From: Nilaparvata lugens
Lineage: Eukaryota > Arthropoda > Insecta > Hemiptera > Delphacidae
Direction of reading: 5' to 3'
Assembly (NCBI RefSeq): GCF_014356525.2
Contig: NC_052510.1
Span: forward strand, 60,127,274 to 60,191,273
Length of the DNA stretch: 64,000 nucleotides
A program made the translations under genes and the position numbers. The notes beneath the pieces were generated by a model. The model had not been told where the DNA came from. It saw only the letters and a program-made list of their open reading frames with translations, and ran no database searches. Shown piece by piece: positions 1-64,000 of this stretch; the stretch's first letter is position 1, and every line of letters begins with the position of its first letter.

Positions 1-244
1 ACAGAACTGAGAGGTGATCAATTCTAATGCTTATTATGTTTGTGTCAAAGCAATGAATTGTCTATTATTGAGCGCTCTTCGAATCACCCTCGTCATTTTC
101 AAAACTGATTTTCTAAACCATTTTGAAAAAACTATCACGATCAATGGACTTCAATAAGCCAAAAATGATTTTTTTAACAAAGAATAGTTGTCTGCTCAAA
201 ACTTAAGATTCTAGAGGATACAACAGATTGTTATATTATTGTAA

Positions 245-1278
245 CTAGTAGGTAACCCGTGCTTCGCAAGGGTCTATTTTAAAACTGCAAAATGAAAACT
301 TGACATAATAAAAAATCGAAATTTGAAAATAGGCCTATAACCATCCTCGGTTAATGAAGAATCTATATGAAAAATTTCAAATTAATCAGTTGAGTATATT
401 TCAGACGTGTTGATGCGTCAAACATAATTCCCTATTCCTTACGTGTATAAACCAGTTCTTTCCTTTATTATAGTATAGAAAACTGAAGAATACATAATAC
501 TTAGAAACCTCACAGAATCATATTGATTTTTCTAATACATCAATAAATTTTAGTTCGATTAGGATCCTCCTCAATTTGAATCAGGCAGCCTTTTGTTTTC
601 CCAATTCCAAACAAAATACCAAAAATACTCGTTTCACTGGGAATTCGTGTCTGATAGTACATTATAACTGAAGAATATAAATTATTTCTTATTTTATTGT
701 GATCTATTAATGTTTACCTATGAAATTCAATTAGGTTTGTGCCTACAGCATGCCTACAGCATGAAGACTATGTCCAATTCATTTGTACTGGTGGCAAAAT
801 TTTACATTAAAAATAATTATTCGATAAAATCCAAGTTCAATAGTAATGAAAAAAAATTCCTTCAAAAAATAATTGATAATAATACGTTTCGAGGGAAAAA
901 ATTAAGAACCAAAAAATTGGGGAGCATCGGGGATTCGAGCCAAGGAACCATCGTTCCGTAGACAAGCGTTTTACCGCTGAGCTACATAGACATTCGTAAT
1001 AGTAGTTTTATAACCTGCTCATAAAAAGACACACTTAGGGCTGTGGAACTTTATGTAGCCTACGGTAGCATAGATGAATTTGAACATTAATTCTGAAAAA
1101 TCTAGAAGGAAAATTGAAATTTGGGCTTCCAGGTGCACGAGATTGATATTTTTAGAATCTATGTTCAAAATTTGGAGATCTAAATCATTCCCGTTTTCCC
1201 GGTATGCAATCCACAAGTTGACATGTTTTGATGCGAACAAACGAACAAACACAGCCCTACCCTCTCTTATTATATAGA
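245..1278 (-). mobile_element. Non-autonomous Helitron-like element
   Basis: Read on the minus strand the element begins TCTATATAATAAGAGAGGG at 1278 and ends in CTAG at 245, flanked by A on the 5' side and T on the 3' side. Just before the CTAG lies a short hairpin, CCCTTGCGAAGCACGGG (stem CCC.TGC/GCA.GGG, loop GAA), followed by a few bases. TC start, subterminal hairpin, CTRR end and A/T target are the Helitron signature. A related 5' part is at 35997-36216. No Rep/helicase coding is visible, so it is non-autonomous. Confidence 0.6.
919..991 (-). pseudogene. tRNA-like sequence (degenerate tRNA or SINE head)
   Basis: On the minus strand TAGCTCAGCGG matches an RNA polymerase III A box and GGCTCGAATCC matches a B box, in the correct order and at tRNA-like spacing. 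The T stem and acceptor stem do not pair well, so this is a decayed tRNA or tRNA-derived SINE head and not a functional tRNA. It lies inside the Helitron-like element. Confidence 0.45.
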
Positions 1279-2044
1279 TTATTTACCCCAACACATTATA
1301 ACACAAAGATGTGAAAGTGGCAAAATCTAGTTACATTTGGACTATTTAATAGATTAGAATTGGAACCGTTTGAGCTTAAGTATAAGCCTGTATACTTTCC
1401 TCTATTAGTATAAGCCTGTGATACTTTTCTAGAAATTGTGTGATTCTGAATGATTGAATAAGTGCATGACAGGTGGTTGATGGTACACATACCTACACAC
1501 CCTACTCCTACACAATATCTACTATTACTTAAGTAATAACTATTACTAATTATTCAAGTAATAGTAGGTATTGTCCTACACCAATAAAAACACTAGCTGA
1601 TATACATTAGCTGAAATCAACGAATTGTTATTGGTGTAGGAGCCCTACCTGTGCTGACGTCACCAGAATGCACTATGGTTTTGTTTACGTAGGTAGTGTG
1701 TATCATCATTGGTACTGGAATGCATATAAATTCAGAATTTTCTTGATTCGGGATTCTATTTGAAGTCTGTATTAAATGTATATGTAAATAAACTCATCTG
1801 GATACATATTATTGACATTTAGATTAATATTATGGATTGAAATTACGTAGCGTTCAATAATTCTTCAATAGATACGATCTAAAGTCATTGTATCGATAGC
1901 TGATATGAAATAGTATGTAAGCCTCCCAATATTCAAATCTTGATGAATAAAGAAATCTAATTTAATCTGATCTAATCTTTCGCTCTATTTCACTCTGTCA
2001 CTAGATACAACCATACAGAATATAAATGAGAATATGAATCCGAG
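1279..2044. other. Gene-free AT-rich stretch with a small inverted repeat
   Basis: No credible coding region. A short inverted repeat (CCTACACCAATAA near 1573 and TTATTGGTGTAGG near 1628) suggests the remnant of a small palindromic element. Confidence 0.5.
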
Positions 2045-2846
2045 CACCCTTTTACTTTCCTTGCCCTATTACCATAGGTAAGGAAAGTATTGCTTTCCAA
2101 AAAAAATTAAGGTACCCCAATTTCTAAACGTTTCAAGGTCCCCTGAGTCCAAAAATCTAGTTTTTGGGTATTGGTCTGTATGTGTGTGTGTGTGTGTATG
2201 AGTGTATGTACGCCTGTGTACACGATATCTCATCTCCCAATTAACGGAATGACTTGAAATTTGGAGCTTAAGGTCCTTTCACTATAAGGATCCGACACGA
2301 ACAATTTCGATCAAATGCAATTCAAGATGGCGAAAATGTTGTCAAAAACAGGGTTTTTCGTGATTTTCTCGGAAACGGCTCCAACGATTTTGATCAAATT
2401 CATACCTAAAATAGTCATCGATAAGCTCTATCAACTGCCACAAGTCCCATATCTGTAAAAATTTCAGGAGCTTCGACCCATCAATGCAGATAGATACCCA
2501 ATTATCAGGCTTCAGATACAATTGAAACGAAAAAAATCAAGTGGAGTAGATTGAGCATGAAAATCTCTACAATTAATGTTCAGTAACATATTCACCTAAA
2601 ATTGAAAATAAGATTTAAATTCGAGAAAATGTGATTATTCAATTGCAAATTATTGTTGATTCTATTAAATCATTCACTATGAAGAGATATCAGACCTCAT
2701 GTGTGTGTCTCCAGCGTTATTGCCCTGTCACCAGCTGGCTCAAATCTTTGAATAGTGGACTTAAGATGCGCGGGAACTCTAGCGTCAGGTGATCAATTAT
2801 CATAACGGCAAGGAAAGTTGTGTGAGTGCGCCACACAAGATTTTTT
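2045..2846 (+). mobile_element. Interspersed repeat with ACTTTCCTTGCC terminal inverted repeats
   Basis: Starts with ACTTTCCTTGCCC and ends with GGCAAGGAAAGT followed by TGTGTGAGTG. A second copy is at about 49112-50267, with the same order of internal blocks (a ccataggtaaggaaag palindrome, a TG microsatellite, and a region containing AAGATGGCG). It has no long reading frame, so it is a non-autonomous element of unknown class. Confidence 0.6.
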
Positions 2847-3396
2847 TAATTATAATTAAAAAATGGTACTCAGATTCATATTTCTATTTATATTAAAAAG
2901 TAGCCCTAAAGAGAAATAAAGACAACATACAGAAATATGGTTTAGTATTAATAGTCCCCAAAAGCTTATTCTATGATACAACCATACAAGCACACTGCTA
3001 TGAATTATTCAAATTCCATTTTTCCCATAAATCTTAATACTAAATCACTAATTCTCCTATTCATAAATTGTAAAATTCATCTACAAGATATTAATATTGA
3101 TATTCAATATGAATAAGTATTTAAGTCTGCCAGAATTGTAACGTACAGAAATGAAGAAATCAAATCTACTGTGACCTTAAATGTCCCCTCTCTTTTTTAA
3201 CTCCTATTCTCTGTCACACACGACTCATGAATAATGGCGTCAATGCAATTGACACGTTCAATTGACCCAGTGAGCAGATATAGTGTGATTCACTTTCAAC
3301 TGTCAGCATTCAGCATCTCTGACAAATAACATCAACGATGCCCGCTAAACAAAATCCTACTACAGTCACTTACTACAGCTATGTTTCCTACAGTCA
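2847..3396. other. Gene-free AT-rich stretch
   Basis: I see no coding region or recognisable element beyond simple AT-rich sequence. Confidence 0.5.
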
Positions 3397-3397
3397 C

Positions 3398-3518
3398 TCT
3401 AGTGAGGTCCACGTTATAACGGCAGTATTTGATTAACATTGGTGCTGTTATACTTGTCTATCATTCGAAAAAACTTATAACGCTATCCTTTTCTAGCTCC
3501 ATAAAGTTGCCAGATTCA
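3398..3518 (+). mobile_element. MITE family B fragment (left end)
   Basis: Matches the terminal CTAGTGAGGTCCACGTTATAA and internal blocks (TCTATCATTCGA, TATCCTTTTCTAGCTCC) of the element seen complete at 12081-12460 and 42135-42515. It is interrupted by a LINE 3' end at about 3520. Confidence 0.6.
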
Positions 3519-3700
3519 AATTCAAATTTATTGATTCTCAAAAAAATATACAACACTTTCAAGACAAAAAAATATATATACATATATAAGAATCTACACC
3601 TGCAAAGAAACCCTGTGCGCAGGTGTGAGTTGCAATATAAATGTTTTTCAAAAATATTTAACAAAAATGATCCAAAACAAATTTCTTGAAAAAAATACAC
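3519..3700 (-). mobile_element. Non-LTR retrotransposon 3' end (minus strand)
   Basis: The plus strand reads ttcaaattcaaattta, the reverse complement of the (TTTGAAT)n tail also seen on the plus strand at 32690-32706. Only 3' UTR-like sequence is present, so this is a strongly 5'-truncated copy inserted in the MITE. Confidence 0.4.
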
Positions 3701-3734
3701 AATAAAAACTAGTACTTAATAATAAAGAGGATAC

Positions 3735-3840
3735 TAAAAATAAAGGAACGGAAGGAGAAAAGACGGAAAAGGCCAAGAAGAAAGAAGAAGACGAAGAAGA
3801 AGGAGAATGAAGAAGAAGAGAACGGTAAGAGGTAGGCAAG
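3735..3840 (+). repeat. GAA/AAG-rich low-complexity tract
   Basis: Purine-rich imperfect GAA/GAG repeats. Open frames across it are compositional and not genes. Confidence 0.7.
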
Positions 3841-4302
3841 TCAACTGCAACCATGGAGTAGACGAAAATTAGTTTATTTGAAACAATATTTCCTCGATTT
3901 TATTTGCTATCATCCATTTATCTATGTCTGATCTAAGCCTTTGGTTTATGTTTGTTTTTTTTTTCAAGAATATTTAAGGGAATGTGGTTTATTAATTTAT
4001 TGGAAATATAAGAAAACTGTCTCCTACACACATTCAAGTCCATTCTGACAAATTGGAAAATGTCTCGCGCGGGGCGCAAGCCCAAAAGAGATTCTCGAGG
4101 TTCAAATAAATATTTAGTTTTTATAATATATAGTACCAAATTTTCTATGAAAAGTTGTCGAACTGTTAAAACCTTGAACTCCCTGAATAAATCTTTTGTT
4201 GGAAAAAGTCTGGGTTTGCCTAAAATAGTTTTTAAAAGATGTTTTTGAATAATGAAAAGTTTTGTGAAATGCGCAAAACAATGTTTTTTAACAATGCAGA
4301 AA

Positions 4303-4955
4303 TACAGAGTGTTTCAGAGAAACGGGAAATTTTGAAAGTTAAATAATTTTGAAGAAGAACAAATCTTTAAATAAAGTTTTCATATCATTCAATGGTAAAA
4401 ATAATGCCATTTTGAAATAAATAATACTGTAACATTTATTTTTTGAAGATGACATCTTGCAGGTGTATCCTGTAGTCTCTTCATCACATTGTCCATGGTT
4501 TGACGTAACATTACAACTGGAATTTGAAATCGCTTCTCGAATCGCTTTCAATTCTTCCGTTGTTGCAGAATTGATAGCCAAGATTCGAGAAACGATTTCA
4601 AATTCCAGTTGTAATGTTACGTCAAACCATGCATGGACAATGTGATGAAGAGACTACAGGAATGTTTGCGTAGAAAAGGAACATAGGCCTGCAAGATTTG
4701 TTTTACTTGAAATTATTTAAGGCCGGATGCACACCGGAGAAACGCGTTTCGTGAAAAAAGTTTCAGGAAACGTGAAACGGAAGTTGTTTGCAATCGACTG
4801 ATAAGATTAAGCAGGGAACGTTTCTTTTGTATGCATGCCCGAGTGAAACGGATTGCATGAAACAAGTTTCATGAAAGAGGGCTTCACGAAATGCGTTCCT
4901 CCGGTGTGCATCCACCTAACTTTCAAAATTTCCCGTTTCTCTGAAACACCCTGTA
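4303..4955. mobile_element. Foldback DNA element with nested palindromes
   Basis: Ends are TACAGAGTGTTTCAGAGAAA and its inverted partner TTTCTCTGAAACACCCTGTA, continuing to roughly 39 bp of terminal inverted repeat. Inside are two further inverted repeats: about 4470-4660 (arms of ~70 bp around TTTGACGTAACATTACAACT) and about 4722-4917 (CGGATGCACACCGGAG / CTCCGGTGTGCATCC). A DNA-transposon derivative with at least one nested insertion is likely. Confidence 0.6.
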
Positions 4956-5392
4956 TAATTAATTAACAAAATATTCAATCTCAATTGATGTAGACCTCAC
5001 TATAAATGGTTAATACAGTCACTATATACTGAGGTCCTACTTACGTACAATGGCAGTGAATAAACATAAGAGAACAGTGCTGCCGATTGCCAACCATGAC
5101 ATTACCAACCAATCAGAGTGGGTTAAAGTGGAACCGCCTTTAAAATGTTCACGCAATACTATTGGTCGCTCCACTTAGGTCATTATAAACAGGCCACGCC
5201 TCCAGCCAATCACAAGCAAGTAGTTCAGCAACTAAATCACCTCTTGGTTTCAACTTCGCTGACAATAATATCGTTTGCTACCGGATTATATTTCTTGTTA
5301 TTAGAAATTATTTTTTCCTACAGTTACGTTGAAAAGTGGTCATTGCTGCACTGATTACAGAACGCAAAGAATCACTTTTCCGCTCTAGTGCG

Positions 5393-6390
5393 GGAAAAAT
5401 TTTTTCGCCCCACTTGGATGTAATGAGCTGGTTTTCGTGCGTCATATGGAGGTCGAAAATGATTGTTTTCTGACCAGGCCGGTAAAATTTTTACGGCCCT
5501 AGGGCTGTAAAATAACCTTGAAGTCAGCTGATTCTGATTTGATGTGAACATGTTTACAAAATGTTTTATGAAACGGAATCAGTTTATGCTTCTAGAATTG
5601 AATAAAGTATTCTGCTATAAGATACTATCATTTTATTTGGATGAATGAAATACAAATAAGATATATTATAAACTGTTCAAATTCGATTTTCAGAGTAGGA
5701 TAGGACTTCTAACCTCAACTTCCGATAACAAGCATTGTTGATTGTTGACATCCAGATCGTCCAAATTTCAAGTGCGCTAAAACAGCTGATCCAAAAAATT
5801 GTCATTACAGAATTTGTGTTTATTATTCAAGAATCAAAACATTCATAATAATATAATCTTATTGATTTGAAAGAATAAAAAAGTATAAACTCAACCTCCC
5901 ACATTAAAACATAATATTGAACATAATCTTCTAGGTTATTTAGACAAATTGAAATCTACCCAAACACAGCTTAAGTACTGCGTTTACCACTAAACCTGGT
6001 GGATAATTTTGGAACTACTTAAAACAACCTATTTTTTCGGACATGTTATTCATTATCAAAATTTGGGAGCAGAATAGTTTGGGCCATGCCTGTTGTTCTT
6101 ATATGATATGTGATTGTATTCACTGAAAATGAGAAAAATAAAAATACTTGGAGAATTTCCTGATATTCAGATTACCTCAGATTTGCTAGAGCTATGACCT
6201 TCCAGTTTTGCTTTTGGAAGTGCCTAATAAACAATTATTCTGATATATTTATTGTTTTATTTTTTGTGTGGCGAAAAATAGCGTTCGCACCACGGGCAAA
6301 AATGTTTTTCCGGCTCTCAATCTTGAAAATCGATTTCGAGCCGGAAAAGTCTCATTTTCGGCCCTAGGTGCGAAATATACTATTCTGCAC
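5393..6390 (+). repeat. ~1-kb interspersed repeat, forward arm of an inverted pair
   Basis: Contains TTTTCGCCCCACTTGGATG at the left and GGCCCTAGGTGCGAAATATA at the right. The same sequence lies in reverse at 8466-9298. Open frames in both copies reflect the repeat and lack recognisable domains. Confidence 0.65.
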
Positions 6391-7004
6391 TCCAGATTTG
6401 CAACATGGCAACGCAAAATACTAAGTAGGTTATATGGAGCAACAGTGCAGCAAAATCAAAATGAAGTTGGTAACAGTGACTGCTGTGGCTGCTATAGTGA
6501 GCAGAGGTGCAACCAAGCACAACGCGCTAATTATTATTCATTATATATTATAACCAAGGACAACGAGGACTTTAGGATTTTAGGATTAAGGTTTTTATCA
6601 ATAATAAAATTACACAGAAAAACATTCGATGGATTTCAGGCAATTTTACCCATAATTACCCACTTTTCATATTCAATGGTAACTGTAGGAAAAACTTAAT
6701 GTGAAATACGTGCGCAAAGTTCCTCTGCTGCACTCAAGAAACCATTCCGTAAACGTTTCTTTCGGTGCAGCAAACTGACACTTTGCGCACTAGTTGCACA
6801 AATAACTAATGTTACAAGGTAACATAATAATGGCAGCAAATAAAGATAGAAAACCAGCGTTGCCGATTCTCTGCCTTGCCACTGCCTTCTATAGAGGATA
6901 GCTGATACCGGCATAATCTGATTTAATATTAACTGTTTATTTATTGATATACATATACATGTAAAGGTTCACAGACAGTACCATGAAGAGTCTTTTTTAC
7001 AAAA

Positions 7005-7520
7005 GATAATAGATAACCATATTACATAATAAAGAAAACTTGAAGATGAAAAAAATATGGAAAGAATTATATTTATTTATTTATTTATTTATACATTAAT
7101 AGATACAATCATTCTCAAATATGAATGATTGGGAGGGGAACAACAGGCTTAAAGCCCAAAACTGTTCCTTTCCCAAATTTAGATAGAAATTGTCCAAAAA
7201 TAGGTTATGTTTACATTACACGTTTTTTGTCAAATTGTTTGAGAATTGAACAAAAAATATAGAAGAGAATAAGATAAAAACTAAATCAAAAATTGTAATA
7301 ATAATAAAAATTAATATTAAAGATAAAGAAAACAATCAATCTGTTTGAAACTGATAACCAATTAATAGATAACCATATTACATAATAAAGAAAACTTAAA
7401 GATGAAAAAATATGGAAAGAATTATAGAAGAGAATAAGATAAAAAGTAAATCAAAAATTTTAATAATAATAAAAATTAATATTAAAGATAAAGAAAACAA
7501 TCAATCTGTTTGAAACTGTT
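7005..7520. repeat. Partial duplication around a LINE 3' end
   Basis: The block AATAGATAACCATATTACAT to about GAAAGAATTATA occurs near 7005 and again near 7363. A second block beginning GAAGAGAATAAGATAAAAA occurs near 7263 and near 7427. This looks like a local duplication with rearranged order. Confidence 0.55.
7060..7200 (-). mobile_element. LINE 3' end with conserved hairpin (minus strand)
   Basis: The ATTT-repeat tail lies at 7072-7092. The terminal hairpin lies at 7131-7174 (plus strand gggaggggaaca...ctgttcctttccc). The same 3' module occurs at 22278-22320, 29226-29265 and, decayed, at 53930 and 57628. Confidence 0.55.
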
Positions 7521-7624
7521 CAAAATAATCAATTACATTTTATTCGCCAAGAAAATATACTTTTCTTTAATTGAATAATACATTTCTATAATTGAGTTTT
7601 AAAATGTTGTTAATCAATTATATT

Positions 7625-7757
7625 TCTACATTGTTGAAAATGATCTGGCAACCTTCCGGAGCTAGAGAAAGATAGCGCGATCTGCTTTTTCGGATAAAAG
7701 ACTAGGATAGCAACACCAATGTTGATGAAATACTGCAATTATAACGTGGACCTCATG
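7625..7757 (-). mobile_element. MITE family B fragment (right end)
   Basis: Runs from the internal CTACATTGTTGAAAATGATC block to the terminal ATTATAACGTGGACCTCA, interrupted by the TTAA-flanked foldback element. Confidence 0.55.
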
Positions 7758-8363
7758 TTAAGGCTGTGCAAAGGTTAAAAATAAACTTTCTACTCGTGAT
7801 ATTCTTCAAAGTTTTTCGATTTGTATATCATCAAGCTATTAAAATAGAAACGTTTTCTCAGGAAAACCTTTTTTTCCGATCATTACTTTTTGAGATATGA
7901 GCGCCTAAAGTTTAAATTTTTGCGACAGAACATTTCAAATTCGGTAAGAGATAAATCCATGAGCTTTAGAGGATTTAATGGTATTGTTGATCTAGTAAAA
8001 CAAAAAATTTCGAAAAATATGAATTTTTGAAAAAGTTATTCAATTTACCAAAAATAACTCAGCTAAAAGTTATTTTTGGCTATTTTTAAATATCTTGAAA
8101 ATTTATATTTTCAGAAAAACTTTGTTTCACTAGATCAAAAATACCATGAAGAGTCTATCCTCTGAATTATTTTTTGCCGAATTTGAAATGTTCTGTCCCA
8201 AAAATTCAAAGTTTAGGCGCTCATATCTCAAATAGTAATGATCGGAAAAAACTGTTTTCGTGAGAAAACGTTTTCATTTTGATAGCTTGATGATAAACAA
8301 ATCGAAAAACTTTGAAAAATATCGCGAATAGAGAGTTTATTTTTACCCTTTGCACAGTCTTAA
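7758..8363. mobile_element. Long foldback element flanked by TTAA
   Basis: A ~600-bp palindrome with ~290-bp arms. The body starts GGCTGTGCAAAGG at 7762 and ends CCTTTGCACAGTC at 8359, flanked on both sides by TTAA (7758-7761 and 8360-8363). It is inserted at the end of a MITE family B copy. TTAA target duplications fit piggyBac- or Kolobok-like transposition, but the termini do not let me choose. Confidence 0.65.
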
Positions 8364-8465
8364 GTTCTTAAATCTCGTACCCTACAACAATAACAAATGC
8401 TTACTCCAGTCACTTACTATAGTGGAACCTCGATATAGTTAGTACTCCTTAAGGGACCGCTCAAA

Positions 8466-9298
8466 ATAGTATATTTCGCACCTAGGGCCGAAAATGAGAC
8501 TTTTCCGGCTCGAAATCGGTTTTCAAGTCCGAGGCCGTAGGCCGAGGACTAGAAAAGATTGAGAGCCGGGAAAACATTTTTGTCCGTGGTGCGAACGCTA
8601 TTTTTCGCCACACAGAAAAAAAACAATATATATAATATATATGAAAATAATTGTTTATTAGGCACTTCCGAAAGCAAAACTGGTCGTAGCTCTAGCAAAT
8701 CTGAGGTAATCTGATTATCAAGTAATTGTCCAAGTATTTTTATTCTTATTCTGATTTGTCTAAATAACCTAAAAGATTATGTTCAATTATGTTCTAATGT
8801 GGGAGGTTGAGTTTATACTTTTTTATTGTTTTAAAATACAATAAGATGATATTATCATAAATGTTTTGATTCTTGAATAATAAACACAAATAATGAAGAT
8901 TTTTGATCAGTTGTTTTAGCACACTTGAAATTCTACCAATCTGAATGACAATGCTTGTTGTCGTCGACTGCGGAAGTTAAGGTTAGAAGTTCTATCCTAC
9001 TCTGAAAATCGAATTTGAATAGTTTATAATATATCTTATCTGTATTTCATTCATCCAGATAAAATGGTAGTATCTTATTGTAGAATACTTTATTCAATTC
9101 TAGAAGCATAAACTGATTCAGTTTCATAAACTAGTTTGTAAACATGTTCACATCAAATCAGAATCAGCTGACTTCAAGGTTATTTTACAGCCCTAGGGCC
9201 GTAAAAATTTTACCGGCCTGGTCAGAAAACAATAATTTTCGGTCTCCATATGACGCACGAAAACCAGCTCATTACATCCAAGTGGGGCGAAAAATGTA
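8466..9298 (-). repeat. ~0.8-kb interspersed repeat, reverse arm of an inverted pair
   Basis: Reverse-complement counterpart of 5393-6390, from ATATTTCGCACCTAGGGCCG to AAGTGGGGCGAAAAA. It contains an extra GAGGCCGTAGGCCGAGGACT segment not in the other arm. Confidence 0.65.
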
Positions 9299-9586
9299 TC
9301 ACATATTAAGAAATCGGGGTGTAAAACATCATGGATTGAACGAGATAATATGGACGTTTCAAGGGATGGCAGTAAAAAACTGCTATGACGGGGTGTACTT
9401 TATCAAGTTTCTTCTGTAAAGCTACTATCAGGAAAAAAGCTTAAACTGAAACTTAACCTCAATAAGATTGTTTTATTTCATACCACTAGGTTTCAGTTTT
9501 CTTATCTGATAGCCTAGAGCATTCTTGCTATCCGAGATCTTTCGTATTTCCTGCACTAGAGTTTCAAGTCGAAGTTGGCTGACGCC

Positions 9587-9682
9587 CTTGATTCAGGAAG
9601 CAGTGAGTACTTGGGTGGCCGTGTGTCACTACTTAGCAATCTTGATTCAGGAAGCAGTAAGTACTTGGGTGGCCGTTTGCCT
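9587..9682 (+). repeat. Two-copy tandem repeat, ~55-bp period
   Basis: TTGATTCAGGAAGCAGT plus AGTACTTGGGTGGCCGT appears twice in tandem. The open frame across it has no recognisable homology. Confidence 0.6.
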
Positions 9683-9904
9683 ACGTGTGAACGGTAAACA
9701 CACTTTGTCACGTATGTCACCACTTAACACAAGTCAACCCATCTTTATAGCCAACTGATACTTCTACGATTTTGTCTTTCTCGCTTCCACTAAAAGGTGT
9801 CTTGCTTACTTTCGCTGCAATTGTCTTTGTCACTCCAACAAGAGTAGCTCACAGAAGGCTAATTCACTTTAAACTGGCAAAATTGTATGGAAGAGAATCA
9901 TAAA

Positions 9905-10290
9905 TGCTATTGACCGAACGTAGTGAGGTCTATGTTTCAACTCGGATATTCTATTGTCTGTCTGTATGTAACGCGATTACGGCTAAACGCGTTGATAGAA
10001 TTCGATGAGATTTGGCAGGAATATTCCTTTTTCAACTGCGCGTCGATGTATACACAAGGTTTTTTGAAATTTTGCATTTTAAGGATAATATGAAAAGAAA
10101 AGGAATTCCTTCATACTCTAATGTAACTATATATATCATCTACTTTGAGGATAGGATTAATCAGACTATAGATTATTCATAATCAATCAGCTGACAAGAG
10201 GATTGTTCATTGCATGCATTACACAGATGTCTGGCCGTGTATATTTCTATAAGGTGGGGTTTCAATATTTTTTATGATGCGTGCCCATCA
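9905..10290 (+). repeat. Interspersed repeat, unclassified
   Basis: Contains GACCGAACGTAGTGAGGTCT, GATTACGGCTAAACGCGTTG and AACTGCGCGTCGATGTATA. I recall similar sequence as dispersed in planthopper genomes; this is recollection and not a database result. Confidence 0.4.
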
Positions 10291-10977
10291 GTATCAATAT
10301 TCTCACATTTGGAAAACAAATTTAATAGGTGATTGAAAATAAAATAAAAAATGATTGAATGAACTGAATAATGCCGAAGAAATTATAATATTCTTGATTG
10401 AAAAAAATTAATTTCAAAATAGTAAGAAATATTTTTATCAGATGGAAAGATTATCACGGAACTTGATAAATTATCATATGGGATACAAATTCAAACGTGA
10501 ACTGAGTTCATTAACATAAGTGAGTTTTCTATCTTTATCAGTTTTTAAGAGTAAATTATGATTAAACTGAATTGTTATTCAACTGAATCAACTAGAACAT
10601 GTCACATCAGATACTTGTGGATGAGAAAACTGTGTGAGGTCTACTGTTCACAGAACTACTAGTATAGAATTATTCAGAACTACACAAATTTCAGTCAAAG
10701 TACCAAAGTAAGCCCAGAACGGTTTCAATTCTTAAGGATTACTGACTGTTTAATTAAATCTATCTCACTTTAGTGACTTTATTAATACTATTGTCTAAAC
10801 AAGAATAGCCTATTGCCTATAGCCTATAGTAGACTATTTCACTTTAAAGTGTCAGCATTGCATAGGTTGAATGAGAAGCATTAATGCTATATTTGTCTTA
10901 TATTTTTATATTTTTTCATTTTTAATCTTATATTCATAAGGAATGCTGAGTATTTAATAGTTATTTGTATATCTAGA

Positions 10978-11074
10978 GTGAAAAGTGCTGTTTTTTCTCC
11001 CTGAGGGAAAAGTTTGAAGCCCGAGGCGAAGCCAAGGGCAACAATTTTCCTGAGGGAGAAAAAAAATGTTTCAC
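10978..11074. repeat. Small palindrome (TCTCCCTGAGGGAAAA arms)
   Basis: Imperfect inverted repeat: GTGAAAAGTGCTGTTTTTTC... on the left and ...GAAAAAAAATGTTTCAC on the right, around a GC-richer centre. The two open frames over it are artefacts. Confidence 0.45.
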
Positions 11075-11090
11075 TCGTGATATACACAAC

Positions 11091-11704
11091 ATTTTTCCTC
11101 CACCTACATTTTTATAAAAACTACTAATAAAATAATTTTTAGAAACGTATGTGAACAAACAATGTGTTACAACATAATCTAAAAAGTAAACAGAAACAGC
11201 TGGCTTGTAATCACAGTTCTAGTCCGACAGCACTATCTGTCGGCTAAAGTTGTAACAACAATGACAGCCAAAACTGCAGCTATGATGAAGTTCCCGTTTC
11301 AAATTTGATTAGTTAATAAGTAATATTCGTTGGCTGATATTTTGAATAACATGGAATAAAAGAAAAAAATATATACATTTTTTTAGTATAGTGATATGAA
11401 GTTTGTAATAATAATTTCAGCATACAAACATAAATTTTATATATCGATCAAATGTCTGGTTGAGGTATTGATTTTAGTTGGTTTAATGACTACTCTATAT
11501 GCTTCCTCATCTGAGCTTAGACCTTCTGACCTATTCCAAATGTACGTTTTTAAAATAGAGATGCTTCCCATGTTATTTAAATGGGGTCACTTTTACTCCC
11601 TAGGGAGTTTTTCTGTTTTTTAGTACCGAGAGCGAAAAAGTGACACTTTAGTATCATGTTTCAGGGAGTAAAGTAAGTACTTTTGACAGTAGGTGGAGGA
11701 AAAG
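11091..11704. mobile_element. Element with TTTTCCTCCACCTAC terminal inverted repeats
   Basis: TTTTTCCTCCACCTAC at the left end and GTAGGTGGAGGAAAA at the right end form about 15 bp of inverted repeat around ~580 bp with no credible gene. Confidence 0.4.
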
Positions 11705-11814
11705 TAAATCTATCTCTCTTTAATGACTTCTGCATCAATTGTCTTTGTTGCTCTCTACCTTTCACCGATACCGGTATATTTGATATAAAACTAACTGTTC
11801 ATTTTTGTTTAGAA

Positions 11815-12056
11815 TGATCAATTATAGTTTTATTCGTTTAGAAAATATAGTCTCAATAATTAAATAATAGCCTGCATTTTCAAAATTAAGATTGAATATA
11901 TTGTTAATTAATAATATTTCTTCATACATTGTTAAAAAACGATCTGGAAACGATGGACAGCTAGAAAAGGATAGCACTATCTGCTTTGTCGAATGATAGA
12001 CAAGGATAACAATACCATTGCTAATCAAACACTGCCATTATACCGTGAACCACACT
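11815..12056 (-). mobile_element. MITE family B partial copy
   Basis: Shows the internal and right-end blocks of family B (GGATAGCACTATCTGCTTTG, ATGATAGACAAGGATA, CATTATACCGTGAACCACAC). Confidence 0.5.
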
Positions 12057-12080
12057 ATAGTTCAATTGATTATCATAACC

Positions 12081-12460
12081 CTAGTGAGGTCCACGTTATA
12101 ATGGAAGTGTTTGATTAGCAATGGTTTGCTATCATTGTCTATCATTCAAAAAAGCGGATAGCGTTATCTCTTTCTCGCTTTGCTCTGTTACCAGATCGTC
12201 TTTTAACAATGAAGAAGTAATAAGTAATTAACAAAATAGTTCATCTTAATTTATTATGAAAATTCATTATAAAATTATTGAAAAATATAATTTCTTGCTC
12301 AATAAAATGTATTGGTTATTCTAAACGAGAATTAACAGTTGATATTACATCAATGAACCTGTACCAGCTACCGTCTATAGAAGGCATTGACAAGACAGAG
12401 GATCGGCAATGTTGTTCTCCTATCTTTCTCCATTGCCGTTATAACGTGGACCTCACTATA
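12081..12460 (+). mobile_element. MITE family B, essentially complete
   Basis: Terminal repeats CTAGTGAGGTCCACGTTATA and TATAACGTGGACCTCACTAT bracket about 380 bp without coding capacity. Family members in the window: 3398, 7625, 11815, 12081, 28766, 42135, 43480 (decayed) and 59973. Confidence 0.65.
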
Positions 12461-13121
12461 CGATCATTGTCTAAGGTGGAAAAATAGTTACAGTGAGAAG
12501 AGAAAGAAGAAGTTCAATATCGAACAGGAACGGATAAAGAGAAAATCCGTGGAGAAAGGCCGGCAAGTATAGAAACCCAATTAATAATAATATTTAGTCT
12601 ACAATACACACTGAAACACTTAAAACCAAAATTGGCTTGGATCGATTTAATTTATACAATTAGAATTTCACTGTACAGGGAAACAGAGGACGATGTTCGA
12701 ATAGTTTAAATCGGTGAAAATTCATCACAAATGCGAGGAAAACATGAAAATCCCATTAATAATAAAGTATTTTCATGAGTTTTGCCGTTCGCAATTGGAC
12801 AAATTGGATGTTTCGAATTTGAGAGCGACGTTCAGTGTTCAAACTATTGGGAAACGAGTGGACAAATGCTGGCATTTTAGCTTTAAGGTCTTGACAACCC
12901 GCACCACGTGCTGACGGCTGGAAATAATGGGTCACCTCTGTGTGGCACAAAGGTCAAAGGTTGAGAATTTCATTTGTGCACAAGTGAGTGAGATCGCAAA
13001 TGGGGCGAAAAAGATGGCATGTGACAAGGATAGAATACAGTACATACGAGTACTATAATATACAGCTTTATAGTATATAGCCAAGGACAGTACTAGCACT
13101 TGACAAGGATGATACACAATA
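12461..13121. other. Gene-free stretch, less AT-rich centre
   Basis: No recognisable protein. The part at about 12780-13020 is less AT-rich and more complex than its surroundings (it includes CACGTG) and could be an old exon or repeat fragment; I cannot assign it. Confidence 0.35.
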
Positions 13122-13771
13122 TACAGAGTGTTTCAGAAGTAGTGTCGGACATTTTAGGGTATTGTACCTGGATGATAGGAGACTACAAATGTCGTATTTG
13201 TCATAAAATAACAGAGAAATTAGATTTTTTCGCACTGCATGTATGACTACTTTTCACCATTTAAACATCAATATTAAATTTTGAATTCCAATTTGTATTT
13301 AAGATGAAGCTTTGAATCCATATACAACTGATTTTACAATGTTTTTCAGATGATCTTGTTTGTCTTTTGCATTCATGCAGTACGAAAAGAATTAATTTCA
13401 CTGTTATTATTTGATCAATTCTTATAAATAAGGTATCCTTGAAATCTTGATAAAATTTGCTAACTTTTTTGTCTCTTGTAAATTTTCTGTAGAGTGAACG
13501 GTTTTCGTGAAATTTGCCATAAAAAATTTAAAATGACCGCCATTTTGAATAGGTAAATCGAATTTTTTTCTTTTATTTCTTAAAGTTGAGTCTTTATAAC
13601 ATAAATATTCATGCCAAAGTATAGATCAATACAACATTTCGTTCTTGAGTTGAAATTCCTAAGTGAAAAAAACAAAATGGCAGCTATAAGGATAACCGCT
13701 GAGTTATGGACACTTGATCATCCAGGAACAATACCCTAAAATTTTCGACACTACTTATGAAACAACCTGTA
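13122..13771. mobile_element. DNA element with TACAGAGTGTTTCAGAAGTA terminal inverted repeats
   Basis: Left end TACAGAGTGTTTCAGAAGTA followed by GTGTCGGACATTTTAGGGTA; right end is the imperfect inverse, ending CTTATGAAACAACCTGTA. About 45 bp of terminal inverted repeat, no transposase frame. Its first bases resemble those of the element at 4303-4955, so they may be related. Confidence 0.55.
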
Positions 13772-14390
13772 TACTAGACAAAAATAGCATACAATACATA
13801 CTATATACAGCTATATACTATCATTGGTTATGTGAGAAGATACTGGTTGAAAAAGTTTCCTTCAAACAAAACGAAAACGACCCCTCGACCAGTGGCCTGC
13901 TGTATATTGAGATCCACCACGAAATGCTATGACAATACTGGACTACTCTACTATCGTATTTGAAATCTCTCAAAATTCAAAATACTTGACTGGAATACCA
14001 TACAATTCTTATACAGGTGAAGCCGAATCAGAACTGTTCAATTCGTTGTTTAGAAAACTTAAAAGGTGAAACATTTTATTATGTGAACTAATTAATAAAT
14101 ATGGAAAATTGATACTATTAAAATTCAATAGTATCAACTCTTCATAGAATTTCATGAAGTATGAAATTTACTCTTCCACCTGAATATCAGCTATAAATCA
14201 ATATTATGACTCACAATTTATTATAGGTTATAGTCAAATTTTCAATTAACATTTTTATTTTTTTAATGATTGAAGTCAATAAATGAAGCCATATGAATAA
14301 AGTTGAGCATTTGCTTAAACTTCTAGAATATTAAGCATATGCTTCATTTTCTATGAATAAACGTGAGCAAAACCTTTTGCTAATGCTCAT

Positions 14391-14922
14391 CAAAAAAATA
14401 GTTTGAGCATCTGCTCAAAAGTAAAGCTTATGCTCAAATTGTATGAATAAACTAGAGCATTTGCTCAACTTTTGAAGCAAATTATTCTAAAAAGGTGAGT
14501 CTAGTCTAGAGCAGCTATTCATCAAAAAAATAGTTTGAGCATTTGCTCAAAAGTAAAGCTTATGCTCAAATTGCATGAATAAACTAGAGCATTTGCTCAA
14601 CTTTTGAATCAAATGATTCTAAAAAGGTGAGTCTAGTCTAGAGCAGCTATTCATCAAAAAGATAGTTTGAGCATTTGCTCAAAAGTAAAGCTTATGCTCA
14701 AATTGTATGAATAAACTAGAGCATTTGCTCAACTTTTGAAGCAAATGATTCTAAAAAGGTGAGTCTAGTCTAGAGCAGCTATTCATCAAAAAAATAGTTT
14801 GAGCATTTGCTCAAAAGTAAAGCTTATGCTCAAATTGTATGAATAAACTAGAGCATTTGCTCTAGTTTTGAAGCAAATGATTCTAAAAAGGTGAGTCTAG
14901 TCTAGAGCAGCTATTCACGTTT
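14391..14922 (+). repeat. 132-bp tandem repeat, four units
   Basis: GTTTGAGCAT recurs at 14401, 14533, 14665 and 14797, exactly 132 bp apart, with very few differences between units. Each unit carries two copies of the palindromic GAGCATTTGCTC and ends GTGAGTCTAGTCTAGAGCAG. Related diverged sequence resumes at about 15900-16070. Confidence 0.85.
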
Positions 14923-15387
14923 TGCTAATAGTAAAATGGCTCAACTAATTTTTGTTAGGAAGAGGAAACTATACCAGATACGATCACAACCAATAGTTGA
15001 GAACTATAAAACTCTTTCTAGATTCAACCACGATATATATCACCATTATTCCTATGAAAGAATAAATACAAAAGATAGCTATAGGATGGATTATTTCCAA
15101 TGTGGCAGAGACCTAATTTTCATGTTACTTCTATTTTTCCTGCCATCACAGAATAGGAAATAGGCATTTAAGAAGATCAGAATGTGGACGATTGTAAAAA
15201 GGCTATTGAGATTATAAGTTTATGCTGAAATTTATTATAGAGATGACATTTTTTACGCTAATAATTCAGAATTCAGAATTCAACTAACCTAAAACTCGAT
15301 TCATAGATAGAGAACAGAGGAGACGACCAAGCACAAGCTGTGTTTACACTTTCATACTTAGCGCTTACGTGAGTAGAACCAGGTAAT

Positions 15388-15840
15388 GGTAGCACCAAAG
15401 ACCTTAAAGAGGTATAAACCCACAATGCCTATGCCTTCCCAATGATAGCTCTTACTTGAAATATTGAAGGCTGCCATTGGGGTATTTTAGCACGAGATAT
15501 TATATTTATATATTTGTAATACTATAGATTACAAAGGCATTGGTATGTTTTGTGTAGTTGAGAAGTTGATATTGTGGTAATTATTCATATTGAATGAAAA
15601 AGACTAAGAAATTGTCTGATAAACTTAGTTTATCCGAGATTGACAATGGTGTAATAACCGAAACCGGTCTTTCTAATCATCAATAAATCAGTGGTTTTTT
15701 GACAATTTCTTAGTCTTTTTCATTCAGCATTGGTATGTAATAATCTTATAGGTTGCCCCCTCAATGGCCGATTTCAATTCCAAGTACGACACTAGCGCTG
15801 CATGTGAGTCTATGCATCTTTAAGGTCTTTGGGTAGCACA
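15388..15840. mobile_element. Element with CCAAAGACCTTAAAGA inverted ends and internal hairpin
   Basis: CCAAAGACCTTAAAGA near 15397 and TCTTTAAGGTCTTTGG near 15817 are inverted partners. Inside, a 26-bp inverted repeat (AGACTAAGAAATTGTC core at 15602-15617 and 15700-15715) brackets GGTGTAATAACCGAAACCGG. The latter motif recurs at 48549. Confidence 0.45.
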
Positions 15841-16125
15841 TTCTAACATTTCACTATAGAAACAGAGTAAGACGAATCAGCTTATGAAAAATCTTCAAAA
15901 TACGTGAGCATTTGCTCCAGAGTTCAGAAGCATAAGGTAAGAGTATAAGGTGAAGCTTATTCATATAAAAATGAGCAAATGCTTATGCTTCTAATGCTCA
16001 TCAGCAAAACCTTATGCTCCATGATCATGCTCATGAGAATATGCTCAGTATTTATTCATACTGCCCTATGAGTGATAATCATTGTGATGAAGCCATGGAA
16101 CTCGTAAAGAAGATAGACTCGATTG

Positions 16126-16133
16126 AGAAGGAA

Positions 16134-16164
<31 letters not shown>

Positions 16165-16199
16165 AGAAGAAGAAGAAGAAGAAGAAGAAGAAGAAGACA
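16126..16199 (+). repeat. (AAG)n microsatellite
   Basis: Near-perfect AAG repeats. The poly-lysine open frame over it is an artefact. Confidence 0.85.
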
Positions 16200-16589
16200 G
16201 ACTCGATTGAGACGGTTCAAGCATATTCAGTTTATCAGAACAAGCTGATAAAAGTCAAATGTAAGCTGTACATAGTCTAGAAATTATGATAAAGCTGAAT
16301 TCCCACAGTTCAGTGTCAGTGAAAGTGTCCGGTACAGTAAGAATATTATTTCCATGAGTTCAAATGGAACCATTCATACCCGTTAAGCCGTACTGAATGA
16401 GAATAGTCCAATCAGAACTCATAGAAATTATATTTCACTGTGCCGGTCACTGTCTCTGATACGGCGATGTGTGGGTTTCATGCTTTATCATAACATTCAT
16501 TTTTTAAGAGGAAGATTGATTGATTGATTGATTATATGCCTTTATTAGGGCGGAGTTAGGACTCCTGGTCCTCCCTACCACACAACTTT

Positions 16590-16702
16590 AAAGAAGAAAG
16601 AAGAAGAAGAAGAAGAAAAAGAAAAAGAAGAAGAAGAAGAAGAAGAAGAAGAGAAGAAGAAGAAGAAGAAGAAGAAGAAGAAGAAGAAGAAGAAGAAGAG
16701 AG
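16590..16702 (+). repeat. (AAG)n microsatellite
   Basis: A second AAG/GAA tract with a few interruptions. Poly-serine and poly-leucine frames on the minus strand are artefacts. Confidence 0.85.
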
Positions 16703-16994
16703 GAAATGGCGAAGAAGAAGAATTAGGAAGTAATCAAGTATCGCATACTCAATTCTCACTTTATTGTGAATCAGCTTCACGTTTTTCTGAATGCATGACA
16801 CCTCAAAAAAGTGATTCTTCTATAAGAGATAGCTTCATATGTTCCAGTGAATCCAAAATAATGTTTGAACTCTTTGAGGTTGAATGAAAAACTTATTGAA
16901 TATGTGGGCGGATTGTTAAAAAAAGTTCTCTCTTGCCGTTTGTCAGTTGTGAGTAGACTTTTGTTCACTGTTGACCTTTTGCGTCAATTTCTCA

Positions 16995-17135
16995 TAATAC
17001 TGTATCATACTGTGATACAGTATCATGATATTGTATAATATTATGATCGTGATACTGTATCATACTATGATCGTAATACTGTATCATACTATGATCGTGA
17101 TACTGTATCATACTATGCATACAGTATCATGACTT
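16995..17135 (+). repeat. 24-bp palindromic tandem repeat
   Basis: TGATCG recurs at 17044, 17068 and 17092 in a 24-bp unit containing GATACTGTATC. Flanking inverted copies (GATACAGTATCATGA) make the block highly foldable. Confidence 0.75.
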
Positions 17136-17310
17136 TTTGATTACAGTGGAGTTTTTGCACACTGATAACCTTCTGTGTCAAGATTTCATGTCAGTGCACT
17201 AATACGGGATGAAAAACTCACGATCATTTTCTTATCAAATGGAAATTTTTTTAATGATAAAAATCATCATCGTACTTTCAAAAGATATTTTTCAAAAACT
17301 AAATCACTTT

Positions 17311-17460
17311 GTGCCGGTTGCACAAAAGCCGGTTAATTTTCAACAGTGATTAATTTCACGAGAACTATTCAGAAAAGTCGTCTTTTCAAAAGCGCCTTTT
17401 CTGATTGGTTGTACAGTTAATCACAATTAAAATTTATGCGGCTTTTGTGCAACAGGGCCT
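17311..17460. mobile_element. MITE family C (GCCGGTTGCACAAAAGCCGG)
   Basis: A ~150-bp near-palindrome with ends GTGCCGGTTGCACAAAAGCC and GGCTTTTGTGCAACAGGGCC (the latter slightly diverged). One of four copies in the window. Confidence 0.75.
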
Positions 17461-17858
17461 ATGATTTTTAGCGAACATGACCTTAAAGACGTTTGAAATT
17501 GACCGACATATTTCGAAGCTGATAAGGATTTGATAACTATCAATGGATCATGAATTCATCTTTTCAATTTCTGACAATAGATTCATGTTCAAATTCTAAA
17601 ATTCATTGGAGTTTTTCTAGTAAGATTAAGATGAATTTTTAAATTATTTTCCCATTTTCACAGAGAAGAAGTAAAAGAATCACAAACTTCTACTTTGTGA
17701 TTTCAAAGTGTAATTGATATCTGAGCAATCGTCAATCTTATCAAGCTTACTATAAGTTCAAGAATCCGACTTTTGTATAAGGCTACTATATCGCCTGTTG
17801 ACGTTGAACGTTGATAATTAGTATGAACTATGAAATATTTATCAGAAAAGGATATTCA

Positions 17859-18012
17859 GTGCCGGTTGCACAAGAGCCGGTTATATTTTAACGGTGATTA
17901 ATTCCACGAGAACCAATATCCGAGAAGTCGTCTTTTCAATAAAGCCTTCTCTGATTGGTTCTCATGGAATTAATCACGGTTAACATTTAACCGGCTTTTG
18001 TGCAACGGGGCC
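17859..18012. mobile_element. MITE family C
   Basis: Same palindromic element as at 17311; arms include GTGATTAATTCCACGAGAAC and its inverse. Confidence 0.75.
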
Positions 18013-19500
18013 ACAGACATTAACATTCTACAGCATAATGAATAATTTAATCTAGTTGGAATACCATTTAAGAATGATAAAACTAATTTATTTCGAGTTC
18101 TCGAGTTGAACTCAAAATATTGAGAATGAACCCTTGAATAGACGAATAGAATATAGAGAGATAGAGAAGAATAATAATCAGTGTAAAAAGGAGATGTGAA
18201 GACAAGATTAAAAAGTAAAAGATTGATAGCTTGAGTGCTGCAACAGATTCAAAGTAGAAACTTTTCGTTGCCTGTAATTCGAAATTTTGGAGAGAAAGAC
18301 GAAATTAATGCTAGCTTCTCAGGGTCATGAATATTTCAGTTTACTTCCTCTTACTAAAAATAGAATGAAAGATCTGTAAAAGCTTCAATATTCTCTACAG
18401 AAATATAGCGTGAGCTATCGTAAATATTATTGTTCTTCGTTCAGTCTTGCAGGGTGTATTATTTATAGATTCATTTTTTACGTAGATACATCTTTACTGA
18501 GAGATCTTTTCGGGAGAAATTATTATTGATCCCAAATTATCTTCATTCACAGGAGAGAAATGTGCTTTGGTTTTTAAACAACTTGTTGGTAATTCTAATA
18601 CATCGGATGAATTGTTATTATGTTTCTTTTTATTTTATTTTTGAGCTGAAAATATATTTTCAAGCATTGATTGGTTCAAGTTCAAGTTGGTTCAATTTGC
18701 AACAGATATCATAACTTTTGGACCATCAATGTATGAACTGATGTTTTATAGTTTTTCATAGTGCAAGATTTATAGTGATGTTTAGTCTCTCAGACTAGTG
18801 TTAATGACAATCAACATAAAAAATCCAAATTCTTTGAACAATCAATGTTATTTGATTTGGTGCTTGATTAAAAGATATTTATCTCCTCTTCAGCTAACAT
18901 AAATTATCATCAGATCAGTTTGAGTTACAACTTTTTTATCCACGATATCCTACAATGTTGAACAATACTTTCAATAGCAATGAAATTAAGTTGAAATCCA
19001 CCCTATTCCAATAATGTTTTCTTCATTATTAGTTAGGCAAGGGTATTGTATTTGAGATTTTAGTATTATTAAAGAATTCAGAGATGAAACATATCTTATT
19101 CATACCTTTTCTTCTATTCAAGTCTAGAAGAGAAATAGCAAACGGTTCGCAATATTTTTCAATCCCAATTATTTCAATGATAAATGTATATTATATGATG
19201 AAGAAAAGAGAAGTTAACACTCCTCTGTAATCGCGTCCAATACAAATTCATTCACGTTCATTCACTCTATAACGTTCTCTGAACAACATTTCATACGTTC
19301 ATCTCCAACTTCAATAGAATCATTAGATCATTTTCAAAATAATGGACATACGAGCAAGCAATATTATTTTCAGCTATCCTGATTATTGTTTTGGATTTGA
19401 AACGTTATTGAATTTTGTCAGTTATCAAATTATTATTATCAACTTGTATCAATTTAAACAAACAAACATTATCATTTAACAAACTATTTAATAATTACTT
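18013..19500. other. Gene-free AT-rich stretch
   Basis: Only short AT-rich open frames without recognisable homology. I see no repeat structure. Confidence 0.5.
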
Positions 19501-19504
19501 TGAA

Positions 19505-20155
19505 ATTAATTGGACCTAGTAAAATTGGTTTTTGAAATAATTTCAACTAAAAGTCAGTAGTTCAGGACCAAAAAACTACACTTTCAAAAATAGCTTTCAA
19601 ATTTATTTTCAAATTTACTGGGCCTAGTAAAATTGATTTTTGAAATAAGTTGAACTAAAAGTCAGCTAGTTTAGGACTGAAGAGACTACACGTGAAAAAT
19701 TAGCTTTCAAACTCATTTTTAAATTTACTGGGCCTAGTAAAATTTATTTTTGAAATAAGTTAAACTAAAAGTCAGTAGTTCAGGACTGAAATAAACTACA
19801 CTTTCAAAATTAGCTCTCAAATTTATTTTGAAATTTGTGGACCTAGTAGAATTGATTTTTGAAATAAGTTCAACTGATAGTCAGCTAATTTTAGGACTGA
19901 AAAAACAACACATTCAAATTAGCTTTCAAATTTATTCTTGAAATTAATCAGGCCTAGTTATATTGATTATTAAAATTGCGGTTCAACTAATAGTCAACTA
20001 CTTTGAAACTGAAGAGACTTTATGTTCAAAATTAACTTTCAAATTATTTCAAGATTGATTGGGCTTAGTAATATTATTAACATTACAGTTCAACTAATAG
20101 TCAGGTAATTTGGGACCGAAAAGACTACACTTTCAAAATCAATTTTCATATTCTA
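19505..20155 (+). repeat. ~110-bp diverged tandem array, six units
   Basis: The landmark GGNCTAGTAAAATTG (or its variants) falls at 19512, 19621, 19731, 19839, 19951 and 20062, a period of 108-112 bp. Each unit also has AACTAAAAGTCAGTAGTT and ACTACACTTTCAAAATTAGC. The units differ substantially, so the array is old. Confidence 0.8.
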
Positions 20156-21506
20156 ATACAAGCTACCAACATTGTATAGAGAAAAAACCAGAGCGCACAC
20201 AACCTGTACGAACCAGAGTTCATGATACAATGTAGAGACAATAAAAAATGTATTTCACTACTGTAGATACGAATACACTGTGCCTGATAATAATAAAGAT
20301 AGCCAGCTTCAGTTCATGACCGCGAAAGTAATGTCAAACGTACAACTCAGACAATGTTATCACATTCACACATTAATTAATCTATATTTTATGCTACAAT
20401 TTACTAGAAAGTTCTAATAATACGATATATGTGTACTGAAAAAACCTACTATCTTCCAATACTCAAATCAATAAACTCCACTCTCACAAATAGTTTTTTT
20501 TTCGGGCGAATTTGTCATTAGCGGTTAGATAGCCCTGTGAGACCTTTAAGAGTCAGCACAATTATCTTCATTAATAAGCAAATTCTCGAAAGTTTTTTCA
20601 ATAACACCTACATTCATTATCACCACCAGACAAAAATAATAGTAGATAAATTTCGAGTTTTCTGTCGAAAAAAATTGACTTTTAAAATCGCAATGCTCTT
20701 GACGCTTTCTCCTCCAAATGTGATAAGTTTTGTTCAGCTTATGACCGATAATAAAGCAATGACTTCTATGCAGCTGACATTGTAATTTGTTAACTAAAAA
20801 TAGTTTCCCATGCTTTAATGGTTATTTTAATCGACACCTTCAATATTTATGGATTGTGGAAATTTTATACGAAATGCTTTGAAATTGTACTGTGAAATAT
20901 AAATTCTGAATCACGTATTATCATAAATTAGAATGGGAATAATTTATTAAATTTGGTACACACCAAAGCTCTGTTGAAGAAATAATTCCTGTTTGATCAT
21001 TATGGCCTCCAGTTTTGAGAAACTAATCAATTCCATTTTGGTAAGGTTTCGTGAATTTTAGATTTGAATTTATCAATTATTTCTTTAAAAACTCAAACCT
21101 TAATCAGCTGCCATTTTGAACAAAAGTATCATAGAACATTTTTATCGATGTTTCTTGTTTCAAAAAGGCCTTTAAAATGATGTACCACACAATGGGTGTC
21201 TACATTTAAAATATTCGAGTTACAACCCCTAAGTCACCCCCTTATGAGGGGTTGAAATTCAGTTGTACGTCAAAAGGTAGAGTATTTGACCAATAACTTA
21301 TCCTGAAAGTTACGGTATTATATCTACAACAGTCTCCAATTTATTAAAGGGTTCCCATACATATATGACGTACTCTGTTTACAGTTTCCATTCAATGTAT
21401 GTTTTGAAGTTAAAATTGTGATTGATGTCTAAAATATTGAATTGTTATGATGATTGAGATTTTCTTTTACACCCTCACTACCCTTCCTTTTCACTTACTA
21501 CTCTTA
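20156..21506. other. Gene-free stretch with an unclassified repeat-like segment
   Basis: No credible gene. The part at about 20940-21380 has the look of a dispersed element (the hairpin-like CCCCTAAGTCACCCCCTTAT followed by GAGGGGTTG), but I cannot find its ends. Confidence 0.35.
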
Positions 21507-21654
21507 GGCCCGGTTGCACAAATGCCGGTTTAATTTCAACCGTGATTAATTTCACAAAAACCAATCAGAGAAGGCCTCTTTGATAAGACAGCTTCTCTGA
21601 TTTTCGTGGAATTAATCACAGTTAAAACTTAACCGGCTTTTGTGCAACCGGGCC
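21507..21654. mobile_element. MITE family C, best preserved copy
   Basis: Starts GGCCCGGTTGCACAAATGCC and ends GGCTTTTGTGCAACCGGGCC, flanked by TA on both sides, consistent with a TA target duplication (Tc1/mariner-type). Almost a perfect palindrome. Confidence 0.8.
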
Positions 21655-22229
21655 TACTTGTTACATTCTCGTTCGTCTTCTAAACACAAACACAGAACTG
21701 TATCTACAGTTGTTAGAACTCAATTCTGTAGCCAAAAGGCTACCTCATTACAATAAGTGGATTTTTTCACGAGTATTCTCAAATTGTGTTATTCATTCAG
21801 ATTGAGAAAAATTATTGCATGAATCTTGAGAGAAATGGATGGGGATATGATTCAAAGAAAGATGTGAGAGTAAGATGACTAAAATGAATGTTTTATATAA
21901 CTCGAGGACAATTATACGATGCAATATTATTGTAATACAAGGCAAGATTATTGTCTTGTACATGGAACAGTAATAAAGTCGTGAGCTATTTGGTCAAATG
22001 ATTGAATATTATGTTGTATAAATAGCAAATGAGAAGTGTAAAAGTTGATTTCGTAGGACCCAATATGATGGGAACAAAGTACATAATAGGATCTCGAAAA
22101 AAGAATCATTAGATAGAAACCATAGATGATTAAATTGGATGCTATATTTTCTCTATGATAGAATTGAACTCCAACCAAAAAAAAGATATCTAAGTAGTTT
22201 ATATTCATGGTATTGTATAGAATCTCCTA

Positions 22230-22376
22230 CAAGATAGTAGGGAATAACCTATTTTTGGACAATTTCTATCCAAATTTGGGAAAGGAACAGTTTTGGGCTT
22301 TAAGCCTGTTGTTCCTTCCCCAATCATTCATAGTTGAGAATTATATTGTATCTATCAATGTATAAATAAAATAAGT
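22230..22376 (+). mobile_element. LINE 3' end with conserved hairpin
   Basis: A stem-loop at 22278-22320 (GGGAAAGGAACA ... TGTTCCTTCCC enclosing GGGCTTTAAGCC) is followed by an A-rich ATAAAT end at about 22360. It interrupts unit 1 relative to unit 2. No coding part remains. Confidence 0.55.
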
Positions 22377-22669
22377 AAAAATGAACTATTTCATACAGCA
22401 TACTGTATAACAGCTTAATTCATATTCCCTAGAAATAATTATTGTTCACTTTACAACCTTGGTCACACACATTTCATGAGTGAATACAAAACTCTCATCT
22501 GAAATTACTCATACTTGGCATACAATCTGCAGCATGGGTTATAGTCCCACATATACATTGGTGCATGCAATTTATATTGTAGTCCTGATTTTTTAATATA
22601 TTATTTCGGTACATAAGAGATGTTCAGAACCAATCTCTTCATGCAAAATTTCCTTGTGCTAGATACAGA

Positions 22670-23400
22670 GTGGCCCAAAGACCTCGTATTTTCGGCTCAT
22701 TTTCAAGTTTTCAGCTATTTCTGCCAAATCGCATAATCAGACATAAAAATTTGCTCTCGCATTTTTTTTTTTATAAATCATGAGATTCTGAACAAAATGA
22801 GATCATTCGGAACTCTTTATCTCCAATGAGTACTGAGCTATGATTTTTCAAAAATGAGTGAAATTTGAAGGAAAAATAAATTTTGATGAATTTCAGTTCC
22901 TGATCAACAATATTTTCCGATTGTTAACATTTAGATGTATAATTCAAAATCCCTCTGGGCGTATTTTTGCGCTCTGAGATCAGGGAGAGCGCTCTATCTC
23001 AAATAGATTTCCAGGTACACCTGACAACAATGCTCCTTGTATTGTGAAAAACACCTAATTTTTAGCTTCAACCATCATCACCAACTACATTGTCTTCACA
23101 TTGATATTTCGCACAATGACATGAGTTCATGAGATCATGTTCTATGAGAATCACCCGCAAGATGCACTTCATTTCAGTATTTCCTAGTGGAGAGGCAGCT
23201 TAAGGACACCTCAAGGATCAAAATTTAAAACTCTTATAACTTTTGACACAATGCTCAGATTTCATCGTACTACACTTCATTCTTCTCGGCTCGTCAGGGC
23301 GGTCCAAAAGCATGCATCATAAGTCAAATTCGGTCGAAAAATGAAAAATATATTGTTGAGTGTACTTAGGACAATGCACAAAAAATGGCTGATTTCTTTC
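22670..23400 (+). repeat. Unclassified interspersed repeat
   Basis: Starts near TACAGAGTGGCCCAAAGACC and is absent from the matching position of unit 2, so it is probably an insertion. I found no terminal repeats and no reading frame of note. Confidence 0.35.
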
Positions 23401-23698
23401 TTTCACTTGTTGATAATGTGTTTATTATTTGTTAAAATTGATTGAAATTCATATTTTATAATGGATGAGAATTCAAATAAATGAGAATTGAGGGTAGGCC
23501 TATTATTCTGAACCCAAAGAGAGATTTGAAATTATAATTAATCATTAGATGAGCAGTAAGTAGATTCTAAGAAGCGTTATTATTTATATGAAGAGATTAA
23601 AATTTATTTTAAAAATCAATCAATGGAGTAAGTATCAAAAAGAGCATTATTCTAGACCTGAAGTAAGATTTTAAATTTTGTAATATTGATTAACAGAT

Positions 23699-23869
23699 GA
23701 AAAGTAAGTATATCCTATGAAACACAATAATTTCAACGAACCGATGAAAGTTTGGTAAGAGAAATCAATGTATCAAGAATTACATATATATTGTCAAGGA
23801 TCGAAACTTCAATAGTGATTGAGATTGATGTCTCACTTGAAACATTAAAATATAATCAATTGTGAAACC
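23699..23869 (+). other. Segment inverted in the paralogous unit 2 (ancestral orientation)
   Basis: Runs from GAAAAGTAAGTATATCCTAT to AATCAATTGTGAAACC. The same segment lies in reverse at 37063-37229 with collinear flanks on both sides. Unit 3 (about 55490-55640) has the orientation seen here, so this is the ancestral state. Confidence 0.8.
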
Positions 23870-24034
23870 AATGTTGAGTAGATTCATCTATTTCTACTGA
23901 TCAAATTTTAGCTTCTACAGAAAGAATCGAGACATTTTCAAAATATATTCCACAACGTAGACTAGATAAAACCTATAACAATCCTGATGGTAATTTCAAT
24001 AGTCCACTCAGTTAGTAAGTAAATAGTAAGAGTA

Positions 24035-24352
24035 GGAATCGATTAGGAATATTCCACATCCTGATTGATGACATCAACTAATCTGGGATAATTTAATTCA
24101 ATTTCCAATTTCATTCTGATAAAACTCAGGTATCCAAGTACACATTCAGTGCAGAAATCAATTTGAAATACTCCACAATATATGAAAAATTGACAAGAGG
24201 TGTAATCACACATAAAAACTGTAGAGTAGTCTTACAATGGCTTGATACGAGGACCTCGTGACCTTTCAGCGACGAGACAGATAATGAGAGAGTATATAAC
24301 GAGCGGACAGCGTTCGACTAATTGTCCTTTTCGAAGAACTCACTCAATCATC
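24035..24352 (+). promoter_or_regulatory. Gene A promoter and 5' UTR
   Basis: The TATA box TATATAA is at 24293-24299, 60 bp before the ATG; start of transcription is expected at about 24315-24330. Upstream are AGATAA (GATA-type site, 24279-24284), TGACCTTTCA (nuclear-receptor half-site-like, 24259-24268) and the palindrome GGAATATTCC (24046-24055). From about 24235 to the ATG the sequence is almost identical in all three genes. The factor assignments are motif matches only. Confidence 0.75.
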
Positions 24353-27300
24353 ATGCAGTGCTCTCTGGTCTTCTTGGCTCTCGTCGGCTTTGCCGCAGCT
24401 GCCGTCATCCCACACAACAACAACAACAACCACAACGTTGACATCACCACCAAGAACAACATCGTTGACTTCAACCAGAGGAATGGAGTGACCTACAACT
24501 ACAACCCATACAACAACCGCAACAACTACAACAACAACCAGAACAACAACTACAACCCATTCAACAACCAGAACAACAACTACAACCCATACAACAACCA
24601 GTACAACAACTACAATGGTTACAACAACGTCAACCCATTCTACAACCCATACAACAACCAGTGCTTCAACAACCAGTACAACAACGTGAACAACCAGTTC
24701 CAGAACCAGCAGTACAACAACCAGTTCCAGAACCAGAGGTACAACCACCAGAACCAGTACCAGAACAACCAGTTCCAGAACCAGATCTACAACAACCAGT
24801 TCCAGAACCAGAGGTACAACAACCAGAACCAGTACAACCAGGTCCAGAACAACCAGTTCCAGAACCAGCAGTACAACAACCAGGTCCAGAACCAGATCTA
24901 CAACAACCAGTTCCAGAACCAGAGGTACAACAACCAGAACCAGAACAACCAGGTCCAGAACACCCAGTTCCAGAACCAGAACAACCAGGTCCAGAACACC
25001 CAGGTCCAGACCAACCAGGTCCAGAACACCCAGTTCCAGAACCAGAACACCCAGTACCAGAACCAGAACAACCAGTTCCAGTACCAGAACAGGCAGGTCC
25101 AGAACAACCAGTTCAACAACCAGAATGGTGAGTTAAATTTTTAATTTCTGAATATATTTTGCTTTCCATCACAATACTAAAAATGCATTTCAAATTATCA
25201 TGCATGGAAGTGATTTATTTCCAATAGTTAATATTCAACACAAGTAATATATGAAATAGAATCTTCGAATAATTAATAATGATAGTAAACTCCAAAATAA
25301 TAATGAATTTGATAGAAATAGCATCATATCTGATTGAGAGTGAATTATAATATTCTAATTTGTCAGACAATGCATCGATGAAAGTGAATCATTCATTCTC
25401 ATCTATGCATTGGTTACCTGTAGAGTATTGATGTTCTCCTCAATGAATAACATTTATCACCATGGTTACAGTCTATGTGACTTGAAATTTTAGTTGTTAA
25501 CATTCAAATAGTGAATAATGGAGATAATTCAAGATCTTGAATAGAACCTTCCTAGTATAAACCTTAATAACACAATAGCCTTGATAATAATATTCTTTTT
25601 CAAAATCACTTGCAAAATTTGTAAAATTGATGACAAAATGCGTCTTCTATGAAGCAAATAATTCAAGCCTCAAATATCAATTACTGGTGGCAAGGCTTGT
25701 AGAATCTCTTCTATTAAAAATTTTCTCTGTTAAAAAACGAAAGTCAAATCTTCTATAAGAAGTGACTCTCATACATCGACATCTAAACCACGTAATTTTC
25801 AAACAAACTCACCAGTGTTTCTACAATAATAACTGGCTTCAATGAATTGCTTAGCATTGATCAATATGATTGAACAACTATCTATCCATAAAAAAGGAGG
25901 TATAGTACTCTTTCAAAACCAATTGGGTTCATATTCATCCATCACAATAATATTAATGAAGTGAACTACTGTACTTTACTTTTTATAATTTATACATTTT
26001 AGTAACTTTCATCTCAAAAGAGTTCTTCTCCAGCTATTGAATGTCTCTTTGAAAGGAATACCATGGATTAATAACCTGGATGGGAAGAACCTTGTTACTA
26101 CAAATACCTTGGATACAGCAATTATGTTGTCAATCAAATGAGATTCGTCTTATTCAACTCAGTTATTGAGATATCAAGATTCTGTCGATATTCATTCATT
26201 GAAATGTTCAGGTAATAGATATAGGCCAGGAAGCACGACTTAACTATCCTCTAGACTTTTATCTTGTATTTTGAATTGAATATAAGTTGGAGGAATAATT
26301 CAATTGAAGTGATAGAAGGCCTAATTTCAAGCTCACTAGGATATCATTGTCTCTTGTTTTCCGTTTTATTTATTGACTCAGAAAATGATGCAATCTTTTT
26401 GTTATCCAGAATCATTGAACATCATTAATTTGAAAAAATGATAGTAACTAAAATGTCTAAAAATTCAAGAAATTATTTATTCTTGATAACTATTGAGCCC
26501 TGATTATCCTCTCAACCTAGCCATATTATTTATATGTTTGGAAAATTATAATTTTGAACACTTTGGGTCGTTTTATTTGATTGGTATTCCTATAGGATTA
26601 GATTGATCCTAAAACGTAATTCTCAAATAATCTCATAATCTCAAATGCAATTTCTCCAACATTTAATCTATAATAATATCAACAAATGTTTGAACAACAA
26701 CTTATAAACATGTTGGGGATACCATCAGTTTCAATATATATGGAATTTTATTGAAATGTTATTTGAATTAATATATTGTTGTTGTGTGAATTCACAATGA
26801 AAGAATGTTGACACGTTTAACTGATGACTGGTTCTATGTTTTGTAGGCCAGAATGTTAACAACCAGAACCAGTTTGTGAACCAGTACCAGAACCAGAACC
26901 AGGTCAACCAGGTCCAGAACCAGAACCAGGTCAACCAGGTCCAGAACCAGAACCAGGTCAACCAGGTCCAGAACCAGAACCAGAACCAGATCAACCAGGT
27001 CCAGAACCAGAACCAGGTCAACCAGGTCCAGAACCAGAACCTGGCCCAGAACCAGAACCAGGTCAACCAGGTCCAGAACCAGAACCAGAACCAGGTCAAC
27101 CAACAGAACCAGATCACCAAGAACCAGAACACCAAGGTCCAGAACCAGATCAACCAGAACCAGAACATCCAGGTTGAGAACCTCATCAACAACCAGAACC
27201 AGGTCAACCATGTCCAGAACCAGAACCAGATCACCAAGAACCAGATCAAGAACAACCAGAACCAGGTCAACACCAACCAGAACCAGAACAACCAGGTCCA

Positions 27301-28087
27301 GAACCAGAACAACCAGAACCAGGACAACCAGGTTGAGAACTTCTACAACAACCAGAACCAGGTCAACAACGTTAACCAGGTTAACAACAACCAGAACCAG
27401 AACCAGGTCAACCAGATCCAGAACCAGAACCAGGTCAACACCAACCAGAACCAGAACAACCAGGTTGAGAACTTCTTCAACAACCAGAACCAGGTCAACA
27501 ACGTGAACAACCAGAACCAGAAGAACCAGTTCTACAACCAGTACCAGAACCAGGAGACCTACTTCAACAACCAGTACCAGAACCAGAAGTTCAACAACCA
27601 GAACCAGGTCAACCAGTACAACAACCAGAACCAGTACCAGAACCAGAACAACCAGTACCAGAACCAGAACAACCAGGTCAACCAGTACAACAACCAGAAC
27701 CAGTACCAGAACAACCAGGTCAACCAGTACCAGAACAACCAGTACCAGAACCAGAACAACCAGGTCAACCAGTACAACAACCAGAACAACCAGGTCAACC
27801 AGTACCAGAACAACCAGGTTAACCAGTACCAGAACCAGAACAACCAGGTCAACCAGTACCAGAACCAGAACAACCAGTTCACCAACCAGAACCAGTTCAA
27901 CAACCAGAACCAGTTCAACAACCAGAACCAGTACACCAACCAGAACCAGTTCAACAACCAGAACCAGATCAACAACCAGAACCAGTTCAACAACCAGAAC
28001 CAGTACACCAACCAGGTTACCAGCCAGAACCAGATTGAGAACAACCAGAACACCGGTATCTTCCAGGCTATCAAGTCTTTCTTCTAA
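24353..28087 (+). CDS. Gene A: secreted Asn/Gln-rich low-complexity repeat protein
   Basis: CDS is join(24353..25127, 26847..28087), 671 aa. The start is the ATG of [17 protein letters not shown], a typical signal peptide (cleavage expected near residues 15-17). Then come an Asn run, a non-repetitive block around [20 protein letters not shown], a Tyr/Asn-rich segment with PYNN/PFNN repeats, the only mature cysteine (Cys104), and [10 protein letters not shown] repeats. Exon 2 adds VNQVQNQNQ and QYQNQNNQ repeats, QVEN landmarks at 367, 420 and 464, and the tail [12 protein letters not shown]. The donor AATG|GTGAGT and acceptor TTTTGTAG|GC join in phase 1 (Gly259) and keep the frame open. Stop codons in the overlapping frames (such as GGT TGA) read through as QVEN here, which supports this frame. 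No family is recognised; a structural secretion (gel, sheath, coat) is inferred from composition. Two paralogues follow downstream. Confidence 0.85.
25128..26846 (+). other. Gene A intron (1719 bp, phase 1)
   Basis: GT at 25128 and AG at 26845-26846. AT-rich, sharply different in composition from both exons. It aligns with the gene B intron along its whole length with small indels. Retention would end the protein a few codons past the donor (G-E-L-N-F). Confidence 0.85.
26847..28087 (+). repeat. Coding tandem-repeat array of gene A exon 2
   Basis: Made mostly of the hexamer CCAGAA and of CAACCAG/CAGGTC variants. The plus strand is dominated by A and C, with G nearly confined to CAG and GTC/GTT codons. 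In the coding frame Asn is almost always AAC and Gln almost always CAG. Confidence 0.9.
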
Positions 28088-28115
28088 GCTCCTGCATAGA
28101 TGAAATTTCAACCTA

Positions 28116-28121
28116 AATAAA
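28116..28121 (+). other. Gene A poly(A) signal
   Basis: AATAAA 29 bases after the stop codon, conserved at the same place in genes B and C, predicting a very short 3' UTR. Confidence 0.7.
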
Positions 28122-28765
28122 TTTCTATAAAACCTTACAAAATTCTTCTCATTCCAACCTCAAGCACTAGCTATACTTCAAGTGCCAAAATCATCAAAAA
28201 CTTATGAATAATAATAATAATAGACAATATTCATAATCTTGAAGAATATTAACCATGTTTGATGAAAACTAATACAATCTCAATAGTTCGGTTTTGGAAA
28301 ATCGTCTACTATCTCAATAGTACATGAATATGGTAAAACTCATAATCAGCAATGATTATCATGTTTCATTAGTATATTGAATCATGATGATACTCTGAAG
28401 TATCATATACTCATGCATGAATTATATACTTCTGTATTCCAGAAGAATTGATAGGAACTCATCAGTTTGACAAGTTTTAAAGCAATCGTCTCATGGCAGT
28501 TAATTCAATACTCAACTACAAATTAAAATACAACACATGCTTTAAAATATACTGACAAATTTTAGCTATGAATAATTACATCCGGACTCAGTATAATTGA
28601 ATGATTCTCTAGTCCTTTGAATATATTCAAATCCTGTTGCAGTATTCCTCAATTGATTAAATAGATTTCGAAATTCAGCTTTAATTAAATAAACTTGTGC
28701 TTAATGGATGAAATCAAACCTCAATTCAATGAACTTGTGTATGACGAATGAAGCTGACATAATTA

Positions 28766-28955
28766 CTATAGTGAGGTCCGAGGTATAATTCAAAGTGGAG
28801 AAAAATAGTACAACAGCGTTGTCTATTCTCTGCCTTGCCTTCTATAGAAGGTAGCAGATACCAGTATATCAGATGTTATAGTACCTGTTCATTCTTGTTT
28901 GAAATAATAAATAATATTTTATTCGGCCAGGAAATTGTTTTCCAATGATTTAATT
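28766..28955 (+). mobile_element. MITE family B, truncated left part
   Basis: CTATAGTGAGGTCC start in the same position as the complete copy at 42135 in unit 2. The right half is missing because the unit 1/unit 2 homology ends here. Confidence 0.65.
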
Positions 28956-29159
28956 CTTACACTTACGGAGCTCTGAGAATATATCTGATTGTTTTTTGCA
29001 CATTTTTTATTTCCCAAACTCGAGGTTCTATTATTTTTGTTAAATGGAACTGTAGAATACTCATCTCTGTTTATAAAATTCACGGCTAATTCTGTTTAAT
29101 CCATTTCCAATGTTCAACTTACCTCTCAGTGGATATTCCAGCACAGAATCTCTCATTTT

Positions 29160-29290
29160 ATATTTTTATTTATTTATCCATTTCATTGACAATCACAAAT
29201 AATAATTATAATATATAATATGATTGGGAGAAGACAACAGGCATAGCCCAAAACTGTCTTCTCCCAAATTTTTAAAAATAAAAGTTTCAA
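29160..29290 (-). mobile_element. LINE 3' end with conserved hairpin (minus strand)
   Basis: Hairpin at 29226-29265; its stem on the minus strand is GGGAGAAGACA/TGTCTTCTCCC, differing from the 22278 copy by paired changes. The ATTTATTT tail is at 29164-29175. The overlapping 118-codon minus frame (29183-29539) runs through this 3' module and is not a credible gene. Confidence 0.55.
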
Positions 29291-29762
29291 AAAATAATTT
29301 TTGATTGACTCTTTTCTCTCGTCACTCAGCTCCAGGTATTTCACAATCAAGTTCACTACATTATTTAGGAAAGCACCTCCGTATCTTAATATTTTTCCAG
29401 CAATTTGTGAACTTCGATGGCAAGAACTTCTGAGGATGTGATTCAGAGAAAGATGTGAGAGTAAGATGACAAAAATGAATGTTTTATATATTAGAATAAC
29501 TCGAGGGAAATTAAACGAGGCAATATTATTGGCACCCAAGGTGAAATTATCGTCTTGTATGGAAAAGTGTATTAACGCCGTGAGCTATTTGGTCAAATGA
29601 TGGAATATTATGTTGTATAAATAGCAAATGTTGTACAAATAGTTGGACCTGATATGATGGGAACAGAGTGCCTAATAGGACCTCGACAAAAAAGCATTGG
29701 ATAGAACCATAAACATTGTCACGTGGTACTTTAGTACCATCAAATATTTTAAAATGAACCAA

Positions 29763-32084
29763 TGAATTTTAATAGAATTATAAAAGGGAAAGGAGGTTAG
29801 ACCAAGTCAAAGGATCAACCAACTTAAATCGAATATTATTAGCGATTAGGAGTAATAGTATTATCAAAAACGATAAGAAAACATGTATAATTGTGATTCT
29901 ATAACTATGAGAACCCATTGGCAAGATTAAAAAATTATAAAGCGGCTTACTTATTATTGGCGGATTATAAAAAATAAAAGTTTGCATGAACATTGAGGTT
30001 AGAATTATTTGTTTACATTTTGAAAAGAATTAGTCGATCTTGAATAAATCGATAATTATTAGAATCAATGCTGAGCGAATCAGCTGATCACTCGATCAAC
30101 CAGTATAACAGGTTGAATTATATAAAATTTATTCACAAAGGATATATTATGTATACTAAAGGAAATTGATGTGTAGAAATACGAACAACTATTATTTCTG
30201 TATAAATATTTATTATAATCTAAAAAGCACGAAAAACCAAGAGTATACAAAACTCATATAAAAAACGAAAAGTATTATCTATTAAAATCGTATGTTACGA
30301 TTTATTTATGAAATTAATTCAAGATAAACACTCCATGTATTTATATAGAAACTTTTTATTTTAATTTTTTCTATTATAAAGTTGAGGAAGCCCTGATTCT
30401 GAGGCGACCAATTGTATTGAGTTTATTAAATTGAAGGCCAATCAGAGAGTAGCTTACAAAATTATTCTAGGAAGAGACAAATTTTTCTGAAAACCTCCTT
30501 CTTCTGGCTTAAGATCTTGACCTGAGAGGATGCACATGGAGTTTAGGGTTCTTTCTTCCTTTTAAAATTTCAAAAACTATCAAGCCAAACCCTTTTTAAA
30601 TGTGAAATATTTGTATCAAATGTTAAATTATCTGTGAACTCAGTGTTGTTGAAGAGTTCATAATCGTAATTGTTCCCTATAAATATATCTTTAATTAAAA
30701 AAAAGAAACTTATAAGAATCTGGACCACGCGTTAGCCCAGCAGAGACGAAAGGAGCCTGCCTAATTAATTATTGGAAATAATTAATTCAATCCACGAGAC
30801 CGTCAAGAACTTCATTTATGTGAGTGATAAGTCAAACGAGCTCGTTTTAGGTTTTCTACGTATAGTGGGGAAACTAATTAGAAGCGCTATTCAAATTAAC
30901 TTGAATTAAAGAAAGAGTCACAACGTGTTGAGTGATATCACATAGTTCATAAGAACATTTTATAAATTTATTTGATATATGTAGGAAGCTTACTTCCATG
31001 CACGGCCCGAACTCATATAAATCCCTGAGATCTCATGTTTGATATTAATTTGTTAATTATTATTTTTGCTAATTGAGCAAAGTATATCATATCAAATCTA
31101 TGAACCAAACAGGTTTATATTTGTAGAATTTTGAATTGACTGGAAGTCTAAGCATCAGTATTGAATATAATGTGTTTATAAATTTGAAACTCACTACTGT
31201 GAAAGCTATTAAATCTTGTGATAATTATTCAGATTTTAGAAAGAATTTATTTAAGAAAAATTATAGATATATCGAATGTTTTATATACACTGTTTTATGG
31301 GAATATATTTTGTGTTTTATGTCAGCATACAAAAGCATAGAATTTTTTATTATATCCTAACTCATCTCGTGATATACAGTTTGAGCTGTTTTAGTACCAA
31401 TAGATATTCAGCAGCATATAAAGTTATTGAATCAAGTAATATTGATCTTATTAAAAGCACTCAGTATTTATCATCCTTTGATGATAATCATATTAGTTTG
31501 CCAGAACAAGTATATTGAAAATTATATTTATAAGGTTCCAGTTATATCATATAAGGATCCAGAGAGCTTCAAGAACTGGCGTTGTAAGTTCTAAGGAATT
31601 TTGGAAGGATAAATTGGTGAATACCTGTATTCATGACGAGCGTTTTAAGAATCAACTAGAAAAAACTATAGTTGGTCTTTATTATTCTCTAGTGGGTACA
31701 TGGTTACTGATAATCAGTCATCAAATATTATTTTAATTTCCTCACTGGTATTCTTGAAGAACTTCATAGAAGCAGCGGTAAGAACTATTAATCACAGGTC
31801 ATTGAACTTTATGGTGATTAATTGTATTTGTAAAATCCATGTATCTACCACTGAGCTAGAGCTGAGGTTTGAACCCAGTAATTTTGCGAGCCGGACGGCC
31901 TTAATTTTTTGTGAATTTATTCGCAAAAGAGGGAATTTAGCGACTGCTCTTATAAATCTCAAGAACATCGTATCAGCTGTAAAGGATTTGAAATTTACCA
32001 CCTTATACAGTTATAGCTTCATAACGTGGGGCTCTATCATAAGAGATAACCCTCCCAGGAGCACAACTTCACAACATTAATATT
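29763..32084. other. ~2.3-kb block present in unit 2 but not unit 1
   Basis: The flanks 29432-29745 and 32085-32250 match adjacent sequence in unit 1 (21850-22200), so this is probably an insertion. Short open frames at 31136-32080 show no motif I can name, and I found no LTRs or terminal inverted repeats. Class unknown. Confidence 0.4.
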
Positions 32085-32559
32085 GGATGGTATTTTTCCT
32101 CTATAAGAAATCTAACTCCGGCAAAAATGTAAATATCTAGGAAGTGCATGTTCATGGTAAAGAATCGCTTACAAGGTAGTTGAGAAAATGAATTATCTCA
32201 TACAGCAAATTATATAACTGCATCAACTCATATTCCCTAGAAAATAATATTGTTCACATTACAAGTTTCATCCATTCTTGATCCATTGGAGAAATAATAG
32301 AAACAGTATTGTAACCGAATTTCAAAGAACAATCATTCATGATTTATAGAATATATTCCCAGTCTGCCCACCGCAACTAACAAGTTAGTCATTTTTTCCT
32401 CTCTTAGTATTGGGGCGCTACTCCTACTGGCGGACAAGTTCTCACATTCCAGTAGATTTCCATCAAGCGTATGCTATTTGAAGTTTTGAATAATGATGTA
32501 ATGCTAATCCTCAATCCATTCAGTTTGATTGTGCATTATAACTCTTACTAGTTAGGAAT

Positions 32560-32706
32560 AGAAGTATTAATGCTATTATTGTTCAATTTATTATTTTTTA
32601 GTAAGAAATGTTATTTATATGAATTGATTGTGGTGAATTGCATTTGTATTTTATAGTTGAATGTTTGTACCTACTTTGTGGAAATAAATTTGAATTTGAA
32701 TTTGAA
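32560..32706 (+). mobile_element. Non-LTR retrotransposon 3' end with (TTTGAA)n tail
   Basis: Ends GGAAATAAATTTGAATTTGA, a simple-repeat tail typical of some insect LINEs; the same tail type is seen inverted at 3519 and 55028. No coding region remains. Confidence 0.45.
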
Positions 32707-32895
32707 AATCAAGTCCATCATCATCATCTACACTTCAGGGATTCGGTTTGTTTAACAACTAGTTAGTAGAGTTGATTCTTGAAATGAAGATTGAATAGCC
32801 TCATTCTTGTATGAACCATTGATAACTTCCCAATCGACCTAAGTCAGTAAGAAAGTCATTCATCCATTTCACAAATTTCAGGATAGTTTAAGAGA

Positions 32896-33290
32896 GTGAC
32901 TACAGGCTTTGGTGTATTAAAACCTTTCTCTGCTGAAACTCACTTCTAGGCTTACTTGTGGAATGAAATTTATTGATAAGAAAGAAGAATAATATTATGC
33001 ATTCAGGAGGAATGGCAAGGTTCTATTCGGAAGGAAAGTATTTTCCAAAGATCTCGTAGAGTAAGAAGAACATTTATATTTGTTACATTAGTGACTACAG
33101 GCTCTGGTGAATCCCTTATTTTGTTGAAACTCGCTTTTAGGCTTACTTGAGGAATAAAATTTATTGATAAGAATCGAGACTAGCCTAATATTATGCATTT
33201 AGGGTCAATGGCAAGGTTCTATTCGGAAGGAAAGTATTTTCCAAATATCACGTGGAATAAGGAGAACATTTTTATTTGTTTTAAGAGGAA
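32896..33290 (+). repeat. 195-bp tandem duplication
   Basis: GTGACTACAGGCT...GGT starts at 32896 and 33091; both copies include AATGGCAAGGTTCTATTCGG and GAAAGTATTTTCCAAA. Confidence 0.75.
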
Positions 33291-33379
33291 CAATCACATT
33301 TCGTAAGTGAATACAAAACTCTCATCTGAAATTATTACTCAAACTTGGCATACAACCTGCAGCATGGATAATATAATAA

Positions 33380-33526
33380 GGTGCGTACAAATATACGCGC
33401 CGAGAACATGAGCAATTCACTTTTAATCAGCTGATGCCAAGCTTTTTATATCTGTAAAAATACAGATATAGGCAGCTGATTAAAAGTGAATTGCTAATGT
33501 TCGCGGCGCGTATATCTGTACGCACC
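33380..33526. mobile_element. Palindromic MITE (GGTGCGTACA ends)
   Basis: GGTGCGTACAAATATACGCG at the left and CGCGTATATCTGTACGCACC at the right, with long inner arms (AGCAATTCACTTTTAATCAG and inverse). About 147 bp, no coding. Confidence 0.8.
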
Positions 33527-33528
33527 TA

Positions 33529-33724
33529 TAGCCAACTCTAATACAAGTCCCCGGCCTACGATATTGAAACGTCGCAGTGTAGGCCTAGAATCTAATACAA
33601 ATGATTGGTGAGAAAGATCAGCTGCTATTTTTTAAATCTTTTCCACCAATCATGCATTAGATTCTAGGCCTACACTGCGACGGTGCAATATCGTAGGCCG
33701 GGGCCTTGTATTAGAGGTGGCTAT
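33529..33724. mobile_element. Palindromic MITE (TAGCCAACTCTAATACAAG ends)
   Basis: Arms include CGGCCTACGATATTG, GTGTAGGCCTAGAATCTAAT and their inverses, meeting at ATGATTGGTG/CACCAATCAT. It lies directly beside the preceding MITE. Confidence 0.8.
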
Positions 33725-34172
33725 GGTAATATCAAAACGATTTATTATTATAAAAATGATAACAAGACGTTGAGGTTATTGAAAAAGTCTTTCAATTATG
33801 GAGAATTACCACAACATCTCATACCATACAATTAAATAATTTATTATTTAGTTGGATCTTGTGTAAAACTTAATAGAAACCCTTTCTGAATGGCTCAGAA
33901 ATACTTTCTGAGTGGATTGGCAACCAATGCCACATTTATGAGATTTTTCAAGTAATTCTCGCAATGAACTTATTAATTGTGACATATCCGGGATGAATTC
34001 ACGAAAATAATTGAACAAACCCAATACTTTTTGAGGGTTTCAACTTAACTTAAACAATACTTTATATTGTCGAAATCACTTATTAACCCAAAACTATTTG
34101 AGATAATAGTTTTGTTTGTTGTACCATTACCATCACCGATCTATTGAAAGCTTTGAAGGTTTGAAACACTAA

Positions 34173-34325
34173 GTGCCGGTTGCACAAAAGCCGGTTAAAT
34201 CTGAATCGTGATTCATTCCACGAGAACCAATAGGAAAAGCCGTTTTTCCAAAAAAAAGCCTTCTCTGATTGGTTCTTGAAAATTTATCACGGTTAAAATT
34301 TAAACGGCTTTTGTGCGACCCGGCC
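34173..34325. mobile_element. MITE family C
   Basis: GTGCCGGTTGCACAAAAGCC to GGCTTTTGTGCGACCCGGCC. The matching position in unit 3 (about 54338) lacks it, giving an empty site. Confidence 0.75.
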
Positions 34326-34329
34326 TGAG

Positions 34330-35469
34330 CAGCAGAATATAAACGAGTATTATGGATATGGATGAAGTCCTACAATTTGCCTTTAGCTGTTGACCAATGA
34401 ATATTAAGCTCTGCTACCATTGGCCGAGACAAGACACGCGCAAGAAGGCCTATTCCAAATAAGGTCATGAAAACTGTGAGGAGAAAACAACCAATGAGGA
34501 GGAACTAACAGAACCAAATTAATAATACAAGAAAGAATGGAAGATATATATCATTTGAGAACTATTAAACACGAAAATATAAAAACTGAAACGAAAAACA
34601 AAAGTGTTACTCTCATCTGATCTGAAAAAACTTGTGTAGCAGTAATATTATTTCCTTAGATTAGTTGACGAGAATTGTGTCCTAACTTTTTTACTCCTTA
34701 TACTAATATTCTAATACTAATACCATTTTCTTCGAAAATGATCTAGAAATAATAGCAGACTCGGCTACAGTTGCAATAAAGTAAATAGAGATTGAAAAAT
34801 AATTTGCAAAATAGCTGGATTCCGAATATCCTTTGGTAAAACAGTACAGTATTCACGACTTCAAAGGTAGAAGTTACCAGATTCGAAACCAGAGATCGAT
34901 CAATTATTTTGGTGCTGTTTTAAATATTAGAGGGAAGTATTGATTGCCCTAACTACTGTATATTACAATAATCTTGACATATTTTTTTCTGTTTGTCACA
35001 CAGTCGAAATGAAGCTTTAGTCATCAATAAGCGTGCTTTGCTTCGGGAATAAAAAGATACGATTATTTTTGTGAACCATTTATAATATAAATTCTACCAA
35101 CATTGTTATAATCGTTTTTGAGATTAGGCCACAACTTGGCATGAAAACTATTGAGTCAAATCATTCGATCAATCATTGATGTGTTGGAAGTATTATGTAG
35201 AATAGTAGTCCAATTGCAGCGAATTTTGTAGAATATTGGGAAAAGGAACAATAGCTATTTGGCCGTTTTAATAAATGACCGCTTTCTTTCTTCCGCCAAG
35301 TTAAATTCTGGCCGAATTTCCTCATTCTTTGCAAACAGATTCCACAACGGACACTTCTAAAGTTTTGAAAATACCCTCCATATATCATACTGAATTATTA
35401 TAATTTCATCGAAATTGTTTAAGCAGTTATCGCAATCGGATATACAAACAGAATTAAATTAGACTTGAT
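34330..35469. other. Gene-free duplicated flank
   Basis: Up to about 34870 it matches unit 3 at 54350-55170 (for example ACCATTGGCCGAGACA / CCCATTGGCCGAGACA). Beyond that I see no gene or element. Confidence 0.5.
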
Positions 35470-36216
35470 AAAATAGGATCACTTGATAGAAGCAACTCCC
35501 GTCATAAAAGTTTGTTTTATGAAAAATAAAAACTATCTCCCAGGAATAGCTCTGATTGAAGCAGCAGTGCCCAATCAATTTGTTCTCGATAAATGCATTT
35601 TGATTCGTTCTTCAACTTGGTGCCAACCTAATGAAGTCATCTCAACTTAATGCCAACCTGTCAAAATTATTAATTAAGTTGCCAGTTAACAACTACTTTT
35701 TCGAAGAGGTACTCTCTCTAGATTATAGATCTATAATAACATATGATATATTATGGACATTTCTATTATAATAACGAGATTGAGAGAAGAAGAATATACA
35801 TGCTGCAAGAAGAACTTTAAACCCTTAAAAACCACCCTTAGAGTTGAAATATCGCCAAAAGATTTCTTAGTGAATACCTAGGACGTTTAAGGAAGCTATA
35901 TTCCAAGTTTTGTTACAATCCATCCAGTAGTTTTCCAGAAATTGTGATCAGTGAGTCAGTGAGATAAGAATTATTCTATAAGTATAGATTAATGAAGTTT
36001 GAACACTAATTCTGAAAAATCTAGAAGGAAAATTGAAATTTGGGCTTCCAGGTGCACGAGATTGATATTTTTAGAATCTATGTTCAAAATTTGGAGACCT
36101 AATTAATCATTCCCGTTTTTCCGGTATGCAATCCACAAGTTGACATGTTTTGATGCGAACAAACGAACACACGAACACACGAACAAACATAACCCTACTC
36201 TCTCTTATTATATAGA
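35470..36216 (-). mobile_element. Helitron-like fragments, two joined pieces
   Basis: 35540-35990 matches the body of the element at 51354-52050 (GCAGTGCCCAATCAATTTGT, CTTAATGCCAACCTGTCAAA). 35997-36216 matches the 5' part of the minus-strand element at 245-1278 and starts TCTATATAATAAGAG on the minus strand. Both lack complete ends. Confidence 0.5.
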
Positions 36217-37062
36217 AGAAGAAGAAGATTATATTCATTTGTGAAATAATTCCCAATGTACAAAACTTCTGTGATGTTGCCATGTCGTTTCTGAATGCAT
36301 AATTATTTACCTTATTCTGTTCTCTGCAACGTGAGAGAATCTATGAAATGTATATAATAAATATTGGGAAAAATCGGGATGAACAATATCATGCAAAGTT
36401 CATAGGGTTGAAATATTTGCATAGCTCCCAATTCATTGAGAACGCTCTGCTATTTTGAATTATAACCTCCCATGAATCTGATACGGACCTGTTGATTTGT
36501 TATCTACAGCAGTATTTCTTACTAACTTTGAAATTTATGTTAAAAATTTGACTATTATTGTAATTTTGTGCACTTGATTGAAATTATATTGAATAAATTC
36601 TATCATTGATTGAATTCGAATAAATAAGCATGAGAAGATTATTAATCTCAAACCAAATTAAGACGTTGAATTATAATTAATTTTATAGATCTTATTATAA
36701 AACTCTATTATTTCTACGAATAGATAAGTATCAACCGCAACACTTTCTTCCAACTTTAAAATATATGTTGATAATGTGTTTATTATTTGTTACAATTGAT
36801 TGAAATTCATATTGTGAGAATTTGATAATGAATGAGAATTCAAATAAATGAGAATTTAGAGTATTATTCTGAACCCAAAGTAAGATTCGAAATTGTAATT
36901 TATCATTAGATGAGCAGTAAGTATAGATTCTAAGAAGCGTTATTATTTATATGAAGAGATTAAAATTTATTTAACAAAATCAATCAATGAAGTAAGTATC
37001 AAGAAGAGCATTATTCTAGACCTGAAGTAAGATTTGAAATTTTGTAATATTGATTAATAAAT

Positions 37063-37229
37063 GGTTTCACAATTGATTATATTTTAATGTTTCAAGTGAG
37101 ATATCAATCTCAATCACTATTGATGTTTTGACCCTTGACAATATTTAATGCTTGATACATTGATTTCTCTTACCAAACTTTCATCGGTCCGTTGAAATTA
37201 TTGTGTTTCATAGGATATACTTACTTTTC
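37063..37229 (-). other. Micro-inverted segment upstream of gene B
   Basis: Reverse complement of 23699-23869, bounded on the left by GTAATATTGATTAA and on the right by AATGTTGAGTAGATTCATCT in both units, so only this ~167 bp flipped. Confidence 0.85.
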
Positions 37230-37404
37230 AATGTTGAGTAGATTCATCTATTTCAATTGATCAAATTTTATCTTCAACAGAGAGAATCAATACCTTTTCA
37301 AAATATATCCCACCTTTTGCTCTACAACATAGAATCAATAAAACCTGTAGCCATCCTGAATGGTAATTTCAATAATTCACTTAGTAAGTACATAGTAAGA
37401 GCAG

Positions 37405-37722
37405 AAATCGATTAGGAATATTCCACATCCTGATTGATGACATTAACTAATCTGGGGTAATTTAATTCAATTTCCAAATTCATTCCAATAAAACTCAGGT
37501 ATCTAAGTACACAGTTACTGCAGAAATCCATTCGAAATATTCCATGATATATGAGAATTTGACAAGAGGTGTGAGCACACATAAAAAACTGTAGAGTAGT
37601 CTTTCAATGGCTTGATACGGGGACCCCGTGACCTTTCAGCGACGAGACAGATAATGAGAGAGTATATAACGAGCGGACAGCGTTCGACTAATTGTCCTTT
37701 TCGAAGAACTCACTCAATCATC
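37405..37722 (+). promoter_or_regulatory. Gene B promoter and 5' UTR
   Basis: TATATAA at 37663-37669, 60 bp before the ATG. The AGATAA and TGACCTTTCA motifs and the GGAATATTCC palindrome (37415-37424) sit at virtually the same distances as in gene A. Confidence 0.75.
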
Positions 37723-40700
37723 ATGCAGTGCTCTCTGGTCTTCTTGGCTCTCGTCGGCTTTGCCGCAGCTGCCGTCATCCCACACAACAACAACAACAAC
37801 AACAACGTTGACTTCACCACCAAGAACAACATCGTTGACTTCAACCAGAGGAATGGAGTGACCTACAACTACAACCCATACTACTACCCATACAACAACC
37901 GCAACAACTTCAACAACCAGTACAACAACTACAACCCATTCAACAACCAGAACAACAACTACAACCCATACAACAACCAGTACAACAACTACAATGGTTA
38001 CAACAACGTCAACCCATTCTACAACCCATACAACAACCAGTGCTACAACAACCAGTACAACAACAACGTAAACAGCCAGTTCCAGAACCAGCAGTACAAC
38101 CACCAGAACCAGTACCAGAACAACCAGTTCCAGAACCAGATCTACAACAACCAGTTCCAGAACCAGAGGTACAACAACCAGAACCAGTACAACCAGGTCC
38201 AGAACAACCAGTACCAGAACCAGAACAATCAGTTCCAGAACCAGATCTACAACAACCAGTTCCAGAACCAGAGGTACAACAACCAGAACCAGAACAACCA
38301 GGTCCAGAACACCCAGGTTCAGACTAACCAGGTCCAGAACAACCAGGTCCAGAACAACCAGTTCCAGAACCAGAACAACCAGGTTCAGAACACCCAGTTC
38401 CAGAACCAGAACACCCAGTACCAGAACCAGAACAACCAGTTCCAGTACCAGAACAGGCAGGTCCAGAACAACCAGTTCAACAACCAGAATGGTGAGTTAA
38501 ATTTGTGCTGATAATTTTTGAATATATTCTGCTTTTCATCACAATACAAAAAAAAATGCATATCAAATCATCTTGCATGAGAGTGATTTATTTTCAATAG
38601 TTAATATTCAACACAAGTATACAAGTAATATATGGAATAGAATCTTTGAATAATTAATAATAATAGTAAACTCCAAAATAATAGTAAATTTTATAGAAAT
38701 AGCATCATATCTAATTGGGATTAAATTATTATTTCCTAATTTGTCAGACAATGCAATGATAAAATTGAATCATTCATTCTCTATGCATTGGTTTGTTGTA
38801 TCATACTTGCATACCTGTAGAGTATTGATGTTCTCTTCCATGAATAACATTTATCGCCAGTCTATGTGACTTGAAATTTCAGTTGTTAACATTCAAATCG
38901 TGAATAATAAAGATAATTCTTGAATAGAACCTTCCTAGTATGAACCTTAATAACACAATAGCCTTGATAATAATATTCTTTTTCAAAATCACTTGCAAAT
39001 TTTGTAAAATTGATGATGAAATGCGTCTTTTATGAAGCAAATAATCCAAGCCTCAAATATTAATTACTGGTGGCAAGGCTTGTAAAATATCTTCTATTAT
39101 AAATTTTCTCTGTTAAAAAAACGATAGTCAAATGCATCCTCTATAAGAAGTGGCTCTCACGCAGCGACCTCTAAGCCACGCAATTTTCAAACAAACTCAC
39201 CATTGTTTCTACAATAATAACTGGCTTCAATGAATTGCTTAGCATTGATCAATATGATTGAACAACTATCTATCCATAAAAAAAGAGTTATAGTACTCTT
39301 ATTCAAAACCAATTGGGTTCATATTCACCCATCACAATATTAATACAGTGAACTACTTTACTTTTTATAATTTATAAAGTTTAGTAACTTTCATTTCAAA
39401 AGAGTTCTTCTCCAGCTATTAAATGTCTCTATGGAAGGAGTACCATGGATTAATAACCTAAATGGGAAGAACCTTTTTACTACGAATACCTTGGATACAG
39501 CAATTATGTTGTCAATCAAATGATATTCGTCTTATTCAACTCAGATATTGAGATATCAAGATTCTGTCGACATTCATTCATTAGAGTCTTAAGGAAATAG
39601 ATATAGGCCTGGAAGTACAACTCAACTATTCTCTAGACTGTTCTATTGTATTTTGGATTAAATATAAGTTGGAGGAATAATTCAATTGAAGTGATAGAAG
39701 GCCTAATTTCAAGCTCACTAGAATATTATTGTCTCTTGTTTTCCGTTTTATTTCTTGACTTAGAAAATGATGCAATCTTTTTGTTATCCAGAATCATTGA
39801 ACATCATTAATCTGCAAAAATGATAGTAACTAAAATGTCTAAAAATTCAAGAAATTATTTATTCTTGATAACTATTGAGCCCTGATTATCCTCTCAACCT
39901 AGCCATATTATTTATATGTTTGAAAAATTATAATTTTGAACACTTTGGGTCGTTTTATTTGATTGGTATTCCTATAGGATTAGATTGATCCTAAAACGTA
40001 ATTCACATAATCTCAAATGCAATTTCTCCTACATTTAATCTATAATAATATCAACAAATGTTTGAACAACAGCTTATAAACATGTTAGGGAGACAATCAG
40101 TTTCAAGATATATGGAATTTTATTGAAATGTTATTTGAATTAATGGATTGTTGTTGTGTATTCACGATGAAAGAATGTTGACTCGTTTAACTGATGACTG
40201 GTTCTCTGTTTTGTAGGCCAGAATGTTAACAACCAGAACCAGTTTGTGAACCAGTACCAGAACCAGAACCAGGTCAACCAGGTCCAGAACCAGAACCAGA
40301 ACCAGAACCAGATCAACCAGGTCCAGAACCAGAACCAGAACCAGAACCAGATCAACCAGGTCCAGAACCAGAACCAGGTCAACCAGGTCCAGAACCAGAA
40401 CCAGGTCAACCAGGTCCAGAACCAGGTCAACCAGGTCCAGAACCAGAACCAGGTCAACCAGGTCCAGAACCAGAACCAGAACCAGGTCAACCAGCAGAAC
40501 CAGATCACCAAGAACCAGAACACCAAGGTCCAGAACCAGATCAACCAGAACCAGAACATCCAGGTTGAGAACCTCATCAACAACCAGAACCAGGTCCAGA
40601 ACCAGAACCAGATCACCAAGAACCAGATCAAGAACAACCAAAACCAGGTCAACACCAACCAGAACCAGAACAACCAGGTCCAGAACCAGAACAAGGACAA

Positions 40701-41469
40701 CCAGGTTGAGAACTTCTACAACAACCAGAACCAGGTTAACACCAACCAGAACCAGAACCAGGTCAACACCAACCAGAACCAGGTCAACCAGATCCAGAAC
40801 CAGAACAACCAGAACCAGAACAACCAGGTTGAGAACTTCTTCAACAACCAGAACCAGGTCAACAACGTGAACAACCAGAACCAGAAGAACCAGTTCTACA
40901 ACCAGTACCAGAACCAGAAGTACAACAACCAGAACCAGGTCAACCAGTACAACAACCAGAACCAGTACCAGAACCAGAACAACCAGGTCAACCAGTACAA
41001 CAACCAGAACCAGTACCAGAACAACCAGGTCAACCAGTACCAGAACAACCAGTACCAGAACCAGGTCAACCAGTACCAGAACCAGAACAACCAGGTCAAC
41101 CAGTACCAGAACCAGAACAACCAGGTCAACCAGTACCAGAACCAGAACAACCAGGTCAACCAGTACCAGAACAACCAGTACCAGAACCAGGTCAACCAGT
41201 ACCAGAACCAGAACAACCAGGTCAACCAGTACCAGAACCAGAACAACCAGGTCAACCAGTTCAACAACCAGAACCAGTACACCAACCAGAACCAGTTCAA
41301 CAACCAGAACCAGTACACCAACCAGAACCAGTTCAACAACCAGAACCAGTACACCAACCAGAACCAGTTCAACAACCAGAACCAGTACACCAACCAGGTT
41401 ACCAGCCAGAACCAGATTGAGAACAACCAGAACACCGGTATCTTCCAGGCTATCAAGTCTTTCTTCTAA
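37723..41469 (+). CDS. Gene B: secreted Asn/Gln-rich low-complexity repeat protein
   Basis: CDS is join(37723..38491, 40217..41469), 673 aa. Signal peptide and splice sites are identical to gene A, with the intron again in phase 1 (split Gly257). The N-terminal block differs slightly (VDFTT, and an added PYYYPYNN), Cys107 is the only mature cysteine, and the QVEN landmarks are at 372, 419 and 460. Relative to gene A some [10 protein letters not shown] units are gained and others lost, always in whole codons, while the tail [12 protein letters not shown] is unchanged. This is the closest relative of gene A, in line with the surrounding duplication. The function is unknown; a secreted structural protein is inferred. 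Confidence 0.85.
38492..40216 (+). other. Gene B intron (1725 bp, phase 1)
   Basis: GT at 38492 and AG at 40215-40216. Collinear with the gene A intron. No internal gene seen. Confidence 0.85.
40217..41469 (+). repeat. Coding tandem-repeat array of gene B exon 2
   Basis: CCAGAA-type hexamer array, with a 3' half made of regular CAGTACCAGAACCAGAACAA-type units. The regularity suggests recent homogenisation. Confidence 0.9.
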
Positions 41470-41497
41470 GCTCCTGCATAGATGAAACTTTAACTTG

Positions 41498-41503
41498 AAT
41501 AAA
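41498..41503 (+). other. Gene B poly(A) signal
   Basis: AATAAA 29 bases after the stop codon, as in gene A. Confidence 0.7.
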
Positions 41504-42134
41504 TTTGTATAAAACCTTACAAAATTCTTCTCATTCCAACCTCAAACACTAGCTATACTTCAAGTGCCAAAATCATCAAAAACTTATCAATAAAAATAAT
41601 AATAGACAATACTCATAATCTTAAAGAATATTAACCATGTCTGATGAAAACTTATACAATCTCAATAGTTCGGTTTTGGAAAATCGTTTACTATCTCAAT
41701 AGTACATGAATATGGCAAAACTCATAATCAGCAATGATTATCATGTTTCATTAGTATATTGAATCAAGATGATACTCTGAAGTAGCCTATCATATACTCA
41801 TGCATGTATTATATACTTCTGTATTCCAGAAGAATTGATTTGAACTCATCAGTTTGACAAGTTTTGAAGCAATCGTCTCATGGAAGTTAATTTAATACTC
41901 CCAGACTACTAATGTTTTTAATATACTGTCTAATTTAGCTTTGAATAAAAACATCATGACTCAGTATAATTGAGTGGTTCTCTAGTCCTTCAAATCCTGT
42001 TGCTGTATTCCTTAATTAATTAAATAATAGATTTCGAAATCTAGCTTTAATTAAATAATAAACTTGTGCTTAATGGATGAAATCAAACCTCAATTCGATG
42101 AGCTTGTGTATGACGAATGAAGCTGACATAATTA

Positions 42135-42515
42135 CTATAGTGAGGTCCAAGATATAATTGGCAGTAGAGAAAGATAGTACAACAGCGTTGACTATTCTCT
42201 GCCTTGCCTTCTATAGAAGATAGCAGATACCAGTATATCAGATGTAACAGTAACTGTTCATTCTTGATTGAAATAAATAATATTCTATTCGGCCAGGAAA
42301 TTGTTTTCAATGATTTAATAAAAAATTCTTAAAACTCAGATTGAATATCTTATTAATTGCATTCCTTAATTGTTAAAAAATGATATGGTAACGTTGCAGA
42401 GCTACAAAAAAAAATTGTATTATCTGCTTTGATGAATGATAGACTATCCTTGTCTATCCATTGGCAACACCAATGTTAATCAAATACTGCCATTATAACG
42501 TGGACCTCACTATAG
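42135..42515 (+). mobile_element. MITE family B, complete, with empty site in unit 3
   Basis: CTATAGTGAGGTCC to GGACCTCACTATAG. The flanks (GAATGAAGCTGACATAATTA and AAGTCATTC) are directly joined in unit 3 at about 63224-63250, so the element arrived after unit 3 split off and before units 1 and 2 separated. Confidence 0.75.
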
Positions 42516-42582
42516 CAAGTCATTCTATGGGAATAAGTCCACATACAGCTGTGGAAAATGAGAAAATCCAAAATGGTATAAT

Positions 42583-42854
42583 CATAGAGAAACAATAGCG
42601 TAAGTAGATATCCCATGGTATAGGGAATTTATGTTGCAACTTTTACTGTTATCTCAAGCCGATTACTGTCGATTATTGTCAATTTTTACTGTTTTGTTGG
42701 GGTGAGAGTGTAGAACGGCACAATTTGAGAGACTACCAGCGTCACACAGCTGCATAGGAAAGAACTACGTGAGCTATCGGCTTGGGATAACAGTAAAAGT
42801 TGCGACATAAACGCCCTATACCATGGGATATCTACTTATTATCGTTTCTCTATG
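42583..42854. mobile_element. MITE family A with 7-bp target duplication
   Basis: Starts CATAGAGAAACAATAGCGTA and ends inverted at CGTTTCTCTATG, flanked by GTATAAT on both sides (42576-42582 and 42855-42861). Unit 3 keeps an unfilled site (AAAATGGAATAATTTCAC near 63290). No coding. Confidence 0.8.
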
Positions 42855-43479
42855 GTATAATTCCACGGGAAAATCGATATTACACTACAGCACAAAACAA
42901 CTCGCTTTCACTAAAACATTTATTAGTTTGGGCGCAAATGTACTTCCAAGTCCTTTTTCGGGGAACAACCCTGGAAGATGTCTCAACTCCTTTGTAAGGA
43001 CAAGTATTATAAAAAAACACAACGATGATAAGTCGAAATCACAGGCAAACATCTCGAAAACAAGATGTCAGCCAAAATCTTCTTTTAAACTCAATTAAGA
43101 ATACATTGATACCATGTTCAAGTCTATATCTTCAAGGAGTCATTGGATACAAGGTTTTTGACATATGGTGGAAAAATCGTGTTTTTCCACTGCAAGTTGA
43201 AATTTTCTCTCTTATTCCAATGACAAGCCTAGCCGTCAAAAATGGACCTACAATGTTCAACTAGACGTCATTTCAAAGCTTGTGACATAGACTGGAACAC
43301 TAAGGCGATCAAAGCGAGCCTGCCGGCTAGCCATTTATATTTTAGAAGTTAAGAAAATATATTTTTTTAATAAATTTTATTAGTTGGATTTATTATTTTG
43401 CGAATTAATTATATGTCTACATTGTTAAAAAACTATTTGACAACATTGCCAGAGCTAGAGAAGGATAGTGCTATCTGCT

Positions 43480-43560
43480 TATCGAATGATAGACAAGGAT
43501 AGCAACAACAATGTTAATCACATACAGACATTTTGAAGAGTGTACCTCAATACACTAGTG
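43480..43560. mobile_element. Decayed MITE family B right end
   Basis: Retains GATAGTGCTATCTGCTTATC and ATGATAGACAAGGATAGCAA followed by a degraded terminus (GTGTACCTCAATACACTA). Confidence 0.4.
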
Positions 43561-43599
43561 AATCCAATAAGTTCGAAAGAAATCACTGTACTTTGACTG

Positions 43600-43884
43600 T
43601 TTTCAGCTTTATTGAACTAACTTCGTTTGTATTTCTTTTTTTTTTATTAATTTATGTTATAATATGACAATTGTATCAATTGTAAAAACAAAAATTCTTC
43701 AAAAATAAATGCAAAGAAAAGAATAAAAAACATGACAATCGTAAAGCAGAAAAGTAATAATAATTATATTTGTATGGTGGGCCTCAAAAACGATTATAAC
43801 GTCCATGACCGAATTAGGTTTATAATTATCTTTAAAGAAACTCTATCTTCTAATTCCCGTAGCGAAGCACGGGTGCCCTGCTAG
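43600..43884 (+). mobile_element. Helitron-like 3' end
   Basis: Ends with the hairpin CCCGTAGCGAAGCACGGG, a short spacer TGCCCTG and CTAG followed by T. Closely resembles the 3' end of the element at 245. The 5' limit is not identified. Confidence 0.5.
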
Positions 43885-44556
43885 TGATACTACAGAATTG
43901 CATCTTCTATCATTATTACAGCATGACATGATTTCTAAAACGATATATTCAACCATTCTGCTAGAATTTTATATTCTATTCAAGAATCTCTCCACTAAAA
44001 ATACAACCCTCGTATCAATGAAAACAAGGAATATCAATTAAAATATTTAAAAGCTGATATCATTTTCATTGCGAGATAAAATTTTGGCTTCAGTCATTCA
44101 GCTCAAATAAAAACATAATCTCTAAAAATGTAATCAGTTTTGGGTACCTCCCTACTAGAAAAACGACCCCCGTATGCCTGAGTAGGCCTATAAATCAGAT
44201 GAAATAAATAAAAGCACAAATAAAATAAATTGCATAGTGGAAATTTGGAACCGATCCAACAATAATTATTCAATCAGCTAAAATCGAGGAGTCCATTTCA
44301 AAATCATACTACGTAAGAAACAGCTATGATAATAAATATGTCCATTAGCTTCCTAAATACTATGTAATAATAATTATTATTGGGAATCATTATCGTAATG
44401 CAAGAACAGAATTTTACAATTCCCACCTACCTCAAATATTTTATCATCAGAAAATCATATTAAAACCTTATAAAACATACAGAGTGGAACGTAGAATAAT
44501 AACTGCCATAACAACCAATTATGAAGCTCGAATCATTAATATGTATTACATATTAT

Positions 44557-44827
44557 CATAGAGAAACGATAGCATAGATATCCCATGGTATAGGGCGTTT
44601 AAGTCGCAAGTTTTACTGTTATCCCAAGATGATAGTTCACAAAGTTCTTTCCTATGCAGCTGTGTGACGCTGTTGATCTCTCAAATTGTGCCGTTCATAC
44701 ACTATCACCACAACAAAACAGTAAAAATTGACAATAATCGACAGTAATCGGCTTGAGATAACAGTAAAAATTGCGACATAAATTCCCTATACCATGGGAT
44801 ATCTACTTACGCTATTGTTTCTCTATG
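44557..44827. mobile_element. MITE family A with 7-bp target duplication
   Basis: CATAGAGAAACGATAGC... to ...GTTTCTCTATG, flanked by ATATTAT on both sides. About 271 bp with terminal arms of some 75 bp. Confidence 0.8.
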
Positions 44828-44834
44828 ATATTAT

Positions 44835-45823
44835 GTTTATGTATTATGTAATTAATTACTATACATGGGAAAGTAGGGTGAATAACTTGTATATCAATCA
44901 TCATTTGAAACAGTAAACCGAAAAGTAAAAACCTCAAAAAATGATTCATAATCATCCATAGTAAAATATTAGCATTGGAAGAGTACATCCCCTTTAATAC
45001 AGGCCAATGACCCAGTCTACAAGGTCAGCTTTAATTTCGTGCAGCCACCTGTAACCTGCTTTCAAGGTTTGAGGTTATGTTGACCCAATTTTCAAATTTA
45101 TGCTACTTTTAACCGAAAAAACCATCTCAACCTAACACCATTTATCGAAATGTCATCGTCATACGTATATTATCGATTAATGATCATAGATAACAATCGA
45201 AGATAAAAAATAATTGGATTATAACATAAAATTACTTACCACGCTCCCGAAATTTGCATGAAAATTGTCAACTTTTGACAAGGAAGTTTTCGTTGTAAAA
45301 TCACGTTTCGCCCGATTCTAACCACTGATAATATTTAATTGTTGATTGTAGAACGATAATCAACTATTCTCAAGGTACAAAACATAATTCAAAAGCGAAT
45401 ACAACCATAATTATTAGCACGTCACAAGATGTTCAACAACATGAACTCGCAAGGTCGCGACCGATGAACTGACTCGTTCATCCCTTATGATTGATTGGTG
45501 AGGGGTGAGAAAAACTGGAAGAATAGTTCGGAATAGAATGGTTCATTTTTGAACTACCTACTCTCAGAATACTAGTTCATCAATTATAGAACTGATAACG
45601 GAAAGGTAACCTTCATTGTTTCTATGAAAGATTTCGTTGTCTAAACTGAATTGATAACCGAATTATGGGGAAATTAAGAATAAAAATTTCAAATTGAATA
45701 AATGAAATTGATGTACACCTCTGCACTCTTTAGAATTTATTTTTGTAAAATTACTTCGGTTCCATGTTTCAACTACAATATTTTCTTACCTGTCGCATTG
45801 GTTTATTACCTATTTTCAATTTA
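44835..45823. other. Gene-free AT-rich stretch
   Basis: I see neither a gene nor a recognisable repeat here. Confidence 0.5.
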
Positions 45824-46525
45824 TCTATATATATAAAAGCGAAATGGCACTCACTGACTGACTGACTGACTGACTCACTCATTCACTCACTCACTTACAC
45901 ACTCACTCGCATAACTAAAAATCTACCGGACCAAAAACGTTCAAATTTGGTAGGTATGTCCAGTTGGCCCTTTAGAGGCGCACTAAGAAATCTTTTGGCA
46001 ATATTTTAACTCTAAGGGTTGTTTTCAAGGGTTTAAAGTTCGTCTCTTAGCATGTATATTCTTCTTCTCCCAATCTCTTAATTATAATTAAAATTTCCAT
46101 ATCATATGTTACTATAGAACTATAATCTAGATAGAGTACCTCTTCGAAACAGTTGTTAACTGGCAACTAAATTAATAATTTTGTCAGGTTGGCATTAAGT
46201 TGAGTTGACTTTGTTAGGTTGGCACCAAGTTGAAGATTTGAATGCATTTATCGCGGAAAAATTGATTGGGCACTGCTACTTCAATCCTGGGAATATTATA
46301 TTACTAGCCGTCAGGCTCGCTTCGCTCGCCATTTCCGTTTAGCCAGACGTTTAGTCTGGACCCCCGACTGGATTGTCCTAACATATGATAAAAATGCTCA
46401 AATGGAAAATGCAGGCGAGCGAAGCGAGCCTGCTGATCTCATTCTTGGACGATCCAGTCAGGGGTCCAGGGGGCGGAGCCTCCTGGCTAGACCGATATGG
46501 CGAGCGAAGCGAGCCTGACGGCTAG
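45824..46525 (+). mobile_element. Non-autonomous Helitron-like element
   Basis: Starts TCTATATATATAAAAGCG after an A and ends GAGCCTGACGGCTAG before a T. Near the start is a (GACT)n run. The last ~215 bp form an inverted repeat of ACTAGCCGTCAGGCTCGCTT with GC-rich arms. An oppositely oriented copy is at 51354-52050. No Rep/helicase coding. Confidence 0.6.
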
Positions 46526-48800
46526 TTTATTATATTATAAGGAGATGAATGAGCTTATACAGTTATACATTTACAGGTTGGGAAATATACGAATAACGCC
46601 TCATCACTACTCAACAGATTTACTTGAAATGTTGAAGAAATTAAGAATCTATATAATTCACCGAAAATAGATATTAGCCTATTTCATTTCTCCATTATTT
46701 CAGTGCAACAAGTTTTCAGTTTGTCAAATTGACAATTAGTCAGGTTTCCAATATATATAGTTTTCAGCCCATTATGTTTCTGGTTTGCGATATTTTGCTT
46801 GAGTGGTCATCTATCTATCTATTCATCTTATATATCTATTCATTTATCTATTTATCCAAGCGTCCCCCAGCTTTTCTTAAAGGGTTTCTTTTCTCAAGTT
46901 TTTCATTGAGTTTTCAAATCATTTTTCTACATCTCTCAAGCAAATTCATACTTGATAATGTTGGATATGGATGTTTGTTAAGCTCTCCATATTCTCCATA
47001 CCATTCCTGTTTTAAATTTCAAAGAACTATTAGACTAAATAGAAGTAAAATTATAAATAGCATTTTCATACGTTCATCCCTGCGTATTATTCTGAAAGCA
47101 GTATATTTTTTGCAAAAGAGCTACCAGAAAACATGAAATACGGAGAAAATAGAGAAATATCGATGAAGAAAAGTCGGAGAGTAGAGAATGGAAAGATCAA
47201 TGACATTTGCAAATTGAAATTAGAAATAAAATAATAATTCTCATAATATCCTAACCGAGTTTCTAATCAAGAAATAACTAAATATTTGATTATTCTGATG
47301 TAGATAAAGATTTCTGCAACCCTACACCACATAATTCAAAGAAAACTGGTGATTGGAAGTCTCTTTTGACTTTTCGACCGAAGGAAGAAATCTTAGATGA
47401 AAATCTACAACTTCTTTGTAAGTATTTCTTACTTACTTACTTCTGATGTCTTCCTCACACTCCTGGGATCGGGGAATCGTCAATGGATTATGATATCCAG
47501 GGTCGTCAGACCTATTTATTTTTATAGAAAATATTGTTGAGGTAACAAACAGACCTCATTTAACGAATTTATCACACCAGCATGATAACGAAAAGTTTGA
47601 TACCATTCCCAAGTATGTACATACAAGGAATCATGAGATACACTCTTTTCTAATTGTTAGGTTTGACATATGGTGGAAAAAAACGTGTTTTCCTCTGCGA
47701 ACAGTACTTTTCTCTCTTTTTCCGATGACGCTCCAGCCGTGTAAAATTAACTTACAGCCTTCAACTAGATGCCATTTTGAATCTTTTGGAATATTCTACA
47801 ACACTGTCTGGATAATATTTATGTATGTCTGCTCTACTGTTTTTTCATACTGAGTTTTGAAGCTATAAAGTGGAGGTGGTGTAATTTCATTTGAACAGCA
47901 TTTTCATACGTTCATCCCAGCGTATTTTTTCGAAAGCAGTATATTTTTTGCAAAAGAGCTAACAGAAAACATGAAATACGGAGAAAATAGAGAAAGATCG
48001 ATGAAGAAAAGTCGGAGAGTAGAGAGAGAATGGAAAGATCAATGACATTTGCAAATTGAAATTCGAAAGTTTTACAATTTAGTACTGTATTTTATTGGTT
48101 ATCGAGTTATATAATAATGGGTATTGTAATTTTTTTGAACGTTTGATAACAAACGATCACAAGTTCAAGGCAGAGAAGAGTTTTGAATTTCTGCATTTTG
48201 ATAACAAAGACAGACCTCTGAATATTCTAGAGTTTAGAGGCTTCAGAAATAACTAAAGTAATAGAGAATTATTTACAGTCAAGTTCAAACGATCACACGA
48301 AATCATTAAGTTCATTTCAAACGAAACAATACCACCAATCTATTGTTTTTACATAGTTTTGTAAACATTTCCTATTGATTTCTTAACATTTATATTAACT
48401 TCTTCCGTTATATGAACACCGCTATTTGGGGAGGGACTTACCTAGGCCAATGCCAGACCTTGATAGGTCACGGCTTCCAGCAATAACGGTGCTCAACTTT
48501 TAGAAGAAAAACTGCTGCACTTAACTTCAGTTTTAGTTCACCAGAGATTGGTGTAGCAACCGAAACCAGTATCTCAATTCTTGATAAATCTGTATTTTGA
48601 CAATATCTAGTCTTTCTAATCAGTTATAAAATTTATACACCAGAGAATGGGAAAAGAGGAAGGGAATGTTACTCTACATCTTTCTCTATTTTTACACTCC
48701 TGAATCCCTGAGTTGGATATGAACAGCAGTTTGAACGTAGCAATCTAGCAACTAAATTCAGTACTTTCTTGTCATTATCACAATAATATTCATCATCTCC
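46526..48800. other. Gene-free stretch with a direct duplication
   Basis: About 165 bp beginning GCATTTTCATACGTTCATCC is present at 47059-47222 and 47899-48066. The block GACATATGGTGGAAAAA at 47667 also matches 43155. The 135-codon frame at 46729-47136 overlaps the duplication and has no recognisable features, so it is not called a gene. Confidence 0.5.
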
Positions 48801-48964
48801 TGCACGATGTCGTTTTGCTTCACTTCACAAATTAATCAATTTGATTAAATCAAGTCTTCATCAATCAAATAAACGTAACAAGTTACTCCTGTATACCTTC
48901 CTCATGACTCCTTCTCTCAAACTCAATGTGGTCAGTTATATCTGTATACAATCAATAAAATATA

Positions 48965-49111
48965 AATGTGATTTAAATCACTTTTTGCTATTAGAAAAAA
49001 CGACTAGCAGTCAGATATTTTACAATAAATGAATTAATCACTTACTGCGACAACGAGATCTTTCAGCAGGTCCGCCATCTTCTTGGTTGTATCATGTGAT
49101 TTAAATCACTT
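48965..49111. mobile_element. Palindromic MITE copy, partial
   Basis: CACTTTTTGCTATTAG... through TCTAGCAGTCAGATATTTTA-like sequence, matching the complete copy at 50271-50485, with GCCATCTTCTTGGTTGT at its right part. The larger repeat at 49112 follows immediately. Confidence 0.55.
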
Positions 49112-50267
49112 TTTTACTTTCCTTGCTCTACTACCATAGGTAAGAAAAGTATTGCTTTCCAAAAAAAATTAAGGTACCCCAATTTCAAGTTTTCTATACG
49201 TTTCAAGGTCCCCTGAGTCCAAAAACATGATTTTTGGGTATTGGTCTGTGTGTGTGTATGTGTGTATGTCTGTGAACACGATAACTCCATTCCTAATTAA
49301 CCGATTGACTTGAAATTTTAAGCTTAAGGTCCTTATACTATGAGGACCCGACAATAAGAAATTCAATAAAATTCAATTCAAGATGGCGGAAAAAATGGCG
49401 GATAATTACTAAAAAACCATGTATTTCACGTTTTTCTCGAAAATGGCTCTAACGATTTTCTTCAAATTTATACAATGGATAGCTATTTATAAGCCCTAAC
49501 AACTGGCATAAGTCTCATTTCAGGGAAAATTTCGGGAGCTCCGTAATATTCTTGAGAAAAATGGAGGATAATGACTAAAATACCATGTTTTTCACGGTTT
49601 TCTCGAAAACGGCTCCAACGATTTCCTTCAAATTTATACCATGGATAGCTATTTATAAGCCCTATCAACTGGCATAAGTCTCATTTCAGGAAAAATTTCA
49701 GGAGCTCCGTAATATTCTTGAGAAAAATGGCGGATAATGACTAAAAAACCATGTTTTTCACGATTTTCTCAAAAACGGCTCTAACGATTTTTTTCAAATC
49801 TATACCCTGTATAGTTATTTATTAGCTCTATCAACTGACATGAGTCTTTCTACTGGGGTACTAATGGGGGGTCCACCCAATCCTTGAGAAATGGACTTTG
49901 TAACCTCCTTCTCGTGCATGAGATAGGTAGGTACAAGGTTTTTACTTTTTCTTCTTCCATATACCGTGGGTACGGTAGGTAGAGCAGTTTATAAAAAGAA
50001 CACAGTCATAGTCAAGATATTTCATCTGTAGAACAGCTGTTTTGACGAATTTCAAAAAAAAATCATCGAATTTCACAATTTACATAAAGGAAAAAGTACT
50101 CTGAAAACAATTATTGTATATACACTTATACAGTAGTCTGATCGTAGTTGCGAATATGTTGCCGTCAATCGTCATTATGTTATTCCCCTAAATTATTCTC
50201 GTTTGATAATGAGGCTTATAGTTCAATGAGCAAGGAAAGTTGTGTGAGTGTACCACACCAGATTTTT
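49112..50267 (+). mobile_element. Interspersed repeat with ACTTTCCTTGC terminal inverted repeats
   Basis: Second copy of the element at 2045. Ends ACTTTCCTTGCTC and GAGCAAGGAAAGT remain mutually complementary although they differ from the first copy. Internally about 180 bp around AAAATGGCGGATAATGACTA is repeated three times. Confidence 0.6.
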
Positions 50268-50270
50268 CTA

Positions 50271-50485
50271 TTAGGAAAAACGTCTAGCAGTCAGATATTT
50301 TACAATAAATGAATTAATCACTCACTGTTACAATCATTTGGTAATCAATTAATCACTTGGTTGTGTCATCTTCATGACAACCAAGAAGATGGCGAACCTG
50401 CCGAAAGATGTCGTTGTCACAGTGAGTGATTAATTCATTTATTGTAAAATATCTGACTGCTAGTCGTTCTTTTTAATAGCAAAAA
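50271..50485. mobile_element. Palindromic MITE, complete
   Basis: CTATTAGGAAAAACGTCTAG... and its inverse near 50450-50477; arms of ~65 bp include CAGTCAGATATTTTACAATA and AATGAATTAATCACTCACTG. Confidence 0.7.
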
Positions 50486-50689
50486 GTGATTTAATAATAA
50501 GCAGTTCGTGATGGAAAACAACATTGAAGAATGTGATTTACTTATTCTCTTCAAGATTTATGATAATTCGTAGGGATGAAATGTATAGCAAACACTATAG
50601 GTTGTTGTGTACTGTATTGTATTTTGTATACATCAGGCTCTCTTCACTAGTTAATTTATTTTCTTCTCTTTTCAATAATTTGAAATTTG

Positions 50690-50872
50690 TTATTATTCTA
50701 AATAAGTAGATACTGTTTGTTTCTTCATATTGTTTGGATTTTTTTTCTTTATCATATTTTTTGTATTGTTATCTTGTGTAATTGAGAGTTAAGTGTAAGA
50801 GAGGGCCGACTGCACTCTAACTTCGCTCTCCAGGAAAATAAAGGCAGTCTATTATATTCTATTCTATTCCAA
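50690..50872 (+). mobile_element. Non-LTR retrotransposon 3' UTR with (TATTC)n tail
   Basis: AGAGAGGGCCGACTGCACTC, then GGAAAATAAAGGCAGTCTAT and a TATTC-repeat end. This resembles the 3' end of an insect LINE. The open frame just upstream (50524-50709) lacks an identifiable domain. Confidence 0.5.
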
Positions 50873-51064
50873 ACTGTACAATGTATTTAACAGTGATTCT
50901 GGAACGTTTCTGAAACAGTTCGCCTTCTTATGAATAATAAATCGTACCTGCTAATTGAACGGATGTTTTCAAGTTATTCGTTGATTGAACAGTTAACATT
51001 TAACTGTTTTAGAAAACAGTTCTCCAAAACGTGTCACATGAGAACTATATGCATTGAGCCGATA

Positions 51065-51299
51065 TGCATTCGTATAATCCTAGAGGGAGAGAAAACCTAG
51101 CATTACAGCCTCATTAGGAGAAAGATATTTGAGAGGAAGCCTAGCTATGTGGGATGCAAATTTTATAATAGACTTCCACGCTTTTTAAAACTATCATCCA
51201 CTAACAGTGAAGTGAGGAAATTCAAGACTGAGCTTTATAAATTCTTAATTGAAGAAGCGTATTACTCGGTGGATGAGTTTCTTGAAAACCAATCATGAT
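51065..51299 (+). pseudogene. Non-LTR retrotransposon ORF2 C-terminal remnant
   Basis: One frame reads HSYNPRGRENLALQPH then a stop; after a frame change the sequence continues RRKIFERKPSYVGCKFYNRL and ends ...FLIEEAYYSVDEFLENQS before a stop. The order (HxYNTRxxxN, KPSYxGxKFYNxLP, YSVDEF) is what I know from the end of many insect non-LTR reverse-transcriptase ORFs. Broken by at least one frameshift, so not functional. Confidence 0.7.
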
Positions 51300-51353
51300 G
51301 ACTATTATACGTTATGTAAGGTAATGTATAAGTTATGTAAATTTATATATATA

Positions 51354-52050
51354 CTAGCCATCAGGCTCGCTTCGCTCGCCATATCTGTCTAGCCAGGGGG
51401 CTCCGCCCCCGGGACCCCCGACTGGATCGTTCAAGAATGAGATCAGCAGGCTCGCTTCGCTCGCCTGCATTTTTCATTTGAGCATTTTCATCATATGTTA
51501 GGACGATCCAGTCGGGGGTCCAGACTAAACGTGTGGCTAAACGGATATGGCGAGCGAAGCGAGCCTGACGGCTAGTAATATAATATTCCCAGGAATAGCT
51601 GCGATTGAAGTAGCAGTGCCCAATACCCAATCAATTTTTCCGCGATAAGTGCATTTCAATCTTCAACTTGCTGCCAACCTAACAAAGTCAACTCAACTTA
51701 ATGCCAACCTGACAAAATTATTAATTTAGTTACCAGTTAACAACTGTTTCGAAGAGGTACTCTCTCTAGATTATAGTTCTATATTAACATATGGTATGGC
51801 CTTTTTTCAATTATAATTAAGAGAATAAGAAGAATATACATGCTATAAGACGAACTTTAAACCCTTAAAAACCACCCTTAGAGTTATAATATTGCCAAAA
51901 GGTTTCTTAGTGCGCCTCTGAAGGGTCAACTGAACATACCTACCAAATTTGAACGTTTTTGGTCCGGTAGATTTTTAGTTCTGCGAGTGAGTGAGTCAGT
52001 CAGTCAGTCAGTCAGTGAGTGAGTGCCATTTCGCTGTTATATAATATAGA
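51354..52050 (-). mobile_element. Non-autonomous Helitron-like element (reverse copy)
   Basis: On the minus strand it begins TCTATATTATATAACAGCG after an A and ends CCTGATGGCTAG before a T. Collinear in reverse with 45824-46525, including the (GACT)n run at 51990-52015 and the GC-rich palindromic end. Confidence 0.6.
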
Positions 52051-52284
52051 TTTGTTTTGACTGACTTGGTATATTACTAAGAATATTTATAATTGACACA
52101 TCCATGTACATTTTATGTATGTCTGAATAAAGATGATTGATTGATATTCCTAAGGTGTAAAACGTAAAAGTGTTTCAATAAACGAATGTTTTCTAGTTAT
52201 TCGTTGATTTAAGAGTTCTTGTATAAAACAGTTCAAGCTGCCTAGATGGTTAACAGCCTTGAATACCCATGCATTTTAGGCTAA

Positions 52285-53020
52285 GATAAAGTGATAAATA
52301 AAATAAATAAATATAATTTTATTGCCGCTCAACATTACAATAGTTATGGACAACGTCAGAAATTATTGTTTAGCAAACATAGTCAACCTATATTATAACA
52401 TGGAGGGTTAATGTAAGAAACACCAGTCAAAATAACATACACGTAAAATATTACATAGGAGAAATAACATGAATACTAGAAATAATAGTATAAAATAGTT
52501 CATCTTAAAGAATAATTTGTTGAAATTCGAAAAACTCTTTCACACTATAAAAAGGATTTCTAATTAACCAGCTATGTAGCCTATTTCTGAATAATTGAAA
52601 TGGAGCTTCTATCCACTCATGTGGTAATTTATTAAACATTCTCATTCCAACAACTTCATAGCTATCCTGAGATTTAGTCAGCCTACAGAAAGGTATTTCC
52701 ATATTTCCGTTACTCCTAGTGTTGTGGGAATGTATATTTCTCCTTAGCAGATTATTAGGCAAGTTATTTTTCGTATATAGGAGACAAGTAAAAATATACA
52801 GGTTTATTACTGTCAGTATACCTATTTGAGCGAATAACGGTTTACAATGAGCCAATCTTTCAGAATTCGTGATTATTCTTATAACTTTTTTTTTGAATTA
52901 TCAATATATCTTGAACATGTGGACTACTCCCCCAGAGTAAAAGCCCATACGCTTGAGGAATGTTGGCTTGAAGAAAACCCTTTCTATGGGTTATGAGTTC
53001 TTTGAAGTCACAGTGAGTCA
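52285..53020 (-). pseudogene. Truncated non-LTR retrotransposon (RT C-terminus and 3' UTR)
   Basis: On the minus strand 52505-52855 encodes 116 aa including LYIFTCLLYTKNNLPNN, HSHNTRSNGN and MFNKLPHEW, ending YSVKEFFEF, the usual end of an insect LINE ORF2. Upstream (52890-53000) another frame reads HRKGFLQANIPQAYGLLLWG and then DILIIQKK; the two join if one base of an A9 tract near 52885-52893 is discounted. The 3' UTR runs to an ATTT-rich tail at about 52290. 5'-truncated; no catalytic RT motif remains. Confidence 0.75.
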
Positions 53021-53924
53021 TCTTTATAACTCAAGTTTATACTCACGACTAGCTCCATGAAAAGTTATATTCTCATTATTTTGACACAACCTATCCGACT
53101 CCGCAGGTCTTGGTGAAGAATAAGTGTATAAGTGTTCTTCAAGACGTCTCAAATCAGATAAATATTTCTACGGTATAAAACGTGAAAGTGTTCGATTCTG
53201 TTGAAGGAAGGGAAATTATTCACTTTAATTTTCAAAGAAATCTATTCCAGTCCAAACTGATAAGCTGCTTTTCAAGCTAACTCTTGTAGCCTTATCCTAC
53301 TGGAAGTCATTATCGGCTTTTCCTTTCCTCAACAAAGTTAAATAAGTTGCAAATATTCTGTTTGGAAACCCGAATTTTTGGAGAAGAACAATTCATGAAT
53401 AAATAACAAAACTCTAATCTAGAATTACTTGTAGCCTATACTTGTCATACAACCTGTTCTTTCCAGCCCAGCACAGTATTATTTTATAGCTATCCTACAA
53501 TATTAAAAGAGCAATTTCTGTTTAAATGTTTATATATCTGTATGTGACCGGATCACGAAAACAGCTCAAACGATTCTCACGAAATTTAGAACAAAGTAGG
53601 TTTATGATATGAAAATTCGATTGCACTAGGTCTCAACCCTGTGATAACTCGCTGAAGGACATTAAGAGGATAAATACGTCCTTGGAAAACAGCTGGACAT
53701 TTTGTCGTCTGTCGATACCGTTATGGAAGAGAGTGAACGAGTAGAATAGTACATAGTATACTAACAAATATTGTGGCAAACATAGTATATCATTATAAAT
53801 CGAATTCATAGTATATCTATTTGTAATTGATGATGTGTTTGGTTTTTGAAGTGTGAATAAATTGTTATTCCGATGAGTGATAGTAGCTCAACCTACATTT
53901 TGATTTGGACTGTAGTATAAATTT

Positions 53925-54025
53925 TAAAAGGGCCAGTTTTGGGCATAAGCCTGATGTGCCTCCTCATATAACTGTAAAAAAAATTGTACGACTGAGAAAA
54001 TGAATAAATAAATAAATATAAACTA
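53925..54025 (+). mobile_element. Decayed LINE 3' end
   Basis: GGGCCAGTTTTGGGCATAAG then CCTGATGTGCC, a weaker version of the hairpin at 22278, followed by an AATAAATAAATA end. Confidence 0.45.
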
Positions 54026-54756
54026 TAGATTCAATCTCTCGTTACAAATGTTCTATGCTTTTACACTCCAGAGCGAAGCTCGGTCCCTCGATATTATCTA
54101 TTATATATCTTGTAACATATGTAATATTTATATTATTTAGTAAATATTATTTATATTATCAATTCGTATACTATTTTATGGCAAATAAATGAATTTGAAT
54201 ATCAAAACGATCTACCATTTCATAGATACAATTGAAAAAAACCTATTTGACATTGTCAAAACCACTAATTTACTGAAACAATTTTATTCGAGATGCTAGT
54301 TTCGGTTGGTACACCATTATCAGTATCTAGTAAACTGAAAGCTCAAACTGATCAGCAGGATATAAACGATTAGTATGGATGAAGCCCTACGATATGCCAT
54401 TAACTGTTGTCCAATGAAGGCTGGGCTCTACTCCCATTGGCCGAGACAGTACACGAACTAGTAGGCCTATTCCGAATACAGATATGAAAACCGTTGGACA
54501 ATAACCAATGAAGAGAAACTTAGAAACTAACAGATCCAAATGGATAATATGATGAAGAATGGAAGAATTATACTATTTAGAAACTAGTAAGCACGTAAAT
54601 ACAAAAACTGGAACAAAAGTTCACAAAAGCGCAGAAATATGTGATAAAACTTGTCTAGAGTTATCTAATAATCTGCAGACTATATCATTCTTACTAGATT
54701 ATTGAAAATGAAGCTAGATTAATTGTAATTTCAATCCTTGTCTTTCGGGCTTTAAA

Positions 54757-54915
54757 GCTGCGTTTACACGAAAATCCATATAGATTCTATAAGATTGAAC
54801 GGAGCTTGACAAACACATATGTTCATTATTTGTATGATAAGTTATGTTCAATCCAATAGAATCTGAAAGGATTAACTTATTAACATTTTGTTAATAACTT
54901 TGGTGTGAACGCAGC
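54757..54915. mobile_element. Small MITE with GCTGCGTTTACAC ends
   Basis: GCTGCGTTTACAC and GTGTGAACGCAGC are inverted termini of a ~159-bp element with partly palindromic interior; the corresponding place in unit 2 appears to lack it. Confidence 0.6.
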
Positions 54916-55027
54916 ATAAGAATACTAATGATTCTTCTTTGCAGAAGATCTTGAAAATGAATGATAGCGCACTCGGCAACAGTTTCAATAGAACAGATAA
55001 AGATCATTTGCAAAAAAGATTGACTCC

Positions 55028-55150
55028 AAATTCAAATTCAAATTTATTTATTCCACACTCATAAATACATAGACATGAATCAAACAAAGCTCAACATGAC
55101 AATACAATCCAACCAAAGAAAATATCTCCAATAAAGAAAATATCTTTCAG
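55028..55150 (-). mobile_element. Non-LTR retrotransposon 3' end (minus strand)
   Basis: AAATTCAAATTCAAATTTAT is the inverted (TTTGAA)n tail. Absent from unit 2 at the matching place. Confidence 0.4.
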
Positions 55151-55185
55151 AAAAATAGTACAGTATTCACGACTTCAAGGTACCG

Positions 55186-55480
55186 CTAATTTTGGGCGTA
55201 TCTTTGGCGTTATCTCAAATTCCTTCTAACACAACATTATTACACCTCAGCTGAGCTACTGTAGTAAATTTGAACAATTATTTATGTTTATTTGTTCTCG
55301 ATAAAGCTGAGAAAAAGCAAAAAAACGCTGGAAAAAACTAATTTTGGGCGTATCTTTGACGTTATTGCAAATTCCTTCTAACACAACATTATTACACCCT
55401 AGCTGAGCTTTTGTACCAAATTTGAACATTTTCTGTTCATTTTTTCCCGATATAATAAATACTATTATACGTAGCCGTCA
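55186..55480 (+). repeat. 152-bp tandem duplication
   Basis: CTAATTTTGGGCGTATCTTT starts at 55186 and 55338; both copies contain CAAATTCCTTCTAACACAAC. Confidence 0.75.
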
Positions 55481-55789
55481 ATGTAAATTGATAGTAAGTA
55501 TGGATCCTATGAAACTTAATTCCCATGAACATATTAAACTTTGGTGAGGAAGATCAAACAATCAATATTTTCAAAGATCAAAACTTATTAAAATCGATTC
55601 TACTTGTAGCATTTCATTATTATCGATTATAGAATCAGTTAGATTCATCTATTTCTACTGATCAAGCTTTGACTGAAAGAAACGAGACTTCATCAATGCA
55701 TTTCACCTCTTGCTTTGCAACACAGAATCTATAGAACTGATAACCATTCTGATTGGTTATTTCAATAATTCACTCATATAGTAGGTACC

Positions 55790-56621
55790 TACACAGTTAG
55801 TGCACAAATCGATTGGGAATATTCCAAATACTGACTGATTAGTAACATTTATTATTCTTAGGTACGTGATTTGATTCAATTTCTAATCAAATTTCCAGTA
55901 AAATTTAGATATTACATAGTTAGTGCTCAAATTGATTAGTAATATTCCACATCCTGAATGGTAATATCAGGATTAATTATTCTAAGGCACCTAATTTGAT
56001 TCAATCTCTTATTATATTTCAATAAAATTCAGGTCTTGTAATATTATCACTATGAATTAGTGATAATTATTATTACTAATAGTGATATTAGTATTTTATT
56101 GACACTATGAATACTATATTATTGTAATTTAAATCACTTGAAAATAACTGATCTGATATTACCATTCAAGATGTGAAATATCAGATCAGTTATTTTCAAG
56201 TGATTTAAATTCATTTCTAACTCAATTTCAATAGAATTTAGGCAGTGAGCCTGCACAGTTAGTGGAGAGATCGATCAGGAATATTCTACATTCTGATCAG
56301 GAACATCAGTTAATTTGATTTCAATTACATTGAATTCAGGTAGTGTTCAAATCGATGAGGAATATTTGTGTTCCTGATTGCCAATTATTTCAGTAATTCA
56401 TAGGTAGAACTAGTGCAAAAACCGATTAGGAATATTCCACGATGTACGAAAAATTTTGATAGAGGTGTGAGGGCAAATAAAAAACTGATAGTGTAGTATT
56501 TTTCAAACGCTAGATACAGGGACCCCGTGACCTTTCAGCGACAAGGCAGATAATGAGAGAGTATATAACGAGCGGACAGCGTTCGACTAATTGTCCTTTT
56601 CGAAGAACTCACTCAATCATC
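55790..56621 (+). promoter_or_regulatory. Gene C promoter with iterated upstream element
   Basis: TATATAA at 56562-56568, 60 bp before the ATG, with the AGATAA and TGACCTTTCA motifs kept. Upstream, a diverged module with GGAATATTCC or close variants recurs at 55816, 55939, 56278, 56359 and 56431, each preceded by an AGTG..AAATCGAT-like sequence. Genes A and B have about two such modules each. The tandem modules are a candidate enhancer; no factor is proven. Confidence 0.65.
56126..56211. repeat. Perfect 35-bp inverted repeat (hairpin)
   Basis: Arms 56126-56160 and 56177-56211 are exact reverse complements (AATTTAAATCACTTGAAAAT...), separated by a 16-base loop. It lies in the gene C promoter region, about 400 bp before the TATA box. 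Confidence 0.85.
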
Positions 56622-59600
56622 ATGCAGTGCTCTCTGGTCTTCTTGGCTCTCGTCGGCTTTGCCGCAGCTGCCGTCATCCCACACAACAACAACAACAACA
56701 ACAACGTTGACTTCACCACCAAGAACAACATCGTTGACTTCAACCAGAGGAATGGAGTAACCTACAACTACAACCCATACAACAACCGCAACAACTACAA
56801 CAACTACAACCCATTCAACAACCAGAACAACAACTACAACCCATACAACAACCAGTACAACAACAACTACAATGGTTACAACCCATTCTACAGCCAGAAC
56901 AACAACGTCAACCCATTCTACAACCCATACAACAACCAGTGCTTCAACAACCAGTACAACAACAACAACGTGAACAACCAGTTCCAGAACCAGCAGTACA
57001 ACAACCAGTTCCAGAACCAGAGGTACAACCACCAGAACCAGTACAACCAGTACCAGAACCAGTTCCAGAACAACCAGTTCCAGAACCAGGTCTACAACAA
57101 CCAGTTCCAGAACCAGAGGTACAACAACCAGGTCCAGAACCAGAGGTACAACAACCAGGTCCAGAACAACCAGTTCCAGAACCAGAACAACCAGGTCTAC
57201 AACAACCAGTTCCAGAACAAGCAGTTCAACAACCAGAACCAGTACAACCAGGTCCAGAACAACCAGGTCCAGAACCAGCAGTTCAACAACCAGAACCAGT
57301 ACAACCAGGTCCAGAACCAGAGGAACAACAACCAGGTCCAGAACACCCAGGTCCAGACCAACCAGTTCCAGAACACCCAGGTTCAGAACACCCAGGTCCA
57401 GAACAACCAGGTCCAGAACACCCAGTTCAACAACCAGAATGGTGAGTTTAATTCATTTTCATAATTTCTGAGTCAATTCATTATGCTTCCCATCAGAATA
57501 CAGAAACGAAATTTATTCAATTCCCTATTAACAGAGGTGTTCAAGTTCCAATAGTTCACTTTTAACACAAGTCATATTTTGAAATAAAATGTCAGAGTAA
57601 TTAGTAATAATAATAAACTTCGGATTCAGTTTTGGGCTGAGCCTTTTGCTCTCTCCCAGTAATTGTATTGATAGATGAGATAAATTAACTAATCAACAAT
57701 GAATTAGATTACATAATTATTAGTTCCTAATTTGTATGAATTAGTATACCCTTGTTCTCTCAGATTAAATTATTGGTGACAATAAAAACGTCCGAGATCC
57801 AGATTAATTATTGATAATCATACTTTATCAGTCTATTTATTGGTATGTGAAATCATACGTACATTCCCTGTAGAATGACAGCATTGTTTTTTCTCTTCTT
57901 CAATAAATAATATTCATTATCACAGTTCATTGAAGGGATGTGACTTGAGAGTTTAGTTGTTTGAAAAGAGATATTCGAATGTTTGAGGTGTAGATCCTTC
58001 CTAGTATGAACAGTATGAACCTTTATAAGAGATGATAAGACAATAGCCTCTATATTATTTTTTTTTTCAAAATCTCTTGCCAATTTTGTTACACTCAATA
58101 ATCAATCACCTACTTTATAGAACAAAACAATCAAACCTGGACTATTAATGGCTCAAGGCAAGGCCTATCAAATCTCGTTTATTCCAAATTTCGCTGCTCG
58201 GAATGCAACATCTATGAGACATAATAATTCTTCTTAAGAATCTCTTGCGAATTTTGTAACACTCAATAATCAATCACCCACTTTATAAAAGAGAACAATC
58301 AAACTTGGAGTATTAATGGCTCAAGGCGAAGCCTATCACAAATATTACAAATTATTACAAATTCTCTTTTATTACAAATTTTCTCTGCTCGAAATGCAAC
58401 ATCTATAAGACATAATAATTCTTCATGAAAATCTCTTGCGAATTTTGTAACACAATAATCAAACACCTACTTCATAAAACAAAACAATCAAACCTGGACT
58501 ATTAATGGCTCAAGGCAATGCCTATCAAAACACGTTTATTACTTATTTTCTCTGCTCGAAATGCAACATCTATAAGACATAATAATTCTTCTTAAAAATC
58601 TCTTGCGAATTTTGTAACACAATAATCAAATACCTACTCTATAGAACAAAACAATCAAACCTGGAGTATTAATGGCTCAGGGCAAGGTCTACAATGTATA
58701 ACAAACTTTCTCAGCTCGAAATGCAGCATCTATAAGATATAGTTCTCACGTAGTTGACCTCAAAAGCACGTAGTTTTCAAACACATTTACAAGCATTATT
58801 CACTGTCCAATGATAGTAACTTGCTTTGATGAATTGCATATAAGAACAATTCATGTGCATTGCATTTAACGATATCATCACAGGATTATAGCATAAGATA
58901 TACAGTACACTACTTTAGAACCAATTTAGTTCATATTTACCCTTGACAATATTATTATCGTCTAGCTCTTATTACGTTAGAAGGTACAGGCATGGAAAAA
59001 TTCGAATTACAGTATTTGCATTACTTTTATTATTAGAGATTACTTCCATTACTTGTCTACGATACAGGATATAGTCACTTAGTTTAATGGCTGTTTTTAT
59101 CAAGCTATTGAAAACTTCTATAAGAAACATAGGAGAAGAAAATAACCTCGATAAGGCAAACTAAGAATACCTCGGATAACCCACATTTTTTCTATCACTT
59201 CGTCTTATTATTCTTATTCAACTCTCAGATTGTTATTTCTAGATCTATCGACATTAATATTCTATTCATTGAAATGCATACAAAATAGGAATAGACCCGT
59301 AAGATACTGTTCTCCAGTATTCTTGTATGCTTATTTCAAATTTATTATATGTTCGAGAAATAATTAAAAATAATACAATTAATGGAATGATAGGCCTAAT
59401 AGGCTACTTGTAGAGATCAACATATTGGAAATCACTGGAGATATTGCACTTATGAAAATACTAATGAATTGATAATTATTATTAAACGAATATCCAGATT
59501 AAATTCTGTAAATCACCCCGAAGACTTCTGCTATTGCAAATATTGATAACAGGGTAAACACCATATTGAAATATTATTATTTTCTCTTGTTTTTTTTTAT

Positions 59601-62323
59601 TTGTTCTTCTTGACTCAGATAATACTGCAATATTGTAGTTGAACTTTTGTATCCAGAACCGTTGAAAATCATTTGTAAACTCGAGAGTAGGCTAATTGTA
59701 ATCTCTGAGGATTCAAGCTTCAATCCTGTTTCTCAGCTTAGCTTCATCATATTATTCTTCTTTAGAAAATGATAGATGGATAGAGTTTAGAATTAATGAT
59801 CTCTTGAACACTTTAGGTCGTTTTAATTGATTTGATAGTGTTTCTATAGGATTCTGGAACGGAATTCACATAATCTTGAGCTCACCATTATTTTCTTCAA
59901 CATTTGAAGCTAAAAAGCTTTTATGAGTCTATAAAATTTTCACTTTACACATTGAGAGATTAAGGTGCTAGGCTATAGTGAGGTCCACGTTATAATGGCA
60001 GTATTTGATTAACATTGATGTTGCTGTCATTGTCCATCATTCGACATAGAAGATTGCGCTATCCTTTTCTAGCTCCATAACATAGTCAGATAGACAGATA
60101 CTATTTTTAACAAATAGAAATATACATAATTGATAGGATATTCAATTATAAAAATGTATTCTTTGATCATGAAAAAAAATTTCTTGACGTAAAACATATT
60201 GATTATTTTAAACAAGAATTAATATTACAACATAGCGCCATCAGCTATCCTCTAAAAAACATCTTATTTTTCAAATCATTATTACCTTCCTAACAGTGAG
60301 TAGTTTAATCAACTATCAAATGATTGATATATTTAATAATATTATAGTTGAAAAAACAACTTTGTGATTTATTTGAAGAATTAGAATGAATATTACATCA
60401 TAGCGCCATCAGCTATCCTTTACAGAAGACAGTGGCAAAGCAGAGAATATGCAACGATGATCTCCTATCTTCACTGCTATATAACGTGGGCCTAACTATA
60501 CTGTAGTATGCTACTTGTCGATACCGTTAGTAGATATATTCATTCCATAGTGTCCTTATTTGATTGAATTCACGAACAATTAAAAAAAGACTTAACATAT
60601 AATTAAGTAGATCACAAAAATTAGACTATATTTATTATTATTTCCCTTATTAAAATTTCCCTTACTGTTGGTAATTGACTTCTCATGGTCACAAGCTAAT
60701 TATATCTTGAGTTGCTATAAAGTTTTCTCTGTATTATTTGATAGTTAATTGAACTACTCAGTAAGGGAATAATGATACCAATCATAACATGTTTTAAATT
60801 TTTTGAAACTTGTTGCAGTTGTTGTTTAGAGATCACGATTCCTCGAAAGTAGTCTATGTTTGAACATTGATTCTCATATATTATAAATATTTAAAAATAT
60901 ATATTATAATCAAATTTTGAAGAGTATCACATTGATTTGCTTCCCAAAAGTTGCATTTTAAATGAATAATATTGATTGATGGAAAAACAATTTTGTGATA
61001 TATTTGAATCTATATTAAATTCAAGGAACTGTTTCATTCTAAGAACATTGAATCTATTATATCAAAGATGAGGATAACGTATTAACATGTTAGGGAGAAC
61101 ATCAAATTATGGAATTTGGTTGCAATTTCATTTGAACTATTGAATGTTGTTGTGTGAATTTGAAATTGAATATTGATTTGAATTTTTTTCACTAATGAGT
61201 GGTTCTCTGTTTTTTAGGCCAGAATGTTAACAACAGGAACCAGTTCGTGAACCAGTACCAGAACCAGGTCAACCAGGTCCAGAACCAGAACCAGATCAAC
61301 AACCAGAACCAGAACCAGGTCCAGAACCAGAACCAGATCAACAACCAGAACCAGAACCAGGTCCAGAACCAGAACCAGGTCCAGAACCAGAACCAGATCA
61401 ACAACCAGAACCAGATCAACAACCAGAACCAGGTCCAGAACCAGAACCAGATCAACAACCAGAACCAGATCACCAAGAACCAGAACATCCAGGTTGAGAA
61501 CCTCATCAACAACCAGGTCCAGAACCAGATCACCAAGAACCAGATCAAGAACAACCAGAACCAGGTCAACACCAACCAGAACCAGAACAACCAGGTCCAG
61601 AACCAGATCTACCAGAACCAGGACAACCAGGTCGAGAACTTCTACACCAACCAGAACCAGGTCAACACCAACCAGGTCAACCAGATCCAGAACCAGAACC
61701 AGATCCAGAACCAGAACCAGATCCAGACCCAGAACCAGATCAACCAGAACCAGAACAACCAGGTTGAGAACTTCTTCAACAACCAGAACCAGGTCAACAA
61801 TGTGAACAACCAGTACCAGAACCAGAAGAATCAGTTCTACAACAAGTACCAGAACCAGAAGTACAACACCCAGAACCAGAACAACCAGTTCCAGAACCAG
61901 AACAACCAGTTCCAGAACCAGTACAACAACCAGAACCAGAACCAGGTCAACCAGTACAACAACCAGAACCAGTACCAGAACCAGGTCAACCAGTACACCA
62001 ACCAGAACCAGTACCAGAACCAGGTCAACCAGTTCAACAACCAGAACCAGAACCAGGTTAACCAGTACAACAACCAGAACCAGAACAACCAGGTCAACCA
62101 GTACCAGAACAACCAGGTCTACCAGTACCAGAACCAGAACAACCAGTTCCAGAACCAGGTTAACCAGTTCACCAACCAGAACCAGTTCACCAACCAGAAC
62201 CAGTTCAACAACCAGAACCAGTTCAACAACCAGAACCAGTACACCAACCAGGTTACCAGCCAGAACCAGATTGAGACCAACCAGAACACCGGTATCTTCC
62301 AGGCTATCAAGTCTTTCTTCTAA
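56622..62323 (+). CDS. Gene C: secreted Asn/Gln-rich low-complexity repeat protein
   Basis: CDS is join(56622..57441, 61218..62323), 641 aa. Signal peptide and first ~20 mature residues match genes A and B. Exon 1 is longer (extra PFYSQNNN and [10 protein letters not shown] units), exon 2 shorter, with more [12 protein letters not shown] repeats early on. Cys107 is the only mature cysteine. The QVEN landmarks are at 365, 411 and 455, and the tail [12 protein letters not shown] is identical. Splice sites AATG|GTGAGT and TTTTTTAG|GC are in phase 1 (split Gly274). It is the most diverged copy, yet frame, landmarks and splice junctions are intact, so it is likely functional. The function is unknown. 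Confidence 0.85.
58073..58745 (+). repeat. Tandem array in gene C intron, four units
   Basis: TCTCTTGC(G/C)AATTTTGT at 58073, 58241, 58432 and 58599 (periods 168, 191, 167). Each unit carries ATTAATGGCTCAAGGCAAGG-like and ATGCAACATCTATAAGACAT-like blocks. Genes A and B have the homologous block once (25610 and 38990). Confidence 0.8.
59973..60501 (+). mobile_element. MITE family B, long copy inside gene C intron
   Basis: CTATAGTGAGGTCCACGTTA to TATAACGTGGGCCTAACTAT; the interior contains a duplicated piece (CATAGCGCCATCAGCTATCC twice), explaining the ~529 bp length. Confidence 0.65.
61218..62323 (+). repeat. Coding tandem-repeat array of gene C exon 2
   Basis: CCAGAA-type hexamers with CAGATCAACAACCAGAAC units early and CAGTACAACAACCAGAAC units later. 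Same codon habits as the other copies. Confidence 0.9.
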
Positions 62324-62351
62324 GCTCCTGCATAGATGAAACTTTAAACTG

Positions 62352-62357
62352 AATAAA
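62352..62357 (+). other. Gene C poly(A) signal
   Basis: AATAAA 29 bases after the stop codon, as in genes A and B. Confidence 0.7.
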
Positions 62358-62569
62358 TTTGCATAAAACCTTACAAAATTCTTCTCATTCCAACCTCAAA
62401 CACTTCTAGCTATACTCTAAGTACCAAAGTTATTGAATATTCATCAATAATCTTCATAGTCATAAAAAAATAGTACCTTATCATGTCTTACATGGAATTC
62501 TTAACAATCTCAACTCAAAAGACTCATTATATATAGACTCATTACATAGGTATTATATATGTATAATAC

Positions 62570-62843
62570 CATAGAGAAATAATAGCGTAAGTAGATATCC
62601 CATGGTATAGGGCGTTTATGTCGCAACTTTCACTGTTATCTCAAGCTGATAGTCCACGTAGTTCTTTCCTGTGAAGCTTTATGACGCTGGTAGTCTCTCA
62701 TACTGTGCCGTTCATACACTCTTACCCGGTCAAAACAGTAAAAAACGACAATAATCGACAGTAATCGGCTTGAGATAACAGTAAAAGTTGCGACATAAAC
62801 GCCCTATACCATGGGATATCTACTTACGCTATTGTTCTCTATG
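62570..62843. mobile_element. MITE family A with 7-bp target duplication
   Basis: CATAGAGAAATAATAGCGTA to TTCTCTATG, flanked by ATAATAC on both sides (62563-62569 and 62844-62850). Confidence 0.8.
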
Positions 62844-62850
62844 ATAATAC

Positions 62851-64000
62851 ATAGGTATTATATATGTATAATACCTAACGACAATACCTTGGTGTATGAT
62901 ATATTTGAAAGTCATATTCTTTATATTTCCTATAAGATCCAAGTGGTTTGGAGCACTTGGCTCATTTAATTTGGTTCAAACTCTCAAACTACTCGAGTTT
63001 TTGAATATACTGTTCAATCCTACCTACAATAACATGTCTTAACAATATTCACTTTAAACGCAGTATAATTCAATGATTCTCTGTTCCTTTGAATCACTAC
63101 AAATCCAGTTATTGTATTCCTGAATAAATTAAATAATAGATTAGAAATCTAACTTCAATTCAATAAAAATTGTGGATAAAGAATGGAATCCAACTTCAAT
63201 TCAATAAACTTGCGCATGAAGAATGAAGCTGACCCAATTATTAGGAAGTCATTCCACGCGAATAAATCCAGAGCGAAATGAGAAAATCCAAAATGGAATA
63301 ATTTCACAATGGTGGAAATCGATATCACACTACAGCACAAACCGACTCGCATGCACTAAAACATTTATATCACATCTCCATGTCGCTCCGTCAATAAATC
63401 TGAATGTTTGATCTAGTTTTTATCTCCGCACGAGCTCGGCCAATAATTTTTGTACCAATTAAGTAGAGAGCTAGATTACTGGATCCATGCTGTATCACTC
63501 TGGAAGTATCAAGTCTTTATAATCCAATTCTATCACTCTTCTGTGTAACAAATCAAATTCCGATTTGTTCGCTCAGAGTTTTGAAGCCATAAAAGTTTAA
63601 TCGAGGTAGTGTAATTTCATTTGCACAGCATTTTCATACCTTCATAGTTTTTTCCAAAGAGCAATACTTCAGTCTTTCATTTCATTAACAAAAAGTTTGA
63701 TTGAATTTGACCATCAAAGCGAAGAGTACTTGTATTAATAGAAGTAACTACATTTTGTAAAATATCAAAAAGCTTCAACGCAAATTTGTAGATTGTTAGA
63801 ATGTAGAAAGCTACACTGCACCAACTGGAAACATCGCCCTATATTTGGAAAGATAAATTTACGCTATACCATAGAATAAACAATTATTTTTTTTATAATA
63901 GGTAATAGGTAATTTCATCTACCTATAGGTTTTCTCTGGCTGTATGTTTTGAGAGCAATACACTACAGGCTAGAGTTTGAATTGCTATACAAACTTTAAA
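62851..64000. other. Gene-free right edge
   Basis: Up to about 63400 it matches the 3' flank of gene B; 63540-63640 matches 47840-47900. No gene or complete element seen. Confidence 0.5.

Follow-up and report, generated by a model that had tools for sequence, protein, structure and literature searches.

The 64,000-nucleotide stretch of the Nilaparvata lugens genome analysed here (the window) carries three tandem genes, g1, g2 and g3, whose predicted products are about two-thirds Asn and Gln. We propose, with a probability of about 0.6, that these proteins and their relatives elsewhere in the genome are structural secretory proteins, made in bulk as a gland secretion, disordered, and setting outside the cell. 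A preliminary description had reported three intact two-exon paralogues with a common signal peptide, intron phase, promoter and C-terminal tail. Our analysis confirms this observation of a three-gene N/Q-rich family; the interpretation that accompanied it is partly supported.

Spliced models of 671 (g1), 673 (g2) and 641 (g3) amino acids reproduce the sizes, start and end given earlier exactly, each with two exons and one terminal stop (Table 1). The introns (1719, 1725 and 3776 nt, respectively) are all in phase 1, with donor GTGAGT and acceptor TTGTAG or TTTTAG. The first 17 or so residues form a putative signal peptide, judged by eye rather than by SignalP (mean hydropathy 2.4 over residues 4-17). 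As described, the proteins consist mainly of Asn and Gln (67.7%, 67.8% and 65.9% in g1, g2 and g3) with some Val (7-8%), Tyr (6-7%) and Phe (4-5.5%); Thr is at about 3%, Pro and Ala at about 1% each, and Ser and Gly below 1% each. Charges are few, with 8-9 Lys per protein, and each mature protein has one Cys. Rfam at gathering scores and a tRNA search gave no hit, and, of 12 other ORFs of the window, five had Pfam matches, none reaching curated cut-offs.

Table 1. Positions of the three genes and their elements in the window
Feature	Positions	Strand	Remark
g1 gene span	24353-28087	+
g1 AGATAA motif	24279-24284	+	74 nt before ATG
g1 TATA box (TATATAA)	24293-24299	+
g1 exon 1: putative signal peptide (first ~17 codons), N-terminal block, N/Q/Y-rich region	24353-25127	+	no stop; donor GTGAGT
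g1 exon 2: NQ-rich repeats, 12-residue tail, stop TAA	26847-28087	+
g1 AATAAA, likely polyadenylation signal	28116-28121	+	sequence read
g2 gene span	37723-41469	+
g2 AGATAA motif	37649-37654	+
g2 TATA box	37663-37669	+
g2 exon 1	37723-38491	+
g2 exon 2, tail and stop	40217-41469	+
g2 AATAAA	41498-41503	+	sequence read
g3 gene span	56622-62323	+
g3 AGATAA motif	56548-56553	+
g3 TATA box	56562-56568	+
g3 exon 1	56622-57441	+
g3 exon 2, tail and stop	61218-62323	+
g3 AATAAA	62352-62357	+	sequence read

Could the coding frame be spurious, the DNA being a repetitive non-coding array? Long open stretches are also present in other frames and on the antisense strand, as such an array would have it. 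However, gaps inferred between the copies are nearly all multiples of three in exons (24 of 24 for g1-g2, 40 of 42 for g1-g3 and 47 of 49 for g2-g3, or 111 of 115 in total), the exceptions being one gap of 17 and one of 10 in each comparison with g3, whereas most intron gaps are not (9 of 14, 90 of 126 and 87 of 118 fail to be multiples of three in the same comparisons). The frame is therefore not due to chance. Divergence tells the same way, at 2.2-5.0% in exons against 6.5, 18.8 and 19.4% in introns, and near the splice sites it drops from intron into exon, an exception being the last part of g3 exon 1, with 9 differences in 88 bases to g1 and likewise to g2. The unique, conserved termini, the promoter common to the copies and the existence of distant relatives with a similar gene structure also stand against a non-coding array, which we strongly disfavour and consider to have next to no chance of being correct. 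On these alignments, the coding frames of g1-g3 appear to be intact and under constraint.

Two other readings of the same DNA were rejected. The antisense ORFs are long, but when the codons of exon 2 were shuffled, exon 1 being left as is, the codon-aligned antisense frame stayed open over its full length in g1-g3; these ORFs are thus by-products of codon make-up rather than genes. In a proline-rich alternative frame (QPGPEPE...), exon 2 contains stops (6-8 per gene, in a mis-spliced reading) and lacks the unique conserved tail.

Codon use in the three genes is extremely biased: pooled counts are 597:2 for CAG:CAA, 719:15 for AAC:AAT and 133:0 for TAC:TAT. GC3 is about 95%, in a window with 32.5% GC outside the gene spans. 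Codon use of this kind would be expected of very highly expressed genes, although the high GC3 could stem in part from a recent spread of repeat units. Third codon positions differ by 1.6-2.5% between the window copies, against 6.5-19% in introns; for the g1-g2 pair this deficit of third-position changes does not reach significance (P 0.12). All three genes have the same 60 nt directly upstream of the ATG.

The family turned out to be wider than the three genes first described, which stand as the members in the window. At least five further, apparently intact relatives (A to E) lie on two other large contigs of the same 1.085-Gb genome; one broken copy (the C6 remnant) is also present. All eight predicted proteins start with MQ..L[VI][FL]LALVG, followed by an N/Q- or Tyr-rich body, and the relatives range from N/Q-rich forms to Tyr-rich ones with YYPY repeats and about 30% Tyr. 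Cys counts are 0, 2, 4, 0 and 0 in A to E, and Ser reaches 14-17% in D and E. GC3 is again high in the five relatives (80-92%), and the shortage of third-position changes is absent from the distant pairs, where the figures for changes at codon positions 1, 2 and 3 are 31, 33 and 48 for D-E and 52, 36 and 54 for B-C. An AGATAA motif, which we take to be GATA-factor-like, lies at -69 to -74 in seven of the eight intact genes and in the C6 remnant; motif and TATA box occupy matching places in the same proportion of genes, E being the exception. The 5' UTR is alike across the family, although D and E share just part of this similarity. One further match, C12 (L024), was discarded as low-complexity: it encodes a polyQ protein, and its N-rich reading lies in another frame.

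With the g1 N-terminus and the g1 tail, as the preliminary description had suggested, a protein database returned 7 and 94 candidates, none at E<=0.1, and gene E returned 791, none at E<=0.01; this is a weak negative, the insect coverage of the database being uncertain and the search having no positive control. DNA patterns had no match in collections of genome contigs and viral contigs. No Pfam family was found at E<=1 in the set scanned, namely the two exon ORFs of g1, exon 1 of B and of C, and genes D and E. A literature search, with most subscription papers beyond its scope, found no described family of this composition, that is, more than 600 residues, two-thirds Asn and Gln, and a signal peptide.

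The N/Q-rich members follow a Q-x-Q grammar. In g1-g3, B and C, 84-88% of Gln residues lie within Q-x-Q, against shuffled means of 33-38% (g1-g3 alone: 0.84-0.85 against 0.38), while gene D has no such excess (0.16 against 0.19). The alternation in g1-g3 is confined to short stretches: the longest unbroken runs have 5, 6 and 10 Gln in g1, g2 and g3, where shuffled sequences reach up to 8, 9 and 8, and the longest run of consecutive Q is 2, QQ being hardly present. At spacing 2 there is a deficit of hydrophobic residues, so the pattern is not that of a plain alternating hydrophobic sheet. N-glycosylation sequons are absent from seven of the eight proteins, and C has one. This absence carries less weight under a dipeptide-preserving null, where the probability of no sequon is 0.004-0.011 in g1-g3 (not independent) and 0.10 in A. 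Two structure models, both of very low confidence (mean pLDDT 34 and 37; only three sequences aligned), fit predicted disorder.

Are these proteins prion-like, as first described? Prion-like regions are recognized by at least 30 Q/N in 80 residues. Every 80-residue segment of g1-g3 holds 31 to 65, and the best segments hold 66 in A, 61 in B and 66 in C, above that threshold; D and E, with 28 each, fall below it. The term is thus appropriate for composition, and for composition only. Yeast prion domains are likewise Asn/Gln-rich and Tyr-containing, with few charges, but g1-g3 bear a putative signal peptide and are repetitive, the whole protein rather than a domain having this character. Self-assembly is plausible from composition.

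Silks, glues and egg coats are familiar examples of secreted proteins with repetitive sequences. Silk fibroins and spidroins are also repetitive, low-complexity and secreted, though built of Gly/Ala/Ser instead of Asn/Gln/Tyr. Insect chorion proteins are secreted structural proteins encoded, like g1-g3, in gene clusters. Mucins differ from g1-g3 in view of the scarcity of Thr, Ser and Pro and the lack of N-X-S/T sequons in the latter, D and E being richer in Ser. Shematrins are Gly/Tyr-rich, whereas the g1-g3 family has little Gly. The brown planthopper has a shematrin-like protein in its lateral oviduct that would resemble the family in being an abundant secreted gel component (PMC10101634).

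The nearest analogue found is the louse nit-sheath glue, LNSP1/2, which resembles the family in design. Its description (PMC6328571) presents a tandem pair with a signal peptide, Gln-Ala alternation, expression in the female accessory gland and adhesiveness of a partial protein; the sheath has 25% Gly, 24% Glx and 20% Ala, and the proteins have three domains (polyQA, polyGA and polyQ) and 14 and 15 Lys. Shared features are tandem paralogues, a signal peptide, Gln-rich two-residue repeats, paralogue-dependent repeat length and few Lys. In contrast, g1-g3 and their relatives are Asn-Gln- or Tyr-rich and poor in Ala, Gly and QQ, and the three LNSP domains are lacking in g1-g3, where Ala is at about 1%, Gly below 1% and no run of Q exceeds 2. 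The earlier statement that no insect secreted family of this architecture has been described is uncontradicted by our literature search, but has to be qualified for this similarity in design (PMC6328571).

What would the product be? Our first guess is an egg coat, egg glue or oviduct gel, and our second a salivary sheath. GATA sites lie near the TATA box in silkmoth chorion promoters, and the AGATAA motif kept near TATA in seven of the eight genes would be in keeping with an egg-related role, but such sites also serve in gut and fat body. An egg-associated secretion, be it a chorion layer, an egg glue or a gel of the lateral oviduct or accessory gland, has somewhat less than an even chance in our estimate. 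It would agree with the resemblance in design to the louse egg glue (PMC6328571). However, the N. lugens chorion genes NlHCA and NlHCB are high-cysteine (PMC5493777), while the family is Cys-poor (one per mature window protein, 0 to 4 in relatives), and in PMC10101634 the lateral-oviduct proteins named as the two most abundant are shematrin-like and vitellogenin-like. A D. citri chorion paper was dropped as a lead, its mention of asparagine/glutamine referring to deamidation settings.

A component of the salivary sheath, the gel saliva of sap-feeding bugs, seems unlikely, although secreted material that gels outside the body would fit. Against this origin, the known sheath proteins are mucin-like or Cys-rich. 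Lineage-specific saliva proteins are common, since in the planthopper Epeurysa nawaii 60 salivary proteins have no homologue even in close relatives (PMC10940699), but the words asparagine and glutamine are absent from that article's main text.

A matrix protein of the cuticle or other integument is improbable. Tyr-rich, low-charge secreted proteins suit quinone tanning, but no Pfam chitin-binding cuticle domain appeared in the scan reported above. We give still less credence to an immune or antimicrobial role in which a gel would act as a trap in haemolymph or gut. Secreted gel formers that are clustered and restricted to one lineage do exist: Drosophila Sgf1 and Sgf2 are spore-gluing atypical mucins, Pro/Thr/Ser-rich with Cys-containing C-termini (PMC13373891). 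The g1-g3 family does not have this make-up.

For a structural secretion, we envisage that one specialised gland would make the family proteins in bulk, the chains remaining disordered and soluble inside it and, once released, setting as an insoluble gel, glue or coat. Short strands might present Gln on one side and Asn/Val/Tyr/Phe on the opposite one and stack via side-chain amide hydrogen bonds, fixation then following by Tyr-Tyr, Lys-Gln or disulfide links. Tyr-rich relatives could be secreted alongside as partners, or represent an older form that gave rise to the N/Q-rich chains. A bolder and rather doubtful extension is that the animal builds an extracellular material of amyloid-like Asn-Gln polymers. 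In a single genome, and mostly without a change of promoter type, an ancestral secretion protein rich in Tyr would have turned into near-pure N/Q chains. Selection would act more tightly on synonymous sites than on amino acids in the window genes, where CAG, AAC and TAC are almost the only codons for Gln, Asn and Tyr, and it would have eliminated N-glycosylation sites, allowing Asn-rich chains to pack. If this were true, a functional extracellular prion-type assembly would be directly testable with the g1-g3 family. With this family it can be tested whether the assembly of Q/N-rich chains, known chiefly from disease and from yeast prions, serves as extracellular building material, and its product may matter for the egg laying or feeding of a rice pest. 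The gradation from Tyr-rich to N/Q-rich proteins in a single genome displays possible evolutionary steps to such a polymer.

The preliminary description had claimed three intact paralogues for secreted Asn/Gln-rich proteins in the window, and their existence is borne out by spliced models with a common intron phase (g1, g2 and g3; see table) and N+Q contents of 67.7%, 67.8% and 65.9%, respectively. The contrast between exons and introns argues that their reading frame is real. In nucleotide alignments, 111 of 115 exon gaps are multiples of three (24/24 for g1-g2, 40/42 for g1-g3 and 47/49 for g2-g3), whereas most intron gaps are not (9/14, 90/126 and 87/118, respectively). Divergence is 2.2-5.0% in exons versus 6.5, 18.8 and 19.4% in introns, and drops on passing from intron to exon, except at the 3' end of g3 exon 1, where, among 88 aligned bases, g3 differs at 9 from g1 and at 9 from g2. 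The 60 nt directly before the ATG show no divergence in any of the three comparisons; it climbs past about 100 nt upstream.

Third codon positions in these genes diverge far less than introns. They account for 10/42, 11/80 and 15/71 of nucleotide differences (g1-g2, g1-g3 and g2-g3), a share below one third with P = 0.12, 6e-5 and 0.017, respectively; a protein-guided alignment gives the same direction more weakly (15/58, 26/108 and 36/130), and repeat misalignment touches both sets of counts. Such a deficit is the opposite of what an ordinary gene presents. Codon use summed over the three genes is extreme (CAG:CAA 597:2, AAC:AAT 719:15, TAC:TAT 133:0), in a window whose GC content outside the gene spans is 32.5%; the bias is also present, less strictly, in the non-repetitive signal-peptide region. 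From the codon counts we would predict very high expression, leading to strong codon selection; recently copied repeat units, or exon-limited conversion, may contribute as well. The distant relatives described below evolve like ordinary coding genes, with 31, 33 and 48 differences at the three codon positions between D and E, 52, 36 and 54 between B and C, and synonymous changes building up in the N-terminal block (for instance, 10 among 40 residues identical between g1 and A).

We searched the genome (1,085,386,871 bases in 6870 contigs, contigs of 36-80 Mb being among those examined), in which the window occupies C7:60127274-60191273. The g1 start had five matches: all three window genes, plus C6:61438055 and C4:20440928. 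Exon 1 of the C4:20440928 gene had 39, spread over the window genes, the C4 gene itself, other C4 sites (20.456, 20.469 and 19.574 Mb), C11 (28.395 Mb) and C12, the single match on the last being dismissed as false on inspection. Since the genome was covered with these two queries only, family counts are lower bounds. Five further relatives, A to E, appear intact, and no additional members were found in the flanks examined. The D model is provisional: a donor-like GTGAGT lies immediately upstream of the stop codon, which leaves room for a possible second exon. The C6 copy is a remnant, with no N/Q-rich ORF of at least 70 residues beyond its start in the 9.9 kb examined. Seven of the eight genes have a TATA box (-51 to -60) and AGATAA (-69 to -74), gene E departing from this pattern.

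Genes of the family and other features (L-numbers denote stretches of contigs C4, C6 and C11; plain coordinates refer to the window)
Feature	Location	Strand	Description
g1	24353-25127, 26847-28087	+	spliced model, 671 aa; canonical splice sites, phase-1 intron
g2	37723-38491, 40217-41469	+	spliced model, 673 aa; canonical splice sites, phase-1 intron
g3	56622-57441, 61218-62323	+	spliced model, 641 aa; canonical splice sites, phase-1 intron
A	L007		three exons, 496 aa
B	L021		402 aa model
C	L022		416 aa model
D	L023		277 aa, provisional model
E	L025		243 aa model
C6 copy	L006 (C6:61437000-61446900), from about 1056		promoter, frameshifted signal-peptide start, run of N
LTR-like	L030 (C4:19580000-19589900)		long ORFs resembling LTR retroelement, near gene D
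LINE-like	L027 (C4:20475000-20484900)		long ORFs resembling LINE, near gene C
CCGGTTGCACAAAAGCCGGTTAA repeat	17314-17336, 17862-17884, 17987-18009, 21510-21532, 21629-21651, 34176-34198		dispersed
Tandem array	14387-14917		four near-identical 132-nt units, 97% match
Tandem repeat	49391-49847		166-nt unit
Lone unit	2323-2488		related to the 166-nt repeat, 69% alike, 47 kb off
Inverted pair	5401-5724, 8971-9294		95% complementary
Inverted pair	46285-46530, 51349-51594		95% complementary
Related repeats	42557-42865, 44575-44866, 62531-62836		in part palindromic; 3' of g2 and g3

The window genes are the longest members and the richest in N+Q once mature (67.6-69.4%, versus 66.2% in C, 61.4% in A and 60.0% in B). 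A, B and C carry Tyr-Pro-Tyr tracts alongside N/Q tracts, and in D and E, which carry YYPY repeats, Tyr makes up about 30%. As for sequence grammar, QQ occurs 3, 2 and 2 times in g1, g2 and g3, versus about 57-65 expected at random, and 84-85% of their Gln lies within Q-x-Q, versus a shuffled mean of 38%. The corresponding values are 88% versus 33-34% in B and C, 57% versus 27% in A and 63% versus 21% in E; D shows no excess (16% versus 19%). The longest unbroken Gln alternations comprise 5, 6 and 10 Gln in g1, g2 and g3; as these fall within, or barely exceed, the shuffled maxima (8, 9 and 8), they speak against long alternating strands. V, I, F or Y immediately follows Q in 89/123, 94/123 and 88/122 cases in g1, g2 and g3 (chain ends excluded), and a spacing of 2 between hydrophobic residues is underrepresented. 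N-glycosylation sequons are absent from all members but C, which has one. For g1-g3, a composition shuffle predicts 8-9 and a dipeptide-preserving null, computed for g1-g3 and A, predicts 4.6-5.6 (P of zero 0.004-0.011), versus 2.3 for A (P = 0.10).

AlphaFold2 models from alignments of three sequences scored poorly (exon 1: mean pLDDT 34.1, pTM 0.13; exon 2: 37.2 and 0.14), with a short, low-confidence C-terminal helix in exon 2; such scores would agree with disorder, and a thin alignment yields the same. Gene structure, constraint, signal-like start, composition and grammar are direct observations on this family; for its product we propose that one gland secretes the chains in bulk, that they would be stored as a liquid, and that they would set outside the cell as short strands stack, each bearing Gln on one of its faces. 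The set material could then be fixed through Tyr (6.6-16.5% of mature N/Q-rich members, about 30% of D and E), through Lys, of which each chain has 3-9, and through the one Cys in each of g1-g3. For the louse nit-sheath glue proteins LNSP1/2, it has been argued that Gln-Ala repeats form beta-strands, and cross-linking by transglutaminase is considered possible (PMC6328571). Because of this design analogue and of the protein gel present in the brown planthopper oviduct (PMC10101634), an egg-related use would rank highest, although the most abundant oviduct proteins named in the latter source are others. Our literature and database searches returned no match to the family's composition or sequence; its design falls within known lineage-restricted, repetitive secreted structural proteins.

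The window also contains other repeats. The one with CCGGTTGCACAAAAGCCGGTTAA, small and mobile-element-like, occurs six times at no more than two mismatches, twice as a close inverted pair, and is reminiscent of planthopper DNA. The two long inverted pairs, their arms 3-5 kb apart, look like mobile-element ends, and the related repeats downstream of g2 and g3 may have been involved in the duplications.
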